Origin: Erythrobacter sp. EC-HK427
GTDB taxonomy: Bacteria; Pseudomonadota; Alphaproteobacteria; Sphingomonadales; Sphingomonadaceae
DNA: 64,000 nucleotides
Assembly: GCF_902498745.1 (NCBI RefSeq)
Contig: NZ_LR701479.1
Span: forward strand, 1,628,152-1,692,151
Direction of reading: 5' to 3'
Part shown: positions 1 to 64,000 of the stretch, one piece after another
How positions within the stretch are numbered: the stretch's first letter is position 1
How the letters are laid out: each line of letters begins with the position of its first letter
Notes under the pieces: generated by a model
Seen by the model: the letters and a program-made list of their open reading frames with translations, nothing else
Told to the model about the DNA's origin: nothing
Database searches by the model: none
Made by a program: the position numbers and the translations under genes

Positions 1-1
1 G

Positions 2-256
2 CCCGAAGGCGAATGGGTGTGGATGCAAGAAGCCGGGCCAACGGTGTTTGCGGGCTTCAAGGCGGATAGCGATTACTTCGCGGCAGACCGGCAAGTGATG
101 CTCAATCTGCGGGTGGAAGGGCTGGAGGCGCTGTTGGAGAAGCTGGCCGAAGCAGGCGTGGAGCACACCCACCGCGAAGGCATGGACGGCGTCGGCGAAT
201 TCGCCCGCATCGAGGACTGCGACGGCAATCCGGTGGAGCTTTGGGAGGCGGGGTGA
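2..256 (+). CDS. VOC (glyoxalase/bleomycin-resistance) family protein, 3' end only
   Basis: Only the C-terminal ~84 residues are present; the 5' end lies before the window. The visible part runs from PEGEWVWMQ to NPVELWEAG. Such a closing segment, with an acidic-aromatic tail 'D-x-x-GNPVELW', is typical of the last beta-strands of vicinal-oxygen-chelate domains, where the Glu of 'VELW' is usually a metal ligand. No substrate can be assigned. Its TGA stop overlaps the ATG of the next gene by one base, so the two are probably co-transcribed. Confidence 0.7.
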   Translation, partial: PEGEWVWMQEAGPTVFAGFKADSDYFAADRQVMLNLRVEGLEALLEKLAEAGVEHTHREGMDGVGEFARIEDCDGNPVELWEAG

Positions 257-864
257 TGCGGCTGGTGGTCGCAGTTATCGGATTTCTGGCACTTGCCGCT
301 GGCTGTTCTCCTAACCCTGAGAACGACCGAGTGACTATCGAAGTCGCCGATGGGACACCGGCAGAGGCGCTACTTGGACATCCCGGAGTAAGGCCCGTTA
401 GCAAGTGGGAAAACTATGGTGATTGCTCAAACGGAGACCGGAGTTTGGGCGGTAGCCAGAACTTCTCTGCGACGGCTTTCCACCACCTCCAAGGCGACAG
501 AGTATCTTGTCTGGACGGCACAACTCTATTCGTACTGTTCCGCGATGACGACGGCCCCAGCTATGATCAATTGTATTTTCGAGTGAATGTTGGACACGAC
601 GGATGCGAGACCCGTCTCGAGTGGGAATTGCCGTCCGCTGACTTTGAAACGAAATCCGATGCAGAAAACTTTGCCACGGTCGACCGCGAAACTCGCCTTC
701 TTCTTTCGGGAGTCAGCGAAGCATGCGGTTCCGAGCTACGCTCACCGGAGGATTTTGGGCAATTTCAACGACAGGTTCATGAAATTTTCGAGGTCGTTCG
801 TCGTCAGCGCGATGTGAACGCGCGTACTGTCGATGGCGTCATTCCACCCCACTTGCGAAACTAA
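256..864 (+). CDS. Small putative lipoprotein, unknown function
   Basis: Predicted 202-residue protein. The N-terminus is a lipoprotein signal: hydrophobic run after MRLVVAVIGF, then lipobox LAAGC, so the mature protein would be membrane-anchored through that Cys. The rest has several cysteines and no motif I recognise. The ATG at 256 is preferred over an in-frame TTG 15 bases upstream because it sits at the TGATG junction with the preceding VOC gene and gives a clean signal peptide. Base composition is somewhat more AT-rich than that of neighbouring genes, so it may be a lineage-specific or acquired gene. Function unknown. Confidence 0.65.
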   Translation: MRLVVAVIGFLALAAGCSPNPENDRVTIEVADGTPAEALLGHPGVRPVSKWENYGDCSNGDRSLGGSQNFSATAFHHLQGDRVSCLDGTTLFVLFRDDDGPSYDQLYFRVNVGHDGCETRLEWELPSADFETKSDAENFATVDRETRLLLSGVSEACGSELRSPEDFGQFQRQVHEIFEVVRRQRDVNARTVDGVIPPHLRN

Positions 865-904
865 CCCCTAGCGTCCCCCTGCATCCCTTGGCAGAACGCA
901 CCGT

Positions 905-2104
905 ATGGCTGTCAAAACCGTAGCAATGCTCACCGCCGGGGGGCTCGCGCCCTGTCTTTCTTCCGCTGTTGGCGGGTTGATCGAGCGGTATACCGAGGTC
1001 GCGCCCGACATCCGGCTGATCGCGTACCGCAACGGCTATGCCGGACTGCTGACCGGCGATTATGTCGAAGTGCCCGACAGCGTTCGTGCAACCGCTGGAA
1101 GACTCCATGCTTTTGGCGGCTCACCCATCGGCAACAGCCGGGTCAAGCTTACCAATGTCGATGACTGCGTGAAGCGCGGGCTGGTTCAGGAAGGGCAGAA
1201 CCCGCTCGCGGTCGCCGCAGAGCAGTTGACGCGCGACGGAGTGGATGTGCTCCACACCATTGGCGGGGACGATACCAATACGGCGGCTGCGGACTTGGCG
1301 GCCTATCTGAAAGTCAATGGCTACGCGCTCACCGTGGTCGGTCTGCCCAAGACCATCGATAATGACGTGATCCCGATCAAGCAGTCATTGGGCGCCTTCA
1401 CGGCGGCGGAGCAGGGCGTGGTCTATGCCCGCAACATCATTGCCGAACACTCGGCCAACCCTCGTATGCTCATCGTGCATGAGGTGATGGGTCGTCACTG
1501 CGGCTGGCTCACCGCCGCCACCGCCGCTGCGCATCACGACTGGGTTAAAGCTGCGCCCTTTGCCGAGTGGCCCGAAAACGCTGCAGCGCGCTGGGATGTG
1601 CACGGGGTCTACATCCCCGAACGCGCTTTCGACATCGCTGCCGAAGCGGCGCGATTGCGCGCGGTGATGGACGCGCAGGACGGGGTGAACCTGTTCATCT
1701 CCGAAGGCGCGGGGGTGGCAGAGATCGTCGCCGCGATGGAAGCGGCGGGCGAGGAGGTGCCGCGCGATGCCTTCGGCCATGTGAAATTGGACAAGGTGAA
1801 CCCCGGCCAATGGTTCGCCACCAAGCTGGCTGAAGCGGTGGGCGCGGAAAAGGTGCTGGTGCAGAAATCGGGCTATTTCTCCCGCTCGGCCCCGGCCAAC
1901 GCCGCGGACCTCGCGCTGATCCGTGCCTGCACCGATTACGCGGTGGACGCGGCCCTGCGCGGCGAGTCCGGCGTGGTGGGGCAAGACGAGGAACGCGGCG
2001 ATACCCTGCGCGCCATCGAATTTGCCCGGATCAAGGGCGGGAAGCACTTCGATCCGTCGCAGGACTGGTTTGTGGAGCTGCTACGCGAGCTGGGGCAGGG
2101 TTAG
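905..2104 (+). CDS. pfp: Pyrophosphate-dependent 6-phosphofructokinase
   Basis: Phosphorylates fructose 6-phosphate using PPi, a reversible glycolytic/gluconeogenic step in the cytoplasm. The 399-residue protein has the phosphofructokinase fold. The phosphoryl-donor motif is GGDDT (residues 120-124), where ATP enzymes usually have GGDGS. The catalytic loop is PKTIDND (148-154), where ATP enzymes have PGTIDND. Both substitutions are the accepted mark of PPi-dependent enzymes. MGRHCGW follows near residue 197. No strong ribosome binding site is visible before the ATG. A hairpin with a short T run follows the stop at 2215-2239. Confidence 0.9.
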   Translation: MAVKTVAMLTAGGLAPCLSSAVGGLIERYTEVAPDIRLIAYRNGYAGLLTGDYVEVPDSVRATAGRLHAFGGSPIGNSRVKLTNVDDCVKRGLVQEGQNPLAVAAEQLTRDGVDVLHTIGGDDTNTAAADLAAYLKVNGYALTVVGLPKTIDNDVIPIKQSLGAFTAAEQGVVYARNIIAEHSANPRMLIVHEVMGRHCGWLTAATAAAHHDWVKAAPFAEWPENAAARWDVHGVYIPERAFDIAAEAARLRAVMDAQDGVNLFISEGAGVAEIVAAMEAAGEEVPRDAFGHVKLDKVNPGQWFATKLAEAVGAEKVLVQKSGYFSRSAPANAADLALIRACTDYAVDAALRGESGVVGQDEERGDTLRAIEFARIKGGKHFDPSQDWFVELLRELGQG

Positions 2105-2128
2105 GCGCAAAGCTGCTCGCACCTCTTC

Positions 2129-2239
2129 TCCCCTCCCTAAGGGGAGGGGTCGGGGGTGGGGGTACGACATCCGAGCTGTTGCGCCGCTTCAGGAACGTGG
2201 AGCCCCCATCCCAACCCTTCCCCCTAGGGAAGGGCTTTT
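2129..2239. repeat. G/C-rich palindromic intergenic repeat, copy 1
   Basis: Two self-complementary blocks, CCCCTCCCTAAGGGGAGGGG near the left end and CCCTTCCC/GGGAAGGG at the right end, flank a region with tracts GTCGGGGGTGGGGGTA and its rough complement AGCCCCCATCCCAACCC, so the whole unit can fold on itself. A closely related unit lies at 16047-16186. Both sit in the gap between convergent genes, which fits a dispersed non-coding repeat family that may double as transcript ends. Confidence 0.65.
2215..2239 (+). terminator. Probable Rho-independent terminator after pfp
   Basis: Stem CCCTTCCC / GGGAAGGG with a 4-base loop, followed by CTTTTG. It lies downstream of the phosphofructokinase stop and within the palindromic repeat. 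The T run is short, so strength is uncertain. Confidence 0.45.
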
Positions 2240-2250
2240 GTGTGCTAGGC

Positions 2251-2793
2251 CTATTTCGGCGACAGCACCATCAGCATCTGCCGCCCTTCCAGCCTTGGGA
2301 AGGCTTCGATCTTGGCGGTTTCGGCCATATCGTCCTGTACCCGCTTCAGCAGGTCCATGCCCAAGTGCTGGTGCGCCATTTCGCGGCCACGGAAGCGCAG
2401 GGTGACCTTCACCTTGTCGCCATTGTCGATAAACTTGTTCATCGCGCGCATCTTCACATCGTAATCGTGATCATCGATGTTGGGACGCATCTTGATTTCC
2501 TTGATGTCCTGCGTCTTCTGCGACTTGCGCGCGGCGTTGGCCTTTTTCTGCGCTTCGTAGCGGTACTTGCCGACATCGAGGAATTTGCACACCGGCGGGT
2601 TCGCATTGGGCGAAACCTCGACAAGATTGAGGCCAGCTTCGTTGGCCTGCTCGATCGCTTCGTTGGTGTACATCACGCCAAGGTTCTCGCCCTCGCCATC
2701 AATGACGCGGACTTTCTCTGCTTGGATGAAGTGATCGTATTTCGGGCCGGATTTGATCGGCGGTGCCATAGTGCGGCGGGGTGGACGTGGTAT
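2251..2793 (-). CDS. infC: Translation initiation factor IF-3, probable AUA start
   Basis: IF-3 binds the 30S subunit, prevents premature 50S joining and rejects non-canonical start codons. Family hallmarks are [25 protein letters not shown] and the C-terminal block ending [10 protein letters not shown]. The first ATG (2769) gives 172 residues. In frame, eight codons upstream, an ATA (2793-2791) is preceded by AGGAG (2805-2801) with 7-base spacing. Starting there gives 180 residues and an N-terminus of I/M-PRPPRRT, close to the usual family length. Known infC genes often start at AUU or similar to allow autoregulation by IF-3. I therefore chose 2793, with the ATG at 2769 as fallback. Lies 67 bases downstream of pdeM. 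Confidence 0.93.
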
Positions 2794-2800
2794 GTTGCTG

Positions 2801-2805
2801 CTCCT
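2801..2805 (-). promoter_or_regulatory. Shine-Dalgarno supporting the AUA start of infC
   Basis: AGGAG on the minus strand, 7 bases before ATA. The same element is 31 bases from the first ATG, too far to serve it, so it decides the start. Confidence 0.65.
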
Positions 2806-2860
2806 GAAATTGCGGATTGTGCGCGCTATGTAAGGCGAAACGGCGATAAACGCCAGAGCT

Positions 2861-3577
2861 TCAAGCGGCGTTTCTATACAAGGGAAATCTTGCCAGCTTC
2901 TTGCCTGCCGGAACCAGCGCATCAACGCTGTTTGCGGGTTGCAGCGCGGCGAGGATCGCGGGGTCTGCGGCATCCATCCCGCCGGTCAGCGCGCCGAAGG
3001 CGGGGAGGATCATGCGGCCTGCACCATTCTCGCTCGACGAGACGACCGCGCACGCGCGGCGAATCCGGCGATTGCGGATTTCGACCTGTAGCTTGGGGTG
3101 GAAATGGCCGGAGAGTTCGGGTCGCGTCTCGCCCGGCTTGGCGATGTGGCGCAGCACGGTGCCGCCCACCTCCAGCTCCTCGACCACCGTGCCGCCCGAT
3201 TTCGCCTCCATCTCGCTATCATGGTTGCCGGTAATCCACACCCAGTCGACCGCGCGGGTAAGGGCGGCGAGCATTCCGGCGGCGTGTTCCTCCAACCGCT
3301 GCGAGCCATCCGAATCGTGAAAATTGTCCCCCAGCGTATACACCCGCCGCGCGCCCGTCAGCCGAATCGCATCGGCCACCCGTTCCAGCGTCTCGCGGCT
3401 GTCATAGGGGGGCAGCATCTGCCCGTGGCGGGCGTAGAAGCTCGCCTTTTCCAGATGCAGATCGGCCACCAGCAGCGCATTCTCCCCCGGCCAGAACAGC
3501 GCCTTTGCGCCGCCGTGCTGCGGCACCAGCACGAATTCGTCGCCGCAAAAGGGGAAGGTGAACGAAAGGGGAACCAT
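2861..3577 (-). CDS. pdeM: Ligase-associated DNA-damage-response metallophosphoesterase
   Basis: A 238-residue calcineurin-like phosphoesterase. Metal-binding motifs appear in order: DLHLEK (about residue 39), GDNFHD (about 84), GNHD (about 118) and the final GHFHP (about 157). This arrangement and size match the PdeM family, a bacterial endonuclease commonly found with a DNA ligase/exonuclease repair operon. Here it is instead followed by infC in the same direction, with no ligase in view. The cellular role in repair is known for the family only by association. The start ATG is close to a REP-like element upstream. Confidence 0.8.
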
Positions 3578-3628
3578 GACTTCTTACTGACAATCTTGAG
3601 GGAGTTGCACAAGCCTCCTTTTCCGTTT

Positions 3629-3710
3629 GTCCTGAGCTTGTCGAAGGACTGCTTTTTCTTCTAGTGGTGTTTCCAAAGAGAAGGGCAATCCTTCGACAAG
3701 CTCAGGATGA
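3629..3710. repeat. REP-like inverted repeat (cctgagcttgtcgaagg family), copy 1
   Basis: Arm GTCCTGAGCTTGTCGAAGG (from 3629) and an inverted arm CCTTCGACAAGCTCAGGAT (ending about 3708) face each other across about 35 bases. The unit recurs at 17170-17287 and 61108-61194. The right arm ends inside the possible upstream ATG of hemF, which argues for the later start. Confidence 0.8.
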
Positions 3711-3721
3711 TCGGTTTTCTT

Positions 3722-4576
3722 ATGGATTGGACGAACGAAACCCAGCAGGCCCGCACATGGTTTGAAAGCCTGCGCGATCAAATCTGCGCAGCCTTCGAAT
3801 CAATCGAGCGCGATGCAGGCTCTGACGCCAGCTTCGCATACACTGCGTGGGACCGCGAGACCGAGGACGGCTCGCATGGCGGCGGCGGCACGCAGGGGCT
3901 GATGAAGGGCAAGGTGTTCGAGAAGGTCGGCGTCAACGTCTCCACCGTTTCCGGCACCTTCTCTCCGCAATTCGCCGCGCAAGTGAACGGCGCGAGCGAG
4001 GAGCATCCGCATTTCACCGCCACCGGCATTTCGCTGGTCGCGCATATGCGCAATCCGCATGCGCCCAATGTGCATATGAACACCCGATTCCTGACGACGC
4101 AGAAGGCGTGGTTTGGCGGCGGGGCGGATTTGAACCCCGCGCTGCCTTACGCCGAGGACACCGAGGCCTTCCACGCCCGCCTGCGCGCGGCCTGCGCGGC
4201 GCACAACCCGACCTATTACGACCGTTTCAAGCAATGGGCGGACGAGTATTTCTTCATTCCCCACCGCAATGTGGCGCGCGGCGTGGGCGGGATTTTCTAC
4301 GACCATCTGGAATGCGACGACGATCCGAGCTTCGACCGCAACTTTGCCTTCACCCGCGATGTGGGCGAGGCCTTCCTCGATATCTACCCCAAGCTGGTCC
4401 GCGGGCGGATGGATATGGAATGGAACGACGCGGAAAAGCTGCAACAACTCGAATGGCGCGGTCGCTATGCGGAGTTCAATCTGGTGTATGACCGGGGGAC
4501 GCTGTTCGGCCTGAAGACCGGCGGCAATATCGACGCGATTTTGATGAGCCTGCCGCCTGAGGCGGTTTGGAGTTAG
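3722..4576 (+). CDS. hemF: Oxygen-dependent coproporphyrinogen-III oxidase
   Basis: Converts coproporphyrinogen III to protoporphyrinogen IX with O2 in haem synthesis; cytoplasmic homodimer in the family. The 284-residue protein carries the family blocks GGGGTQGLMKGKVFEKVGVN, NPHAPNVHMNTRF, WFGGGADLNP, and FNLVYDRGTLFGLKTGGN near the C-terminus. An ATG at 3707 exists, but it lies in the arm of a REP-like repeat and would add five residues without family resemblance; the ATG at 3722 (MDWTNETQQ) is preferred. Transcribed alone. Confidence 0.95.
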   Translation: MDWTNETQQARTWFESLRDQICAAFESIERDAGSDASFAYTAWDRETEDGSHGGGGTQGLMKGKVFEKVGVNVSTVSGTFSPQFAAQVNGASEEHPHFTATGISLVAHMRNPHAPNVHMNTRFLTTQKAWFGGGADLNPALPYAEDTEAFHARLRAACAAHNPTYYDRFKQWADEYFFIPHRNVARGVGGIFYDHLECDDDPSFDRNFAFTRDVGEAFLDIYPKLVRGRMDMEWNDAEKLQQLEWRGRYAEFNLVYDRGTLFGLKTGGNIDAILMSLPPEAVWS

Positions 4577-4609
4577 GTCCATTTTGGAGATAGAACAAAA
4601 AATGAATCT

Positions 4610-4632
4610 AGCACTCTTCTTGCGAGAGTGCT
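4610..4632 (+). other. Short hairpin downstream of hemF
   Basis: Stem AGCACTCT / AGAGTGCT with a 7-base loop, 34 bases after the hemF stop. There is no T tract, so it is not a classical terminator; it may stabilise the 3' end or be incidental. Confidence 0.35.
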
Positions 4633-4694
4633 AAGGAATGCGAAACAAAAGAATCAAGGGGAGGGTCTGAACCGCATCTTGCGAGGAGATTCGT

Positions 4695-5369
4695 ATGTCT
4701 AAGAAGACGATCCACTTGAGTAAGATTTTGAAGTTTTTTGCACTTCCAGAGAACAAACTGATTTCTGAGCTAAGAACCGAGTTGCGCCGCGAGCGAGATA
4801 GACTCGATGGTTCAGATGAAGGCGGGATGGACTTTTACACTCCATTCTGGGCAGATGCGAAAGACCATGTAAAAGGCAAAGCCCAGTTGACCGAGTTGAC
4901 TACCATAAGGGTGGAGGCTTCGGGTCAGAGGAAGAACCTGTATCCAAAACTATGTGCCGGTTTCTTGAAGTGGTTTGACGGCCTAAAGCGAGCGACTAAC
5001 GAAACAGTCGGTTGGTCAGACGCAAAGTTTCACAAGCATGTTGAGTTTTCGGACATGGCTTTAGTCGTCAAGGTCGACAATCTTATTGGCCTCGAGATTG
5101 GAAAAGATAAATTTCGGTTAATTTACCCATACTTCGCTAAAGCCCCGCCCTTGAGTGAGCAGTGGGCGCGTGTCGGCCTCTGGATGATGACAGAAGCCTT
5201 CCCCGATCTTTCGATAGTCGAGATGGACGTGTTGGATGTTCTTCGAGGTACAGGATTTCGAGGAGCCAACCTGAGCTTAAAGGGCAATGAGGAGTTTCTT
5301 TTTCGGAGCAGGTACGAGGAGATACTCCAGATGTGGAATGAGTTGAGGCCAGAATACGGACTCCCGTAA
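4695..5369 (+). CDS. Hypothetical protein, AT-richer than surroundings
   Basis: A 224-residue reading frame with a ribosome binding site (GAGGAG about 9 bases before the ATG). The product is rich in charged and aromatic residues and has no signal peptide, no membrane segment and no motif I recognise. Codon choice is less GC-biased than in hemF and the downstream genes (many AAG/AAA, TTT, GAT, ATT), suggesting recent acquisition. It converges with the GH16 gene, leaving only 6 bases between stops. Function unknown. Confidence 0.6.
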   Translation: MSKKTIHLSKILKFFALPENKLISELRTELRRERDRLDGSDEGGMDFYTPFWADAKDHVKGKAQLTELTTIRVEASGQRKNLYPKLCAGFLKWFDGLKRATNETVGWSDAKFHKHVEFSDMALVVKVDNLIGLEIGKDKFRLIYPYFAKAPPLSEQWARVGLWMMTEAFPDLSIVEMDVLDVLRGTGFRGANLSLKGNEEFLFRSRYEEILQMWNELRPEYGLP

Positions 5370-5375
5370 TGTAGA

Positions 5376-6266
5376 CTACTCCCCAGAATAAACCCGCACC
5401 CAGTCCACTTCCATGCTGATCTCGCCCGCCGCGATCCGGTCGGCTGTCGCTTGCGGCATTCCCACATAGGGCTCTGTAATGCCGTTGATCTTGCGCGGGT
5501 AGATGCCGCCCACGGCGAAGTTCAGGATCACATATTGGGGATGATCGAACACCCATTCGCCGAAGAATTCGGTGTTGGCCTTGGGCACGCGGAAGGTCAG
5601 CACGTCGTCCACGTAGAAGCGGATTTCCTCCGGCGTCCATTCGGCGGCGTAGACGTGCCAGTCGGTGACGTCCGTGCCTTCAGGGAAATACTGCCGGTCG
5701 GCAATGCCCATATCGCCCGAATAGCCGGGGCCGTGCACGGCGACGCCTGTCCAGTCGGCCTCGCCGATATATTCCATAATGTCGATCTCGCCCTCGCTCG
5801 GCCAGGGCGCATCGCCCAGCAGCCAGAAGGCGGGCCACACGCCGGTCGCATCGGGCATCCGGATGCGCGCTTCGGCGCGGCCATAGGTGAATTCGAAATT
5901 GCCGATGCTCTCGATCCGGCCGGAGAGGAAATCGGCATTGCGTTCGGCATTGGTATCTTGCCCCGGCTGGAACACCGGGCGCAGCACCAGAACGCCGCCA
6001 TCCGCGCCTTCTACATTGTCGGCGAACTGGATCGTTTCGGGCGAATCGACATAGGCCTGCTCTTCCTGGTTGACCCAGAATTCCATGCCGACCGGCGTCC
6101 ACTTGCTGCGGTCGAGCTCGCCGGTGTTGAATTCGTCAGCAAAGATCAGCTCGCGATCCGCGCGCAAGGTGGGTGACGCGCCATCACCGCCCGCCGGAGC
6201 GGTCGCCTGACAGGCGGTGAGGGTGAGCGCGGGAAGCAGGGCGAGCGAGGATGTGAACGTTCTCAT
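5376..6266 (-). CDS. Glycoside hydrolase family 16 lipoprotein (beta-glucanase type)
   Basis: Predicted to hydrolyse beta-1,3/1,4-linked glucans or galactans outside the cytoplasm. The 296-residue protein starts at the ATG 6266 with a lipoprotein signal (LPALTLTAC), then a beta-jelly-roll domain. The GH16 catalytic motif GEIDIMEYIG is plain, with two acidic catalytic residues around the Asp. WPAFWLLG and the C-terminal VDWVRVY strand are also typical. An upstream in-frame extension of 29 codons is highly basic and lacks signal-peptide character, so it was not used. Substrate specificity cannot be settled from sequence. Confidence 0.87.
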   Translation of the reverse strand: MRTFTSSLALLPALTLTACQATAPAGGDGASPTLRADRELIFADEFNTGELDRSKWTPVGMEFWVNQEEQAYVDSPETIQFADNVEGADGGVLVLRPVFQPGQDTNAERNADFLSGRIESIGNFEFTYGRAEARIRMPDATGVWPAFWLLGDAPWPSEGEIDIMEYIGEADWTGVAVHGPGYSGDMGIADRQYFPEGTDVTDWHVYAAEWTPEEIRFYVDDVLTFRVPKANTEFFGEWVFDHPQYVILNFAVGGIYPRKINGITEPYVGMPQATADRIAAGEISMEVDWVRVYSGE

Positions 6267-6318
6267 ATCAAAGATGTAACGCGCGCGCCCGCGCTTGTCA
6301 CGCGCCTTTCTTAAGGCC

Positions 6319-7254
6319 CTACGGCGTTTCGATTGTCTCCATCGCACCGGCAATATTGCCCAGCGCCATATACCCGGGCCGGACCGGGCTGCTGCGGTAG
6401 AGCGCCCGTAGATAGGCGCGGTCGAACTCGGTCATGCGCTGCTGGGCAGAGCCGCCCTCCGCTCCCGGTGCGAACAGCCTCAAGACGGTCGCGACGGACC
6501 CTTCGCCTTCGGGCGGCTGCGTGTGGGCAAGCAGCCGCATCGTCGCATAATCGGCGAGCGCATGGCTGTCGATTTCGGCCAGTGCAGCGCGCTCGACCAG
6601 AACGACCGACAGCTCGATGTCGGTGCGGATGGCAAGTTCGAGGCGCGACGCGCTTTCGCGCTCGTTCACGGGTGGATTGATAGCGCTGCCCCGAGTAATC
6701 GGGCCGCGTGTCAGGGCCTCCTGGAATTCCGACGCCATGTAGAACCCGTCGGGCAGTGTGACTCCGGTTGCCGGATTGCGTGTCGAAATCAGGTTCCAGC
6801 CGCGAGCCGCGCCTTCCTCGCCGCGCACCTGACGCAGCTGGAATCGCGTGAGATGGCGGGTGAGGAAAGAATCCTCCTCGAGAAGCTGCTCGAACGTGGC
6901 ATTGGCATCTTCGACGACGATCACCCAGACATTGGCGCCGCAATCAGGCTCGTCCGACACCGGAATGTCCGCCTCCAGCGCGTTGAACACAATCCGGTCG
7001 AGCACGGCCTGCGCATTCTCTTCGGTCATGCCCCAGACGCCGGGGCAGACGGGGCGCTGGAAACGCGCAAGGGGGAACTGCGCCGAAAAGGAGCCTACCG
7101 TAATTTCTCGCGCGGTGCTGCGCACGTCGGCGGTCTCTATGCTCTCGCCTTGGACGGTGATCGTATTCTGCGCAATGGACGGTGTGGCTGCCAGGAACGG
7201 GAGCGCGGTTGCCATCCCGCAAGCGATTCTAAAGTATTGGTGAAAATCCGGCAT
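6319..7254 (-). CDS. Secreted protein of unknown function, paralogue A of a tandem pair
   Basis: A 311-residue protein with a signal peptide (…ALPFLAATPSIAQ, cleavage after AQ). It is strikingly similar over its whole length to the next gene upstream (7289-8200): shared blocks FQRPVCPGVWG, NAQAVLDRIVFNALEADIP, DEPDCGANVWVIVV, RGWNLISTRNP and ALGNIAGAM-xx-IETP. Two cysteines in PVCPGVWG and EPDCGAN could form a disulfide. No enzyme motif is recognised. I regard it as a periplasmic or surface protein of a family seen in sphingomonads, function unknown. An internal ATG at residue 14 is an alternative start. Confidence 0.75.
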   Translation of the reverse strand: MPDFHQYFRIACGMATALPFLAATPSIAQNTITVQGESIETADVRSTAREITVGSFSAQFPLARFQRPVCPGVWGMTEENAQAVLDRIVFNALEADIPVSDEPDCGANVWVIVVEDANATFEQLLEEDSFLTRHLTRFQLRQVRGEEGAARGWNLISTRNPATGVTLPDGFYMASEFQEALTRGPITRGSAINPPVNERESASRLELAIRTDIELSVVLVERAALAEIDSHALADYATMRLLAHTQPPEGEGSVATVLRLFAPGAEGGSAQQRMTEFDRAYLRALYRSSPVRPGYMALGNIAGAMETIETP

Positions 7255-7288
7255 CCTTGAGTTTCACTTTCTGGTCAGGTTCCCAATC

Positions 7289-8200
7289 CTACGGCGTTTC
7301 GATGTTCTCCATCGCACCGGCAATATTGCCCAGCGCCATGCGCGCAGGCCGCGTCGGGCTGCTGCGGTAGATGGCACGGAGATAGGCGCGGTCGAACGCG
7401 GTCATCCGCTCGGGCGCGAATTCGCCCGCTTCACCCGGCGCGAACAGCGTCAGCACGGTCGATACAGGACCGTCTTCCGATGGCGGTTCGGTATAGGCGA
7501 GCAGCCGCATGGTCGCGTAATCGGCCAGCGCGACGCTATCCACGCCCGCCAGCGCGGAGCGTTCGACCAGCACGACCGACAATTCGATGTCGGTACGGAT
7601 TCCCAGATCGAGCCGCGAAATGCGGTTCACCTCGTTGACCGGCGGCGGGGTGCCGTTGGTGATAGCTTCCTGAAACGCGCTCGCCAGTTCAAACCCGTCG
7701 GGCTGGACGACGCCGGTTTCCGGATTGCGGGTGGAGATAAGGTTCCAGCCGCGCACCGCGCCCTCCTGATCGCGCACCTTGCGCTCCTGATAGCGGGTGA
7801 GGTGGCGGGTGAGGAAGGAATCCTCATCGCGCAGCCGTTCGAAGGTGGCGGGCGCATCATCGACCACGATCACCCAGACATTCGCGCCGCAATCAGGCTC
7901 GTCCGACACCGGAATGTCAGCCTCCAGCGCGTTGAACACGATCCGGTCGAGCACGGCCTGCGCGTTTTCCTCGGTTAGACCCCACACGCCGGGGCATACG
8001 GGGCGCTGGAAGCGGGCGATCGGCACCTGCGCGGAGTAGGAACCGATGGTGATATCGCGCGCGGTGTTGCGGATGTCGGCAGTTTCGATCCGCTCGCCCT
8101 CAACGATGATGGCGTCCTGCGCCAAAGCGGGGGCCGCCACGAACAGCGGGAGCGCGCACGCCAAGGCGGCGCTGCGGCGGAGGAAGCGATTGAGAGGCAT
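7289..8200 (-). CDS. Secreted protein of unknown function, paralogue B of a tandem pair
   Basis: A 303-residue tandem paralogue of the 6319-7254 product. The ATG at 8200 (MPLNRFLRR) gives an ideal signal peptide ending PALAQ; the longer reading frame upstream lacks such a signal. The DNA of the two genes is nearly identical at their 3' ends and in several internal blocks, so they arose by duplication. The main differences are in the linker after 'ITNGT' and in the signal peptide. Only 34 bases separate the pair, which suggests one transcript. Role unknown. Confidence 0.77.
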   Translation of the reverse strand: MPLNRFLRRSAALACALPLFVAAPALAQDAIIVEGERIETADIRNTARDITIGSYSAQVPIARFQRPVCPGVWGLTEENAQAVLDRIVFNALEADIPVSDEPDCGANVWVIVVDDAPATFERLRDEDSFLTRHLTRYQERKVRDQEGAVRGWNLISTRNPETGVVQPDGFELASAFQEAITNGTPPPVNEVNRISRLDLGIRTDIELSVVLVERSALAGVDSVALADYATMRLLAYTEPPSEDGPVSTVLTLFAPGEAGEFAPERMTAFDRAYLRAIYRSSPTRPARMALGNIAGAMENIETP

Positions 8201-8416
8201 CGGATCGGGTCTCGCTCTTAAAAGGAAAGCGCGCGCATAACACGCTGCGCTCGCTGGATAATGCCTGAACGATAGCAAAGTTTCCCGCATTATGCTCTCG
8301 TTCAAGTGCCTAATCCTATCGACAGATGGCAGGGTAAGATGACAGCGTGAGATGACAGGGCACGATTGCGCGCCTATGACACGCGCCCGACACTGATATT
8401 ATTTCGCGGAGTTCCC

Positions 8417-10369
8417 ATGGCCTTCACCGCCTTTTCCCGTCCCGCTATTGTCGCTTTTGCGGCGCTCGTCATCACCGGCTGCACGGTGGAAGGGCTGGGC
8501 GAAAGCGAGCGGGTCGTCGCCCCGATCCTGACCACCGAACAGGCGTTTGACGAGTTCACCTATGCCCGCCCGACCGAGGCGCGGGTGACGCACGTGGCGC
8601 TCGATTTGGCGCTCGATTTCGAAGCCATGAAGGTCGAAGGCACCGCCACGTTGGATATCCAGGCGGCAGAAGGCGCGACCGAAATCGTGCTCGATTCGAA
8701 CGGCCTCGTCATCGGCGGGGTGACCGACGGGAACGGCAATGCGCTCGACTTCACCATCGGTGAAGCCGATGCGGAGAACGCCGAAAAGGGTGAGCCGATC
8801 ACCGTGCAACTGGGCGAGCTGACCGGGCCGGAATTGCAGCAGATCGTCATCACCTATGCCAGCGGGCCGGAAGCCGCCGCGCTGCAATGGCTCGATCCCG
8901 AACAGACCGAGGGCGGGGAGCATCCCTTCGTCTTCAGCCAAGGCCAGGCGATCCTCAACCGTACGTGGATCCCGACGCAGGACAGCCCGGGCATCCGCCA
9001 GACATGGGAAGCGCGCATCACCGCGCCCGAACCGCTCACCGTGGTGATGTCGGGCATCAGCCGCGGCGATCCCGAAACGGTGGACGGCGCGGAAGGCCTG
9101 CGCGTTTTTGAATTCGTGATGGACAATTCGGTACCGCCCTATCTGGTCGCGATTGCGGCGGGGAATATCGAATTTGCCGAACTTGGCCCGCGCTCGGGCG
9201 TATGGGCAGAACCCGAAATGATCGCTGCGGCAGAGCAGGAACTGGGCGATACCGAAGAGCTGATCGATGCCGGGATCGACCTGTTCGGCGAATATCGCTG
9301 GGGCCGCTATGACATGATCATCCTGCCGCCCGCCTTCCCCTATGGCGGGATGGAAAATCCGGTGATGACCTTCCTCACCCCCACATTCATTGCGGGCGAC
9401 CGGTCGAACAATGGCCTGGTTGCGCATGAGCTGGCGCATAGCTGGTCGGGCAATCTCACCACCTATGCCAGCTGGCGCGACGGGTGGCTGAACGAAGGCG
9501 TCACCAGCTATATCGAGAACCGCATCACCGAAGCGGTGTATGGCGAGCTGCGCGCCGAGCAGGAATACACGCTGAGCTATGCCTCGCTGGTCGAAGCCGT
9601 CGAGGAAGCGGGAACGGACGCGCCGACCACCGCGATGCGCACGCCCGCCGGCACCAGCCCGTTCGACACGGTCGGCCCCGCGATTTACGACAAGGGCACA
9701 GTGTTCCTGCGCACGGTCGAGAATATCGTCGGCCGCGAGGAATTCGATGCGTGGCTGACGCAGTGGTTCGACAGCCATGCATTCCAGCCGGTCACGTCCG
9801 AAATGTTGCTCGCCGATATGCGTGCCAACCTCATCGGCGATAATGCCGAGCTGGAAGAAGCGCTGATGCTGGACGAGTGGGTGTATGGCACGGGCATTCC
9901 GGCGAACGCGCTGGCGCCCGATCCGGAAGCCTTCGCCGATGCTGATGCGGCGGCGGCAGCCTATGCAGCGGACGGCACTTTGCCGGATACCGACTCATGG
10001 GGCGAATGGACGGCCGCCTCGCAGCGCCGTTTCCTCGAAACCCTGCCCGACGAACTGGGCGACGAGCAGCTTGCTGCGCTCAACGATACGCTAGGCCTGT
10101 CGGAAAGCGGCAATAACGAAGTGCTGTTCCTGTGGCTGGAGGCAGCGATGCGCAATTCCTACGATCCAGCCGTCCCGCAGGCTGAGGAATTCCTCGCCCG
10201 CGTCGGCCGCAACAAGTTCGTCGCCCCGCTGTTCCGCGCGATGTGGGGCACGGGCGCCTGGGGCCAGCCCAAGGCGAGCGCGCTCTACGCAACGACACGC
10301 GGTGGTTATCACAGCTACACGCGCGGCAATGTGGACGAGATTGTGGGGTATCAGGCGCAAGGCGAATGA
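8417..10369 (+). CDS. M1-family zinc aminopeptidase, lipoprotein
   Basis: Removes N-terminal residues from peptides, probably in the periplasm. The 650-residue product begins at the ATG 8417 with a lipoprotein signal ending VITGC. The exopeptidase motif is GGMEN (310-314), and the zinc site HELAH (337-341) is followed 18 residues later by Glu360 in WLNEG. The leukotriene-A4-hydrolase/aminopeptidase-B type is favoured by the compact length and the helical C-terminal domain. Its stop codon overlaps the ATG of the ThuA-like gene (ATGA), so the two are translated in a coupled way. Confidence 0.9.
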   Translation: MAFTAFSRPAIVAFAALVITGCTVEGLGESERVVAPILTTEQAFDEFTYARPTEARVTHVALDLALDFEAMKVEGTATLDIQAAEGATEIVLDSNGLVIGGVTDGNGNALDFTIGEADAENAEKGEPITVQLGELTGPELQQIVITYASGPEAAALQWLDPEQTEGGEHPFVFSQGQAILNRTWIPTQDSPGIRQTWEARITAPEPLTVVMSGISRGDPETVDGAEGLRVFEFVMDNSVPPYLVAIAAGNIEFAELGPRSGVWAEPEMIAAAEQELGDTEELIDAGIDLFGEYRWGRYDMIILPPAFPYGGMENPVMTFLTPTFIAGDRSNNGLVAHELAHSWSGNLTTYASWRDGWLNEGVTSYIENRITEAVYGELRAEQEYTLSYASLVEAVEEAGTDAPTTAMRTPAGTSPFDTVGPAIYDKGTVFLRTVENIVGREEFDAWLTQWFDSHAFQPVTSEMLLADMRANLIGDNAELEEALMLDEWVYGTGIPANALAPDPEAFADADAAAAAYAADGTLPDTDSWGEWTAASQRRFLETLPDELGDEQLAALNDTLGLSESGNNEVLFLWLEAAMRNSYDPAVPQAEEFLARVGRNKFVAPLFRAMWGTGAWGQPKASALYATTRGGYHSYTRGNVDEIVGYQAQGE

Positions 10370-11178
10370 ACCGCGCGCTCGCGGCTATCGCCGCCTTTGC
10401 GCTGGGCGCGATGGCGAGCCCGGTTGCCGCGCAAATCAACACGCCCAGCCCGGCGATTGACGGCGAACAGGGTTCGATCCTCGTCTACAGCCGCACTGTC
10501 GGCTGGCGCCATGACAGTATCGATGCGGCATGGTCTGCCATCGCGGATATCGCCCACGAGCAAGGCTGGAGCGTCACCTTCACCGAGGATGCCCGCTGGC
10601 TCGAGGCTGACCGGATCGCCGCCTTCGACACCGTCGTATTCGCGCTGTCCTCGGGCAATTCGCTGACCGGAGAGCAGCAGGCGAGCTTCCGCGCCTTCGT
10701 GGAGAATGGCGGGGGTTTCGTCGGCCTGCATTCGGCGGGCGACGCCAGCCTCGACTGGGACTGGTACCAGAGCGAGCTGATCGGGCCGCGCTTTATCGGC
10801 CACCCGCTTAATCCCGGAGAGCGCACCGGCACACTGCGGATCGAGGATACCGACCATCCCGCAACGCAGGGCCTGCCCGAAACATGGTACCGCACCGACG
10901 AATGGTACAGCTTCGATGCAAGTGCACGCGGCAAGTTCCACGTCCTCGCAACGCTGGACAACAGCAGTTATGTCCGCGGTAGCTGGGTGGACGGCTCGGC
11001 TATTTCCACGGCGGAAGATCACCCCATCGTCTGGATGCGTTGTGTCGGTGAAGGGCGCAGCTTCTACAATGCGATGGGTCACACGGCATCCAGCTATTCC
11101 GAAGAAGGGATGCGCAGCCTGATTACTGGCGGCATTGCGTGGTCAATGGGCGAGGGTGATTGTCCGGCTGACGATTGA
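10366..11178 (+). CDS. Secreted ThuA-like domain protein
   Basis: A 270-residue protein with signal peptide (FALGAMASPVAAQ) and a ThuA-type, glutamine-amidotransferase-like fold. Visible family features are ILVYSRTVGWRHDSI, a FVENGGGFVGLHSA block, and the end W-x-R-x-x-GEGRSFYNAMGH. ThuA-like domains are found in secreted sugar-related enzymes and in trehalose utilisation, but their reaction is unclear. It is coupled to the upstream aminopeptidase by an ATGA overlap; the start was chosen on that overlap and on the signal peptide. Function beyond fold is unknown. Confidence 0.8.
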   Translation: MNRALAAIAAFALGAMASPVAAQINTPSPAIDGEQGSILVYSRTVGWRHDSIDAAWSAIADIAHEQGWSVTFTEDARWLEADRIAAFDTVVFALSSGNSLTGEQQASFRAFVENGGGFVGLHSAGDASLDWDWYQSELIGPRFIGHPLNPGERTGTLRIEDTDHPATQGLPETWYRTDEWYSFDASARGKFHVLATLDNSSYVRGSWVDGSAISTAEDHPIVWMRCVGEGRSFYNAMGHTASSYSEEGMRSLITGGIAWSMGEGDCPADD

Positions 11179-11218
11179 CTCTGGCTGCCGCAAGGGCTTG
11201 CGCGTATAGCGGCGCGCA

Positions 11219-12550
11219 ATGCATGTCACCCGCGATCCCGTCCGGCTGATCCCGCTGCTGTTTGCGGCGGCGATCATGATCGGCACGCTGCTTTTGTGGA
11301 ACCCGCTCGCCACCGCCAGCGGCGAACAGCCGCCGCTGATGACGGCCTTTTTCACCGCCACCAGCGCGGTTGCGGTGACCGGTCTGGTGGTGGTCGATAC
11401 CGGCACGTACTGGTCTGGCTTCGGGCAGGTGGTGATCCTGCTCATGTTCCAGATCGGCGGCTTCGGGATCATGGCAGCGGCGACCTTGCTCGGCATTATG
11501 GCGGGGCGGGGCTTTGGCCTCCGCGACCGGCTGGCAACGCAGGTGGAGCGGGGCCGCTTGCAATTTGGCGACACAGGTTCGGTGCTTCGACTTATCCTCG
11601 GCATCACGATCAGCGTGGAACTGCTGGTGGCGGCGGTTCTCGTCTGGCGTTTTGCCACGACCTATGATTTCCCGTTGGGCGAGGCAGTGTGGCACGGCCT
11701 GTTCCACTCGGTGAGCGCGTTCAACAATGCGGGATTCTCGACCTTCTCGGACAGCCTGATGGGGTTCCAGACCGATGCTGTGGTGCTGGTACCGATCATG
11801 CTGTCGGTCATCATCACCGCGCTCGGCTTTCCTGTGATGCAGGAAGTGCGCGCCAAGGGCTTTGCCTTCCGCAAATGGACGGTGCATTCCAAGATCACTG
11901 TCACCGCGACCGGGGTGCTGCTCGCCATCGGTTTTCTCTCGCTGCTGGCGAAGGAATGGCACAATCCGGGGACGCTGGGTGCGCTGGAGCCGGGGGCGAA
12001 AATGCTCAACGCGATGTTCCATTCGGTGATGCCGCGCACCGCCGGTTTCAACTCGCTCGACATGGCCGAAATGCGCGGTGAGAGCATTATGCTGAACTAC
12101 GTGCTGATGTTCATCGGCGGGGGCAGCGCGGGTACGGCAGGCGGCATCAAGATCACCACCTTTGTGGTGCTGCTTGTAATAGTCTGGGCAGAGGCCCGGC
12201 GGCAGCGCGACGCGGCGATCTTCGGGCGGCGCATGGGGCACCCGGTGGAGCGGCAGGCGCTGGCCATCACCATGTTGGCCGCGCTGCTGATTATGGTCGC
12301 CACCATGTATATCCTGAGCGTCACCAATCTGCCTATCCGCGACGTCCTGTTTGAAACCATCTCCGCCTTTTCGACCGTCGGCCTGTCCACCGGAATCACC
12401 GCCGATCTGCCGCGATCCTCACTATTCGTGTTGTGCGTGTTGATGTTTGTGGGCCGCGTGGGAACCATTACGGTTGCCACCGCCCTTGCGCTTGGCGGGG
12501 CGAAACAGCGCCCCTATCGTTATCCAGAGGAGACTCCCATTGTCGGCTAA
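11219..12550 (+). CDS. ktrB: KtrB/TrkH-family potassium uptake membrane subunit
   Basis: Membrane subunit of a K+ (often Na+-dependent) uptake system. The 443-residue polytopic protein has four pore-loop repeats with the characteristic selectivity-filter Gly: TSAVAVTGL, VSAFNNAGF, MPRTAGFNS and ISAFSTVGLS. The flexible gate loop GGGSAGTAGGIK in the third repeat supports the KtrB branch over the longer TrkH. The downstream gene is its cytosolic NAD/ATP-binding partner and starts before the ktrB stop, as expected for a two-gene operon. Confidence 0.9.
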   Translation: MHVTRDPVRLIPLLFAAAIMIGTLLLWNPLATASGEQPPLMTAFFTATSAVAVTGLVVVDTGTYWSGFGQVVILLMFQIGGFGIMAAATLLGIMAGRGFGLRDRLATQVERGRLQFGDTGSVLRLILGITISVELLVAAVLVWRFATTYDFPLGEAVWHGLFHSVSAFNNAGFSTFSDSLMGFQTDAVVLVPIMLSVIITALGFPVMQEVRAKGFAFRKWTVHSKITVTATGVLLAIGFLSLLAKEWHNPGTLGALEPGAKMLNAMFHSVMPRTAGFNSLDMAEMRGESIMLNYVLMFIGGGSAGTAGGIKITTFVVLLVIVWAEARRQRDAAIFGRRMGHPVERQALAITMLAALLIMVATMYILSVTNLPIRDVLFETISAFSTVGLSTGITADLPRSSLFVLCVLMFVGRVGTITVATALALGGAKQRPYRYPEETPIVG

Positions 12551-13196
12551 ACGCAAACCCGTTCTGGTCATCGGGCTGGGCAGATTTGGCGGCGCGGTGG
12601 CGCAAGCGCTCGAACGCATGGGCCACGAAGTGCTCGGCGTGGATACCAATGAGGAATTGGTACAGGAACACGCCGACAGGCTGACCCACGTAGTGCAGGC
12701 CGATTGCACCGATCCCGGTTGCCTGGAAAGTCTTGGCGCGAGCGAGTTTACCTCTGCTGTCGTCGGCATCGGCTCCAACATCGAAGCCAGCGTGCTGACA
12801 GTGCTGGCGCTGTCAGACCTTGGTGTTGCATCGATCTGGGCCAAGGCCACCAATGAAAAGCACGGCCGCATTCTGGAGAAGACCGGCGCGCATCACGTCA
12901 TCTTCCCAGAACAGAAAATGGGCGAGCGGGTGGCGCGGTTGCTCAACGAAAACCTGCTCGATTTCATCGCCTTCGACAATGATTACGCGATTGCCAAACT
13001 GGTCGCGCCATCGCCGATTGTCGGCCTGCCACTGATGACGAGCGAATGCCGCAAACGGCATGACGTGACGGTGATCGGCGTGAAGCGCGCGGGCGAGGAC
13101 TTTATCCACGCCGATCCCGATACGCTGATCCTGCCCGGCGATGTGCTGGTGGTGTCAGGCCGGGTCGAAGCCATCGAGGCGTTTGCGGCGACTTAG
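12540..13196 (+). CDS. ktrA: KtrA/TrkA-family regulatory subunit, TTG start
   Basis: Cytosolic RCK subunit that gates the KtrB channel on nucleotide or c-di-AMP binding. The 218 residues contain an RCK_N Rossmann domain (VLVIGLGRFGGAVAQAL with GxGxxG, then Asp at VDTNEE) and an RCK_C domain at the end (LILPGDVLVVSG). No ATG suits; a TTG at 12540, preceded by AGGAG with about 8-base spacing, gives the usual length. It overlaps the ktrB end by 11 bases. The stop overlaps the convergent doc gene. Confidence 0.87.
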   Translation: MSAKRKPVLVIGLGRFGGAVAQALERMGHEVLGVDTNEELVQEHADRLTHVVQADCTDPGCLESLGASEFTSAVVGIGSNIEASVLTVLALSDLGVASIWAKATNEKHGRILEKTGAHHVIFPEQKMGERVARLLNENLLDFIAFDNDYAIAKLVAPSPIVGLPLMTSECRKRHDVTVIGVKRAGEDFIHADPDTLILPGDVLVVSGRVEAIEAFAAT

Positions 13197-13597
13197 GGGG
13201 AAGTTGCGGCGATCCGCTGGCGAAACCAGTCGGCGAGTTCTTCCTCGCTGAGTTCCCCGGCGGCGAGGGCTTGGACAGTTAGCACAGCATCTACCTGTTC
13301 GAACGAAAGGGCTGCGCCGTTCAATCTGAGGAAAGTACGTGCGACAACCCAAGCGGTTCGCTTGTTGCCGTCTGCAAACGGGTGGTTGCGCGCGATGCCG
13401 AATGCGTAGGCCGCTGTGAGTGCCGCTAGTTCATCCTCGCCATAAGCCCATCGATTGACCGGGCGTGACAAGGCAGATTCCAACGCATTGGCATCGCGTA
13501 TTCCGGATGCGCCGCCATGCTCGGCCAATTGGCGGTCATGTACGGCTAGCGCGAACCGTGCATCGAGCCAGATCGGCTCCCTCCGTTCGTCGGTCAT
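13193..13597 (-). CDS. doc: Doc (death-on-curing) Fic-fold toxin
   Basis: Toxin of a type II toxin-antitoxin system. In P1 Doc this fold phosphorylates and inactivates EF-Tu. The 134-residue protein has the motif HPFADGNKRT (residues 72-81), of the Doc type HxFx(D/N)xNKR. The gene lies 9 bases downstream of a small AbrB/MazE-fold gene, the likely antitoxin. Its last codons overlap the convergent ktrA stop by 4 bases. Confidence 0.87.
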   Translation of the reverse strand: MTDERREPIWLDARFALAVHDRQLAEHGGASGIRDANALESALSRPVNRWAYGEDELAALTAAYAFGIARNHPFADGNKRTAWVVARTFLRLNGAALSFEQVDAVLTVQALAAGELSEEELADWFRQRIAATSP

Positions 13598-13606
13598 GGC
13601 GAATGG

Positions 13607-13834
13607 CTACTTGGCAAGCTCGCGAAGGATTTCGCGGTCTTCACGCATGATATCTTCGGCGATCTTCATCTGCCGCTCGAATTCCGGATCATATGGCGTG
13701 ATCCGCCATCCATCCGGCGCTTCGCTGAAATGGATGGTGTCGCCAATCTCGACCCGCAAGCGGGCAAGCATTTCCTTCGACAGAATGACTGCTGCCGAAT
13801 TTCCGACCTTGGTGACCTTGGCTTTTGCGTTCAT
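13607..13834 (-). CDS. AbrB/MazE-family antitoxin
   Basis: A 75-residue DNA-binding protein with the swapped-hairpin AbrB motif at the N-terminus (KVTKVGNSAAVILSKEMLARL…VEIGD) and a charged helical C-terminus that would wrap the toxin. Followed after 9 bases by doc. Expected to autoregulate the pair. The ATG at 13834 is set by homology of the KAKVTKVGNS segment; longer upstream reading is non-homologous. Divergent from rsh, with about 100 bases between starts. Confidence 0.82.
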   Translation of the reverse strand: MNAKAKVTKVGNSAAVILSKEMLARLRVEIGDTIHFSEAPDGWRITPYDPEFERQMKIAEDIMREDREILRELAK

Positions 13835-13936
13835 ACAGAAGTTATAACGCGCCAATCGCAGATATTCAACCTGAATTCCCCGCACCCCGCATTTCCGCTT
13901 GCCGAAAAGCACGCGAAACCGCACATTCGCAAAACG

Positions 13937-16018
13937 ATGTTGCGCCAATACGAACTTGTTGAACGGGTCAAGGCCTATGACCCCGACGCTGACGAGGCGA
14001 TGCTCAACCGTGCCTATGTCTATACGGTGCAGAAGCATGGCAGCCAGCTACGCGCATCGGGGGATCCCTATTTCAGCCATCCGGTCGAAGTCGCAGGGTT
14101 GATGACCGATCTGAAGCTGGATCAGGAAACCATCATCACCGCGCTGCTCCATGATACGGTGGAGGATACGCTCGCCACGATCGAAGATGTGGAGAAGAAT
14201 TTCGGGCCGGAAGTCGCGCGGCTGGTGGACGGCGTTACCAAGCTTTCCAAAATCGAGCAGATGCCGGAGAACGAGCGGGCGGCTGAAAACCTGCGCAAAT
14301 TCCTCCTCGCCATGTCCGAAGATCTGCGCGTGCTGCTGGTCAAGCTGGCAGACCGGCTGCACAATATGCGCACGCTGCACCACATCAAGAAGCTGGAAAA
14401 GCGCCAGCGCATCGCCCGCGAAACGATGGATATCTACGCCCCGCTGGCCGAGCGGGTGGGGATGTATGAATATATGCGCGAGATGCAGCTGCTCGCTTTC
14501 GAGCAGCTGGAGCCCGAAGCGTATCATACTATCACCAAGCGGCTCGAACAGCTGCGCACATCGGACACCGGGCAGGTTGACCGGATCGCGCTCGACATCA
14601 AGCAGGCTTTGAGCGAGGCGGGCTTGGAAGTCGAAGTCTGGGGGCGCGAGAAGCATCCCTATTCGATCTGGAAGAAGATGGCCGAGCGCCACCTGCCGTT
14701 CGAACAGGTGACCGATATTATGGCTTTCCGCGTGGTGGCTCCCAAGGTGGAGGATTGCTACCGCGCGCTGGGCATTCTGCACACCACGTTCCAATTCGTG
14801 CCCGGCCGCTTCAAGGACTATATCTCCACCCCCAAAAACAATGGCTATCGAAGCCTGCACACGACCTTGTTTTACGACCAGTCGATGCGGGTCGAGGTGC
14901 AGATCCGCACCCGCGAGATGAACCAGACCAACGAATTCGGCCTCGCGGCGCACTGGGCCTACAAGCAGGGCGACCGGCCCGATGGCGCGGTGGGCTGGCT
15001 GCGCGACCTGATTGAAATCGTCGATGCCAGCCACGATGCGGAGGAACTGCTCGAACACACCAAGCTGGCGATTTACCAGGACAGGATTTTCGCGTTCACC
15101 CCCAAGGGCGCGCTGTTCCAGCTGCCCAAGGGGGCAACGCCGGTGGATTTCGCCTTCGCCGTCCACACCGATCTGGGCGCGCAGACGGTGGGGGCGAAGA
15201 TAAATGGCCGCCATATGCCGCTGCGCACGCAGATGCAAAATGGCGACGTCGTGGAAATCATCAAAAGCAAGAATGCCGAGCCGCAATTGTCGTGGCTGGG
15301 CTTTGTCGTCACCGGCAAGGCGCGCGCCAGCATCCGCCGCGCGGTGCGGCTGAAAGAGCGCGAAGAAGTGGCCGAAATCGGCCGCAAACTGTTCGACGAA
15401 ATCGCTGTCCACCTGCCCACCAAAGTCGGCAAGAAGGCCATCAGGCAGGCGGTCGAGCGGCTGGAGCTGGAGGAAGAGGAAGACCTGATGTACGCCATCG
15501 GGTCTGCCAAACTCTCCGACCGCGAAGTGATGGAAGCGCTGGTGCCCGGCAGCACCGCCGATCTGCCCGAGGAGCCGTCGCAGGAACGCGCCATTTCGAT
15601 CAAGGGGCTGACGGCAGGTGTCGGCTTCACGCTGGCCGAATGCTGCCATCCGGTGCCCGGCGACCGGATCGTGGGGCTAAGGCGCAAGGGCGTAGGCGTG
15701 GAAGTCCATGCGATTGACTGCCTCGATCTGGCCAATGGCGTGGATGCCGACTGGGTCGATCTGTCATGGGGCGAACGCTCGCACGGCGCGGTCGGACGGC
15801 TCAGTGTGGTGCTCTATAACCGCCCCGGTACGCTGGCGGAAATGGCGGGGGTCTTCGCCAAGAACAACGCCAATGTGATGAACCTCGAACTGACCCAGCG
15901 CGACGATCCGTTCCATACCTACGAGGTCGATCTGGAAGTGCAGGATTTGGCGCATTTGACCCGCATTATGAGCAGTCTGCGCGCGACTGACGCGGTGGCG
16001 CAGACGGACAGGATTTAG
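13937..16018 (+). CDS. rsh: Bifunctional (p)ppGpp synthetase/hydrolase Rsh
   Basis: Makes and degrades the stringent-response alarmone (p)ppGpp. The 693-residue protein has, in order, an HD hydrolase domain (LLHDTVEDT, His72-Asp73), a synthetase domain (GREKHPYSIWKKM, and RFKD at 291-294 followed by PKNNGYRSLHT), a TGS domain (about 390-450, beginning FAFTPKGALFQLP), a helical/zinc-finger-like region with ECCHPVPGD, and a C-terminal ACT domain (about 620-690). The RxKD type of loop is found in bifunctional enzymes, whereas monofunctional RelA has ExDD. The ATG at 13937 is chosen by homology at MLRQYELVERV. Followed by a hairpin terminator at 16160. Confidence 0.95.
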   Translation: MLRQYELVERVKAYDPDADEAMLNRAYVYTVQKHGSQLRASGDPYFSHPVEVAGLMTDLKLDQETIITALLHDTVEDTLATIEDVEKNFGPEVARLVDGVTKLSKIEQMPENERAAENLRKFLLAMSEDLRVLLVKLADRLHNMRTLHHIKKLEKRQRIARETMDIYAPLAERVGMYEYMREMQLLAFEQLEPEAYHTITKRLEQLRTSDTGQVDRIALDIKQALSEAGLEVEVWGREKHPYSIWKKMAERHLPFEQVTDIMAFRVVAPKVEDCYRALGILHTTFQFVPGRFKDYISTPKNNGYRSLHTTLFYDQSMRVEVQIRTREMNQTNEFGLAAHWAYKQGDRPDGAVGWLRDLIEIVDASHDAEELLEHTKLAIYQDRIFAFTPKGALFQLPKGATPVDFAFAVHTDLGAQTVGAKINGRHMPLRTQMQNGDVVEIIKSKNAEPQLSWLGFVVTGKARASIRRAVRLKEREEVAEIGRKLFDEIAVHLPTKVGKKAIRQAVERLELEEEEDLMYAIGSAKLSDREVMEALVPGSTADLPEEPSQERAISIKGLTAGVGFTLAECCHPVPGDRIVGLRRKGVGVEVHAIDCLDLANGVDADWVDLSWGERSHGAVGRLSVVLYNRPGTLAEMAGVFAKNNANVMNLELTQRDDPFHTYEVDLEVQDLAHLTRIMSSLRATDAVAQTDRI

Positions 16019-16046
16019 GTCTGGTGAGGTAGTGTGGAGAACAAAC

Positions 16047-16186
16047 TCCCCTTCCCCTAGGGGAAGGGGTCGGGGGATGGGGGTACTGCCGCCCGTTTAT
16101 CGAACGCGGCAAACCCACCCCGCTGCGACTAGCCTCGCTTCGCTCGCCAAGTCTCGCTGCCCCTCCCTAACGGGAGGGGTGTTTTT
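16047..16186. repeat. G/C-rich palindromic intergenic repeat, copy 2
   Basis: Contains CCTTCCCCTAGGGGAAGG followed by GGTCGGGGGATGGGGGTA, nearly the same as 2129-2165, and ends with CCCCTCCC-TAAC-GGGAGGGG. It fills the gap between the convergent rsh and cyclophilin genes. Confidence 0.65.
16160..16186 (+). terminator. Rho-independent terminator after rsh
   Basis: Perfect 8-bp stem CCCCTCCC / GGGAGGGG, 4-base loop TAAC, followed by TGTTTTT. Lies about 140 bases after the rsh stop, immediately before the stop of the convergent gene. Confidence 0.6.
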
Positions 16187-16187
16187 C

Positions 16188-17126
16188 TCACTCCGCCCGG
16201 CGCACGGGGACGCCGACGCTGCAAATATCCACGCCGCCTGCGGGCACGGTGTAGAAGGCATCGTCACGATTGGCGCGCACCTGGACAAGGCGGGCGAAGC
16301 TTTCGCTCGACGTGTCGAGATACTCAAAAGCCGGAGCATCGGGCACTTCGCTCCCCAGCCGCACCGAGAGGATCGGCACGCGCAAGTCCGCTTCCTCCTC
16401 GGTGTAGAACCCCAGATCGCCCGAGCCGCGCGGCAGGCTGGAGAGATGCTCCATCCCCTCGATCACTCTCCCGACCACCGCAAGGTTGCGATCCATATGC
16501 CGCTGCGGCTGGCCGATAATGGTGTAGAGTTCGGCTCCGGTACCGGTATCGGGCGCATAGCCGCGCCCGACGCCGACATAGCCGTAGCAGTGGATGGGCC
16601 AGGCGGATTGAAAGTCGGAAGCGACGGGCCAACCTGACCAGTGCATCGTTCCCTCGGAGTAAGAGTCAAGATTAGCAAGGAGCTCCGGATACTCGGCATT
16701 CCCTAAGTCAAGTGCCAACTCGTTGAGGCTAGCTGGTATCGGTTCAGCGACATAGGTAGCCATCGGAGCCACCACCCCCTCGGGCAGCGGCTTCTGCTCG
16801 GTCACATCGCCCCATTGCGTGACGTAATTGTCCTGCACCCGGTTGACGCTCGTCCCGTCCCACCAATGCGCTCGGGCGAGGGTGCGGATGTTCTCCACCC
16901 AGGGCTGGCTGAAGGGCGGCCGGATCAGCTGGATGATAATTGTGCGCGGCCGACCCGTGCTGTCTGGCGCAAGTTCCATCACCAGCAGATCATCAGGCGC
17001 GATGGGGAGCCATTCTTCCGCCGTCGCCCCTGCGATCACCGATCCGGGCGTGGCAGGCTCGCCTGCCTCCTGCGCGGCGGCGGGTGTGGCGAGGAGAAGG
17101 GCGGACAAGGTAAGTAGCTTTTTCAT
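16188..17126 (-). CDS. Exported cyclophilin-type peptidyl-prolyl isomerase
   Basis: A 312-residue protein with a signal peptide (LLTLSALLLATPAAAQ). A divergent cyclophilin-like domain follows: RTIIIQL near the start, FSQPWVENIRTLARAHWWDGTSVNRVQDNYVTQWGD in place of the usual strand-loop-helix, and YTIIGQPQRHMDRNLAVVGRVIEGMEHLSSL near the end. Catalytic Arg/Phe residues of classical cyclophilins are not clearly kept, so activity is not certain. Likely periplasmic. Start set at the ATG 17126 by the signal peptide. A REP-like repeat lies upstream. Confidence 0.75.
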   Translation of the reverse strand: MKKLLTLSALLLATPAAAQEAGEPATPGSVIAGATAEEWLPIAPDDLLVMELAPDSTGRPRTIIIQLIRPPFSQPWVENIRTLARAHWWDGTSVNRVQDNYVTQWGDVTEQKPLPEGVVAPMATYVAEPIPASLNELALDLGNAEYPELLANLDSYSEGTMHWSGWPVASDFQSAWPIHCYGYVGVGRGYAPDTGTGAELYTIIGQPQRHMDRNLAVVGRVIEGMEHLSSLPRGSGDLGFYTEEEADLRVPILSVRLGSEVPDAPAFEYLDTSSESFARLVQVRANRDDAFYTVPAGGVDICSVGVPVRRAE

Positions 17127-17169
17127 CTGCGCAGATTTGCACGAATTCTTGGAAAACCAAACCCCGATT

Positions 17170-17287
17170 GCCCTGAGCTTGTCGAAGGGCTGTACTTTCG
17201 CTTCAAACTCGTTGGCCAAGAGAAGAAAAACAGTCGTAGGCCCCTGGCCAGCTTCGCATCCGACAAGCTCAGCACGGTCGGATTTGA
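17170..17287. repeat. REP-like inverted repeat, copy 2 (degenerate right arm)
   Basis: Left arm GCCCTGAGCTTGTCGAAGGGC; the right arm is the imperfect inverse CCGACAAGCTCAGCACGGTCGG. Same family as 3629-3710 and 61108-61194, but with a longer and more diverged interior. Confidence 0.65.
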
Positions 17288-17294
17288 GGGGGCA

Positions 17295-17699
17295 TCACCC
17301 CACCATCTCCTCCAGCGCATGCATATCCTCGTCCGAAAGCCCGAAGTGATGCCCGATTTCGTGCACCACCACATGGGCGACGAGATGCTCCAGCGTCTCG
17401 TCCCCGCGCTCGGCCCATTCGTCGAGGATCGGGCGGCGGAACAGGCGCACGCGGTCGGGCAGGGTGCCCGAATGCTCGATGCTGCGTTCGGTAAGCGGCA
17501 GGCCTTCATACACGCCGGTGAGCTCGTAGTGGTTGTCGATCCCCAGCTCGGCCAATGTTTCCTCGTCCGGCCAGTCCTCCACCACCAGCACGATGTCGCC
17601 CAACCGCGCTGCAAACGCGGACGGCAATTGGCGCAGCGCAGCCTCTGCCGTGGCCTGCATTTCGGCAATCGAGGGGGCGAGGGCAATGGTGCGGGTCAT
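17295..17699 (-). CDS. Small zincin-like metallopeptidase family protein
   Basis: A 134-residue protein with the motif HEIGHHFGLSD near the C-terminus, the HExxH zinc site plus a third His and a downstream Asp. Size and motif match the bacterial 'metallopeptidase family' (PF06262). Those proteins are cytosolic and of uncertain proteolytic activity. The start at ATG 17699 (MTRTIALAPS) is preferred; 15 further in-frame codons upstream look unrelated. Ends next to a REP-like repeat. Confidence 0.82.
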   Translation of the reverse strand: MTRTIALAPSIAEMQATAEAALRQLPSAFAARLGDIVLVVEDWPDEETLAELGIDNHYELTGVYEGLPLTERSIEHSGTLPDRVRLFRRPILDEWAERGDETLEHLVAHVVVHEIGHHFGLSDEDMHALEEMVG

Positions 17700-17819
17700 G
17701 GCTGACTTACTAGGAGACCGAAGGGCGCTTGTCATCCGCCCCAACCCCCGCTAGATGCCCGCGCTCTTGTCTGACCCCGCCGCGCTCAAGTAGCGAAGCG
17801 GTAGCGCCAACAAGAATGC

Positions 17820-17910
17820 GGAGCGGTGGCCGAGTGGTCGAAGGCGCACGCCTGGAAAGTGTGTATACGGTAACCCCGTATCGAGGGTTCGAATCCCTCC
17901 CGCTCCGCCA
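17820..17910 (+). tRNA. tRNA-Ser (anticodon GGA)
   Basis: A 91-base class II tRNA. Acceptor stem GGAGCGG / CCGCTCC, discriminator G and encoded CCA. Anticodon stem CACGC/GTGTG with loop CTGGAAA gives anticodon GGA at 17854-17856 (reads UCC/UCU). A long variable arm (TATACGG-TAAC-CCCGTAT region) and T-loop GGTTCGAATCC follow. Its 3' side borders a recombinase module, a usual place for integrated elements. Confidence 0.95.
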
Positions 17911-18087
17911 CTACTTAAGCCACTGTTATAGAATAATAAATGGGTTCGCCAGAACCCCGCAGAACTGCGCCATTCTGCGCCCATCCCGGTACCGCAGAGA
18001 GCCTGAGAAAACCATCGTTGCGCGCCAGAATGGAGAGTTTCTCTGCTCGCCATTTCGGCAGTACGGGATGTGAGTTTGGTTGATGGC

Positions 18088-19740
18088 TTAGAGGCCGAAT
18101 ATCTCGTGCTGATCGGACCAGCTTGCTGGGAGCTCGATGCGGCGGAGCCGGTCGGCAGTTATCGACACCGGCTGCGTGCCTGCGGTGATGGCTTCGATGA
18201 CACGAGGAGAGAGAAATGCGAGCCTGACAATACGGGTGACGTAGGAGGCGGTGACATTATTGTCGCGCGCGAACTGGGCGACCGACTTTCGGCTCGATAC
18301 GATTTCGTCCCACCAGGTTCTGCCCTGCTGGATGAGTTGCAGGAGCGTGGTATCGACCAGCCGGTTATCACTACGCCCGTTGGAGTGAACGAGTTGGAGT
18401 GCCATGCCTGTTCGCTTGAGACTGACGTGGACCACGAGCTCAGGGTTGCGAGTAGCCATGGTGGCAGGGATGCCCAGCTCGGAGCAAAGCTCGGCTGCAT
18501 CAAGCGTTATAGTCAGCCTCTCGAGTGAGACCTGCACGCGCTCAATAAGCGGACGAATCGATGACACCCTCTTCCTGCGAATGCGCGAGATCAGATCCTC
18601 AGCTTTGTGTGTGAGCGTCAAGAAGCTGTTGGCGGTGAGGTCAACACCCATCTCGTCGATCAATCCAAGCGGCTGCTGAAGCTCGCTTGCCAATCGCTCG
18701 ATGACCGTTCCTTCGAGTTCCCTGGCAGGGATCCTCCAGCTATCCTTCGTGCTCTCTCCATCGTGCTGGAGCGACATGCTGACATAATAGCGATAGCGCA
18801 CCTTGCCCTTGCAGGCATGGCTGGCGACCAACGGCTCGCCGTTCTGGTCGAACACCTTTCCGGCGAGCAAGCTGGGTGACCGGATCGTCGCTGCGCGCTG
18901 CTCGCCTTGCCTGTTCTCCCCAAGCTTGCACTGAACGGCGATCCACAGCTCGCGCTCGATGATGGGATCGTGCTGACCCTTGTAGGCTTTGCCAGCGTGG
19001 TGGATCTCGCCGACATAGATCGGGTTGGAGAGGATCTTGTAGATCTGTCCACGGGTAAAGCTGCCGCCGCCGATGATCTTGCCTGTGCTCAGAGTGCGCC
19101 GTGGGACCTTGGCCTGTTCGTTTGCCAGCTGTTCAAACACCAGTCGAACATTACCGAGCCCCCGATAGCGTTCGAACAGGTCACGGATGATTGCAGCGTG
19201 ATCTTCGACAATGCGCAGCGATCGTCCATCAGGTTCGTAGCCCAGCGGTGGTATCCCGCCCATCCACATGCCTCTGGCTTTGGAAGCTGCGATCTTGTCG
19301 CGGATCCGTTCGGCGGTCACCTCGCGTTCGAACTGCGCGAACGATAGCAGCATATTGAGCGTCAACCGTCCCATGCTGGTGGTGGTGTTGAACGATTGGG
19401 TTACCGAGACAAAGCTGACCTCGGCCTTGTCCATGGTCTCGACCAGCTTCGCGAAGTCGAGAAGTGAACGGGTCAGCCGATCAACCTTGTAGACGACCAC
19501 AATGTCGATCTTGCCAGCGCGGATATCGTCCAGCAGGCGCTGCAGGGCAGGGCGCTGCATGGTCCCGCCAGACAGGCCGCCATCATCAAAGCTTGTGTCG
19601 ATCAGCGACCAGCCCTCGGATGCCTGACTTCTGATGTAGGCCTCGCACGCTTCGCGCTGCGCATGGAGCGAGTTGAAGTCCTGCTCCAGACCCTCCTCGC
19701 TCGACTTGCGGGTGTAGATGGCGCAGCGGACCTTCTTCAC
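18088..19740 (-). CDS. Large serine recombinase
   Basis: Site-specific recombinase of the resolvase/invertase superfamily. The 550-residue protein has an N-terminal catalytic domain starting VRCAIYTRKSSE; the Ser of YTRKS is the nucleophile. Supporting motifs are KVDRLTRS and the helix FAQFEREVTAERI. A recombinase domain (GIPPLGYE…, about 180-300) and a zinc-ribbon-like stretch (VASHACKGKVRYRYYVS, poor in Cys) follow, then a helical C-terminus. GTG at 19740 overlaps the stop of the DUF2924 gene (GTGA). It is the last gene of a coupled trio next to tRNA-Ser, so probably the integrase of a small element. Confidence 0.9.
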   Translation of the reverse strand: MKKVRCAIYTRKSSEEGLEQDFNSLHAQREACEAYIRSQASEGWSLIDTSFDDGGLSGGTMQRPALQRLLDDIRAGKIDIVVVYKVDRLTRSLLDFAKLVETMDKAEVSFVSVTQSFNTTTSMGRLTLNMLLSFAQFEREVTAERIRDKIAASKARGMWMGGIPPLGYEPDGRSLRIVEDHAAIIRDLFERYRGLGNVRLVFEQLANEQAKVPRRTLSTGKIIGGGSFTRGQIYKILSNPIYVGEIHHAGKAYKGQHDPIIERELWIAVQCKLGENRQGEQRAATIRSPSLLAGKVFDQNGEPLVASHACKGKVRYRYYVSMSLQHDGESTKDSWRIPARELEGTVIERLASELQQPLGLIDEMGVDLTANSFLTLTHKAEDLISRIRRKRVSSIRPLIERVQVSLERLTITLDAAELCSELGIPATMATRNPELVVHVSLKRTGMALQLVHSNGRSDNRLVDTTLLQLIQQGRTWWDEIVSSRKSVAQFARDNNVTASYVTRIVRLAFLSPRVIEAITAGTQPVSITADRLRRIELPASWSDQHEIFGL

Positions 19741-20153
19741 GCTGCCTTGGCCGTTTGTCGCAACCCGAAGAAGGCAGGGCCTGACCAGCGCGTGCCGGTG
19801 ATCGCTCGGGCGACCTCGCTCAGAGAGTTCCACTGCCGGCTATTCCAGATGATCTCGCCCGCATCACCGATGGTGACCACATGGACCTTGCCACCATGCT
19901 CGCGCGCCAGCCGCATGCCGGGCCGGATGCCGCGAGTGGTCGCCTTGCTGCTCGTACCAGCCTCAAGCGCCTTGCTCGTCTTACGCGACAGCTTACCCAG
20001 CGTCCTTGCCTGCAGCTCATATCCGACCGCAAGGCGCAGCAGGGCTGCGCTGACATTGGGGGGTGGTTGACCGGTGAGCTTTGCCCACCGGTCACCAAGC
20101 TCAGACTTGCCGAGCTTCTCAAGCGCAGCAAGCTGCTCATCGAGCATGGTCAT
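19737..20153 (-). CDS. DUF2924 domain protein
   Basis: A 138-residue protein with the family look: an N-terminal helix 'LDEQLAALEKLGKSELGDRWAKLTG', the block 'LLRLAVGYELQARTLG', and a C-terminal DNA-binding-like part ending 'RQWNSLSEVARAITGTRWSGPAFFGL'. DUF2924 genes are regularly found directly before serine recombinases in alphaproteobacteria and may be a recombination accessory or transcription factor; that is unproven. Its ATG overlaps the stop of the DUF3489 gene, and its stop overlaps the recombinase GTG. Confidence 0.82.
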   Translation of the reverse strand: MTMLDEQLAALEKLGKSELGDRWAKLTGQPPPNVSAALLRLAVGYELQARTLGKLSRKTSKALEAGTSSKATTRGIRPGMRLAREHGGKVHVVTIGDAGEIIWNSRQWNSLSEVARAITGTRWSGPAFFGLRQTAKAA

Positions 20154-20464
20154 GCCTTAGTGGCCGCGCTGATGCGGTAGTGTGAGATACCGTCCACCGC
20201 TTCGCGCACGATCGTGTGGCCCTTCTTCTTGAGGCCGGTCATTGCAGCGCGCGCCGTGTGGGCTTGCCATCCGGTTGCCGCCACGATCTGGTCGAGCGTG
20301 GCCCCTTCCTCGCGGCCAAGCATGGTAATGACCTTGCCGATTTTGGTCTCGCGCCGCGGTGTATCCGCCTCAATGGTCGAAGTGGGCTCTGTCCCTACTT
20401 CCTGTGCCGGTTTTTGCGTGCGGGCATAGCGGCGCTTGGGCTTATTGTTGGTTGTCTTTGTCAT
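20150..20464 (-). CDS. DUF3489 domain protein
   Basis: A 104-residue basic protein. The N-terminal ~40 residues are Lys/Arg/Thr-rich and probably disordered. The C-terminus holds a winged-helix-like segment (GKVITMLGREEGATLDQI…GWQAHTARAAMTGLKKKGH) typical of DUF3489. A good ribosome binding site (AAGGAG) precedes the ATG at 20464. First gene of the coupled trio with DUF2924 and the recombinase. Likely DNA binding; role in the element inferred only from linkage. Confidence 0.8.
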   Translation of the reverse strand: MTKTTNNKPKRRYARTQKPAQEVGTEPTSTIEADTPRRETKIGKVITMLGREEGATLDQIVAATGWQAHTARAAMTGLKKKGHTIVREAVDGISHYRISAATKA

Positions 20465-20621
20465 CGGTGGTTCTCCTTCTCAGGAGCAGCGACATGCTGT
20501 TCCCACCACCGCAAGCCCCGCGAGTTCGAACTCGCCGGGGGGCTACACCGCCTGAGCGGAACAATTCAGTGATGACACCAATCCCTGACTTTGCTTGGAA
20601 GTCGAATGGAATGTGGCCCTC

Positions 20622-20849
20622 TCAGCCTGATTTTGTCGATTGCAGCCGGTGCAGGGTGGATGCAGCCGCAGCAAGGGCACCAAGCGCCGCTGCCAGCTCC
20701 GAAAGCTCGGTCAGGCGTTGCTGCTGCATCCCTGGATGGCTGGGCCACTCGCGTGCGAGACCGGGCGCTGCATCCTCAACGAGCCTGCCGAATTTGAGAA
20801 CAAGTGCAGCGATCAGTTCGTTGTGCAGGTCTGATTCAAGAGTCGGCAT
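20622..20849 (-). CDS. Small hypothetical protein
   Basis: A possible 75-residue product (MPTLESDLHNELIAALVLKF…), with an alanine/leucine-rich helical middle. A GTG three codons upstream is an alternative start and no convincing ribosome binding site is present. It lies between the recombinase module and the IS. Its balanced, non-repetitive composition is the only support, so coding status is uncertain. Confidence 0.35.
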   Translation of the reverse strand: MPTLESDLHNELIAALVLKFGRLVEDAAPGLAREWPSHPGMQQQRLTELSELAAALGALAAAASTLHRLQSTKSG

Positions 20850-20924
20850 GACCTGCACATGGCCTAACCCGCGCTGAAGTCGAGACGCAGCTTTCTAGCG
20901 TTGGCTGCTTCGCGCCCTAGTCTA

Positions 20925-21771
20925 GGGTCCGGACTCATTAGAGCCACCATGTGCCGTAGGCGGCGATGGCGATGGTGGCTATGACGGTCTTGATGTTGCG
21001 GTCGAAGCGAGTTGGGACGCGGCGCCAGTCCTTGAAGCGGCAGAACATGCGTTCGACGACGTTGCGCTGTCGGTATATTTGCCGGTCGTGCTCGATGTGC
21101 ATCTTGCGGTTGGACTTGGCGGGGATGACCGGCATGGTGCCGCGCTCGATCAGCCCGGAGCGCAATGCGTTGCTGTCATAGCCCTTGTCGGCAACGAGGT
21201 ACTCTGCTGGCAGCACGGCATTGATCGCCAGCATGACGACCTTGGCATCATGCGTATTGCCGGGCGTCAGCAGGAGGACGTGGAGGCGGCCTTTCTCGTC
21301 GCAGACGGCATGGAGCTTGGTGTTGCGTCCGCCTTTGCTGATGCCGATACCATGAGCCAAGGCCCCTCTTTTGCGCCTCCAGCGGTGTGATGGACCTTGA
21401 TGCAGCTACTGTCGATGAACAGCCTGCCCGGGACGCCATCGACCCCGGCGAGTTAGGTGAAGATCCGTTCCCACACGCCGCGTTCGGCCCAGCGCCGGAA
21501 GCGGTTGTAGAGCGTCTTCTTCGGCCCGTAGACATGCTCCGGGCAATCGCCCCAGCGACCGCCGCTCTTCAGAGCGTGGACAATCCCCGAGAGCACGCGC
21601 CGGTCCTCGACCCTCGGCATGCCCCGCGTGTCGGTCGGTAGCAACGGTTCAATCCGCGCCCACCGATCATCTGAAAACCAGAAGAAATCCGCCATTCAAA
21701 CCGCCTCCTCGCTGGAAGCAGATGAATCACATGATGACGCCCTTGTGAAGCCCGTTTATGGGTCCGGACCC
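20925..21771 (-). mobile_element. IS5-family (IS427-like) insertion sequence, 847 bp
   Basis: Ends are 16-base inverted repeats GGGTCCGGACTCATTA (left) and GGGTCCGGACCCATAA (right, inverted), 14 of 16 matching. Each end is flanked by TA (20923-20924 and 21772-21773), consistent with a TA target duplication. The size, the ends and a two-frame DDE transposase on the minus strand fit the IS427 group. The right end sits exactly where a P450 remnant stops. Confidence 0.87.
20938..21695 (-). pseudogene. IS5-type DDE transposase, premature stop plus frame change
   Basis: The N-terminal part (80 codons, MADFFWFSDDRWARIEPLLP…) ends at a TAA at 21453-21455 where relatives would be expected to have Gln (CAA). 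Reading through gives LFIDSSCIKVHHTAGGAK with the first Asp. A -1 shift at an AAAA run near 21370 then joins the second frame (ALAHGIGISKGGRN…). That part carries the second Asp (VADKGYDS) and the Glu (RQRNVVERMFCRFKDWRR). The shift may be the programmed -1 frameshift known in this group, but the TAA makes the copy probably inactive. Confidence 0.8.
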
Positions 21772-22252
21772 TAAAGTTGCTCTACGCATTCATGAACGAA
21801 ATCGCAGCGTCCGTTGGCGAATAAGCCGTCGATCCATTCTGCGGTGAGCTTTCGCCGCTTCGGTTCGAACGGCTTGATCGTCGAACGATAGAGTTTGTTG
21901 TTCAGCACCTTGCGATAAGGGCGGTGGATCGGCGGATAGAGAGACAGTGGCAGCAGGTCGATATAAGCCTCCCCTGCAGTCGACTTCGGCACCTGCACGA
22001 CCCGGCTCGAAAAGCGCGAGGAATCGGAATAGACTTCGCAGATCAGTTCCGGCGAGAGTGCCATCCAATGTCCTTCATTGTGCGGCGTCCAGACGATGGC
22101 ATAGTGCGTGGAATCCCTTAGCTGGGTCCAAGCTTCATGCAGGTTATGTCCGCCATGGTACGGATTGTATACCTGAAGTACACTACCCGGCCGTCTGGCA
22201 GGCCCGCAGGCCTGATCGCCGCTTCCGGTTGGGCGATCGCGGCATCGGTCAT
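21771..22252 (-). pseudogene. Cytochrome P450 remnant, frameshifted and cut by the IS
   Basis: Starts at ATG 22252 (MTDAAIAQPEAAI), 4 bases after the stop of the monooxygenase gene upstream. A one-base frame change near 22175 is needed to continue into VYNPYHGGHNLHEAWTQL and WTPHNEGHWMALSPEL, which match the N-terminus of the intact P450 at 41869 (WTPHNEGHWVALSAEL). The frame then runs through STAGEAYIDLLPLSLYPP to FVHECVEQL and meets a stop made by the IS junction. The I-helix, ExxR and haem-cysteine regions are absent, so it cannot be active. No P450 sequence was found on the other side of the IS. Confidence 0.85.
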
Positions 22253-22256
22253 GGCT

Positions 22257-23345
22257 TTACTCCGCTGCTTCGAGTGCGCCAGCTGGCAGGTTCGGGACAA
22301 CATCCTGCGCCAGCCGTGCCATCGATTCTTCCCACGGCGTGGGATTGTCGATGTAGTCGTAGCTATAGGTCAGGAGCGTGCCGAAGCCGCCGCCGAGTTT
22401 GTCCATCCAACTCTCGAACTTCTCGCGAACGGTTTCTACTGAACCGACGATCCAGAAGTGGTCAGCCAGGAATTCCGGTGTCACGTCGGAGACCGCATAG
22501 CCGGTTCCTTCGGTCATCGCTTCGGCCAGCCCGAAAGAATGATAGGTGGGCAGCAGGTATTCCTTCCACGCACGTCCCATGCCGCCTTCAAGCGCGAGCT
22601 TGCGCGCTTCGGCATCCGTGTCAGCAATGAAGATGTCACGGACCACGCGGTGCATCGAGCGGTCGCCGTGGCGACCGGCTTCGGCGGCAGCTTCGCGATA
22701 GACCTTGAAGTGGTCAAGCAGCGCCGAATTGCTCGAATAGACTGATGCGGGCGAGTAGCCGTGGGCACCGGCATAGCGAATCGACGGCGAATTGGGGCTA
22801 AGGCCGGTCATGGCCATAGGCATGGAGCCGCCCCAAGGCGTTTGGTCGCGGATCGGGTGAGCTTCGTCGCCTTCGGGCAGGGCCGCGCTCCAGAACTCGC
22901 CCTGATATTCGAACGGCTCGCCCTTCCACAGCATTTCCATAATCTGGACCGACTCCTGCATCATCCTATGGTTCTGCTTCATGTCGTTGAGCCCGCGCAA
23001 TTTGGCGTCGGTGGGATAGGCACCAGGTGCCACGCCCATTTGGTAGCGGCCCTTCAGGATCTGGCTCAGCCAGGCGGCCTGCGCTGCGAGTGTTGCGGGG
23101 TGATAGTAGGGCAGCAGGTGGGCGAGCGGGCCGAGCTTGATTCGCGTTGTTTCGCGCGCGGCCGCCGCGACCACCAGTTCCGGGCTGGGAATGGCTTCCC
23201 AGTTCAGAGTGACGTGTTCGCCTACCCAGTATTCCGAAAAGCCCACCTTATCGGCAACGATCGCCTGGTTGACGGCCCAGTCGAACACCTCCGCCGGTGT
23301 GCGCTCGGGCGGCAAAAAAGGGGTCTGAAACATTCCTACTTCCAT
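22257..23345 (-). CDS. Luciferase-like flavin-dependent monooxygenase (diketocamphane monooxygenase-like)
   Basis: A 362-residue bacterial-luciferase-family (LLM) enzyme using FMNH2 from a separate reductase. From memory its sequence closely follows 2,5-/3,6-diketocamphane monooxygenases, type II Baeyer-Villiger enzymes: MEVGMFQTPFLPPERT start, SEYWVGEHVTLNWEAIPSPE, LAHLLPYYHPATLAAQ, WLSQILKGRYQMGVAPG, DIFIADTDAEARKLA. Likely converts a cyclic ketone into a lactone. GGAGG lies about 7 bases before the ATG at 23345, so this start is preferred over the ATG at 23357. First gene of a pair with the disrupted P450; divergent from a TetR gene across a palindrome. A paralogue is at 44627. Confidence 0.85.
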   Translation of the reverse strand: MEVGMFQTPFLPPERTPAEVFDWAVNQAIVADKVGFSEYWVGEHVTLNWEAIPSPELVVAAAARETTRIKLGPLAHLLPYYHPATLAAQAAWLSQILKGRYQMGVAPGAYPTDAKLRGLNDMKQNHRMMQESVQIMEMLWKGEPFEYQGEFWSAALPEGDEAHPIRDQTPWGGSMPMAMTGLSPNSPSIRYAGAHGYSPASVYSSNSALLDHFKVYREAAAEAGRHGDRSMHRVVRDIFIADTDAEARKLALEGGMGRAWKEYLLPTYHSFGLAEAMTEGTGYAVSDVTPEFLADHFWIVGSVETVREKFESWMDKLGGGFGTLLTYSYDYIDNPTPWEESMARLAQDVVPNLPAGALEAAE

Positions 23346-23437
23346 GACATCCTCCATCGGTCATTTTCACCTGATTAGCACACCTGTTATATTATATAGC
23401 GAACGTGTCAATTGATTGGTGTTGGATTCCGCCGATT

Positions 23438-23459
23438 ATGTGCAATATATATTACACAT
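23438..23459. promoter_or_regulatory. 22-bp palindrome, probable TetR operator
   Basis: Left half ATGTGCAATAT, right half ATATTACACAT: an inverted repeat with one mismatched pair out of 11. It lies between the divergent luciferase-like monooxygenase and TetR genes, 45 bases before the TetR ATG, in AT-rich DNA with possible -10 elements. The position and symmetry suggest the binding site of the adjacent TetR regulator. Confidence 0.7.
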
Positions 23460-23503
23460 GTCCTATCCTTGACAGCTGAGCCGTTGTGGAGCACGCCCAG
23501 CAG

Positions 23504-24178
23504 ATGTCGACAAAAACCCTCTCGAAACCCAAAGCCGAACCGCAAATTGAGACTCGCGAGCGCCTGATTCTCGAAGCCGAGCGGCTGTTCGCGGAAAAGG
23601 GGATTGATGGCGTGACCATGCGCATGATCTGTGAGGCGGCCGGCCAGAAATTCGCAGGCTCGGTACAGTACCATTTCGGCGACTTGGAGGGCCTTCTCTA
23701 CGCCGTTTTCGAATACCGTGAAGAGCAGCTGCAACCACAACGCCTCGCCATTCTGGAAGAGACCAGGGAGCACGGATTGACAGGGGACCTGCGCCAGATC
23801 CTGCGTGTTCTGTTCGAGCCAAATTTCCGGATGTACGCCGAGAACGGAAACATTTCCTACATGCGCTGCCACGCGGCTTACCTGACGACGCACAGGCCGC
23901 GCGGCGTGGATCATCCGGTCGACCGGGCAAGCCCGGCTACATCGGCCATGCGCGAGGCAATGGACCTGCTCGACAGGCGGCTCGCTGTGCTTGGCCCAGA
24001 TCTTCCTACACGCAGGCTTGAGTGTGTCGGAACCATGTTCCTGCTCGGCATGGTCGAATTTGCAGCAAACCCGTCTCGCTACGCTATACCCGTGGAGCGC
24101 TGGTACGACGAATTGCTAGACATGATGGTTCAAGCAATCGCCGTCCTGCCCCGTGGCGCCAACAGCGCGGGCAGGTGA
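23504..24178 (+). CDS. TetR-family transcriptional regulator
   Basis: A 224-residue regulator. The N-terminal helix-turn-helix domain is RLILEAERLFAEKGIDGVTM…ICEAAG…GSVQYHFGDLEGLL, with the GSVQYHF recognition-helix end typical of TetR proteins. The C-terminal ligand-binding part ends in LLDMMVQAIAVLPRG. An in-frame GTG at 23486 is possible, but the ATG 23504 gives a normal N-terminal arm. Divergent from the luciferase-like monooxygenase; probably represses it and itself through the palindrome at 23438-23459, with a pathway intermediate as inducer (inference). Confidence 0.87.
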   Translation: MSTKTLSKPKAEPQIETRERLILEAERLFAEKGIDGVTMRMICEAAGQKFAGSVQYHFGDLEGLLYAVFEYREEQLQPQRLAILEETREHGLTGDLRQILRVLFEPNFRMYAENGNISYMRCHAAYLTTHRPRGVDHPVDRASPATSAMREAMDLLDRRLAVLGPDLPTRRLECVGTMFLLGMVEFAANPSRYAIPVERWYDELLDMMVQAIAVLPRGANSAGR

Positions 24179-24198
24179 CGCTGAGCCGCTCGCCTGCG

Positions 24199-25116
24199 TC
24201 AGCCCTTTACAAAAAGCGGTGGGATGACGAGCAGTTCCTCTCCAGTCGATTTCGGATCGAGGTATTCGCCTAGCTCGCGGATTTGCGCTTCGTGCTTTGC
24301 CAGGTCCTCGGGCGAGTGGTCCGGGTTGAAATAGCCCTCGCCGACGACGAACCCGACCCTTGCCACCTTGCCAGATGAACTGGAAAAGATCTCGCCGTTG
24401 ATCTGGGTGTCGCGATGCGCGAGCCACAGGACGGTGGGTGCCACGATGGAGGGCGGCCCCATCGGGACCTTCCCTTGTGCAATATCCTCGCGCCAGTCTT
24501 CGCCTTCGGACTCCTTGCCCCCAAAGAAGGCGTCGCGGTTCATCCGGGTAACGGCCATGGGGGCAACGGCGTTGACCGTGATACCGGTGCTGATCGCATC
24601 CTGCGCCGCACATTTGGTCAGCCCGGCTACCGCAAGTTTTGCCGCCCCGTAGGCACCCAGCGTTTCATTTCCGGCGAACCCCGCGTTCGAGGTGGTGTTG
24701 ACGATCCTGCCGTAACCATTCTTGACCATGTGCGGCCAAGCCGCGGCGCACATGTGAAACGCGCCGTCCAGCGTCACCGATTGCATTGTCCGCCAATCGT
24801 CCTCGCTAATGTCGGGAATCGCGGCGAAGTTTATGATCCCAGCATTGTTGACCAGCACTGTAAGCTTTCCGAACTGCTCGGTAGCAGTGGCCACGATCGC
24901 TCGCGCGCCCTCACGCTCGGCGACAGAATTGGTGTCGGCGACAGCCTTGCCGCCGGCGTCTTCGATTTCTGCTACCACTTTCCCCGCCACGTCCGGATCG
25001 ATGTCGTTGACCACGACGCTTGCTCCGCGCGCGGCGAAGGCGAGTGCATATTCCCGGCCAAGACCTTGTCCCGCGCCGGTTACAATCACGACGTCGTCGT
25101 CAAACCGCATTGTCAT
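24199..25116 (-). CDS. Short-chain dehydrogenase, MFE-2-like
   Basis: NAD(P)-dependent oxidoreductase of 305 residues. The cofactor loop is TGAGQGLG, then NNAG, and the active-site Tyr/Lys are in YGAAK. Length and C-terminal extension (…GEELLVIPPLF) resemble the 3-hydroxyacyl-CoA dehydrogenase domain of peroxisomal multifunctional enzyme type 2, so oxidation of a 3-hydroxyacyl-CoA or an alicyclic alcohol is likely. GGAG stands 7 bases ahead of the ATG at 25116. Second-last gene by position of a minus-strand cluster extending to 30294; gap to the cupin gene is 24 bases. Confidence 0.85.
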   Translation of the reverse strand: MTMRFDDDVVIVTGAGQGLGREYALAFAARGASVVVNDIDPDVAGKVVAEIEDAGGKAVADTNSVAEREGARAIVATATEQFGKLTVLVNNAGIINFAAIPDISEDDWRTMQSVTLDGAFHMCAAAWPHMVKNGYGRIVNTTSNAGFAGNETLGAYGAAKLAVAGLTKCAAQDAISTGITVNAVAPMAVTRMNRDAFFGGKESEGEDWREDIAQGKVPMGPPSIVAPTVLWLAHRDTQINGEIFSSSSGKVARVGFVVGEGYFNPDHSPEDLAKHEAQIRELGEYLDPKSTGEELLVIPPLFVKG

Positions 25117-25140
25117 TTCCCTCTCCTTGTCGAATTCTGC

Positions 25141-25629
25141 TCATCTGATGAATTGCTTCACGTAGTCGCGCCCAAGTCCTGCTGCGGCGAAGTGATCGGC
25201 AGCCTGCTCGATCCGGGTGAAGACGTCCGAATGCCCGAGCGTACGACCTTCTTCATCCAGCTCGATCAGAGCGCCGCCAATCCAGAAAAGCGTCTCCGAT
25301 CCGCCGGGCAGGCCGATCAGCGTGTGAATGTCGCCTGGAGGCTCAAACAGGTAGGCACCTGCTTTAGCCGTCCAGTCGCGCTCCGCATATTTCCACGATC
25401 CGGACAGGACATAGGCGTGGACGGGGCAAGGGTGGGCGTGCCGACTGATGAAACCTTCACGCGCGATCCGCGTCACATTCGCCCAGGCTCCGGCAACCGT
25501 ATCGAACAGCAGCGGCCGAAGCCACACGCCTTCGATGCTCGCCGGAATCCATTCGCGTTCGTCGCGGCTGCTTGCCTCGGCGAGCAATTCAGCTGGACTG
25601 AACGGGCTGACTTCCAGCGGATTTCTCAT
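25141..25629 (-). CDS. Cupin, 2,4'-dihydroxyacetophenone dioxygenase-like
   Basis: A 162-residue single-domain cupin. Metal-ligand pattern: His64-x-His66 in RHAHPCPVHAYVLSG, and His102 in PPGDIHTL. The length and the sequence GSWKYAERDW-x(5)-GAYLFEPPGDIHTL resemble 2,4'-dihydroxyacetophenone dioxygenase, which cleaves the C-C bond of an alpha-hydroxy ketone with O2. A role in cleaving an alpha-hydroxy ketone in this pathway is plausible but unproven; ChrR-like cupins are an alternative. Lies 11 bases downstream of the thiolase in the same orientation. Confidence 0.7.
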   Translation of the reverse strand: MRNPLEVSPFSPAELLAEASSRDEREWIPASIEGVWLRPLLFDTVAGAWANVTRIAREGFISRHAHPCPVHAYVLSGSWKYAERDWTAKAGAYLFEPPGDIHTLIGLPGGSETLFWIGGALIELDEEGRTLGHSDVFTRIEQAADHFAAAGLGRDYVKQFIR

Positions 25630-25640
25630 GCTGATTTCGC

Positions 25641-26846
25641 TCAGCCGGGGATTTCAAAGAGACCAGCCGAACCCATGCCGCCCGCGACACACATGGACAC
25701 CACGGCGTAACGAACACCGCGGCGACGCGCTTCCAGCAATATGCTGCCAGTTAGGCGCGCACCTGTCATCCCGAACGGATGGCCAAGTGCAATCGCGCCC
25801 CCGTTGACGTTGATCTTCTCCGGATCGATGCCGAGCTTGTCGCGGCAATAAAGGTACTGGCTGGCAAAAGCCTCGTTGATTTCCCACAGGCCGATATCCT
25901 CCACCTTCAGCCCCGCGCGATGGAGCAGCTTGGGAATGGCGAAGACCGGGCCGATGCCCATCTCCTCCGGCGCACAACCGGCTGACTGGAAGCCGCGGAA
26001 GATGCCGAGAATGTCCTTGCCTTCGGCTTCCGCCAGGCTGCGTTCCATCAGGACCTGGGCAGCCGCGCCGTCAGAAAGCTGGCTGGCGTTGCCAGCGGTC
26101 ACGTGTTGACCTTGCTTGACGACCTGCCCGTCCTTCCAGACAGGCTTCAGTCCCGCCAGCTTCTCTGCTGTCGTTTCTGCGCGGATTCCCTCGTCGGCCG
26201 CTAGCGTGACCTCTTCGTGGCCAGCCACGCTGCCGTCCTTTGCGATGATGTTCTGGATAACAGTCATCGGCGCGATTTCCTCGCCCAATCTTCCTGCCTC
26301 GGTCGCGGCCGCCGCGCGCTGGTGGCTGATTGCGGCGATGGCATCCTGCTCTTCACGACTGATTCCATATTTGTCCGCCACGATCTCGGCAGTTTCGATC
26401 ATCGCCATGTAGGCGTGCGGCTGCCGATCGGTGACCGCCTGCGGCTGAGCCCGATAGGTTGGCATGTGGTTGTTGCGCGTATGCGTAATGCTTTCCGCTC
26501 CGCCCGTCAGCGCGACATCCATATCATTCGCCATAATGCCGCGCGCGCCGAAGGCGAGGGTGGTGAGGCCGGAGCCGCATTTGCGGTCAAGCGTCGTCCC
26601 TGGGAGCGAAATCGGCAGACCTGCCGCAAAAATGGCTGTGCGGGCAAGATTGCTGCCTTGCGTGCCGTATTGTGTTCCCACGCCGATGAGAACGTCGTCG
26701 ATGCGTTCAGGATCGATGCCCGCCCGTTCGATCGCTGCCTTCATCACATGGCCGGTGAATTCGGGAGCATCGGTGTCGTTGAGGGCGCCCTTGAAAGCGC
26801 GGGCGACGCCCGTACGTGCGGTTGAGACGATTGCAGCTTCACGCAT
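25641..26846 (-). CDS. Acetyl-CoA acyltransferase (thiolase)
   Basis: Thiolytic release of acetyl-CoA (or propionyl-CoA) from a 3-oxoacyl-CoA. The 401-residue enzyme has all catalytic parts: nucleophile Cys90 in [28 protein letters not shown] with the catalytic His, and CVAGGMG with the second Cys. The contrast with the Cys-less thiolase-like pair at 30551-32795 is notable. The start at 26846 overlaps the end of the hydrolase gene by 8 bases, so translation is coupled. Confidence 0.92.
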
Positions 26847-27729
26847 GGCAGGCCTTTCGGGAGTGTTGTTCGAGAAATGGAGTGAGAAGGTCGAGTAATG
26901 CATCGCGCATTTGGTGATGCAGCGAGTGTGAGCCGCCCGGCATGATTTCCAGCCGTACGTCGCGCATCAGGGCAAGCAGGTCCGGGCCGGGGGCGGGGCG
27001 CTTGGCGCTGTCGCCGTAGACGAGGAGGGTAGGGCAGGCGACGCCTGCGAGTACGTCGCGAAGGTCGTAGGCCCTCTGGTCTTCGGGCGGGCGGCCCCGC
27101 ACCAAGGGATCGAACTTCCAGGCGTAGCCGCCGTCGGGAAGTTCGCGCAGGCCGTAGACGACGAGCCGTTTGATGGTGTCCGCATCAAGGCTGGGATGAT
27201 TGCTGGCGAGGCGCTGCCGTGCTTCTTCTTCATTTGCGAACCGGGTACGCGCGGTCGATCGCTTCTCGCGACGCTTTTCGATCCATTCGCGCAACCGGCT
27301 CGGATAGGGTGTGGGTGCGGCCATTTCGTCGCGCTGGATCGGCAGAGTGACGCATTCTATCCCGAACAGCGCCGCAATGCGGTCCGGGTATGCGGCCGCA
27401 AGCCGGAGGCCCAGTGCACCGCCAAGCGAATGACCGACGAGCAGCAGGTCATCCAACTCCATCGCGTCGATCAGGTCAGCGAGGTCCAGAACATAGGCGC
27501 CGAGCGTGTAGCCATCCGGTCCTGCCCACTGACTATCACCATGGCCGCGCAAATCGGGGGCGATGACGTAATGGGACTGGGCAAGCTTCGCCGCGATCCA
27601 ATCCCAGCTGCGATTGTGATCCCACAGGCCGTGCACCAGCAGCACCGGCGGCGCGTTTTCGTCCCCCCATGTGGTGACATGCAAGCGGATTTCACCCGGT
27701 CTGACAAAGCGGCTTTCGGGTCGCATCAT
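26839..27729 (-). CDS. Alpha/beta hydrolase
   Basis: A 296-residue serine hydrolase. HGLWDHNRSW supplies the oxyanion-hole region, the nucleophile is in GHSLGG, and the acid and His would be in VYGDS and GSHSLHHQ. Such enzymes open lactones, hydrolyse esters or cut C-C bonds of beta-diketones. Beside a type II Baeyer-Villiger enzyme, lactone opening is the attractive guess. Starts 2 bases after the CoA-ligase stop (27732) and overlaps the thiolase, so it is part of a tight operon. Confidence 0.85.
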   Translation of the reverse strand: MMRPESRFVRPGEIRLHVTTWGDENAPPVLLVHGLWDHNRSWDWIAAKLAQSHYVIAPDLRGHGDSQWAGPDGYTLGAYVLDLADLIDAMELDDLLLVGHSLGGALGLRLAAAYPDRIAALFGIECVTLPIQRDEMAAPTPYPSRLREWIEKRREKRSTARTRFANEEEARQRLASNHPSLDADTIKRLVVYGLRELPDGGYAWKFDPLVRGRPPEDQRAYDLRDVLAGVACPTLLVYGDSAKRPAPGPDLLALMRDVRLEIMPGGSHSLHHQMRDALLDLLTPFLEQHSRKACHA

Positions 27730-27731
27730 CG

Positions 27732-29237
27732 TTATAAGGCCATTTCGCGCAAGGCGCGCCGCAGGATCTTGCCGGTGGGCCCTTTGGGCAATTCGTCGAG
27801 CACGTGGATTGCTGCTGGACGTTTGTAGTGCGCCAGTTCTGCCCGGCAGCATTCCGCAAGTTCATTCGTGTCGATCCGGCAACCGGCAGTCGGGGCGACG
27901 AAGGCAACCGGTACTTCGCCAAGATCCTCGTCATCGCCGGCAATCACCGCGGCTTCGGCGACATTGCTACAGCGATAAAGAACGTCTTCAATTTCAATCG
28001 GGTAGATATTCTGCCCACCGCGTATGATCACGTCCTTCTTGCGATCGACAATGAAGGCATAGCCATCTGCATCAAGGTAACCGATGTCTCCAGTGTGAAG
28101 CCATCCATCGCGCAAGACAGATGCCGTATCGTCCGGTGCCTTGTGATAACCTTGCATCACGTTCGGACCTTGGACGACTATTTCGCCGGAGTATCCCGCG
28201 GCACAGTCCTGCCCCCGGTCGTCGCGAATGGCCAGGCGCATGCCGTCAAGTACGCGGCCGATCGTGCGGCCGTGCAGCAATTCGCCGTCTTGCCCGAGTT
28301 CGACCTTGGCAAGTGTCACGAGCGCGGTGGCTTCTGTCAGGCCGTATCCTGTCAAGACTTCGACCTCGGGAGCCTTTTCGAGAATGCGAGCCAACAATGC
28401 CCCTGGCACGGGCGCGCCACCCGTCATGATCCGGCGCAATGAGCGCAGTGATCCATCCGAAGCTTCAGGGTGGTCGAAGATGCGTTGGAGCATCGTGGGA
28501 ACGGCAGGCAGGAATGTGCATGCATGATGACTTATCGCGGCGATTACCTGCTCCACGTCGAACCGCGGAAGCAGGATCATCGTTGCCCCCGTCACCAGCA
28601 TGGCATTGATGCCCTGATTCAGGCCGAAGGTGTTGTAGAGTGGCAGCGCACACAGGATCGTGTCTTCGCTGGACAGGCCCAGCCAGTTGGGCGTCGCGTC
28701 GTAATTTGCGGCAAGGTTCGCTGCGCTGAGGATCACGCCTTTTGCCTTGCCAGTGGTTGCGCTGGTGAGCAGGAGCATGGCGGGATCGGCAGGAGAAACC
28801 TCGGCTGGCTGCCCCGGCGCGTTCAGTTTATTCAAAGCCTGGAGCACTTCGTCGTCGATCGAGAAAGCCCGACAGTCCAGCCGTTCAGCCTCACAGGCAA
28901 TGGGTGCGCCAAGCGCATCATCGGTGAGGATGAAGTGGAGTTCACAGCATGCGATTGCGTGGGCGATCTCGCCGGTACGATACATGACATTCAAGGGCGT
29001 GACCGTTGCGCCGAGGACAAAGAGGGCCTGCTGAACGACCACGATATCCGGGGACGAGGGCAAGTAGATGCCTACTCGCGCACCCTTGCCGATCCCGAGG
29101 TTTGCCAGCGCCGCCGCCATCGCCCGGACACGCGAAGCCAGTTCCCCGAAAGTCAGGCTTTCCTGTCCGAAAATGATTGCGGGCTTGTCGGCCATTTCTT
29201 CGGCGCGCCGAAACAGGTGGGCCGCGCGATTAGCCAT
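27732..29237 (-). CDS. AMP-forming acyl-CoA synthetase
   Basis: Activates a carboxylic acid as acyl-AMP and then acyl-CoA. The 501-residue ANL-family enzyme shows the P-loop-like LLTSATTGKAKG, the GYGLTEA motif, GWLHTGDIG with the hinge VDRKKDVIIRGG, and the catalytic Lys near the end in PKGPTGKILRR. Substrate cannot be read off; from context it would be the acid made after ring opening. The start at ATG 29237 overlaps the amidohydrolase end by 8 bases. Confidence 0.92.
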   Translation of the reverse strand: MANRAAHLFRRAEEMADKPAIIFGQESLTFGELASRVRAMAAALANLGIGKGARVGIYLPSSPDIVVVQQALFVLGATVTPLNVMYRTGEIAHAIACCELHFILTDDALGAPIACEAERLDCRAFSIDDEVLQALNKLNAPGQPAEVSPADPAMLLLTSATTGKAKGVILSAANLAANYDATPNWLGLSSEDTILCALPLYNTFGLNQGINAMLVTGATMILLPRFDVEQVIAAISHHACTFLPAVPTMLQRIFDHPEASDGSLRSLRRIMTGGAPVPGALLARILEKAPEVEVLTGYGLTEATALVTLAKVELGQDGELLHGRTIGRVLDGMRLAIRDDRGQDCAAGYSGEIVVQGPNVMQGYHKAPDDTASVLRDGWLHTGDIGYLDADGYAFIVDRKKDVIIRGGQNIYPIEIEDVLYRCSNVAEAAVIAGDDEDLGEVPVAFVAPTAGCRIDTNELAECCRAELAHYKRPAAIHVLDELPKGPTGKILRRALREMAL

Positions 29238-30294
29238 CTGCCGACACCGGAGCGGTAACCTCACCCAGGCGGTAGGCTTGCCGTGCCGAGCCGAGAAAAA
29301 GAGCTTCCTTCTCGTCCATGCTGTACTGCTGTGCCAGTCGCTTGAAGGCGTTCCAGAGCGTGCGATAGGAGTACATCGCCTTGTCGACCGGGAAGTTGCT
29401 CTCGAACATGCAGCGCTGCGGCCCGAACAGATCGATGCAGGTCTCGACATAGGGGCGCCAGGCGTTGGCGAGCCTTTCCGAAGATGGCGGAGATTCGGCC
29501 AGATGCCACTTCGCGCCGCCGATGATCATGCCGAAGCCGCCGATCTTGACGGACACGTTCGGGCATTGGGCGAGGTCTTGCATGTCCAGTGCCCAGGCCT
29601 TGCGCACTTCTTCCTCACACAGTTCATAGGGTCCGACGCCGATAATCGAGCCGATATGATCGAGCACGATCTGCAAATCGGGCGTGGCGCGAGCCATTGC
29701 TGTCAGTTCCGGTAACTGCTGGTGATAAAGCATTGCGTCATATGTCAGGCCTCGCGTTGCTAGGCGGGAAAGGCCCTTGCGGTAGTCTGGATCGCCAAGA
29801 AGTGCTGCCGGACCGGGACGCAACACGATGCCATCGGGGAAATTCTCATCCCTCGAAACGCTGTGGCGGATGCCTACCAGGGCTTCGCCCGCCAATGCCT
29901 CGTGGGCGTCGAGAACCTCGTCAACAGCCTCGCCGAGCGACAAATCGGCTTTCGCCACGATGCCCTCGGCCACCAGAATCGGCGCAGAGTTCTGGCGAGC
30001 AGCACTGCGCATTGCCATGATTTTCTCGGTCTCGCCGACAGGTGCAAGGGAATCCGGTCCTTCGGTGCGATAACCGTAATGCGCCTCGACGCAGACACTG
30101 GCGACCACATTGTGCCCGTCGCGCAGATCTTCCTCGAAGGCTTGAAGTAAGTATGGTTCGTCGTGTTGCTCCCACAGGTGATGGTGAGTATCGACAATAG
30201 GTAATTCGGGTTCGAGCACGCTCTCACGTGAAAGCGCGAGCCACTCCGGATCGGGTGGCGGATAACGGTATTGGCCGGTGACATCGAGGCCCAA
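29230..30294 (-). CDS. Amidohydrolase-2 family metal-dependent hydrolase, TTG start
   Basis: A 354-residue TIM-barrel protein of the PF04909 type, related to lactonases and decarboxylases such as 2-pyrone-4,6-dicarboxylate lactonase. The first metal motif is DTHHHLWE (about residue 35); FESNFPVDK near the C-terminus provides the last acid. No ATG begins the frame; TTG at 30294 is preceded by GAGG/GGAGG with 8-base spacing. It heads the minus-strand operon that runs to the thiolase. Lactone hydrolysis is an inference from family and context. Confidence 0.8.
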   Translation of the reverse strand: MGLDVTGQYRYPPPDPEWLALSRESVLEPELPIVDTHHHLWEQHDEPYLLQAFEEDLRDGHNVVASVCVEAHYGYRTEGPDSLAPVGETEKIMAMRSAARQNSAPILVAEGIVAKADLSLGEAVDEVLDAHEALAGEALVGIRHSVSRDENFPDGIVLRPGPAALLGDPDYRKGLSRLATRGLTYDAMLYHQQLPELTAMARATPDLQIVLDHIGSIIGVGPYELCEEEVRKAWALDMQDLAQCPNVSVKIGGFGMIIGGAKWHLAESPPSSERLANAWRPYVETCIDLFGPQRCMFESNFPVDKAMYSYRTLWNAFKRLAQQYSMDEKEALFLGSARQAYRLGEVTAPVSADG

Positions 30295-30422
30295 ACCCAG
30301 ATCCTCCTCTCCCGATGTTCTTTCGGGTTTTTCCGACTCCGATCAGCAGGCGAACAAATCGCCTAGGACTGAACTGCCTTATTTGTATGCACTATACCGC
30401 AAAATCGATCCAATCAACAAAA

Positions 30423-30439
30423 ACCGAAAAAACGTCGAA
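30423..30439. promoter_or_regulatory. Candidate operator, site 1 of 5 (8/10 match)
   Basis: ACCGA-AAAAACG-TCGAA, compared with the consensus TCCGA-N7-TCGGA. Lies in the 256-bp gap between the divergent amidohydrolase and thiolase-like operons, 112 bases before the plus-strand start. The gap is otherwise AT-rich with a further TCCGA-containing stretch at 30332 that does not fit the spacing. Confidence 0.5.
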
Positions 30440-30550
30440 AAAACTTGACCGGACAATTCCACGTCCATAACAACATTGCCGAGCCGGCCGCGGTATGGTG
30501 CCTTGCCTACCGTCCTGAAGTTAGATGCCGGAAGATGACAGGAGTGCTCA

Positions 30551-31639
30551 ATGGCGCTTGGAAAAGTGGCGATCGTCGGGACCGCCCAGACCGAATTGCG
30601 ACCCGTCTGGGGTGAGGCGCAGCATATCGACCTGATTTCGGCGGTGGTTAGGTCGGTGTTCAAGGGAACCGGCTTTTCGATCGACGATGTAGATTTCGTG
30701 ATCGACTCTGGCAGCGACGTGCTCGACGGCCGCTCGATTTCCAACTGCGGTTTCCTTGGCGCTCTGGGTGCGCATCACAAAGAAGAGGCCCGTGTGGAGG
30801 CGGACGGCATCTGGGCGCTGCAATACGGCGTCAACAAGATCCGCTCGGGTGCGTCGTCGGTCGGCCTGATCGTTGCTTACTCCAAGCCATCGGAATCGAT
30901 GGTGGAAAACTATTGGGCTTCCCAAGTGGAGCCGTTCTACCAGCGCCCGGTCGGTTTCTCCCAACGGGCTGCGGCAGGCATCCAGGCCCAGCGCTATCTG
31001 GCGGACCGCGGTCGTTCGGTGCGTGACCTTGCTGAGTTTGCGGCGCGCCGGTGGGCGGATGCTAAGGCGAACGCCCGGGTCCAGATTGACGACCTGCCCG
31101 ATGCCGAAGCCGTGCTCGCATCCAGTGAAAGTGCCTTGCCATTGACGCAATTGATGATGTCGCGTCCGGTTGACGGCGCGATTGCCATGCTGATCGTCGA
31201 CGAAGCCTCGGCTCGCCGCGCAGGCAACAATCCCGTCTTCATCACCGGAATGGGCAGTGGCACCGATAGCCACGCCTATGCTGACCGCGATCCGCTGAAA
31301 CTCACTTCGCTTGAAGCGGCGGCCGCCATGGCTGCACGGGCTGCGGGCTGGTCTGCCAAAGAGGCCGACATCGTGGAATTGTCGGCTCCGTCCGTGGTTG
31401 GCGAGATGCTGGCGATCGAAATACTCGGTCTCGATGAAGGCAAGGCGGCTGTGAATCGCTCCGGCGGTGCGCTGCCCGCCGATCCGATCATGGCAACCGG
31501 CCTGTGCCGGGCCGTCGAAGCGGTGCGGCAATTGCGCGAACCGCAGCTCTACGACGGCGGCTCTCCGTCGCGCGCCTTGGTGCACGGCACGCAAGGCGTG
31601 GGCATGCAGAACAATTGCGTCATGACGCTGGAGGTTTAG
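30551..31639 (+). CDS. Thiolase-like protein lacking the nucleophilic cysteine (1)
   Basis: A 362-residue protein of the SCP2-thiolase/lipid-transfer class. Start MALGKVAIVGTAQTE and end ALVHGTQGVGMQNNCVMTLEV are typical. At the position of the usual CxSG nucleophile (about residue 83) the sequence reads VEADGIWAL, with no Cys. Proteins of this kind paired with DUF35 partners include the steroid side-chain aldolase Ltp2, so a retro-aldol or structural role is more likely than thiolysis. First gene of an operon to 39721; GGAG is weak before the ATG. Four bases separate it from the second thiolase-like gene. Confidence 0.8.
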   Translation: MALGKVAIVGTAQTELRPVWGEAQHIDLISAVVRSVFKGTGFSIDDVDFVIDSGSDVLDGRSISNCGFLGALGAHHKEEARVEADGIWALQYGVNKIRSGASSVGLIVAYSKPSESMVENYWASQVEPFYQRPVGFSQRAAAGIQAQRYLADRGRSVRDLAEFAARRWADAKANARVQIDDLPDAEAVLASSESALPLTQLMMSRPVDGAIAMLIVDEASARRAGNNPVFITGMGSGTDSHAYADRDPLKLTSLEAAAAMAARAAGWSAKEADIVELSAPSVVGEMLAIEILGLDEGKAAVNRSGGALPADPIMATGLCRAVEAVRQLREPQLYDGGSPSRALVHGTQGVGMQNNCVMTLEV

Positions 31640-31643
31640 GAAC

Positions 31644-32795
31644 ATGGGTCATCATGTAGCAATCGTCGGGGTGGGCCAGACGCATCATGCCCGCCGGCGT
31701 ACAGATGTAAGCCAGGCAGGTCTCGTCCGTGAAGCGGTCGACCGGGCGCTGGCTGACGCGAACATGGAAATGGGCGATATCGACACGATAGTGGTCGCCA
31801 CCGGTCCCGTCCTGTTCGGCGCAGTAAACCATCCCGAACTTTGGGTGGCGAATGCGATTGGCGCACAAGGCAAGCCGATCGTGCGCGTCACCAGTGGCGG
31901 CGGCGCCGGATTCGCCGGCGCACTGGCAGGCTATTATCAGGTGGCGGGCGGCTATGCCGGGCGCACGCTGGTGGTGGCTTATGACAAATTGTCCGAAGGG
32001 CCACTGCAATATTCGATTTCGACGCTCTACGATCCCTTCTGGGGCCGGGAGTTCGCAGTCGGGATCATGGGCTTTTCCGCAGCATACTGGCGTGCCCGGA
32101 TGGATGTCCTTGGTCATACCGAGGAAGCCGCAGCAATGGTTTCGGTCAAGAACCGGCGCAATTCCATCGCCAATCCCTATGCGCATATGAAAAAGGAAGT
32201 GACCGTCGAGGACGTGCTCAATTCCAAGCCACTGTGCTGGCCGATCAAGCTGCTTGACGTGCCGCCGATCTCGGACGGCGCGGCCGCCATTGTGCTCTCG
32301 AACGAGAAACTTGCGGCCAAATCCACGCAGCGGCCCGCCATCATCAAGGGCATGGCCTATTGCTGCGAGGCGGACAATGCGCCCGAGCGCTCGCTGATGA
32401 TCTCGGAACCGCTCGCGATTGCGGCAAAGAAAGTCTATCGGGCCGCCGGCATTACCAACCCGCGTCGCCAGTTCGACGTGGTGGAGGTGCAAGAGCCCTA
32501 CTCCTGCTTCGAGCTCAATTATTACGAGAGCCTGGGCCTCTGCCCGCCCGGTGAAGCCGCAGACCTCGTTGCCTCGGGTGCCACCGATCTTGATGGCGAC
32601 ATTCCGGTCAACCCGTCAGGCGGCTGCATGGGGGCTAATCCTATCGGTGCTGTCGGGGTGGTTCGCTTGATTGAAGCTGCAACCCAAGTCATGGGGCGCA
32701 ACGAGAGTCACCAGATCAAAGATGCCAAGTTGGCTCTGGTGCAGTCCGGCGGCGGCTGGGCCAATCTGCGCGGCTGTGCCGTGCTGAGCGCATAA
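31644..32795 (+). CDS. Thiolase-like protein lacking the nucleophilic cysteine (2)
   Basis: A 383-residue thiolase-superfamily protein (MGHHVAIVGVGQTHHARR…; PISDGAAAIVLSN; GGCMGANPIGAVG near the end, which corresponds to the GHPxGxTG region without His). There is no cysteine anywhere in the first ~190 residues; the nucleophile loop reads VTSGGGAGF. Together with the upstream protein and the DUF35 protein it forms a set reminiscent of the Ltp2-DUF35 aldolase and of archaeal thiolase-HMG-CoA synthase-DUF35 complexes. Reaction unknown. Confidence 0.8.
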   Translation: MGHHVAIVGVGQTHHARRRTDVSQAGLVREAVDRALADANMEMGDIDTIVVATGPVLFGAVNHPELWVANAIGAQGKPIVRVTSGGGAGFAGALAGYYQVAGGYAGRTLVVAYDKLSEGPLQYSISTLYDPFWGREFAVGIMGFSAAYWRARMDVLGHTEEAAAMVSVKNRRNSIANPYAHMKKEVTVEDVLNSKPLCWPIKLLDVPPISDGAAAIVLSNEKLAAKSTQRPAIIKGMAYCCEADNAPERSLMISEPLAIAAKKVYRAAGITNPRRQFDVVEVQEPYSCFELNYYESLGLCPPGEAADLVASGATDLDGDIPVNPSGGCMGANPIGAVGVVRLIEAATQVMGRNESHQIKDAKLALVQSGGGWANLRGCAVLSA

Positions 32796-32807
32796 GGGAG
32801 AGCGAAG

Positions 32808-33734
32808 ATGTTTTCAGCACCTGAATCGATGCCTTTGGACATGCCCACCTTTCACGCGGAAATCAGTCTTCCCTATACGCTTACGCCAGGCCGCGCGGCT
32901 GGCACGTTCCTTGCCGAAATGAAGAACAAGCGGATTGTCGGGTCGCGCATGGCGAATGGCGATATAGTTGCGCCTGCGCAGGACTTCTCCGCGAGCGATG
33001 GCGAGCCGATGACAAACTTTGTCGAAGCACCGCAGACTGGCGAGATCACTGCCTTTACGCGAGTGGACGGCAATATCATTGCCTTCATCCGTCTTGATGG
33101 ATGCAGCAATCAGTTTCCCCATCGTATCCTCGATCAACTTGACAATGTGAAGATCGGCGCCCGGGTAAAGGCCGAGTGGGAGGACGGCGTCGAGCAGTCC
33201 ATCCTGGCGATCAAGGGCTTCGTGCTTGCGCCCGATGCAGAGGTGGGAACAGTGCGCGCACTCGATGAGGTCGAGGAGGCTATCGGTTCGCTCCCCTATT
33301 CGATGGCGCTGCAATATGAGCATGCCTATGGCCCGTATTACGGGCGCATGTTCGACGAGATCAAAGGCTTTGGCCGGGTCATGGGTGTTCGCGGGTCCAG
33401 CAACGACGATGCCCTGCTGCCGCCGCGCGAAATCGATGACATCACGCACAAGCCGACCGGTACGTGGAAGACTTGCGCCGACACCGGCACGATCCGCGGC
33501 TGCTCGATCATCAACATGGAATTCATCGGGCAGACCCTGAAGCCGCCCTATGTCTATGCCGAGATCGTGCTTGACGGTGCCTCGACACGCCTGATCCACT
33601 TCATCGAGATCGACGACGTGGAATATGCCAAAAAGAACATCGGCCCCGGCACGCGCGTACGGGCGATCTGGACCCAAGGCGAGCGCAAGGGCTCGATGGC
33701 CGACATCGAGCGTTTCGAGGTTATCGACGAGTGA
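32808..33734 (+). CDS. Double DUF35 OB-fold protein without zinc-ribbon cysteines
   Basis: A 308-residue protein made of two consecutive DUF35-like units (about 20-150 and 170-305). Each ends in an OB-fold strand set (AFTRVDGNIIAFIRLDG…GARVKAEWE; IIN…YAEIVLDGASTRLIHFIEID…GTRVRAIW). In usual DUF35 proteins a rubredoxin-like ribbon with CxxC pairs precedes the OB fold; here those positions read GSRMANGDIVAP and GVRGSSNDDALLPP, without Cys. Hence a tandem, zinc-free version, presumably partner of the two thiolase-like proteins just upstream. The stop overlaps the next GTG. Confidence 0.77.
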   Translation: MFSAPESMPLDMPTFHAEISLPYTLTPGRAAGTFLAEMKNKRIVGSRMANGDIVAPAQDFSASDGEPMTNFVEAPQTGEITAFTRVDGNIIAFIRLDGCSNQFPHRILDQLDNVKIGARVKAEWEDGVEQSILAIKGFVLAPDAEVGTVRALDEVEEAIGSLPYSMALQYEHAYGPYYGRMFDEIKGFGRVMGVRGSSNDDALLPPREIDDITHKPTGTWKTCADTGTIRGCSIINMEFIGQTLKPPYVYAEIVLDGASTRLIHFIEIDDVEYAKKNIGPGTRVRAIWTQGERKGSMADIERFEVIDE

Positions 33735-34582
33735 GCAACTGGACCGTTACGTCGCTGCGCATAGGCGAAATCTACCTGCCGCACGACGGGGCGATACAGC
33801 GCGACCCGATACATTGCTGGCTGGCCCGCGACGGCGAGCACAACGTGCTGGTCGACACTGGCATGACCGACATCGCCATGGTCAACAAGCGGCTCAAGGT
33901 CGAAGGCTGGGGCGGCGGCCACGCATATCTGACCAGGGCGCTGGCAGCCGAGGGTCTTGCGCCGTCGGATATCGACCATATCGTGCTGACCCACGGTCAT
34001 TTCGATCACGCCGACAATCTCGACCTGTTCCCTGATGCCTGCGTCGTTATCCAGCGCGCTGAGCTGGCCCATGCCACCGATCCGGTGCCGTCGCAGCGCA
34101 TCTTCTACTGGAACACTACGATCGAAAACCTGGTGGCGCGCCGCCGCCAGCAGCAGATTCGCACGCTGGACGGCGACTGCCAACTGTTTCCCGGCTTTCG
34201 TATCCTCAAGGTGCCAAGCCACACGCCGGGAATGCAGGTGCCGATCCTGACGACGGCGAAAGGTGACGTGGCCATCGCTTCGGATCTTGGCGATCATTAT
34301 CGCTACTGGTTTCCGGCCGATGCACGCGCGACCAAGCGGCCTCAGCGTTCGCTTGCCGATGCTTACCTGACGGGCAACATCCGCAGCGAAAGCGAGCGCG
34401 ACTGGCAAGCAGCGATGCGCCGCGTGCAATCCGAATCCGACATCGTGATCCCGGCGCACGACTTTCGCATCCCGGTCCGCATTCCGGACGACTGGTGGGA
34501 AATTCCCGAAAGCAATGACGGCGACCTGGCCGGCGTTCCCCCTGATCGCGAAACTGAAGAATTGGCCAAAGGACAGTCATGA
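33731..34582 (+). CDS. Metallo-beta-lactamase-fold hydrolase (lactonase-like)
   Basis: A 283-residue MBL-fold protein with the dinuclear zinc motif HGHFDHAD (HxHxDH), then His in SHTPGMQ and Asp in ASDLGDH. The layout resembles N-acyl-homoserine lactonase-type enzymes, so it may hydrolyse a lactone or thioester in this pathway. GTG start 33731 overlaps the previous stop (GTGA) and its own end overlaps the crotonase ATG (ATGA), giving tight coupling. Confidence 0.82.
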   Translation: MSNWTVTSLRIGEIYLPHDGAIQRDPIHCWLARDGEHNVLVDTGMTDIAMVNKRLKVEGWGGGHAYLTRALAAEGLAPSDIDHIVLTHGHFDHADNLDLFPDACVVIQRAELAHATDPVPSQRIFYWNTTIENLVARRRQQQIRTLDGDCQLFPGFRILKVPSHTPGMQVPILTTAKGDVAIASDLGDHYRYWFPADARATKRPQRSLADAYLTGNIRSESERDWQAAMRRVQSESDIVIPAHDFRIPVRIPDDWWEIPESNDGDLAGVPPDRETEELAKGQS

Positions 34583-35394
34583 AAATGGAAAATGTTCTGC
34601 TTGAGATCGAGGACCGTATTGCGACGGTTACGTTGAACCGGCCCGACGCGCTTAACGCAACGACTGACGGTCTTTATGGCGAGCTAGCGGAATTGTTGCC
34701 GCAATTGCGCACCAATCCCGAAGTCGCCTGCGTGATCCTTACGGGTGCGGGCCGGGGCTTCTGTGCCGGAGCCGATCTCAAGAACCGGCGAACGGACCTG
34801 ACGCCACTGCAATTGAGTGCACGTCACCGCTGGATCCTCACCAACGTGCTGCGGCCTCTCTACGAAATGGAGAAACCGGTTATCGCGGCGGTAAACGGCG
34901 CAGCAGCCGGGGCGGGCGCCAATATCCCTCTGGCCTGCGATTTCGCCTACGCCAGCGAGAATGCGAGCTTCACGCAGGCCTTTGCGCGGGTCGGCCTTGT
35001 TGCCGATCTCGGCGGACTGTTCTTTCTGCAGCGCGCAGTCGGAAGGGCTCGGGCCAAGGAGTTGGTCTTTACCGCCCGCAAGGTTGATGCGAACGAAGCA
35101 CTAGAGATGGGTTTGGTGCAGAAGGTTGTACCGCACGACGAACTGCTTTCTGCAGCGCGCGAAACGGCTTTAGCTATCGCTCGCAACGCGCCGACTGCAG
35201 TCGGGATGATGAAGACTCTCATCAACAAGTCGGACTATTCGACATTCGACCAGATGGTGGAATTCGAGGCCTATGCCCAGACTGCGGCGTTCGTGTCTCC
35301 GGACTACATGGAAGGGGTCACGGCGTTCCGCGAAAAACGCAAGCCAGAGTTCAAGGGCGGCCCCGCGCAAACAGACAACGAGACATGGCGCTGA
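34579..35394 (+). CDS. Enoyl-CoA isomerase/hydratase, PaaG-like crotonase
   Basis: A 271-residue crotonase-fold protein. GAGRGFCAGADL forms the oxyanion hole. At the positions of the two hydratase glutamates it has Asn (GAGANIPLACD) and no Glu, while an Asp occurs in GLVADLGG; this resembles PaaG-type isomerases that use Asp rather than true hydratases. Probably shifts a double bond in a CoA ester. Between the MBL hydrolase (4-base overlap) and the acyl-CoA dehydrogenases. Confidence 0.85.
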   Translation: MKMENVLLEIEDRIATVTLNRPDALNATTDGLYGELAELLPQLRTNPEVACVILTGAGRGFCAGADLKNRRTDLTPLQLSARHRWILTNVLRPLYEMEKPVIAAVNGAAAGAGANIPLACDFAYASENASFTQAFARVGLVADLGGLFFLQRAVGRARAKELVFTARKVDANEALEMGLVQKVVPHDELLSAARETALAIARNAPTAVGMMKTLINKSDYSTFDQMVEFEAYAQTAAFVSPDYMEGVTAFREKRKPEFKGGPAQTDNETWR

Positions 35395-35412
35395 GCGTAC
35401 GGGAGATTTGGT

Positions 35413-36603
35413 GTGGACTTCAATTACACAGATGAAGAGCGCAAGTTCCGCTTTGAACTGCGCGACTGGCTGGCTTCCGCCCTTCCCGCTGGTTGGGGCG
35501 ACACGGTCTTCGAACCGGAAGACGAGGAAGAGCGCTATCTCTTTCGCAGGGATTGGGACAAGAAGCTGAGTTCGGGCGGCTGGTCCGGAATCAACTGGCC
35601 CGTCGAGTACGGCGGTCGGGGCGCGACACTGGTTGAACGTGGCATCTTCGCCGAGGAAATGGCGCGTGCCAAGGCGCCGGAAAGCCTCAACATAATCGGC
35701 CACAACCTTGCCGGGACCACCATCCTGCATCACGGTACCCAAGCGCAGAAGGATCGCTTTCTGCCGCCGATAATCGCCAATGACGAGATCTGGTGCCAGG
35801 GTTTTTCCGAACCCAACGCGGGTTCTGACCTGGCTTCGGTCCGCACCAAGGCAGTGCGCCACGGCGACAAATACATCGTCAACGGTCAGAAGATCTGGAC
35901 GAGCTACGCACAATACTCGCAATGGTGCTTTGCGCTGGTGCGGACCGATGTAGACGCGCCCAAGCACAAGGGGCTCAGCTTCCTGCTGATCGACATGAAA
36001 AGTCCGGGAATCTTAATCCGGCCGCTGCGCCAGATCTCTGGCGAGTCCGAATTCAACGAGACATTCTTCGAAGATGTCGAAGTGCCTGTCGAGAACCTCG
36101 TTGGTGAAGAGAATGATGGCTGGCGTATAGCCATGACAACTCTCGCCTACGAGCGTGGCCCAGAAGACTGCCTTGGTCGCCAGGTGCGCTTCAAGCAGGA
36201 AATGGAAAAGCTGCTCGAAGTTTGCTCGGCAGAGCCGACCGCGAACGGCGTCTTGTCCGACGACCCCATCGTCCGCCAGAAACTGGGCCGGTCGATCGTG
36301 GAAATCGAAGCAATGCGGCTCGTCGCTCTCAAGAGTTTCAGCCGCATCCATGCAGGCGACGAGCGCGGACCGGATGCTTCGGTCATCAAGCTCTATTGGA
36401 GCCATGCAGCGCAGCGCATGAACGAAGCAGCGCTGGACATTCTTGGTCCCACTGCCGTGTTGGCCGAGGGTGATGAAGATGCCAAAGCCAGTGGTCGTTT
36501 CCAGACCAGCTACCTGCAATCCAAGGCATTCTCGATCTATTCCGGTTCGTCGGAAATCCAGCGCAACATAATCGGTGAGCGTATGCTCGGCCTGCCGAGG
36601 TAG
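35413..36603 (+). CDS. Acyl-CoA dehydrogenase, subunit 1 of a likely heteromer
   Basis: FAD enzyme introducing an alpha,beta double bond, passing electrons to ETF. The 396-residue protein shows WCQGFSEPNAGSDLASVRTKA and the C-terminal IYSGSSEIQRNIIGERMLGLPR. In medium-chain enzymes the latter would be YEGT with the catalytic Glu; here it is YSGS. An alternative base at LAYERG, as in isovaleryl/long-chain enzymes, is present. GTG start at 35413. It is directly followed by a second, more divergent homologue, an arrangement known for alpha2beta2 acyl-CoA dehydrogenases of steroid catabolism. Confidence 0.88.
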   Translation: MDFNYTDEERKFRFELRDWLASALPAGWGDTVFEPEDEEERYLFRRDWDKKLSSGGWSGINWPVEYGGRGATLVERGIFAEEMARAKAPESLNIIGHNLAGTTILHHGTQAQKDRFLPPIIANDEIWCQGFSEPNAGSDLASVRTKAVRHGDKYIVNGQKIWTSYAQYSQWCFALVRTDVDAPKHKGLSFLLIDMKSPGILIRPLRQISGESEFNETFFEDVEVPVENLVGEENDGWRIAMTTLAYERGPEDCLGRQVRFKQEMEKLLEVCSAEPTANGVLSDDPIVRQKLGRSIVEIEAMRLVALKSFSRIHAGDERGPDASVIKLYWSHAAQRMNEAALDILGPTAVLAEGDEDAKASGRFQTSYLQSKAFSIYSGSSEIQRNIIGERMLGLPR

Positions 36604-36616
36604 GAAGGACTTCCAG

Positions 36617-37744
36617 ATGAATTTCCTGTTCAATGAAGAGCAGACCAGCCTTGGCGAGACCGTTGGGCAAGTCCTTGCCGACTTTGCTGCGCTGACTGCG
36701 CCCGACCCGTCTCGCGATAGTGAGGCGGAGGTTTGGGGCGCGCTGGCCGAGCTTGGTCTGTTTTCCCTGCTCGTGCCTGAAGAGCATGACGGCGTCGGCC
36801 TGGCCTTCGTGGACCTTGCACCCTCCATCGAAGCGCTGGGTTCGGGTCTCGCGTCTCCTCTGATCGCCTCCACCCTCGTGGCGACCGAGGCAATCAAACG
36901 GCTCGGATCGTCAGACCAACGCGCGAAGCTGCTGCCGGAAATCGCCATCGGGGAAACCGCGATTGCAATTGCCTCTGCCGAACTGGGCCGGGGCAAAGAC
37001 CCGTTCTTTGCCGAGTGTCGCCTGCTCGATGGCAAGCTGTCAGGCAAGAAGATCGCTGTAGCGGGCGCCGATGTGGCGCAAGAGTTGCTGGTCATTGCTC
37101 GGACTGAAAGCGCACCTGTGCTTGTTCTGGTGCCAACCGATGCAGCGGGTGTGACAATCACGGCTCACTCGGATATTGATCCCTCCGCTGGTCTGTGCCG
37201 CGTCGTGTTCGACAATGTCGCCGTCGCTGCTGGACAGCAACTCGCCAGGGCCTCGATCGACGCCTTGGACACGCTCGTTGACCTGGGTGCAACGGTCCAC
37301 TCCGGGATGGCCATGGGGATTGCCGAAGTCATGCTAAGGCGCAGCGTCGCCTTTGCCTCACAGCGCGAACAATTTGGCAAGCCCATCGGTTCATTTCAGG
37401 CGATTAAGCATCGTTGCGCCGATCTTGCGGTCGCCGTCGAAGCTGGCAAGGCAACATCGCACTATGCCTTCTGGGCGTGTTCGGAGAATTCCGAGGATCG
37501 GTCCGGCGCGGCCTCTGCGGCCAAGGCCTATTGCGGAGAAATCGGCTGCAATGCATGCAATGACGCGATCCAGGTGCACGGCGGCATGGGGTTCACCTGG
37601 GAACTCGGCCTGCACCGCTATTTGCGCAGGGCTCAGGTGATCGAACATGCGGTGGGCAGCCGCGCATGGCATTACGATCGCGTGGTGACCGAGGCCCTCG
37701 CCGCGCGTGAAGTCGAGAACGCGGCGCATCGAGACGCAGCCTGA
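36617..37744 (+). CDS. Acyl-CoA dehydrogenase, subunit 2 of a likely heteromer
   Basis: A 375-residue acyl-CoA-dehydrogenase-fold protein, shorter and more divergent than its neighbour. The FAD-binding REQFGKPIGSFQAIKH and QVHGGMGFTWELGLHRYLRRAQ are conserved, but the substrate loop of the N-terminal half is weak (ETAIAIASAELGRGK) and the C-terminal Glu motif is absent. Likely the structural partner of the 35413 product. The ATG at 36617 is used; 14 further codons upstream would overlap the preceding gene. Confidence 0.83.
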   Translation: MNFLFNEEQTSLGETVGQVLADFAALTAPDPSRDSEAEVWGALAELGLFSLLVPEEHDGVGLAFVDLAPSIEALGSGLASPLIASTLVATEAIKRLGSSDQRAKLLPEIAIGETAIAIASAELGRGKDPFFAECRLLDGKLSGKKIAVAGADVAQELLVIARTESAPVLVLVPTDAAGVTITAHSDIDPSAGLCRVVFDNVAVAAGQQLARASIDALDTLVDLGATVHSGMAMGIAEVMLRRSVAFASQREQFGKPIGSFQAIKHRCADLAVAVEAGKATSHYAFWACSENSEDRSGAASAAKAYCGEIGCNACNDAIQVHGGMGFTWELGLHRYLRRAQVIEHAVGSRAWHYDRVVTEALAAREVENAAHRDAA

Positions 37745-37750
37745 CCGGCC

Positions 37751-38227
37751 ATGGACGAAAAGTTTCTGCGAGATCTGGAGATCCTGACCGGCCTGATGGA
37801 AGAGGGTGGCTGGAAGAGTCTGCGCGTCGTCAGCGACAACCTGATTGTCAACCTTTCGCAAACGCCGGGCGAAGTTCCCGGTGAGCGCGCAGCTGCTCGC
37901 CAGGCAGCGCCAATCGCGGAGGAAAAGCTGGCGACGGCAGAGCCATCCGCGCCTCTGCAAGCAACGTCCGGCGACATTGACCCCGCTTGGGCGGTCGTGA
38001 AAGCCCCTAATCTTGGCACCTTCTACCGCTCGCCAAAGCCCGGTTCTCCCGCGTTTGTAGAAGTGGGGCAGAAGGTGGCAAGTGGCGCAGAGCTGTGCCT
38101 GATCGAGGTGATGAAGCTGTTCACCTCGGTACGCGCGGACCAGACAGGCACAATTCGCCACATCGCCGCCGCCGATGCCGAACTCGTCGAGGGCGGCCAG
38201 CCGCTGATGTATATCGAACTTGAATAG
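37751..38227 (+). CDS. Biotin carboxyl carrier protein, copy 1
   Basis: A 158-residue AccB-type carrier. The C-terminal biotinyl domain has APNLGTFYRSPKPG and the biotinylation motif EVMKLF, with Lys122 the attachment site. The N-terminal helix (DEKFLRDLEILTGLMEEGGWKSLRV) and flexible linker are as in AccB. Six bases after the acyl-CoA dehydrogenase and just before a carboxyltransferase-like gene, so probably part of a biotin-dependent carboxylase whose biotin carboxylase subunit is at 49588. Confidence 0.9.
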   Translation: MDEKFLRDLEILTGLMEEGGWKSLRVVSDNLIVNLSQTPGEVPGERAAARQAAPIAEEKLATAEPSAPLQATSGDIDPAWAVVKAPNLGTFYRSPKPGSPAFVEVGQKVASGAELCLIEVMKLFTSVRADQTGTIRHIAAADAELVEGGQPLMYIELE

Positions 38228-38266
38228 AATGCCGGTCGACACGGCTGTCGGCGAGAGGAACTGACA

Positions 38267-39721
38267 ATGGCCCATGTAGAATTTCTGGACGAGACCATGC
38301 GGGATGGTCAGCAAAGCCTGTGGGGCTTGCGGATGCGGGCAGGCATGGCTTTGCCGGTCGCACCGCTGCTTGACCAGACGGGCTTCTCCACCATCGACCT
38401 GACCGGCGGCGGCATGCTCGACGTGCTGACCCGCTATTGCCAGGAGAACTATTGGGAAGGGCTTGACCTGCTGGTCGAAGCCATGCCCGAGACCCCTTTG
38501 CGCGCGGGCCTTCGTGCCAATGCCAATGTCACTTTCAGCGTCAGCCCGCGCGCGCTTATGGACTTGTGGGTGCGCCGTCTGTGTGCCCATGGTATCCGCT
38601 CGTTCTGGATCTACGACGTGTTGTTCGGCATGGACAACATGCTGCGCCTGGCAAAAGTGGCCAAGGAATCAGATGCCAAGGTGGCCGGCGCGATCATGTT
38701 CGCGCTCTCGCCGGTCCACACCAACGATTACTTCGCCGACAAGGTTCGCCAGCTCGCCAGCAGCCCCGATATCGATTCCATCCTGCTCTACGACACGGCC
38801 GGTGTGCTGGAGAAGGAACGGCTCGAAGGCCTGCTGCCCAAGTTGGTGGCACAGGCCAAAGGCAAGCCGATCGAATTCCACGCCAACAACCTGTTGGGTC
38901 TGTCGGGCAAGGCCTACTGCGATGCCGTTGACCTGGGGGTGAGCGTCTTGCATACGGCCAGCAAGCCAATGGCGAACGGCCCTTCGGTGCCGTCGACCGA
39001 AATCACGGCCCGCAACATGGAGCTGAAGGGGCACACCCACTCGCTCGACAAGAGCCTGTTCCAGCCAGTGGCCGACCATTTCCGCGCTGTCGGCAAGTCG
39101 GCCGGGTTCCTCGTCGACCAGTTTGCGGAATACGATGCCTTTTCCGAAGAGCACCAGATCCCCGGCGGGATGATGGGCACCTTCAAGGCGCAGCTGGCGC
39201 AGCACAATATGATGGATCGCCTGTCTGACGTACTGGATGAAGTCGCCGCCGTCCGGCGCGACCTTGGCTATCCCGGAATGGCGACACCGTTCAGCCAGCT
39301 GGTCGGCATCCAGGCGGTGCTCAACATCGTTACCGGTGAGCGCTACGGCACGGTGCCCGATGAAGTTGTACAGTATGCTGCAGGTTTCTATGGGGAAACC
39401 GTGGCCCCGGTCGATCCTGATGTGATGGATCGCATCATGAACGCTCCGCGCGCCAAGGAAGTCCTCGACAATCCTCCGCCGGACCCCGATCTCGACGAGC
39501 TCAAAAAGCAGTATGGGACCGAAGACCTTGATGAACTCATCTATCGCGCCACGGTTCCGCAAGCCGATATCGACAAGATGCGCGCGGCCGGGCCGGTACG
39601 ACGGGACTATCCGCTGCTGTCCTCGCCCGAACTAGAACAGGCGCGTAAGCTAATGCGAATTGCCAAGTCTCCGGTCGTAGAAGTCAAGACTGCCGGGCTG
39701 GATATATCGCTGCGCCGATAG
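38267..39721 (+). CDS. Divergent carboxyltransferase (pyruvate carboxylase subunit B-like)
   Basis: A 484-residue DRE-TIM-barrel protein of the pyruvate/oxaloacetate carboxyltransferase class: DETMRDGQQSL near the N-terminus, ALSPVHTNDYF, and a C-terminal region DEVVQYAAGFYGETVAPVD typical of PycB/OadA. The metal site seems altered: where the family has carboxylated Lys in IKDMAG this has LLYDTAG (Tyr175), and the HTHDTSG motif reads FHANNLLG (Asn207 for the second His). No biotinyl domain is fused. It probably works on another acceptor, or by another mechanism, than pyruvate carboxylase. Confidence 0.78.
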   Translation: MAHVEFLDETMRDGQQSLWGLRMRAGMALPVAPLLDQTGFSTIDLTGGGMLDVLTRYCQENYWEGLDLLVEAMPETPLRAGLRANANVTFSVSPRALMDLWVRRLCAHGIRSFWIYDVLFGMDNMLRLAKVAKESDAKVAGAIMFALSPVHTNDYFADKVRQLASSPDIDSILLYDTAGVLEKERLEGLLPKLVAQAKGKPIEFHANNLLGLSGKAYCDAVDLGVSVLHTASKPMANGPSVPSTEITARNMELKGHTHSLDKSLFQPVADHFRAVGKSAGFLVDQFAEYDAFSEEHQIPGGMMGTFKAQLAQHNMMDRLSDVLDEVAAVRRDLGYPGMATPFSQLVGIQAVLNIVTGERYGTVPDEVVQYAAGFYGETVAPVDPDVMDRIMNAPRAKEVLDNPPPDPDLDELKKQYGTEDLDELIYRATVPQADIDKMRAAGPVRRDYPLLSSPELEQARKLMRIAKSPVVEVKTAGLDISLRR

Positions 39722-39727
39722 GCTGAA

Positions 39728-40963
39728 TTACTCCTCGGTCGGATAACGTCCGAGCGCAAGGAAACAGGTCGCCCCTAGCACGAGCAGGCCTGCCGAAATG
39801 GTCAGCGGCCAAGCATAGTTGCCGAAGGTGTCGTAGGCGAAGCCGAATGCCGGCGGCGCGAGCCCCGCGCCGAGCGCCACGAAGATGTAGAGCCTGCCGT
39901 AGATGCGGGCGAAATAGGCCAGCCCCAGGTAGCGTGCCGCAAGAAAGCCCAGCATGTCGAATTCCATGCCAGTGGCCATGCCAATCACCATCGCGGCGGT
40001 GGCATAGGCGAGGAAGCCCATCGGTTGCTGGATCATGAAGCAGGCAATAGCCGCCGGTATCAATACGGCTGCGGCAACAAGCGGCGCCCAGTAGATATCG
40101 ACCAGAAAGCCGACGAGGATCCTTCCGGCAATGATCGACAGCCCGAAAAAACCCATGATAGAAACGGCTTCACTCTGGGAAAGACCGCTGTCAGTAAGGG
40201 CGGGTACCATGTTCGGAATGAGGCCTCCAACGGCAACATAGATGCAGAACGTCGCCACGCCGATCAGCCAGAAGCGATAACCGCGCACGGCTTCGCCCAG
40301 CGTCAGCCCCAAGCGCGGCGCGGCCACCTCGGGCAGGTTCTGCGCCTCTGGTTGCCCCCGCCTGCGCGGCAGACCCAGCAGGCACAGGGGCAGGATCATC
40401 AGCACACCGTATCCGGCCAGGAAGAGATAGGCTCCTTGCCATCCTCCCCACGCCAGCCCTGCGGTGGCAACCCTGGGTGCGACGACTGCTGCCAGACCCG
40501 TCCCGGACAAGGCCACGCCGAGAGCCAGTCCGCGGCTCCTGATGAACCTGTCTGCGATCAGGAAGGTCCAGCTAACCGCTCCGGCACCAGCGCCCAGCAG
40601 GGCCATTGCTGCGTAGAACAGGTAGAGTTGCCACGCGCTGCCGGTCATCGCAGCGCAGGCCAGCACGGACGCACTCAAGCCGACGATACCGCCAAGGATG
40701 GATTTCCTGACGCCAAACCTTTCGATCATCCAGCCTCCAAGCGGCCCGCCGAATAGCCCAAGCCCGGTGCTGAAGGTGATCGCCGCCTGTATGGTCGCAC
40801 GGCTCCAGCCGAATTCCGCCTGCAGCGGTTCCGTAAGGACCCCGATCGAATAGACCGGCAGCGTGGCAGGGGAACTGGTCAGAGCCAGAGCGGTCAGAAT
40901 GACTAGCGGCCAATTGCGCCCCCATTCCCCGCGTGCCGACGCAGGCATGCTGACAGGTGTCAC
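39728..40963 (-). CDS. MFS transporter
   Basis: A 411-residue, 12-helix major facilitator. The loop GGWMIERFGVRK after helix 2 is the MFS signature, and the sequence resembles the oxalate/monocarboxylate type carriers. GTG start at 40963 overlaps the SDR stop (GTGA), so the two are one transcript divergent from the P450. Likely carries a pathway substrate or acid intermediate across the inner membrane; direction and substrate unknown. Its stop is 6 bases from that of the convergent carboxyltransferase gene. Confidence 0.85.
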   Translation of the reverse strand: MTPVSMPASARGEWGRNWPLVILTALALTSSPATLPVYSIGVLTEPLQAEFGWSRATIQAAITFSTGLGLFGGPLGGWMIERFGVRKSILGGIVGLSASVLACAAMTGSAWQLYLFYAAMALLGAGAGAVSWTFLIADRFIRSRGLALGVALSGTGLAAVVAPRVATAGLAWGGWQGAYLFLAGYGVLMILPLCLLGLPRRRGQPEAQNLPEVAAPRLGLTLGEAVRGYRFWLIGVATFCIYVAVGGLIPNMVPALTDSGLSQSEAVSIMGFFGLSIIAGRILVGFLVDIYWAPLVAAAVLIPAAIACFMIQQPMGFLAYATAAMVIGMATGMEFDMLGFLAARYLGLAYFARIYGRLYIFVALGAGLAPPAFGFAYDTFGNYAWPLTISAGLLVLGATCFLALGRYPTEE

Positions 40964-41709
40964 AGCGCGGTAAGGCCACCGTCGATGATATACTCGCTGC
41001 CGGTAATGAAGCCGGACTCGTCCGAGGCGAGGAACACCGCGAGATTGGACACGTCCTCGACTTCGCCGACCCGCTTGATCGGCACCGAGGCGCTGGCGAT
41101 CTTGATCTGCTCTTCGTCCAGAGCAGCGGTCATCATCGGTGTGCGGATGTAGCCGGGGTGCACCGAGTTGGCGCGGATGTTGTTCTCGCCATATTCGATA
41201 GCCACCTGCTTGGTGATTCCGCGCACGGCAAACTTGCTGGCGGCATAGGCGACATTGGGTGTGCCGTAGATCGCCACGATCCCTGAAATCGACGAGATGT
41301 TGACGATCGAACCGCCACCGGCAGCGATCATCGCCGGGATGACGTGCTTGGTGCCAAGGAAAATTGCCGTCTGGTTGATCAGGCAGACCTTCTCGAAATC
41401 CTCGACAGACAGGTCGGCGGCTTTGGCGCCAGGGCCAAGTATCCCAGCATTATTGATCAGCACATTGACCGGACCAAATCTCCTGCCGGTGGCTTCAACT
41501 ACAGCTTGCCATTCCGCTTCGCTGCCGACGTCGTGTTTGACGAACATGGCGTTCTCGCCAAGCTCGGCCTCCAGCGCAGCGCCCGCCTCGGCGTTGATAT
41601 CGGTAAACACGGTCTTTGCACCTTCGGCAACAAAGCGACGCGCGTGTTCCGCTCCCATGCCCTGTGCTGCACCAGTGATTATCGCAACTTTGCCTTCAAG
41701 ACGTCCCAT
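40960..41709 (-). CDS. Short-chain dehydrogenase/reductase
   Basis: A 249-residue classical SDR: TGAAQGMG cofactor loop, NNAG, catalytic Ser in NISSISG, YAASK, and the C-terminal SGFITGSEYIIDGG. Very like the SDR at 45706. Beside the P450 gene, it most likely oxidises the hydroxylated product to a ketone, as the alcohol dehydrogenase in camphor breakdown does (inference). ATG 41709 follows AGGAGAGGTGGA; nine more in-frame codons upstream were not used. Confidence 0.87.
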   Translation of the reverse strand: MGRLEGKVAIITGAAQGMGAEHARRFVAEGAKTVFTDINAEAGAALEAELGENAMFVKHDVGSEAEWQAVVEATGRRFGPVNVLINNAGILGPGAKAADLSVEDFEKVCLINQTAIFLGTKHVIPAMIAAGGGSIVNISSISGIVAIYGTPNVAYAASKFAVRGITKQVAIEYGENNIRANSVHPGYIRTPMMTAALDEEQIKIASASVPIKRVGEVEDVSNLAVFLASDESGFITGSEYIIDGGLTAL

Positions 41710-41795
41710 TCCACCTCTCCTAAACCGAAAGTTCATCGGAAAAACCTAGGGGACTTTAGCAAAGGCTGATGATAAATCTACATCTTCAGTCAAAA

Positions 41796-41812
41796 TCCGA
41801 AAAAAATTCTTT
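41796..41812. promoter_or_regulatory. Candidate operator, site 2 of 5 (one good half-site)
   Basis: TCCGA-AAAAAAT-TCTTT: the left half is perfect, the right half matches only at TC. Found between the divergent SDR and P450 genes, 57 bases before the P450 ATG, in a 160-bp AT-rich gap. The weakest of the five sites. Confidence 0.35.
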
Positions 41813-41868
41813 TTTCTGTCCAGCATTCGCGTTAGGTTAAAGGTCACAAGCTGGAAGAGGAATTTTTT

Positions 41869-43110
41869 ATGGAAGTTGCATCCCTGCGCCCCGATGACAT
41901 TCTGGCGATGCCAAGACCGGAGAATGTTCCAGCTGAGCGAGTGTTCGACTTCGATATCTATCGCGATATCCCTGACGGGATGGACTTCCATGCATTCTGG
42001 CGAGAGGTCATGGATGCGGCGCCTTTCGACGTGATGTGGACACCCCATAATGAAGGGCATTGGGTCGCCTTATCGGCGGAGCTTTCGGACCAGGTCATGT
42101 CCGAGCCCGATCCGTTTTCCAACAACACCGTGCTCGTGCCCAAGGAAACGGCAGGCGAGGCCTATCGCCTGATTCCCCTGTCGCTCGATCCGCCGGAGCA
42201 CCGGCCTTTCCGCAAATTGCTGAACGATAACCTTGGCCCGAAGCCGTTGCGCGCATTCGAGGAGCCCATCGAGCAGCTGACCATCGAGCTGATCGAAAGT
42301 TTCAAGGACAAGGGCCGCTGCAACTTTGTAACCGATTTTGCGGAACGGTTGCCGGTCACCATCTTCATGATGCTGGTCGACTTGCCTATTGCCGACCTGC
42401 CGAAGCTGAAGCATCTTGCAGACCAGTTCACGCGCCCCGATGGCTCGATGACCTATCCTGAGGTTCTGCAGGCCTTTCGCGACTACCTCACGCCCGTGCT
42501 GGAAGCGCGCAGAGGTGGGGGCGAGCAAGACCTTATCACGCAGGTCATCAACGCCCCAGTCGATGATCGACCCATGACAGAGATCGAAGCGCTGAATATC
42601 TGTACACAGGTGCTGGTGGGCGGGCTCGATACAGTCGTAAACATGCTTGGCTTCACATTTTCCTATCTTGCACGCGATCACGAATTGCGACGGTCCATTG
42701 CCGCCGATCCCGATCTAATTGGCGATGCATTGCTTGAATTCTTCCGCCGCTTCCCGGTGGTTTCCTCTTCGCGCGAAGTGAAGCGCGATACAGCATGGGC
42801 GGGTGTGCATCTGCGCGCTGGCGACATGGTCATGTGCCCCACGATCGTGGTCGCGATGGACACGGCCAGTGCGGACAGTCCTTTGGATTTCCAGATCCAT
42901 CGCCCGGGGCGCAAACATTCAACCTTTGGCAAGGGGTCGCACACCTGCCCTGGTGCACATCTGGCGCGAATGGAAATGAAGATCGTCCTGCGCGAATGGT
43001 TTGCCCGGATTCCTGAATTTACGCTCGAGAACGAAGAGCCGCTGTCCTACACCAACGGAATCGTAGGCAGCGTCAAGCCATTCAACCTAGTATGGAGTCC
43101 CGCGGGTTGA
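41869..43110 (+). CDS. Cytochrome P450, CYP101 (P450cam)-like
   Basis: A 413-residue soluble bacterial P450. The haem loop is FGKGSHTCPGAH, with Cys360 as ligand; the I-helix is LVGGLDTVVN with the acid-alcohol pair; the K-helix is EFFRR. Several blocks match P450cam from memory (WTPHNEGHW, TRPDGSMTYPE, IPLSLDPPEHRPFRKL), so CYP101-type hydroxylation of a terpenoid or other compact alicyclic substrate is expected. Redox partners are probably the 2Fe-2S ferredoxin and reductase at 63519-64000. Ribosome binding site GAAGAGGAA. Divergent from an SDR. Confidence 0.93.
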   Translation: MEVASLRPDDILAMPRPENVPAERVFDFDIYRDIPDGMDFHAFWREVMDAAPFDVMWTPHNEGHWVALSAELSDQVMSEPDPFSNNTVLVPKETAGEAYRLIPLSLDPPEHRPFRKLLNDNLGPKPLRAFEEPIEQLTIELIESFKDKGRCNFVTDFAERLPVTIFMMLVDLPIADLPKLKHLADQFTRPDGSMTYPEVLQAFRDYLTPVLEARRGGGEQDLITQVINAPVDDRPMTEIEALNICTQVLVGGLDTVVNMLGFTFSYLARDHELRRSIAADPDLIGDALLEFFRRFPVVSSSREVKRDTAWAGVHLRAGDMVMCPTIVVAMDTASADSPLDFQIHRPGRKHSTFGKGSHTCPGAHLARMEMKIVLREWFARIPEFTLENEEPLSYTNGIVGSVKPFNLVWSPAG

Positions 43111-43123
43111 GAAGCGCTACGGA

Positions 43124-43903
43124 TCAGGCCTGCGATGCTTCGATTTCCAGCATCCGGATGATCCGTTCGGCCATCTCGGTGCCGGCCTTGGTGAGGTTCC
43201 TGGGCTTGCGATAAAGCAACCAGGTTATGATTGTCTGGTTGGTGCTGCCGACGATCAGTGCTGCCGTTTCGTACTTGTTGGCTTTACGCGTGATCCAGCC
43301 TTCGTCCATACCTTGCTCGACAAGGTGACGAATGATCCGCGTAAAGTCGTCAATATTGGCCTTAAGGCCCGTCTCGCCAACGAACACGCTGGGCCAGATT
43401 TCTAGGTAGAGCAGGCGCGCCCACTCCGAGTGTTCGCGCGCGTAATCAGCTGACATGGTCAGATAGATCAGCAGCCTGTCGCGTGCCGACATCTCCGCAT
43501 TTGTAGCATCGCGATAGGAACAAAAGAATTCCGACAGGTGCGTCATGGGGATTTCGTATGCGAGATCCTCCTTGCTCGCGTAGTATTCATAGAGCGTAGA
43601 GGTCGAAATACCTGCCTCTGCAGCGATGTCGGCAATGCGGGCGCGAGATATTCCGTCGCGGCCGAAAACGCGCAGTGCGGCGTTGAGGATCTGTTTCTCG
43701 GTTCGACGACTGCGATCCTGCTTGCGCTCGGACTCCCGGCTTGAGCGCGCGATTACATCGTCGAGCAGAAGGTCCCACTCTGGCGCTGCCTCGGGTGCTT
43801 TTGCCGCTGTGAAAGATTCGGGCCCAATTTGCACTTCGCTTGCCAAGACTCTTACCCATTTCGGAAATTTCGTCGACTTTGCACGACTGCGGCGATGCGT
43901 CAA
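43124..43903 (-). CDS. TetR-family regulator with an N-terminal extension
   Basis: A 259-residue regulator. The helix-turn-helix lies unusually far in (about 66-115: TEKQILNAALRVFGRDGISRA…AGISTSTLYEYYASKEDL), after a basic, low-complexity leader. No ATG precedes the HTH; the frame opens with TTG at 43903, with TTG 43846 and GTG 43834 as alternatives. The C-terminal domain resembles that of regulators of lipid catabolism. It is the best candidate for the protein binding TCCGA-N7-TCGGA, one copy of which lies 125 bases upstream. Convergent with the P450 gene. Confidence 0.8.
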   Translation of the reverse strand: MTHRRSRAKSTKFPKWVRVLASEVQIGPESFTAAKAPEAAPEWDLLLDDVIARSSRESERKQDRSRRTEKQILNAALRVFGRDGISRARIADIAAEAGISTSTLYEYYASKEDLAYEIPMTHLSEFFCSYRDATNAEMSARDRLLIYLTMSADYAREHSEWARLLYLEIWPSVFVGETGLKANIDDFTRIIRHLVEQGMDEGWITRKANKYETAALIVGSTNQTIITWLLYRKPRNLTKAGTEMAERIIRMLEIEASQA

Positions 43904-44027
43904 GCATCGACCAATCTGTCTCGCTTGTTCTCACTCTAACAAGCAAATTCGCCCCTTTGATAGAAGATATGAGGCCGAGGGCGGAGCACAGGCGTCTACC
44001 GGTTTGTCGGGACCCCAAGAGATTTTT

Positions 44028-44044
44028 TCCGACTATTTTTCGAT
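44028..44044. promoter_or_regulatory. Candidate operator, site 3 of 5 (8/10 match)
   Basis: TCCGA-CTATTTT-TCGAT between the divergent TetR gene and the SnoaL-like gene. On the other strand it reads as two CGAAAAA/CGGAAAAA blocks 11 bases apart, the same phase as in site 1. Confidence 0.5.
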
Positions 44045-44199
44045 TTTATTTGACGCTGGCGCTTGGGCTGGATAGACCGACCATCGCAAATGAAGGGGTG
44101 AAAAACCCTCGTTGGAGAGATGTCGATGATTTCAGGCTTCAAACCCTGCCTTCAAGTTTGGCCCATGTTGCGCAACTGCATTGCGGTGGAGGCTGGTCG

Positions 44200-44577
44200 A
44201 TGAGCAGCCCTGCCGAATGCGCCAAGAGGCTCATAGATGCCTACAACCGCCAGGACTTCGAGGGAATGCGCGCCCTGATCGTCGAAGACCTCGATTTCGC
44301 CCATTTCAATCGCGGCTTCTCCTTGAAAAAGCGTGACGAATTGATCGCGGTGCTCGAAACCTTCGTGACCGATTATATGGCCGAACGTCATTTCGAGCCT
44401 TCGGAGCGGATAACTGAGTGCGGCGATACGGCAGTGCTCGAGTCTTGGTACGTCGGCACAACGAAGGTGGACTTACCGGGATTTGGCGATGCAGGCGAAA
44501 GCTTCCGCCTGAAATTCTGCAGCGTCATGCGCTTTAATGACGAGGGGTTGCTCGTCGAGTGGAAGGACTACGGCTGA
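44200..44577 (+). CDS. SnoaL-like/NTF2-fold small protein
   Basis: A 125-residue protein of the cone-shaped SnoaL-like fold (SPAECAKRLIDAYNRQDFEGMRALI…; …ESFRLKFCSVMRFNDEGLLVEWKDYG). Members are isomerases, cyclases, limonene-epoxide-hydrolase-like enzymes or ligand-binding proteins, so function cannot be specified. ATG 44200 is preceded by GGAGG with 7-base spacing. It heads the plus-strand operon that includes a luciferase-like monooxygenase and an SDR, and lies downstream of candidate operator site 3. Confidence 0.78.
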   Translation: MSSPAECAKRLIDAYNRQDFEGMRALIVEDLDFAHFNRGFSLKKRDELIAVLETFVTDYMAERHFEPSERITECGDTAVLESWYVGTTKVDLPGFGDAGESFRLKFCSVMRFNDEGLLVEWKDYG

Positions 44578-44626
44578 TCGGCGAATCCGAATAGCCCAGA
44601 CAAGACACGAGAGTGGAGAAATCGCA

Positions 44627-45703
44627 ATGAAAGTCGGAATGTTTCAAACGCCGTTCGTCAGGCCCGAGCGGTCGCCGCGCCAGGTTTTTCAATGGGCGCT
44701 GCGGCAGGCCGTTCATGCCGACAAGATCGGTTTCAGCGAGTACTGGGTTGGCGAGCATGGCACCCTCAACTGGGAAGGCATTCCCAGTCCCGAGCTGGTA
44801 ATTGCGGCCGCCGCCCTGCAGACCGAGCAGATCAAGTTCGGGCCGCTTGCCCACTTGCTGCCCTATCACCATCCGGCAACCCTCGCAGTCCAGACGGCCT
44901 GGCTCAGCCAGATCCTCGAAGGTCGTTACATGCTCGGCGTCGCCACTGGCGCCTATCCGACGGACGCGGCGCTGCGTGGCATCACCGACATGAAGCAGAA
45001 CCACGAGATGATGCTCGAGGCGATCGACATCATGCAGAAGGTCTGGAAGGCAGAACCTTTCCAATTCGAAGGCAAGTTCTGGAACGCGGGCTATCCCGAG
45101 AACGACGGCAAGAAGCCGCTGCGCGATATCCGCCCGTGGGGTGACGATATCCAGATGGCCATGACCGGCCTCTCGGCTCCCTCGCCATCGATCGGTTTTG
45201 CCGGCAAGAACGGCTTTATCCCGGCCTCGGTCTACGCCGGAAACGACTTTCTCAAGAGCCACTTCGAAACCTATCGCGAAGAAATGAGCAAGGCGGGACG
45301 CGAGTCCGATCGCTCTGCGCACCGCGTTGTTCGTGATGTGGTGGTCGCGGAAACCGATGCCGAGGCGCGCCGCCTCGCGATCGACAGCGGTCTGGGCCTC
45401 GCCTGGGCGGAATATCTCAAACCGACTTACGAGCGCTTCGGCGTTCTCAAGGGTCTGCTCCACGATCCGAGTGTTGACCCTGCCGATGTCGATGCCGAAT
45501 ACTTGGCCGAGCACGTCTGGATCGTCGGTTCTGTCGAGACCGTCCGACAGAAGCTTAGCCACTGGATGGATGAATTGGGCGGACCGTTCGGCACGCTGCT
45601 AATCTACAGCCACGATTACATCGATGATCCCGAACCTTGGGAGCATTCGATGGACCTGCTGGTGAACGAAGTTGCCCCGCACATCGGGACCGGAGCAGCC
45701 TAA
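44627..45703 (+). CDS. Luciferase-like flavin-dependent monooxygenase (diketocamphane monooxygenase-like), copy 2
   Basis: A 358-residue LLM-family paralogue of the 22257-23345 product. Shared blocks include VGMFQTPF, GFSEYWVGEH-x-TLNWE, LAHLLPY-x-HPATLA, AWLSQIL-x-GRY, and HRVVRD-x-x-x-A-TDAEARxLA. As with the first copy, resemblance to diketocamphane monooxygenases points to oxygen insertion next to a cyclic ketone with FMNH2. Camphor degraders also have two such isoenzymes for enantiomeric diketones. Flavin supplier could be the reductase at 57558. ATG 44627 has GGAG 9 bases upstream; 2 bases separate it from the next SDR. Confidence 0.87.
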   Translation: MKVGMFQTPFVRPERSPRQVFQWALRQAVHADKIGFSEYWVGEHGTLNWEGIPSPELVIAAAALQTEQIKFGPLAHLLPYHHPATLAVQTAWLSQILEGRYMLGVATGAYPTDAALRGITDMKQNHEMMLEAIDIMQKVWKAEPFQFEGKFWNAGYPENDGKKPLRDIRPWGDDIQMAMTGLSAPSPSIGFAGKNGFIPASVYAGNDFLKSHFETYREEMSKAGRESDRSAHRVVRDVVVAETDAEARRLAIDSGLGLAWAEYLKPTYERFGVLKGLLHDPSVDPADVDAEYLAEHVWIVGSVETVRQKLSHWMDELGGPFGTLLIYSHDYIDDPEPWEHSMDLLVNEVAPHIGTGAA

Positions 45704-45705
45704 CA

Positions 45706-46464
45706 ATGGCGCGTGCACTCGATCGGCTTGTCGGCAAGACGGCGATTATTACCGGGGCCGCTCAAGGAATGGGCGAGGCGCACGCCCGCGCCTTCGCGGC
45801 CGAGGGTGCGCGAGTCATCCTAACCGATGTGAACGGCGATGGCGTGCGGCGGCTGGCCGATGAACTCGGCGAGAATGCCCTTGGTTTGAGCCACGATGTC
45901 GGCGATCCCGCCGGATGGGACGCGGTGATGGTGCAGGCGCATGATCGCTTCGGCCCCGTTAATGTGTTAGTCAACAATGCCGGGATCATTGGACCGGTAA
46001 AGGGCATCCTCGACTTCTCGGCGGAAGAATTTACCGAGGTCTTCAAGGTCAACGAGCTCGGCGTGTTCCTCGGTATGAAGGCCGTGCTGCCGGATATGAT
46101 CGCGGCAGGCGGCGGATCGATCGTCAATATCTCATCGATCGCCGGAATGTTGGGCACGCGGGCCTCGTCCAACGCCGCCTACTGTTCGACCAAATTTGCC
46201 GTGCGCGGGATGAGCAAACTGATCGCCGCGCAATGGGGCCATGCCGGAATCCGCGTCAATTCGGTGCACCCCGGCTACATTCTCACGCCGATGATGATCG
46301 CCGCAACCGATGAGGAAGGCGGCGGGGCGAAAGAAGTCATCCCGCTGGGACGTCTCGCAAAACCCGACGAAGTTACGCGGGTGGTCCTGTTTCTGGCTTC
46401 AGATGAATCGAGTTTCGTAAGTGGTGCCGAACACGTCGTCGACGGTGCCATGATCGCGGGTTAG
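45706..46464 (+). CDS. Short-chain dehydrogenase/reductase
   Basis: A 252-residue classical SDR with TGAAQGMG, NNAG, NISSIAG and YCSTK, and the C-terminal SSFVSGAEHVVDGAM. It is close to the SDR at 40960 in most blocks (AQGMG-AHAR-FAAEGA, VNSVHPGYI-TPMM). Two bases after the luciferase-like gene, so co-translated with it; likely produces the ketone substrate of that monooxygenase. Confidence 0.88.
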   Translation: MARALDRLVGKTAIITGAAQGMGEAHARAFAAEGARVILTDVNGDGVRRLADELGENALGLSHDVGDPAGWDAVMVQAHDRFGPVNVLVNNAGIIGPVKGILDFSAEEFTEVFKVNELGVFLGMKAVLPDMIAAGGGSIVNISSIAGMLGTRASSNAAYCSTKFAVRGMSKLIAAQWGHAGIRVNSVHPGYILTPMMIAATDEEGGGAKEVIPLGRLAKPDEVTRVVLFLASDESSFVSGAEHVVDGAMIAG

Positions 46465-46515
46465 CCGGCCCCGAATTGCCAGCAGCAATAATGAACCCAT
46501 CCTGGGGAGGATAAT

Positions 46516-49026
46516 ATGCAGTTAAAAAACGTATTGAAAGCGACCGTAAGCGGCCTTTCGTTGGTGATTGCGATTCCGGCTTTCGCGCAGGATAGCCAAG
46601 GTCAAACGGCAGAAGCCGAGGACAACAACCCCAATACGATCATCGTGACCGCGACCAAGCGCGAAGAGGCGGTCAACGATGTCGGCCTCACCATCACGGC
46701 CGCATCTGGAGAGGCCTTGATCGCGCGCGGCATCAACGGTCCGGAAGACCTCGGCAATCTGGTTCCTGGTTTCACCTTTACGCAGTCGCTATATTCAACC
46801 CCGGTCTACACCCTGCGAGGCATCGGCTTGTACGATGCAACATTCGGCGCATCGCCTTCGGTGGCCATTTACACCGATCAGATTCCGCGCAACGTACCGA
46901 CGATGTCCGATGCGCTCAATCTCGATGTCGAGCGGGTCGAGGTGCTCAAGGGGCCACAGGGAACCCTGTTCGGCCAGAGTGCCACCGGCGGTGCCGTGAA
47001 CTACGTACTCGGGCAGCCGACCGATACCTTCGAGGCCGGCTTCAACGCCTCATACGAGCGCTTTGACCGGATCGAGGCGAGCGGCTTCGTCAGCGGCCCG
47101 ATCACCGAAGGCGTCAACGCACGCCTCGCGCTTGGCGTCGTCAACGGTGGGGCCTGGCAGCGCAGCATTTCCCGCCCCGATGACGAAAACGGCGACCAGC
47201 GTCGTTACGCAGGACGACTGACGGTCGATATCGAGCCGACCGATGGCCTGACCATCCAGCTGACTGGTACTGCCGCGATCGACGAGTCCGATCCGCTCGC
47301 TCCGCAATATGCCGGAACGCTGCTCAATCTCTATCCGACACCGGCAGCGGCCGCCGCTTCCGGCAATCCCTTCGCCGTGGTGGACGCGCAGCGGTACGCC
47401 GATCTGACGACCCCGACTTCTGCCGGCTTCGATGCTAGCTTCCTCGGTCGTCAGTCGGTAGTCGTTGGCCGCCTGTCGTCCCCCAACGCTTCTGTTGCCG
47501 CGGGTGCGCGCGCTCTGCTGGGCACGCCGATCAGCGATAACACTCGCGATGCCGAGTGGACCCCCGGTCTGCTGGGGGCATCGGACAACTCGTATTACCA
47601 GCTTGCCGGACGCGTCGATCTCGACCTTTCCGAAACGATCACTCTGACTTCGATCACCGCACTCGCGGAAAAGGATCTAGACTACGCTCAGGATCTCGAC
47701 GGGACAACAGCGCGCGTGGTCGACGTGCCGCTGTTCGGCGACGTCCGCAGCTTTAACCAGGAATTGCGCGTCGCCTATGATGACGGGACGGCCTATGCGA
47801 TTGTCGGCGTGTCCTATGACAATGTCCGCACCTCGCAGAACAACTTCTTCTTCCTCGGCGATTATTCTGCCAACGCCGACCTCATCACGCTGACCTTGAA
47901 CAACTTCAATTCGCGGTCGCGCAGTTATGCGGTGTTCGGGAACATCGAATACGATATTACCGACAATCTGACCTTGCAGGGCGGCATCCGCTACACGCAG
48001 AACGACCTGGAAGCCGACTACTGCTACAACGATCCGCCAGAGGATACGGCTCAAGGCACGGCAACCCTCTTTGGCGCTGCCCTCAACAGTGTGCCGATCA
48101 CCATCAATCCCGGCGAGTGTTTTCCGACCACGGGCGACCTGCTGCTGGGAACTGCGGCGTCGACTATCGATCCGGTCGAAAGGGCGTTCGACGAGGATAA
48201 CATTTCTTTCCGCCTGGGTGCCAGTTACAGCTTTGACAGCGGCGCTCTACTCTATGCCAACGTGAGCCAGGGTTACAAGGCGGGGATTTTCTCGGCCATC
48301 GGCGCCTCGCGCGTGCTGCAATACGATCCTGCAACGCAGGAACGGGTGATCGCCTATGAAGCCGGTTTCAAGCTCCCGCTGGCCGATGATGCGATCCAGT
48401 TCAACGCCGCTGCCTTCTACTACGATTACAGCGACAAGCAGGTTCGTGGCCGCGTCCAGGACGTCGTCTTCGGCTTGCTCGAAAAGATGCTTAATGTGCC
48501 CGAATCCTACATCTGGGGTATCGAAGGCGAATTCGTCGCACGACCGGTGGACGGGCTGAACCTGTCGCTCAGCGCAACCTGGCTCAATTCCGAAGTCACC
48601 GGCACCTTCACCGAAACGCCCGACGGTTCGGCGGTCTACAACGCGGCGGGTTACACCGGCGACTTTGCCGGATCGGAACTGCCTTACACGCCCGATTTCA
48701 GCGCCACCTTTGATGCGCAGTACGAATTCCCCGTGTCGTCGTCGATGAACGCCTTCCTTGGCGGGACGCTGGTGTACCAGGGTGAGCAGAACGCGAGCTT
48801 TGTGACCCCGCTGCTCCCGGCGGACGACTTCGTGATCGAATCGCGGACCTTGCTAGGACTTCGTGCCGGCCTTGCAACCGATGATGACCGGTGGCGCTTC
48901 ACGCTTTTCGGCGAAAACGTGACCAACGAATCGTACACTACGGCGGTGTCAACTTTCCTGGATACGCTGATCCGGTACCGGGGCGCGCCCTCGACCTATG
49001 GAGCCTCAATCAGCTACCGGTATTGA
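46516..49026 (+). CDS. TonB-dependent outer-membrane receptor
   Basis: An 836-residue outer-membrane transporter. The signal peptide ends IAIPAFAQ; a TonB-box-like stretch NTIIVTATKREE is followed by a plug domain (LVPGFTFT…TLRGIG…VEVLKGPQGTLFGQSATGGAVNY) and a beta-barrel ending in the aromatic C-terminus ASISYRY. In sphingomonads such receptors often import hydrophobic growth substrates. Located within the plus-strand operon after the SDR, it likely takes up the pathway substrate. GGGAGG ribosome binding site upstream. Confidence 0.92.
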   Translation: MQLKNVLKATVSGLSLVIAIPAFAQDSQGQTAEAEDNNPNTIIVTATKREEAVNDVGLTITAASGEALIARGINGPEDLGNLVPGFTFTQSLYSTPVYTLRGIGLYDATFGASPSVAIYTDQIPRNVPTMSDALNLDVERVEVLKGPQGTLFGQSATGGAVNYVLGQPTDTFEAGFNASYERFDRIEASGFVSGPITEGVNARLALGVVNGGAWQRSISRPDDENGDQRRYAGRLTVDIEPTDGLTIQLTGTAAIDESDPLAPQYAGTLLNLYPTPAAAAASGNPFAVVDAQRYADLTTPTSAGFDASFLGRQSVVVGRLSSPNASVAAGARALLGTPISDNTRDAEWTPGLLGASDNSYYQLAGRVDLDLSETITLTSITALAEKDLDYAQDLDGTTARVVDVPLFGDVRSFNQELRVAYDDGTAYAIVGVSYDNVRTSQNNFFFLGDYSANADLITLTLNNFNSRSRSYAVFGNIEYDITDNLTLQGGIRYTQNDLEADYCYNDPPEDTAQGTATLFGAALNSVPITINPGECFPTTGDLLLGTAASTIDPVERAFDEDNISFRLGASYSFDSGALLYANVSQGYKAGIFSAIGASRVLQYDPATQERVIAYEAGFKLPLADDAIQFNAAAFYYDYSDKQVRGRVQDVVFGLLEKMLNVPESYIWGIEGEFVARPVDGLNLSLSATWLNSEVTGTFTETPDGSAVYNAAGYTGDFAGSELPYTPDFSATFDAQYEFPVSSSMNAFLGGTLVYQGEQNASFVTPLLPADDFVIESRTLLGLRAGLATDDDRWRFTLFGENVTNESYTTAVSTFLDTLIRYRGAPSTYGASISYRY

Positions 49027-49096
49027 TGGATCGAAAGTTGCGGGCACGGTCTTTTTGGCGGAAGATCGTGCCCGTTTCCTTGTGGAAAGCCCGAAC

Positions 49097-49588
49097 ATGA
49101 CCGATCACGACCTCCCCGAAAATCTCCGTTACCTGATCGAGGAGTTCAATCGCTCCGGCTTACGCGAACTGCACATCCGAAAGGGCGATTTCGAAGTTCT
49201 GCTATCCCACGCCGATACGGCAATCCGCGCGCCGCGGCGCCAAGCCAGCGCTGTGCCGAGCAAAGTCGAGGCCCCGACTCCGGCACGAAAGGTGGCCGAG
49301 GCCGCGCCTGCCAAAGGCGGCTCGTTTACCCGAAACGCTCCTGAAGGGACGATCGTGATTTCGGCGCCGAACCTGGGGACCTTCTATCGCTCGCCCAAGC
49401 CCGGCACTCCACCCTTCGTGGAAGTCGGACAGCAGATCGCCGCCGGCGCGGAAATGTGCCTGATTGAGGTGATGAAGCTTTTTACGACCGTCAAATGCGA
49501 AGTGGCGGGGACGGTGGAGGCCGTATTGGTGGAAGACGGCTCGATGGTCGAAGCCGGCCAACCGCTGTTCGCGGTGAGGGAAGCCTGA
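49097..49588 (+). CDS. Biotin carboxyl carrier protein, copy 2
   Basis: A 163-residue AccB-type carrier with linker rich in Ala/Pro and a biotinyl domain: APNLGTFYRSPKPGTPPF and EVMKLF with Lys127. The N-terminal helix LPENLRYLIEEFNRSGLRELHIRKGDFEVLL is typical. Highly similar to copy 1 at 37751. The TGA overlaps the ATG of the biotin carboxylase gene, so these two are made together. Confidence 0.9.
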   Translation: MTDHDLPENLRYLIEEFNRSGLRELHIRKGDFEVLLSHADTAIRAPRRQASAVPSKVEAPTPARKVAEAAPAKGGSFTRNAPEGTIVISAPNLGTFYRSPKPGTPPFVEVGQQIAAGAEMCLIEVMKLFTTVKCEVAGTVEAVLVEDGSMVEAGQPLFAVREA

Positions 49589-50955
49589 TGCCGATCAAGC
49601 GACTATTTGTTGCCAATCGCGGAGAAATCGCCCTGCGCATAGTCAGGGCCGCGCAGGCCTTGAACATCGAGACGGTTGTGGCGGTGTCCGATGCAGATCG
49701 TGACAGTGCGGCTGCCGCGCTGGCGGATCGCGCCATTGTGATCGGTCCGGCCGCGGCCGCCAAGAGCTATCTCGACCCGCGCCTGATCGTGCACGCCGCG
49801 CGTGAAAGCGGCTGCGATGGCCTGCATCCCGGTTACGGATTCCTGTCGGAACGGGCGATCCTGCCGCGCCTGTGCGAACAGCATGGCATTGCCTTCGTCG
49901 GTCCGCGGCCAGACGTCATCGACTCGCTGGGCGACAAGTTGCAGGCACGCGCGTTGGCGGGGGCGGCGGGCGTTCCGCTCGTTCCGGGCAGCGAAAACAT
50001 TGCCAGTCCTGCTGATGCTCGCCGGGAAGGTGACCGCATCGGCTATCCGGTGTTGCTCAAGGCTGCGGCCGGTGGCGGCGGTCGCGGCATGGTGATTGCC
50101 AACAATGGTGACGAGGCCGAGGCGGGATTCCAGCGCGCCTCTTCCGAAGCACAAGCTGCCTTCGGCGATGGCACGATGTTCATGGAACGCTTCGTGCCCG
50201 AAGCGCGCCATGTCGAAGTCCAGCTGATGGGCGATGGCAAGGGTAAAGTCCTCCACTTTGGCGAACGCGACTGCTCGGTGCAACGACGCTATCAGAAGCT
50301 GATCGAGGAAGCGCCCTGTGCGGCCATGTCAGACGAATTGCGCGCCCGTCTTCACCAGTCTGCCGTCGATCTGGCGGCGAGCGTGAATTACCGCAACGCT
50401 GGAACCGCCGAGTTCCTGTTCGATGTGCGGCGGCAGGAATTCTATTTCATCGAGGTCAACGCGCGTATCCAGGTTGAGCATCCGGTAAGCGAAATGATCT
50501 CGGGCTTCGACCTAGTGCAGGAACAGCTCCGCATCGCAGGCGGCGCTGATCTTTCGGTCGGTCAGGACGACATCGTGTTGTCAGGCCATGCAATCGAATG
50601 CCGTATCAATGCCGAGGATGCCGAACGGGATTTTGCACCATCGCCGGGCCGTATTACCCGTTGGGATGCACCGTCAGGTGAAGGCATCAGGCTGGATAGC
50701 CATATGACCGAGGGCGCCATGATTCCGCCGTTCTACGACAGCATGGTCGGCAAGCTGATCGCGCATGGGAAGGACCGCGCCGAGGCAATCGACAGGCTTG
50801 TCGGGGCAATCGATGACTTCGTCATCGAAGGTGTACCCACCACGCTCGGTTTACAACGCGCGATTGCAACGCATCCCGATTTCGTTGCCAACAATATTCA
50901 CACCCGCTGGCTCGAACAGGTGCTGCTGCCCCGGTTCGGAAAGGATGCGGCATGA
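49588..50955 (+). CDS. Biotin carboxylase subunit
   Basis: ATP- and bicarbonate-dependent carboxylation of protein-bound biotin. The 455-residue protein has ANRGEIALRIVRAA, the glycine-rich KAAAGGGGRGM loop, HFGERDCSVQRRYQKLIEEAP, and EVNARIQVEHPVSE, i.e. full AccC architecture. It is sandwiched between a normal carrier (upstream, 1-base overlap) and a lysine-less carrier-like protein (downstream, 4-base overlap). A carboxyltransferase is not adjacent; the likely one is at 38267. Confidence 0.93.
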   Translation: MPIKRLFVANRGEIALRIVRAAQALNIETVVAVSDADRDSAAAALADRAIVIGPAAAAKSYLDPRLIVHAARESGCDGLHPGYGFLSERAILPRLCEQHGIAFVGPRPDVIDSLGDKLQARALAGAAGVPLVPGSENIASPADARREGDRIGYPVLLKAAAGGGGRGMVIANNGDEAEAGFQRASSEAQAAFGDGTMFMERFVPEARHVEVQLMGDGKGKVLHFGERDCSVQRRYQKLIEEAPCAAMSDELRARLHQSAVDLAASVNYRNAGTAEFLFDVRRQEFYFIEVNARIQVEHPVSEMISGFDLVQEQLRIAGGADLSVGQDDIVLSGHAIECRINAEDAERDFAPSPGRITRWDAPSGEGIRLDSHMTEGAMIPPFYDSMVGKLIAHGKDRAEAIDRLVGAIDDFVIEGVPTTLGLQRAIATHPDFVANNIHTRWLEQVLLPRFGKDAA

Positions 50956-51377
50956 GCGGCAAGAACGATCCCGCAGTCGCCGCAGCGATCGACGACGCGC
51001 GTGCATTCATCGATGCAATTCTGGCAAGCGATTGGCAGGAACTGCACATTTCCGGCGACGATTTCGAGCTGTTTTTAGCCCGCGATGGCGGTGGGCCGAA
51101 CCCTATGTTCACCGCCATTGATTCTTCCGCGTCGCCCGCGTCCGCTGCAACAACTCAGGTCACTGTGATTGCTGCGCCGCATGTGGCGACGATTGCCTGG
51201 GTGGCAGAGCCGGGCACGGTTTTTGCCGCTGGCAAGCCGCTGGCACGCCTGTCGGTCCTCGATGAGGTCACTGAAATCCGGGCATCGAATGACGGTCGTG
51301 TGGCCGGTGTGGATGTGGCGGTCGGCGAGCTGGTCGAATTTGGCATCACCATCCTACAGATTGCGGCAGAAGAATGA
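50952..51377 (+). CDS. Carrier-like biotinyl-domain protein without the biotin lysine
   Basis: A 141-residue protein with the AccB-like N-terminal helix (DDARAFIDAILASDWQELHISGDDFELFLAR) and a C-terminal biotinyl/lipoyl-fold region. At the place of EVMKLF it reads LDEVTEIRA, so there is no Lys to biotinylate. It may be a structural subunit of the carboxylase, or a degenerate carrier. Overlaps biotin carboxylase and hydroxyacyl-CoA dehydrogenase genes by 4 bases each, hence in one translational unit. Confidence 0.72.
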   Translation: MSGKNDPAVAAAIDDARAFIDAILASDWQELHISGDDFELFLARDGGGPNPMFTAIDSSASPASAATTQVTVIAAPHVATIAWVAEPGTVFAAGKPLARLSVLDEVTEIRASNDGRVAGVDVAVGELVEFGITILQIAAEE

Positions 51378-52792
51378 CAGCAAGTGTAGCCAAACGCATC
51401 GGCGTCTGCGGTGCCGGGGCCATGGGCTCGGGCATTGCCGAGGTCGCGGCGCAGCGCGGTGCCGACGTGAAGGTATTCGATGTTAATGCGGATGCTCTAA
51501 AGAGCAGCGAGGCCATGATCGGAAAGTCGATCGCGCGTCTTGTCGAAAAGGGCAAACTGACGAGCGCACAGGGTGATGAGGCGCTGCAGCGCATGCAGTG
51601 GATCGGCGATCTTGCGGAGATGGCTGATCGCGAGCTTGTGATCGAGGCGGTGATCGAGGATGCCGATATCAAGGCGAGCCTCTTTGGCGGGCTCGAAGAT
51701 GTCCTGCCGGACGATGCAATTATCGCCAGTAACACCTCTTCGCTTCCTATCGGCCGCCTCGCGCGCAATTTGCGGAATTCTGCCCGGTTCTGCGGCATGC
51801 ACTTCTTCAATCCGGCAACAATCATGAAACTGGTTGAAGTGGTGTCTGGCCCTGCTACCGATCCGTCAGTCGCGGACACAGTGGCGGAAACCGCGAGGGC
51901 CTGGGGCAAGGTAGCCATTCCGGTGGCCGATGTCCCGGGTTTTATCGTCAATCGGGTGGCTCGGCCCTTCTATGGAGAGGCCTTTACTGCGTTCAACGAA
52001 CAGGTCGCGCAGCCGCATGTGATCGATGCCCTGTTCCGTGCTAACGGTTTTCGCATGGGGCCGCTCGAGTTGACTGACTTGATTGGCCAGGATGTGAATT
52101 ACTCGGTCGCTCGCTCGATTTTCGATTCCTATTTCGGCCAGACGCGGTTTGTTCCCCAGCTACGCCAGGCCGCGCTAGTCGACGCCGGCTGGCTTGGGCG
52201 GAAAACGGGGCAGGGCGTGTACAGCTACAGTGATCGGGCGGATGCGAGTGAGCTGAACGCCAAGCCGCGAGACCCAAGCGGTGCAGATCGTGAGCTGGCT
52301 GGCAAGGTGCTTGGCCTCAAAGCCGGAACCCTGCTTGAAAGCGATGGTGTTCTGCTCGGCCTGACGCGCGGGAAGACTGCTGCAAACGAAGCGAGGACCG
52401 CCGGTAAGCCGGTCGTGCTGTTCGACCTTATCGACCCCGACAATGACGGACCGTTAGGCTACGCCGTGTCTGACGATGGTCCGGAGCACGTCGCGCAAGC
52501 GGTCGCAGCAGGTCTTCGGCGATCAGCCGTGCGCTTGACAGACCGACCTGGCCTGATCGTGTTTCGTACCCTTGCCCAGATTGCCAATGCCGCAGGCGAC
52601 GCCGTATTCGAGCACGTTGCTGACGAAGAAGGCATCGATTTGGCCATGCGCTATGGTGTGAACTATCCATTCGGACCGTTCGCATTTGCTGACCGCGTGG
52701 GGCGCGAGAGCCTTATCGCGTCCCTCCGCAATATCGCCGACGAATCGGGGCAGCCGATGTATCAACCCTCCCAATACTGGAGCGTCAAGTGA
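51374..52792 (+). CDS. 3-hydroxyacyl-CoA dehydrogenase, PaaH-like with two C-terminal domains
   Basis: NAD-dependent oxidation of 3-hydroxyacyl-CoA. The 472-residue enzyme begins with IGVCGAGAMGSGIAEVAAQRGADV, has SNTSSLPI and HFFNPATIMKLVEVV with the catalytic His, PGFIVNRVARP, and a duplicated 3HCDH C-terminal domain (about 185-280 and 385-465), as in PaaH-type enzymes. In an ATGA-coupled series with the carrier-like protein and the next crotonase. Confidence 0.92.
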   Translation: MTASVAKRIGVCGAGAMGSGIAEVAAQRGADVKVFDVNADALKSSEAMIGKSIARLVEKGKLTSAQGDEALQRMQWIGDLAEMADRELVIEAVIEDADIKASLFGGLEDVLPDDAIIASNTSSLPIGRLARNLRNSARFCGMHFFNPATIMKLVEVVSGPATDPSVADTVAETARAWGKVAIPVADVPGFIVNRVARPFYGEAFTAFNEQVAQPHVIDALFRANGFRMGPLELTDLIGQDVNYSVARSIFDSYFGQTRFVPQLRQAALVDAGWLGRKTGQGVYSYSDRADASELNAKPRDPSGADRELAGKVLGLKAGTLLESDGVLLGLTRGKTAANEARTAGKPVVLFDLIDPDNDGPLGYAVSDDGPEHVAQAVAAGLRRSAVRLTDRPGLIVFRTLAQIANAAGDAVFEHVADEEGIDLAMRYGVNYPFGPFAFADRVGRESLIASLRNIADESGQPMYQPSQYWSVK

Positions 52793-53568
52793 GAGCTTCC
52801 GAGATCCTGCTGAGCGAAAAGCGAAGCGATATGGTCCTGTTGCTTCGGCTTAACCGGCCGGAGAAGTCCAATGCGCTGGCAACGGACCTGCTGGCCGAAA
52901 TTGCCGACGCGCTGGATGCTGTCGCGGGCGATCCAGAAGTGCGAGCTGCCGTCATTACCGGCTCGGACAAGGTGTTTGCGGCGGGTGCTGACATCAACGA
53001 GCTAGCGCAACGCGATACTGATGGTGCCCTGGCTGATCCGCGCCCTGGCCTGTGGGCGCGCATTCGGGCATTTCCGAAGCCGCTGATTGCGGCCGTGGAG
53101 GGCTGGTCGCTCGGTGCTGGCAACGAGCTGGTCATGTGCTGCGACCTCGCTGTGAGCGGTGAGAAGGGCAAGTTCGGGCAGCCGGAAACCAACCTCGGTA
53201 TCATTCCCGGCGCGGGCGGAACCGCGACCTTGCCCCGGCTCGTCGGCCGGACACGCGCAATGAAGATGGTGCTGCTGGGCGAACCGATTTCTGCCCAGGA
53301 GGCACTTGCCGCCGGACTGATCTGCGAAGTCGTTGAAGCCGGCAAGGCACTGGAAACGGCTCTGGCCCTTGCGGCCAGAATCGCCGCCCGTGCGCCGGTT
53401 GCCATGCAACAGGGCAAGGCAATGGTCCGCGCTGCTTTTGAGACGCCGCAGACCGCCCATCTGGCGATGGAGCGTCAGGCGTTCTCGGCCCTTTTCGGGA
53501 CGGCTGACAAAAAGGAAGGCGTTGCCGCTTTCCTCGAAAAGCGTGACCCGGAATGGTCGGGCCGCTGA
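52789..53568 (+). CDS. Enoyl-CoA hydratase
   Basis: Hydrates a 2-enoyl-CoA. The 259-residue crotonase has both hydratase glutamates: GAGNELVMCCD and FGQPETNLGIIPGAGGT, and the oxyanion hole FAAGADI. GTG start at 52789 in a GTGA overlap with the dehydrogenase. It and the dehydrogenase make a standard beta-oxidation pair. Its last 16 bases overlap the next gene. Confidence 0.92.
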   Translation: MRASEILLSEKRSDMVLLLRLNRPEKSNALATDLLAEIADALDAVAGDPEVRAAVITGSDKVFAAGADINELAQRDTDGALADPRPGLWARIRAFPKPLIAAVEGWSLGAGNELVMCCDLAVSGEKGKFGQPETNLGIIPGAGGTATLPRLVGRTRAMKMVLLGEPISAQEALAAGLICEVVEAGKALETALALAARIAARAPVAMQQGKAMVRAAFETPQTAHLAMERQAFSALFGTADKKEGVAAFLEKRDPEWSGR

Positions 53569-54548
53569 AGACCCGGGTTACCGAGCTTCTCGGGATCCGC
53601 CACCCGATCATCCAGGGCGGCATGCAGAATGTCGGGCGCGCGCGGCTGGCGGCGGCGGTTTCGCAAGCTGGCGGGCTGGGCATGATAACCGCGCTTACTT
53701 TCCCGACCCCGCAGGCGCTGGCTGAAGAGATCGCGCTGTGCCGCCAACTCACCTCGGCACCGTTCGCGGTGAATATCTCGGTCTTCCCGACCATGCGCCC
53801 GCCTGACTATGGCGAGATCGTCCAGGTCATCGCTGATTCCGGAATCGAAACGGTAGAGACTGCGGGGACGCCCGAGGTGCGGGATGTCTGGAAGCTGCTG
53901 AAGGCCCACGACATCAGGATCATTCACAAGTGCACGTCGGTGCGGCACGCGCTGTCATCGCAGCGGCACGGCGTCGACATGATTTCGATCGACGGCTTCG
54001 AATGTGCCGGCCATCCGGGCGAAGACGACATTCCCGGCCTCGTCCTCATCCCGGCGGCGGTCGACAAGCTGGAGATTCCGGTGATCGCCAGCGGGGGCAT
54101 TGCCGATGCCCGTGGGCTGGTCGCCGCGCTCTCTCTCGGGGCCGATGCCGTCAACATGGGGACGCGGTTTTGTGCCACGCAAGAGGCCGAGATTCATGAG
54201 AATGTGAAGCAGGCCTATGTCGCCAATGACGAACGACAGACGGACCTTATCCTTCGGCCCTTTAGAAACAGCGCCCGTGTGGGCCGCAACGCGATGTCGC
54301 AGGAAGTTCTGGAGCGAACCGCGGGCACTAATCCAGCCTTCGAAGACGTGGCAGACCTGGTCTCAGGCCAACGCGGCAAGCTGTTGCTGGAGAGCGGCGA
54401 CCTCGACAGCGGCATTTTCTGGGCGAGCATGGCGCAAGGCCTGATCCACGACATCCCGACCTGCGATGCGCTGATTTCGGGGATCATGGATGAAGCGCGG
54501 GCGATTATTGCAGACCGGTTGCAAGGAATGCTCGCGGGCCGGGACTAG
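53553..54548 (+). CDS. Nitronate monooxygenase-like FMN enzyme
   Basis: A 331-residue TIM-barrel flavoprotein of the nitronate monooxygenase/2-nitropropane dioxygenase family: PIIQGGMQNVGRARLAAAVSQAGGLG, the loop GFECAGHPGEDD with the conserved His, and ASGGIADARGLVAALSLGADAVNMGTRF. Similar proteins in CoA-ester catabolism (for example IpdC in steroid ring degradation) act as reductases on CoA-linked cyclic intermediates, so this role is as likely as nitronate oxidation. Last gene of the plus-strand operon; its stop shares CTAG with the convergent crotonase. Confidence 0.83.
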   Translation: MVGPLKTRVTELLGIRHPIIQGGMQNVGRARLAAAVSQAGGLGMITALTFPTPQALAEEIALCRQLTSAPFAVNISVFPTMRPPDYGEIVQVIADSGIETVETAGTPEVRDVWKLLKAHDIRIIHKCTSVRHALSSQRHGVDMISIDGFECAGHPGEDDIPGLVLIPAAVDKLEIPVIASGGIADARGLVAALSLGADAVNMGTRFCATQEAEIHENVKQAYVANDERQTDLILRPFRNSARVGRNAMSQEVLERTAGTNPAFEDVADLVSGQRGKLLLESGDLDSGIFWASMAQGLIHDIPTCDALISGIMDEARAIIADRLQGMLAGRD

Positions 54549-55321
54549 CCTTTGCGGTGCAAGGCGGCGGCAACGCCAGCACGGCTGGCATCGTTCTCGA
54601 CCATCGCGGCAGAACCTTGCTGCGCGGCAAGATAGGCCTCGAACCAGGCGTCGCCTTCCAGCTTGAGCGAATCGTGTTTGCGCGCGCGCATTATCGCGCT
54701 GTCCTTCGCCGCCACCTCCTCCGCCAGCGCCATGGCGCGCGGCAGCACGTCATCGGCGTCGACCACGTAGTTGAAGAATCCCGTCGGCTGGAGTTCGGCG
54801 GCGGTATACTTACGTCCGGTATAGAGCATTTCGCGTAGCTTCGGCTCAGGCAGGCGCAGGGCCACAAAGCGCCCCGCGCAGCCGCTCAACAACCCGAAGT
54901 CCACTTCTGGCAGAGCGAATTTCGCTTCGCGCGCGGCGACCCGGAAATCGAACAGGCTCGACAGCACCATGCCGATGCCCACGGCAGGCTTGGCAATTGC
55001 CGCGATTGTCGGGCGGTCCAGCGCATGGAACTTGGGCAGCTGGCGATTGATGAAGGCGTAGCGTTCCTCGCGCTGCGTCTTGGTAATGCCCTCGAAGTCC
55101 TTCAGGTCAGCCCCGCCGCACCAGGCTCGCGCCTCCTCCGGAGCGCGCATGACCAGCGCCTTGATCGCGTCATCGGCGGCAATGCGATCGGTCAGCTTGC
55201 CAAGCGCTTCGTAGACCGCGAGCGAAAATGCGTTGACCGGCGGTCGGCTAAAGGTCGCGACGGCTACGCCCGACGGCAGCACTTCAAGTTCGAAGTCGCC
55301 GATCCGCTCGCAATTGCTCAT
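54545..55321 (-). CDS. Crotonase-family protein lacking one hydratase glutamate (A)
   Basis: A 258-residue crotonase-fold protein. Oxyanion hole region ARAWCGGADL; Glu in FALPEVDFGL is kept, but the first hydratase Glu is missing (GIGMVLSSLFD, Val at that place). Such proteins are often isomerases, CoA hydrolases or C-C hydrolases, not hydratases. Strongly related to the next gene upstream (both have REMLYTGR/REMVYTGR and GFFNYVV). ATG 55321 overlaps the upstream stop by 4 bases. Confidence 0.85.
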   Translation of the reverse strand: MSNCERIGDFELEVLPSGVAVATFSRPPVNAFSLAVYEALGKLTDRIAADDAIKALVMRAPEEARAWCGGADLKDFEGITKTQREERYAFINRQLPKFHALDRPTIAAIAKPAVGIGMVLSSLFDFRVAAREAKFALPEVDFGLLSGCAGRFVALRLPEPKLREMLYTGRKYTAAELQPTGFFNYVVDADDVLPRAMALAEEVAAKDSAIMRARKHDSLKLEGDAWFEAYLAAQQGSAAMVENDASRAGVAAALHRKG

Positions 55322-56115
55322 TCCTCGTCGTCTTTGCCCAGCGCCGCGCGCACTGCGGCATTGCTTTCCGGATTCTCGACAAGCGCCGAGGAAGCCTCTT
55401 GCGCCTTGAGATAGGCGTCCATCCATTCGGGCCCTTCGAACATCAGTGAGGCAAGCTTTCTGGCCTTGAGCGCGGGAAGGGACTTTGACGCGATCGTATC
55501 GGCAAGGTCGAGCGCCAGTGGCAGCACCGCTGACGGCGGCACGACGTAATTGAAGAAGCCGGTATCTTCCAGTTCCTTCGCGGTGAAAGCGCGGCCGGTG
55601 TAGACCATTTCGCGCACCTTGGCTTCGGGCATTCCAAGGCTTGCCAGCAGACCCGCGCTACCGCCGATCAGGCCATAGTCGACTTCGGGACAAGCAAACC
55701 GGGCATTGGTGCTGGCTATCCGCAAGTCACACATTCCCGCCAGCATAACGCCGACGCCGACCGCGGCGCTGCGAATGGCGGCGATCATCGGGCGATCAAT
55801 GCGGTGAAAACGCGGCAGGCATTCGTTGATGAAGTCGTAGCGTTCCTTGCGGCGCGCGGCTGTCATCCCTTCGAATTCGCGCAAGTCCGCACCGCCGCAC
55901 CACGCGCGCGCATCGTCGGGCGCAGCAATCACGATCACCTTTATCCGGTCGTTTTCGGAAACGTAGTCGGCGAAAGCCCGGATGTCTTCATAGGTTTCGA
56001 GCGATAGAGCGTTGACCGGCGGACGCGAGAAGGTGACGAGGGCAACACCATTGTCGCGCAATTCGATCGAGAACGCGCCGAACTTGACGGCATCGGTGCT
56101 CTCTTTTCCGTACAT
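55318..56115 (-). CDS. Crotonase-family protein lacking one hydratase glutamate (B)
   Basis: A 265-residue paralogue of the 54545-55321 product. ARAWCGGADLREFEGMTAARRKERYDF, GVGVMLAGMCD (Met where Glu is usual) and FACPEVDYGLIGGSAG show the same retention of only one Glu. The two products may form a heteromer. The gene starts at the TGATG junction with the CoA-transferase subunit B gene, so four minus-strand genes (57454 to 54545) form a single coupled operon. Confidence 0.85.
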   Translation of the reverse strand: MYGKESTDAVKFGAFSIELRDNGVALVTFSRPPVNALSLETYEDIRAFADYVSENDRIKVIVIAAPDDARAWCGGADLREFEGMTAARRKERYDFINECLPRFHRIDRPMIAAIRSAAVGVGVMLAGMCDLRIASTNARFACPEVDYGLIGGSAGLLASLGMPEAKVREMVYTGRAFTAKELEDTGFFNYVVPPSAVLPLALDLADTIASKSLPALKARKLASLMFEGPEWMDAYLKAQEASSALVENPESNAAVRAALGKDDEE

Positions 56116-56774
56116 CAGGATGCCATTGTCAGGTTCACGCCGGTCATCTCCCGTAACTCTTCCAGCGTCAGTCCTTCGACCAGTTCCACCACCTTCGCCC
56201 CGTCCGGACCGAGATCAATAACGCCCAGCTCGCAGTAGATCCGCGAAACGCAGCCAAGGCCCGTCAGTGGATATGTGCATTCCTCAACCAGCTTGCTTTC
56301 GCCGGTCTTGGTGAGGAGGTTCATCATCACGAAAACCTGCTTGGCGCCGATTGCCAAGTCCATGGCCCCGCCGACCGCCGGGATCGCATCGGGGTCGCCG
56401 GTATGCCAGTTTGCTAGGTCGCCGTGCGTGGAAACCTGATAGGCGCCCATCACGCAGATATCGATATGGCCGCCGCGCATCATCGAGAAGCTGTCACCGT
56501 GATGGAAGAAGCAGCCGCCGTTCAGTAGCGTAACGGGCTGTTTGCCTGCGTTGATCAGATCCCAGTCGATGTCGGCCTCGTCGGGTGCAGGACCCATGCC
56601 GAGAATGCCGTTTTCGCTGTGCAGGAAATAGTCGCCATCCTGCTCAAGGTAATTGGCGACCTGGGTCGGCAGACCGATGCCGAGGTTGACGTAAGCGCCT
56701 TCGGGAATGTCTTGGGAAACTCGCTTTGCCAGCTGCTGCTTGTCAAGGCGCTGGATTGCGTCTGCGGCGCTCAT
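56115..56774 (-). CDS. 3-oxoacid CoA-transferase, subunit B
   Basis: A 219-residue beta-subunit of an SCOT/PcaJ-type CoA-transferase: YVNLGIGLPTQVANYL, the catalytic Glu in SENGILGMGP, and MRGGHIDICVMGAYQVS. Transfers CoA between acids such as succinate and a 3-oxo acid. Its ATG overlaps the stop of subunit A (56771). A second complete pair is at 62141-63483. Confidence 0.93.
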   Translation of the reverse strand: MSAADAIQRLDKQQLAKRVSQDIPEGAYVNLGIGLPTQVANYLEQDGDYFLHSENGILGMGPAPDEADIDWDLINAGKQPVTLLNGGCFFHHGDSFSMMRGGHIDICVMGAYQVSTHGDLANWHTGDPDAIPAVGGAMDLAIGAKQVFVMMNLLTKTGESKLVEECTYPLTGLGCVSRIYCELGVIDLGPDGAKVVELVEGLTLEELREMTGVNLTMAS

Positions 56775-57454
56775 GCGGCGGCCTTTCCTGCTTCTGCGAT
56801 CTGCACGATGTGGTCCACGAAAATTCCCGGTGTGACCACGGTTTCCGGATCGAGCGATCCGAGCGGATCAATCTCTTCCACCTGAACTACGGTGGTCTTA
56901 CCAGCCATGGCCATGATCGGGCCAAAATTTCGTGCTGCCTTGCGGTAGACGAGGTTCCCCCAACGATCGGCCCTGTGGGCCTTCACGAGCGCCAGATCGG
57001 CATGAATCGGATATTCCAGGACATAGTGGCGCCCGTCGATTTCGCGGGTTTCCTTGCCCTTGGCCAGCTTGGTCCCGAAGCCGGTTGGCGTGAATATGGC
57101 CCCAAGGCCCGAGCCCGCCGCCTGGATGCGTGCGGCGAGATTACCTTGCGGAACAAGCTCCAGCTCCAGTTCGCCGGCGCGATAGCGTTCCTCGAAATGG
57201 CGGGACCCGACCATGCGCGGGTAGGAGCAGATAATCTTGCGCACTCTGCCCGCACCAATCAGGGCAGCGATGCCAACATCGCCGGTGCCCGCGTTATTGC
57301 TGATGATGGTCAGGTCGGTAGCGCCTTGCGCCACAACGCCTTCAACCAGTTCTGCGGGCACGCCGGCCTCGCCGAAGCCGCCGATCATAATGGCGGCTCC
57401 ATCCTGCAAACCCGTCAGGGCCTGCGCGACTGTACTGGCCTGCTTGTCGATCAC
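56771..57454 (-). CDS. 3-oxoacid CoA-transferase, subunit A
   Basis: A 227-residue alpha-subunit: GGFGEAGVPAELVEGV, SNNAGTGDVGIAALI, GNLVYRKAARNFGP and the final PGIFVDHIV are family marks. GTG start at 57454, preceded by GGAG. A perfect candidate operator (57472-57488) lies directly upstream. With subunit B and two crotonases it forms a four-gene minus-strand operon. Confidence 0.93.
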   Translation of the reverse strand: MIDKQASTVAQALTGLQDGAAIMIGGFGEAGVPAELVEGVVAQGATDLTIISNNAGTGDVGIAALIGAGRVRKIICSYPRMVGSRHFEERYRAGELELELVPQGNLAARIQAAGSGLGAIFTPTGFGTKLAKGKETREIDGRHYVLEYPIHADLALVKAHRADRWGNLVYRKAARNFGPIMAMAGKTTVVQVEEIDPLGSLDPETVVTPGIFVDHIVQIAEAGKAAA

Positions 57455-57471
57455 CTTGCATCACTCCAAAT

Positions 57472-57488
57472 TCCGATAACTTTTCGGA
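57472..57488. promoter_or_regulatory. Candidate operator, site 4 of 5 (perfect)
   Basis: TCCGA-TAACTTT-TCGGA, a full 5+5 inverted repeat with an AT-rich 7-base spacer, 18 bases before the GTG of the CoA-transferase operon. Confidence 0.65.
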
Positions 57489-57557
57489 TATAGTAGAGAT
57501 GTGAGGATATTTCGCAAGCTGTCTTTGGCACTTCGTCCAGCGCGACACCTGCTGGTT

Positions 57558-58100
57558 TTAGCTTGTCGGCGCTTCGATTGGTGTCGCGCGGCAGAAGGCT
57601 CCGTTAAAGTAGAGCATAGGATCGAATGTTTCGGCCATCCCCATGTGGCGAACCTTTCCAATGAATATCTCGTGTGTTTCGTACACATGACTATCGAGCA
57701 GTTCGCATTCGAAGGAGGCGGTCGCACCCTTCAGAAAGGGCTGTCCAGCCGGGGAATCGACCCACTTACCGTTGATAAACCGGTCGCGCCCCTCCAGCCC
57801 CTTTTGTGCCGAGAAGATTGCAACAGTCTCTACTTCGTTGGCTTGCAGGAGATTCAGCGAAAACAGTCTGGTACGCACGATCAGCGGATGCACACTCGCG
57901 TTGCGGTTTACGCATACGAGCATCAACGGAGGATCAGCACACAGCGAATTCCAAGCGGTTGCGGCCATGCCCGTGCGATCTTCGCCGTCTGCCGAGGAGA
58001 TGATAGCGACAGGGCCTGGAACCCGGCGCATTTGGGTGACGAACTGAGTCCGGTGACTTTCCGGGGATGGAGCTTTGATTTCGCTGTTTGACATCGCCAT
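57558..58100 (-). CDS. Flavin reductase (FMN:NADH type)
   Basis: A 180-residue flavin-reductase-like protein: FVTQMRRVPGPVAIIS, GMAATAWNSLCADPPLMLVCVN, and SLNLLQANE. It is the kind of separate reductase that feeds FMNH2 to two-component monooxygenases, so it probably serves the two luciferase-like enzymes. An ATG two codons in (58094) is an alternative start; neither has a strong ribosome binding site, and the upstream DNA is a candidate operator. Divergent from the RibBA-like gene. Confidence 0.87.
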   Translation of the reverse strand: MAMSNSEIKAPSPESHRTQFVTQMRRVPGPVAIISSADGEDRTGMAATAWNSLCADPPLMLVCVNRNASVHPLIVRTRLFSLNLLQANEVETVAIFSAQKGLEGRDRFINGKWVDSPAGQPFLKGATASFECELLDSHVYETHEIFIGKVRHMGMAETFDPMLYFNGAFCRATPIEAPTS

Positions 58101-58104
58101 ATAA

Positions 58105-58121
58105 TTCCGAATAAACGTCGG
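58105..58121. promoter_or_regulatory. Candidate operator, site 5 of 5 (perfect)
   Basis: TCCGA-ATAAACG-TCGGA between the divergent flavin reductase (5 bases from its ATG) and RibBA-like genes. Confidence 0.65.
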
Positions 58122-58178
58122 ATTACTTTATAACGGGTTTTGCAGAAAGCAAGCCAAGTCTGCGCAAAGTTGCACCAA

Positions 58179-58184
58179 GGGGAG
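58179..58184 (+). promoter_or_regulatory. Shine-Dalgarno deciding the start of the RibBA-like gene
   Basis: GGGGAG followed by 7 bases and ATC. No ATG, GTG or TTG lies in this frame between the upstream in-frame stop (58111) and the ATG at 58300. Confidence 0.55.
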
Positions 58185-58191
58185 AACGGCC

Positions 58192-59274
58192 ATCACTCCG
58201 ATTGAGGAAATCCTTGAAGAGGCTCGTGCAGGGCGCATCTTCATCCTCGTTGATGAGAATGAGCCGGCGAGTACGGGCGCGCTCGTCGTTGTTGGGCAGA
58301 TGGCGACACCGATTGCGGTCAACTTCATGGCTGCACACGGAAGGGGACTTATTTGTCTCGCGCTGCAGCAGGATCGCATTGAACAGCTCGGCCTGAACCT
58401 TATGCATGCGCGCAACCGGTCGCGACCGGACGAGTGCTTTGCGACTTCCATCGAGGCACGAAAGGGCGTCACGACAGGGATCAGCGCGGAAGACCGTGCG
58501 CGAACAATTTCCGTGGCTATCGATGCGGGCAAGGGCCCAGACGACATCGTCACGCCGGGGCACGTGTTCCCGGTCGTCGCTAGTCCCGGCGGCGTGCTAA
58601 TGCGGGCGGGCCAGGTTGAAGCCGCTGTAGATATTGCAAGGCTGGCCGGGCTAAACCCCTCGGCTGCAATCTGCAAGATCATGAACGCTGCCGGCGACGT
58701 GGCGCGATTGCCGGAAATTCGCGAACTTGCTTCCGAACACGACTTGCGGATTACGTCGGTAAGGGACCTCATCGCCTATCGTCGGACAAATGACCGCATG
58801 CTTGAACAAGTTGGCGAGCGATCTGTCAGAAGTCGTTTTGGCGGCGAGTGGCGAGCCATTGCATACCGGAACAAGGCCAACGGGGAAGAAACGCTTGCTA
58901 TGGTATTAGGCGATATCGCACCCGAGCGCCCGACGCTCGTCAGAATGCATCTGCTGTCGATATTTCACGATGTCTTCGCCGAAGACGCCGCCAGAACCGG
59001 ACTATTGGAAGCGTCGATGCGAAAAATTGCCGAAGAAGGTGCCGGGGTAATCGTCCTCATCAACCGGTTCGTATCCGACTACGTCAGCAGGACGCTGGTG
59101 CCAATGGATGGTCCGCTCAAAGGCGCACAGGAACTGCGTGACTATGGCGGAGGGGCCCAGATCCTGAGTGATCTGGGTGTGCAGGCAATGATCCTCCTGA
59201 CCAACACGCCGAAGTCGCTTGTCGCGCTGGAAGGGCATGGTCTCTCGATTGTGGAGCAGCGGACGATATCATGA
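58192..59274 (+). CDS. RibBA-like protein with both catalytic signatures lost; probable AUC start
   Basis: About 360 residues. The N-terminal part resembles DHBP synthase ([20 protein letters not shown]…, [31 protein letters not shown]-like [11 protein letters not shown]), and the rest resembles GTP cyclohydrolase II. The DHBP motif normally DDEDRENEGD reads DENEPASTG (21-29). The cyclohydrolase zinc motif with three Cys is absent ([20 protein letters not shown]). Hence a non-catalytic or repurposed paralogue. Homology begins well before the first ATG (58300), at ATC 58192 behind GGGGAG, so I place the start there. The stop overlaps bioB (ATGA). Confidence 0.72.
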
Positions 59275-60317
59275 CAGGCTCAATCCGCACCGACTGGACC
59301 CGCGAGGAGATCGCAGCGCTGTTCGACCTGTCCTTTACCAAACTGCTGTTCCGCGCAGCCAGCGTGCACCACCAGCACCACGCGGCGGACGAGGTGCAGC
59401 TGTGCACGCTGCTCAGCATCAAGACCGGTGGTTGCCCGGAAGATTGCGGCTATTGCTCGCAAAGCGCCTCGGCCGACAGCGGGGTCGAAGCGACCAAATT
59501 GATGGATGTGCGACAGGTGCTGCAAAGCGCGGCGCAGGCGCGGGATGCCGGATCACAGCGGTTCTGCATGGGTGCCGCCTGGCGCAATCCCAAGGACCGG
59601 GACATGCCCGCGATAGTCGAAATCGTGAAAGGCGTCCGAGCTATGGGGCTGGAAACCTGCATGACATTGGGTATGCTGACGCCTAAGCAGGCCGAACAGC
59701 TCGCCGAAGCGGGGCTCGATTACTACAACCATAATGTCGATACCGGCCCCGAATATTACGAGCGCGTCATCACCACCCGCAAGTACGAGGACCGGCTTGC
59801 GACGCTGGACAATGTCCGGCAGGCGGGGATCAACGTGTGCAGCGGCGGGATCGTCGGCATGGGTGAGACACGGGCAGATCGCGTGGGTTTTGTGCACACG
59901 CTAGCGACGCTTGAACGCCATCCCGAGTCCGTGCCGGTCAACGCGCTGGTACCGGTCAAAGGCACGGTTCTGGGGGACATGCTGGAAGATTCGCCGCTGG
60001 CGAAGATCGACGATATCGAATTCGTCCGCACCGTCGCAGTAGCGCGGATCGCCATGCCGCTCAGCATGGTGCGTCTCTCCGCCGGGCGCGAAAGCATGAG
60101 CGAAGTGACGCAGGCGCTGTGCTTCCTCGCAGGCGCGAATTCGATCTTCACCGGCGATCGCCTGCTCACCGCGCCCAATGCTGGCGATGACAGCGACTCA
60201 GCGCTGTTTGCACGCCTTGGCCTCAAGCCGATGGAAGGCCAGGAGCCGATGCGCACCGTCGGCGGCTGCTCGGGTGGCTGCGCAACGAAGGAGAAGGCCG
60301 CAGCCGAGGTTACCTGA
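59271..60317 (+). CDS. bioB: Biotin synthase
   Basis: Radical-SAM enzyme inserting sulfur into dethiobiotin. The 348-residue protein carries the CxxxCxxC cluster motif in [12 protein letters not shown], the FCMGAAWR block, YYNHNVDT, and GGIVGMGET. It overlaps the RibBA-like gene by 4 bases and is separated from other biotin genes. Its placement beside a cluster encoding three biotinyl-carrier-like proteins and biotin carboxylase suggests demand-linked biotin supply (inference). Confidence 0.95.
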
Positions 60318-60344
60318 GATTTCCCAATTAGAGAGGGCACAGCG

Positions 60345-61091
60345 ATGAAAATTCTCGTCCCCGTCAAACGGGTGATTGATTACAATGTGAAGCCGCGCGT
60401 CAAAGCGGACGGCTCGGGCGTCGATCTCGCCAATGTCAAAATGAGCATGAATCCGTTCTGCGAAATCGCCGTGGAAGAGGCGATCCGGCTGAAGGAAGCG
60501 GGCAAGGCGGAAGAAATCATCGCGGTCAGCGTCGGCCCGGCCAAGGCGCAGGAAACGCTGCGCACCGCGCTCGCCATGGGGGCGGATCGCGCGATTCTGG
60601 TGGAAACCGAGGATGCGGTGGAGCCGCTCGCGGTCGCCAAGATCCTCAAGGCCATCGCCGATGAGGAACAGCCGGGGCTGGTGATGCTCGGCAAGCAGGC
60701 GATTGACGATGATTCGAACCAGACCGGGCAGATGCTCGCCGCGCTGATGGGGCGACCGCAGGGCACCTTCGCCAGCGAAGTGGCTATCGAGGGCGACAGC
60801 GTCAGCGTCACCCGCGAAGTCGATGGCGGGCTGGAAACGGTGAAGCTCACCCTTCCCGCAATCGTCACCACCGATCTGCGCCTGAACGAGCCGCGCTATG
60901 CCAGCCTGCCCAACATCATGAAGGCGAAGAAGAAGGAACTCGCGGTCAAAACCCCCGCCGATTACGGCGTGGACACCACCCCGCGCATCACCACCATTCA
61001 TGTGGCCGAACCGCCGGTGCGCAAGGCAGGCGAGATCGTCGCCGATGTGGACGCGCTGGTCGCCAAACTCAAAGCGCTCGGGGTGACGTAA
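60345..61091 (+). CDS. etfB: Electron transfer flavoprotein, beta subunit
   Basis: A 248-residue ETF-beta: [38 protein letters not shown], and the signature [20 protein letters not shown]. With EtfA it accepts electrons from acyl-CoA dehydrogenases and passes them to ETF-quinone oxidoreductase. GAGAGG ribosome binding site. Unusually, a REP-like repeat separates it from etfA. Confidence 0.95.
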
Positions 61092-61107
61092 GACACATCC
61101 CCCGCGC

Positions 61108-61194
61108 GTCCTGAGCTTGTCGAAGGACTGTCCTTTCTTTCGGAGCGGGGTTTAGAAATTGCAGTGCAGCCCTTCGACAGGCTCAGGGCGAACG
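61108..61194. repeat. REP-like inverted repeat, copy 3
   Basis: GTCCTGAGCTTGTCGAAGG and inverted CCTTCGACAGGCTCAGGGC, the same unit as at 3629-3710. Located inside the etfB-etfA intergenic region, so it would be in the transcript as a stem-loop. Confidence 0.8.
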
Positions 61195-61214
61195 GATTTT
61201 GAGGTAGGAATACA

Positions 61215-62141
61215 ATGGCCAATCTTGTCCTTGCTGAAACCGCTGGCGATGCCATCGCTGATGCAACTCTCGCGACTGTCACCGCTGCTGCCCAGCTTGG
61301 CGGCGATGTTCACGTGCTGGTCGCCGGGTCTGCGGCCGCCGCAGATGCCGCCGCAAAGATCGTTGGCGTGTCGAAAGTTCTCCATGCCGTCGATGCAGCC
61401 TATGCGAACAGCCTTGCCGAAAACGTCGCGCCGCTGATCGCGGGGCTGATGGACGGCTATGACGCGGTGCTCGCGCCGGCCACCACCACCGGCAAGAACG
61501 TGCTGCCGCGCGTCGCCGCGATGCTCGATGTGATGCAGCTGTCGGATATTATCGCGGTGGACGGCCCCAAGGCCTTCAAGCGCCCGATCTATGCCGGGAA
61601 CGCCATTGCGACCGTCGAATCCTCTGATCCGAAACTGGTCATCACCGTACGCACCACCGCGTTTGAAAAGGCGGCTGCCGAAGGCGGTTCAGCCAGAGTC
61701 GAGGCGGTTGCAGGCGCAGGCGATGCGGGGATTTCGCAGTTCGTGAAGCTGGACGCGGTGAAGAGCGACCGCCCCGAGCTGACCAGCGCCGGGATCATCG
61801 TCTCGGGTGGACGCGCGCTGAAGGACGGGCCGACGTTCGAGCAATATATCACCCCGCTCGCCGACAAGCTGGGCGCCGCCATCGGTGCCTCGCGCGCGGC
61901 AGTGGATGCGGGCTATGTGCCCAATGATTACCAGGTCGGGCAGACGGGTAAAATCGTTGCGCCGGAACTCTACGTCGCGGTCGGCATTTCGGGCGCGATC
62001 CAGCATCTGGCGGGCATGAAAGATTCCAAGGTGATCGTCGCGATCAACAAGGACCCCGACGCTCCGATCTTCCAGGTGGCAGATATCGGCCTTGTGGCGG
62101 ATCTGTTCACCGCAGTGCCGGAGCTGACGGAGAAGGTTTGA
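61215..62141 (+). CDS. etfA: Electron transfer flavoprotein, alpha subunit
   Basis: A 308-residue ETF-alpha. The FAD-binding C-terminal half is clear: [41 protein letters not shown] and [38 protein letters not shown]. Follows etfB after a 123-base spacer carrying a REP-like repeat. The TGA overlaps the ATG of the CoA-transferase gene. Confidence 0.95.
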
Positions 62142-62848
62142 TGCATAAACTTTATCCCACCTCCGAAGCCGCCCTTGACGGCTTGCTGAAAGACGGTCTG
62201 TTTGTCGCTTCGGGCGGGTTCGGCCTGTGCGGCATTCCCGAACGGCTGCTCGATGCGATCCAGGCGAGCGGGGTGAAGAACCTGACCTTCGCCAGCAACA
62301 ATGCAGGGATCGACAATGAAGGCATCGGCAAGCTGCTGCGCACCAAGCAGGTGTCGAAAATGATCTCCAGCTATGTCGGTGAGAACAAGGAATTCGAACG
62401 GCAATATCTGGCGGGCGAGCTGGAAGTCGAATTCTGTCCGCAAGGCACTTTGGCCGAACGGATGCGCGCGGGAGGCGCGGGTATTCCCGGCTTCTACACC
62501 AAAACCGGTGTCGGCACGCAGGTGGCCGAGGGCAAGGAGCACAAGGATTTCAACGGTGAAACCTACATCCTTGAACACGGCATCTTCGCCGACCTGGCTA
62601 TCGTCAAGGCGTGGAAAGCGGACGAGACAGGCAATCTCGTCTTCCGCAAGACCGCGCGCAATTTCAACCAGCCCGCCGCCACCTGCGGCAAGGTATGCGT
62701 GGTGGAAGTCGAGGAAGTGGTGCCCGCAGGCGCGCTCGACCCCGACAGCATCCACCTGCCCGGCGTCTTCGTGCAGCGCATGATCGTGGGCGCGCCGTAT
62801 GACAAGAAGATCGAGTTCGTGACCACGCGGGAAAGGGAGACCGCATAA
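62141..62848 (+). CDS. scoA: 3-oxoacid CoA-transferase, subunit A (second pair)
   Basis: A 235-residue alpha-subunit: [52 protein letters not shown] and [10 protein letters not shown]. Closer to the classical succinyl-CoA:3-ketoacid transferase than the 56771 protein. ATG 62141 overlaps the EtfA stop (TGATG); a TTG immediately before is ignored. Confidence 0.93.
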
Positions 62849-63483
62849 TGCCCTGGACCCGCGATGAAATGGCCGCCCGCGCCGCCAAGGAGCTGCAAGA
62901 CGGCTACTACGTCAATCTCGGCATCGGCATTCCCACGCTGGTGGCAAACCATATTCCCGAAGGGATGCAGGTGACGCTGCAAAGCGAGAACGGGATGCTC
63001 GGCATCGGCCCGTTCCCCTACGCGGACGAAGTGGATGCCGACCTCATCAATGCGGGCAAGCAAACCATCAGCGAACTGCCGCACAGCGCCTATTTCGACA
63101 GCGCGACCAGCTTCGGCATGATCCGTGGCGGGCATATAGACCTGACGGTGCTGGGCGCGATGGAAGTGGCGCAGAACGGCGATATCGCCAACTGGATGAT
63201 CCCGGGCAAAATGGTGAAGGGCATGGGCGGCGCGATGGATCTGGTTGCGGGCGTCAAGAAGATCATCGTGGTGATGGAACACACCAGCAAGCATGGTGAC
63301 CCCAAATTCATCCCCGAATGCACCCTGCCGCTGACCGGCACCAATGTCGTTGACATGATCATCACCGATCTCGCCGTGTTCCACCGGCCCGACCATGACA
63401 GCCCGTTCCGGCTGATCGAAATGGCCCCCGGTGTAACCGCCGAGGAAGTGGCGGCGAAGACCACAGCACACTACGTCAGCTGA
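62848..63483 (+). CDS. scoB: 3-oxoacid CoA-transferase, subunit B (second pair)
   Basis: A 211-residue beta-subunit: [20 protein letters not shown], catalytic Glu in [28 protein letters not shown]. Starts at the one-base overlap with scoA. Together they transfer CoA from succinyl-CoA to acetoacetate-like acids; in this place the step would channel a terminal 3-oxo acid to acetyl-CoA. Confidence 0.93.
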
Positions 63484-63518
63484 TCGACCCTGCTCAACAA
63501 GATTTCAAGGATTCTAGG

Positions 63519-63836
63519 ATGATCAAACTTAGCGTTACCACCCGTGATGGGGAGAGCAGCGAAATCTCGGTCGAAGAAGGCCTGACACTGATGGAAGCCA
63601 TTCGCGACAACGGCTTCGATCAGCTGCTGGCTCTTTGTGGAGGTTGCTGCTCCTGTGCAACGTGCCATGTCCATGTCGATCCCGCCTTCGCTGAAAAGTT
63701 GCGTCCCATAAGTGACGATGAGGACGACCTGCTCGAAAGCTCGGACCATCGCGACGGGGCTTCGCGCCTTTCGTGCCAGATCAGGCTCGACGCGTCACAC
63801 GATGGCATCAAGGTGCGCATCGCCGAAGAGGATTGA
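63519..63836 (+). CDS. 2Fe-2S ferredoxin, putidaredoxin/adrenodoxin type
   Basis: A 105-residue vertebrate-type ferredoxin. Four cluster cysteines appear as C-x5-C-x2-C ([12 protein letters not shown]) and a distant Cys in RLSCQI, in the spacing of putidaredoxin. Followed after 2 bases by a ferredoxin reductase, so likely the electron chain to the P450 at 41869 (inference, as in CYP101 systems). Starts ATG 63519 after AGGAT. Confidence 0.92.
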
Positions 63837-63838
63837 TC

Positions 63839-64000
63839 ATGGAGCACTACGACGCCATTGTCGTCGGCACCGGACATGGCGGAGCACAGGCTGCGCTGGC
63901 GCTGCGCCAGAACGGGTTTACGGGCAGCATCGCGATGGTCGGCCGCGACAAGGAGCCGCCTTACGAGCGTCCGCCGCTGAGCAAGGAATACCTCGCGCGG
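63839..64000 (+). CDS. FAD-dependent ferredoxin reductase, 5' end only
   Basis: First 54 residues; the gene leaves the window. The FAD-binding dinucleotide fold is visible ([20 protein letters not shown]) followed by [19 protein letters not shown], characteristic of putidaredoxin-reductase-like enzymes (PPYxRPPLSK). Two bases after the ferredoxin stop; likely NADH-dependent donor for it. Confidence 0.9.

Follow-up and report, generated by a model that had tools for sequence, protein, structure and literature searches.

A conserved palindrome in the promoter gaps of a probable monoterpene-degradation island of Erythrobacter sp. EC-HK427 and its likely TetR-family binder

In the window analyzed (64,000 nucleotides of contig NZ_LR701479.1, numbered from its first letter), a 17-bp palindromic motif with the core CCGA-N7-TCGG and an AT-rich spacer and flanks is conserved and nearly restricted to the promoters of a catabolic island. 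We consider it probable (about 0.82) that these palindromes are operators of the TetR-family protein encoded at 43124 and that they form one regulon over the ~40-kb island, which supports the regulon proposed for about 28 kb in the initial annotation. On the best reading of the sequence, the motif system would be a TetR repressor regulon, a type already familiar from other systems. The island genes are arranged as follows.

23504-24178: second TetR of the island
24199-30294, minus strand: amidohydrolase, acyl-CoA ligase, alpha/beta hydrolase, thiolase, cupin and SDR
30551-39721, plus strand: two thiolase-like proteins, OB-fold, MBL fold, crotonase, two acyl-CoA dehydrogenases, biotin carrier and PYC/OADA-type carboxyltransferase
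39728-41709, minus strand: SDR and MFS transporter
41869-43110, plus strand: cytochrome P450, CYP101J2-like
43124-43834, minus strand: TetR-family regulator, the proposed binder
44200-54548, plus strand: SnoaL-like protein, luciferase-like monooxygenase, SDR, TonB receptor, biotin carriers, biotin carboxylase, 3HCDH, crotonase and NMO-like protein
54545-57454, minus strand: CoA-transferase A and B and two crotonases
57558-58100, minus strand: flavin reductase
58300-63836, plus strand: ribAB-type protein, BioB-like radical SAM protein, ETF beta and alpha, CoA-transferase A (62138) and [2Fe-2S] ferredoxin
62848, plus strand: presumed CoA-transferase partner, named from its position alone

Seven candidate sites were found in the window, and are given here with their scores in the sphingobial matrix described below.

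57472-57488: TCCGATAACTTTTCGGA, perfect copy of TCCGA-N7-TCGGA, score 30.0
58106-58122: TCCGAATAAACGTCGGA, perfect copy, score 24.5, best match of the genome-wide profile search
30423-30439: ACCGAAAAAACGTCGAA, 8 of 10 letters, score 26.0
44028-44044: TCCGACTATTTTTCGAT, 8 of 10 letters, score 26.3
41796-41812: TCCGAAAAAAATTCTTT, asymmetric second site (half-site), score 20.3
41724-41740: ACCGAAAGTTCATCGGA, 9 of 10 letters, score 21.0
43861-43877: weak candidate found by the matrix only, score 15.8

Direct reading bore out the two 8-of-10 copies and the half-site reported in the initial annotation, as well as both perfect copies, the first at exactly the position given and the second at 58106 instead of 58105. 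The five sites listed there all proved real, but the 9-of-10 site at 41724 and the weak one at 43861 had been overlooked. Four of the five gaps are divergent, as had been stated, and the gap at 57455-57557 lies between two minus-strand genes. Between 24 and 64 kb of the window, a site is present in five of the six gaps of at least 60 bp. Nineteen sites from outside the window, taken in both orientations, give the consensus nATATCCGAnAATTTnTCGGATATn.

The 57472 site is separated by 17 bp from the downstream start of CoA-transferase A (57454, minus strand) and is directly preceded by a TTGCGA-N17 promoter-like element that is also present in A. indicum, and the 58106 site lies ahead of the flavin reductase (minus) in its divergent gap with ribAB (plus). 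The 30423 site occupies the divergent gap between the amidohydrolase and the thiolase; all 17 letters are identical in A. indicum, and a related site is found at the equivalent place in G088. In the divergent gap between the TetR and SnoaL-monooxygenase genes, the main run conserved among five aligned loci consists of the half-sites of 44028. The 41724 site precedes the SDR start (41709) by 14 bp, with an ORF start at 41736 falling within the site, and its spacing of 72 bp to 41796 is kept in six of seven loci (74 in the seventh). The 43861 site precedes the possible GTG start of the TetR gene (43834) by 26 bp, and lies within the frame if TTG 43903 is the start.

The idea that chance or composition produced an inexact palindrome in AT-rich gaps can practically be dismissed, even though counts of the bare pattern would allow it. 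With up to two mismatches the pattern occurs 40 times in the window against 43.8 expected, and with up to one mismatch it is found at 85 places genome-wide, barely exceeding the 75 of a reversed-pattern control. These counts are uninformative because the signal sits in the AT-rich flanks and spacer, and with these included the extended motif is strongly above chance. Perfect copies occur at four distinct places in 3.14 Mb (control, 0), two of them in the island. The other two are unconvincing as operators, the copy at genome position 1999319 lying in DNA called coding with a score of 4.6, and the copy at 35950 in a locus where the best score anywhere is 7.8. A fixed IUPAC pattern found three island sites and four places elsewhere and missed 57472; therefore matrices were used. 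Among 13,312 palindrome types counted over 12 loci, the motif ranked first with seven gap copies, followed by types with four, one of the two runners-up representing these very sites with the reading widened by one base; for the sphingobia alone, the count gave a three-way tie at three.

The sphingobial matrix was built from 13 sites of other genera only (one locus being from a Sphingomonas MAG), two of which (L045 19828 and L041 3074) sit in DNA called coding. On the 64 kb, it placed the seven window sites at ranks 1 to 7, all in gaps, with scores of 30.0 to 15.8 followed by 9.6, while the best score in 200 first-order Markov draws of gap DNA averaged 8.7 and never exceeded 20.2. In the opposite direction, a matrix of 10 sites from this genome and A. 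indicum was applied to two Sphingobium clusters outside all training (118,596 bases, 7,988 non-coding) and gave 23 gap matches and one called-coding match at a score of at least 17 (31 and 3 at 10; 18 and 0 at 20), against an average of 0.02 matches for 60 column-permuted versions. As the training sites were chosen for likeness to the initial pattern (up to two mismatches), the matrices inherit its core; the location of the sites in gaps and their flanks are independent of this choice. The corresponding gaps in other genera likewise carry the motif, and the sites stand as conserved islands in gaps whose remainder aligns poorly, which also argues against chance.

A genome-wide comparison of coding and gap DNA had been set beforehand as the check on the motif, and was carried out using a profile from which all window sites were absent (3.14 Mb; E up to 10; 150 of 338 first-look candidates scored, so that places may be lost). 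It returned at least four distinct places, all in island gaps and within the five originally described; 41724 was not among the places returned from these 150 candidates. In three other genomes (G312, G340, and G301), 8, 6, and 5 distinct places were found at E up to 1, all the matches listed lying on one cluster-bearing contig stretch. No profile match was obtained in four Sphingobium genomes without the TetR, nor in G302 and G303, where its identity is 50-53%, and G088, in the same identity range, gave two matches, both outside the cluster. Weaker gap sites are nevertheless present in loci of the 50-53% genomes (L034 1115, score 20.9; L044 10634, score 8.8). Matches in 5 of 20 other genus members are at chance level; TetR status was examined in three of the 20 (G014, G103, and G165).

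The loci were gathered by TetR search, and co-occurrence of TetR and motif is thus partly by construction. Homologs of the carboxyltransferase occur in 19 of 397 family genomes, mostly in other clusters. Thirteen such loci without a TetR in the locus, which belong to other pathways, served as control and scored at most 16.9 with a matrix under which five of the window sites reached 24.8-31.7 and the remaining two, which are weak, 20.4 and 15.5; TetR absence from the whole genome was established for eight of them, the other five being from G464, G428, G479, G422, and G436. This control set did not include L106 (G070), the second locus of G152, or G400. At its carboxyltransferase locus G070, with a 50% TetR, has a site scoring 21.3, and the second carboxyltransferase locus of G088 has no site (best score 5.0).

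The protein encoded at 43124 has an N-terminal helix-turn-helix domain (TetR_N, 50.6 bits against a Pfam cut-off of 24) and a C-terminal domain that narrowly passes as TetR_C_4 (YsiA-like; 22.6 bits against 21). Its start is uncertain, a GTG at 43834 being followed upstream by an open frame to TTG 43903. The predicted structure is all-helical with modest confidence (mean pLDDT 68), and its fold matches, FadR and MtrR, support a generic TetR assignment only. The acyl-CoA-responsive FadR/YsiA of Bacillus, with which it shares the C-terminal Pfam domain name, is the best solved-structure match by both sequence and fold; as Bacillus FadR itself, the protein was rejected at 70.1 bits against the equivalog cut-off of 200 (NCBIfam NF053878). 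KstR2 is a lower-ranked match. Homologs are rare, occurring in 5 of 298 family genomes, its own included, and a plasmid search with the protein gave no match. The helix-turn-helix residues Y105, E106, Y107, and Y108 do not vary among the 13 aligned sequences, which include the protein's own.

The designation of this protein as the likely binder is strengthened by the observation that its homologs travel with the motif: relatives of at least 70% identity occur in site-bearing sphingobial clusters, which is not the case for the other TetR of the island. We therefore regard binding of the motif by the TetR at 43124 as very likely. Conserved palindromes are found both in its own gap and in the predicted target gaps. 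That the operator is real and is bound instead by the second TetR (23504-24178) or by a regulator encoded elsewhere appears quite improbable. In favor of this rival, counterparts of the second TetR in A. indicum, A. xanthus, and G152 show 82-84% conservation, and adjacency leaves room for a regulator elsewhere, the genome-wide count having taken in TetR genes only (seven places). Against it, the best matches of the second TetR in three site-rich Sphingobium genomes are 37% identical and on off-cluster contigs, this protein reaches 43-44% in G088 and G070 and has no match in G302 and G303, and the gap adjoining it (23358-23503) contains none of the 15 best sites of the window. Pfam scans of the island genes, except 62848 and three small frames at 20150-22064, revealed no further DNA-binding regulator.

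A dimer of TetR 43124 would bind the 17-bp site, and its likely role is that of a repressor. With transcription starts predicted by eye, the sites fall in two distinct positions, and most of the predicted promoter elements have a counterpart in A. indicum. Sites 57472 and 58106 begin 0 and 2 bp after -10-like elements and are centered at +2 to +4, whereas in two gaps (30423 and 44028) the site center lies ~49 bp upstream of the predicted start, with -35-like TTGACC (30445) and TTGACG (44050) each starting 5 bp past the site. A dimer would stop transcription at the promoters of the CoA-transferase, flavin reductase, and SDR, whose sites lie shortly after a -10-like element or immediately ahead of the ribosome-binding site; in the two largest divergent gaps, where the site adjoins -35-like elements (on both sides at 30423), one dimer could silence both promoters. 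The predicted ligand, an early compound of the pathway or a CoA thioester, would free the repressor and induce all units together. An activator, or a mixed regulator that recruits RNA polymerase from the sites near -49 and blocks at +2 to +4, is unlikely; the two positions speak for it, a site ~49 bp upstream being equally typical of activators, but both -49 sites sit in divergent gaps and may block the opposite gene or both, and in the accessible text of the respective reports EdcR, from a sphingomonad catabolic cluster, and CamR are repressors (PMC8700777; PMC6027186). More tentatively, one TetR could use its operator in two positional modes, blocking sites at the transcription start and paired or upstream sites near -49, over the whole monoterpene pathway from uptake through the upper and lower steps, along with dedicated cofactor genes (ribAB and a duplicate bioB). 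On this less likely reading, the strong and the asymmetric site kept 72 bp from each other in different genera would point to cooperative or looped binding.

The island P450 is identical to CYP101J2 in 278 of 395 aligned residues (70%). Members of a P450 subfamily share by convention more than 55% identity, which places the protein in CYP101J. CYP101J2 of Sphingobium yanoikuyae B2 is described in the text available as a 1,8-cineole hydroxylase (PMC5598857), and because of this relationship the island probably degrades 1,8-cineole (eucalyptol) or a related bicyclic monoterpene; for 1,8-cineole itself as the substrate we see roughly even odds. The closest solved structure to the luciferase-like monooxygenase is 3,6-diketocamphane 1,6-monooxygenase (3,6-DKCMO; 349 bits), and together with the flavin reductase at 57558 the luciferase-like protein constitutes a putative two-component (type II) Baeyer-Villiger system. 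The predicted enzyme set fits the route of hydroxylation, dehydrogenation, and lactonization as summarized for 1,8-cineole (PMC4097962): the P450 would hydroxylate the monoterpene, an SDR would oxidize the product to a ketone, and a flavin-dependent Baeyer-Villiger step supplied by the flavin reductase would be followed by CoA activation and beta-oxidation with biotin-dependent carboxylation. A steroid pathway (IpdAB/KstR2-like), suggested by the CoA-transferase, NMO, and crotonase genes, was dropped, as the CoA-transferase fits the 3-oxoacid pcaI/scoA and pcaJ/scoB models and the P450 and the luciferase-like protein find their matches among monoterpene enzymes.

Two regulators invite comparison, as far as the available text of their reports describes them. 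EdcR of Caenibius tardaugens represses estradiol genes through the operator TnnCnnTACnAnTnGTAnnGnnA (PMC8700777), and resembles the island system, where repression is predicted, in being a TetR of a sphingomonad catabolic cluster, in palindromes overlapping the promoter -10 box, and in an arrangement that recurs in another genus. Compared by eye, its operator differs from the island core CCGA-N7-TCGG, so that the island sites are not of EdcR type, and it has a TetR_C_11 instead of a TetR_C_4 C-terminus and serves a steroid and not a monoterpene pathway. CamR of Pseudomonas putida, the TetR repressor of camRDCAB (PMC6027186), offers a parallel for bicyclic monoterpenes: as proposed for the island, a TetR-type protein controls an alcohol dehydrogenase and a CYP101 P450, and diketocamphane monooxygenases lie downstream; by description, its control is reported for that operon, on a plasmid with further regulator genes, whereas the island motif spans the upper and lower pathway. 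In the available portions of the literature searched, we found no regulation of CYP101J2 and no regulator of the 1,8-cineole pathway.

The analysis thus provides a predicted operator, regulator, and gene list for the probable breakdown of 1,8-cineole or a related monoterpene in sphingomonads, and illustrates that a weak-looking, inexact palindrome can be tested through prediction across genera. A block of unexplained genes would thereby become a defined regulon, one that may also offer a terpene-responsive sensor.

The 17-bp palindrome TCCGA-N7-TCGGA was present in the gaps of the catabolic island as the initial annotation had described, except that one coordinate was off by one (correct: 58106-58122) and a good site at 41724-41740 (9/10) had been overlooked. 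The sites and the two TetR genes of the island are as follows.

23504-24178, TetR2, the second TetR gene
30423, site in the amidohydrolase/thiolase gap
41724, site in the SDR gap
41796, half-site in the SDR gap
43124-43834, minus strand, TetR, the proposed binder
43861, weak site
44028, site in the TetR/SnoaL gap
57472, site in the CoA-transferase gap
58106, site in the flavin reductase gap

The bare pattern alone is weak evidence, since its counts are close to expectation or control: 40 copies with up to two mismatches in the window against 43.8 expected, and 85 places with up to one mismatch genome-wide against 75 for the reversed control. Perfect copies are rare, with four distinct positions in the whole 3.14 Mb, of which two are inside the window. 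In an open count over 12 loci, covering all 5-base arms with spacers of 0-12, TCCGA-N7-TCGGA ranked first among 13,312 palindromes, with seven of nine copies in gaps (the next had four). By our own gene calls, in which the flavin reductase start was manually placed at 58100, there are six gaps of at least 60 bp between 24 and 64 kb, and five of these contain sites. No site was found in the sixth (61092-61214, between same-strand ETF genes), and none above 7.1 in a 20-kb stretch that extends past the right end of the window (to window position 79,849).

Related clusters were gathered with the TetR protein adjoining 44028 as query, which gave 13 loci in the genome collection (eight at 50-91% identity, five at 27-40%). 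TetR was found in five of the 298 family genomes, own included, and, within the Sphingobium genus group, in five of 94. Clusters with a TetR at least 70% identical contain the same genes in similar order, and carry the palindrome in the matching amidohydrolase/thiolase, SDR, TetR/SnoaL, CoA-transferase and flavin reductase gaps. Training sites for matrices were chosen by likeness to the initially annotated pattern (up to two mismatches, AT-rich), and the matrices therefore inherit its core. The sphingobial matrix comprised 13 sites from loci L040, L041 (a Sphingomonas MAG), L042 (close to L040) and L045, none from the own genome or the related strain A. indicum; two of the 13 lie in DNA classed as coding by a simple, purpose-written gene caller with approximate starts. 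Over the window, its seven best matches were all in gaps, 57472 (30.0), 44028 (26.3), 30423 (26.0), 58106 (24.5), 41724 (21.0), 41796 (20.3) and 43861 (15.8); the eighth match scored 9.6 and lay in coding DNA. The best score in 200 Markov draws from gap DNA was 8.7 on average and 20.2 at most, and the fourth-best 3.3 on average and 8.6 at most. The reverse matrix, built from 10 sites of the own genome and A. indicum, was tested on two Sphingobium genomes outside training, over 118,596 bases of which 7,988 are non-coding by the gene caller. Matches in gaps and coding DNA numbered 31 and 3 at scores of at least 10, 23 and 1 at 17, and 18 and 0 at 20, while 60 column-permuted matrices gave a mean of 0.02 gap matches at 17.

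The genome-wide motif scan proposed with the initial annotation was carried out with a profile of 19 sites in both orientations, none from the window. At E up to 10, seven matches fell at four distinct places, all of them gap sites of the island (58106, 44028, 57472 and 30423), and no further place was found in the 3.14-Mb genome by this search, which scored 150 of its 338 first-look candidates. Among 20 other genomes of the genus, five had matches at E up to 1, at six distinct places and at most two per genome, and none had four; single matches of such score thus occur by chance. Genomes G312, G340 and G301 (A. xanthus) gave eight, six and five distinct matches, in each on one contig stretch with the cluster, which in A. 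xanthus is the contig also bearing its TetR2 ortholog. None of the three is fully independent of the profile, because the A. xanthus cluster is almost the same as its A. indicum counterpart, which contributed sites to the profile, and the other two are related to the sphingobia used for training. No profile match was obtained in four sphingobia that lack TetR, or in G302 and G303 (TetR 50-53% identical); G088 (51%) had two, neither at its TetR.

According to Pfam, the scanned island genes include two DNA-binding regulators, TetR and TetR2. Close orthologs of TetR2 (82-84%) occur in A. indicum, A. xanthus and G152. In the three sphingobia richest in sites, the best match to TetR2 is 37% identical and on contigs other than that of the cluster, and Sphingobium-group genomes with TetR have two copies of the first TetR instead of TetR2. 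The DNA-binding region of TetR is highly conserved among 13 aligned sequences. As a control, 13 loci with a carboxyltransferase homolog and without TetR scored at most 16.9; G070 (TetR 50% identical) has a gap site scoring 21.3. This makes a strong circumstantial case, not proof, for TetR as the binder.

Five sphingobial clusters (L040, L042, L045, L076 and L079) have two TetR paralogs, ~72% and ~70% identical to that of the window, each with a site upstream that is weaker before the second copy in most. The TetR start codon is uncertain, because its reading frame continues without a stop for some 60 residues before the HTH domain (43835-43903) and AKSTKFPK in this extension is identical in A. 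indicum DNA (translated by eye).

Gaps from different genera mostly could not be aligned, the exceptions being the site itself and a promoter-like element. The TetR/SnoaL gap retains TTTCCGA-N7-TCGATT in the window, L031, L040, L041 and L042, and in a shorter alignment also in L045 and L033, with TTGACG a few bases past it. The SDR gene is preceded by two sites, of which the main one lies 14 bp ahead of the start in the window and the second is asymmetric with one good CCGA half. The two are 72 bp apart in six of seven loci and 74 bp in the seventh; because sphingobia and their close relatives account for five of these loci, they do not amount to seven independent observations; no such pair was found in the aligned gap of L033. 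Promoter-like elements, chosen by eye, were predicted as follows.

CoA-transferase promoter: TTGCGA at 57517, -10-like ACTATA ending 57489, site directly adjoining it on the gene side
Flavin reductase promoter: -10-like element ending 58125, site 2 bases on
30295-30550 gap: TTGACC (30445) and other-strand TTGATT (30417) flanking the site
TetR gap: TTGACG (44050) after the site

Relative to these predicted elements, the CoA-transferase and flavin reductase sites would have their centres at about +2 to +4 from where transcription is expected to start, a classical blocking position. Those in the 30295-30550 and TetR gaps would be centred near -49; one dimer sitting between two -35 elements could block both promoters, but these sites may instead serve activation.

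A 25-codon frame (44126-44203, MISGFKPC...) separates the operator from the SnoaL gene, and its stop overlaps the SnoaL start region. A. indicum and A. xanthus have retained it in the form MISGCKPC..., and it was not found in five sphingobial loci searched with three short peptide strings. It is possibly a leader peptide.

A catabolic cluster with its own TetR repressor and palindromes at its promoters is a known kind of system, represented in the source sections consulted by EdcR in a sphingomonad and CamR for a bicyclic monoterpene; PheR of a Sphingobium differs in its core sequence and in belonging to the IclR family of repressors (PMC13273656, consulted in part). Neither this operator sequence, nor the TetR regulator, nor the regulon was found in the literature searched, a scope outside which most subscription papers fall.

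The P450 of the island shares 278 of 395 residues with CYP101J2, a hydroxylase of 1,8-cineole (PMC5598857, in part), and the nearest solved structure to the luciferase-like enzyme is 3,6-diketocamphane 1,6-monooxygenase. Together with the SDR, the flavin reductase and the CoA enzymes, these predicted functions fit the cineole route of hydroxylation, ketone and lactone, as outlined in the part of PMC4097962 consulted. The substrate may differ among strains, since A. indicum lacks a P450 at the matching place and has one, 53% identical, in another part of its cluster. A biotin-dependent carboxylase, a PYC/OADA-type carboxyltransferase and three biotin-carrier proteins (38267-39721, 37751-38227 and 48998-51377) are found within this terpene-like pathway. 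Near biotin-dependent carboxylase genes is a biotin-synthase-like gene (59271-60317), which has a second copy of 86% identity at G000:C2:1770610; five control loci without TetR have a relative of 65-83% alongside carboxylase homologs. A ribAB-type gene lies beside it, amid flavoenzymes; could the two be a dedicated cofactor supply? At the left edge of the island (17820-21360), a tRNA-Ser is followed by a serine recombinase, a DUF2924 gene and a transposase fragment. TetR is absent from six same-genus genomes and the carboxyltransferase from eleven, which, with this edge, makes it likely that the island was acquired.
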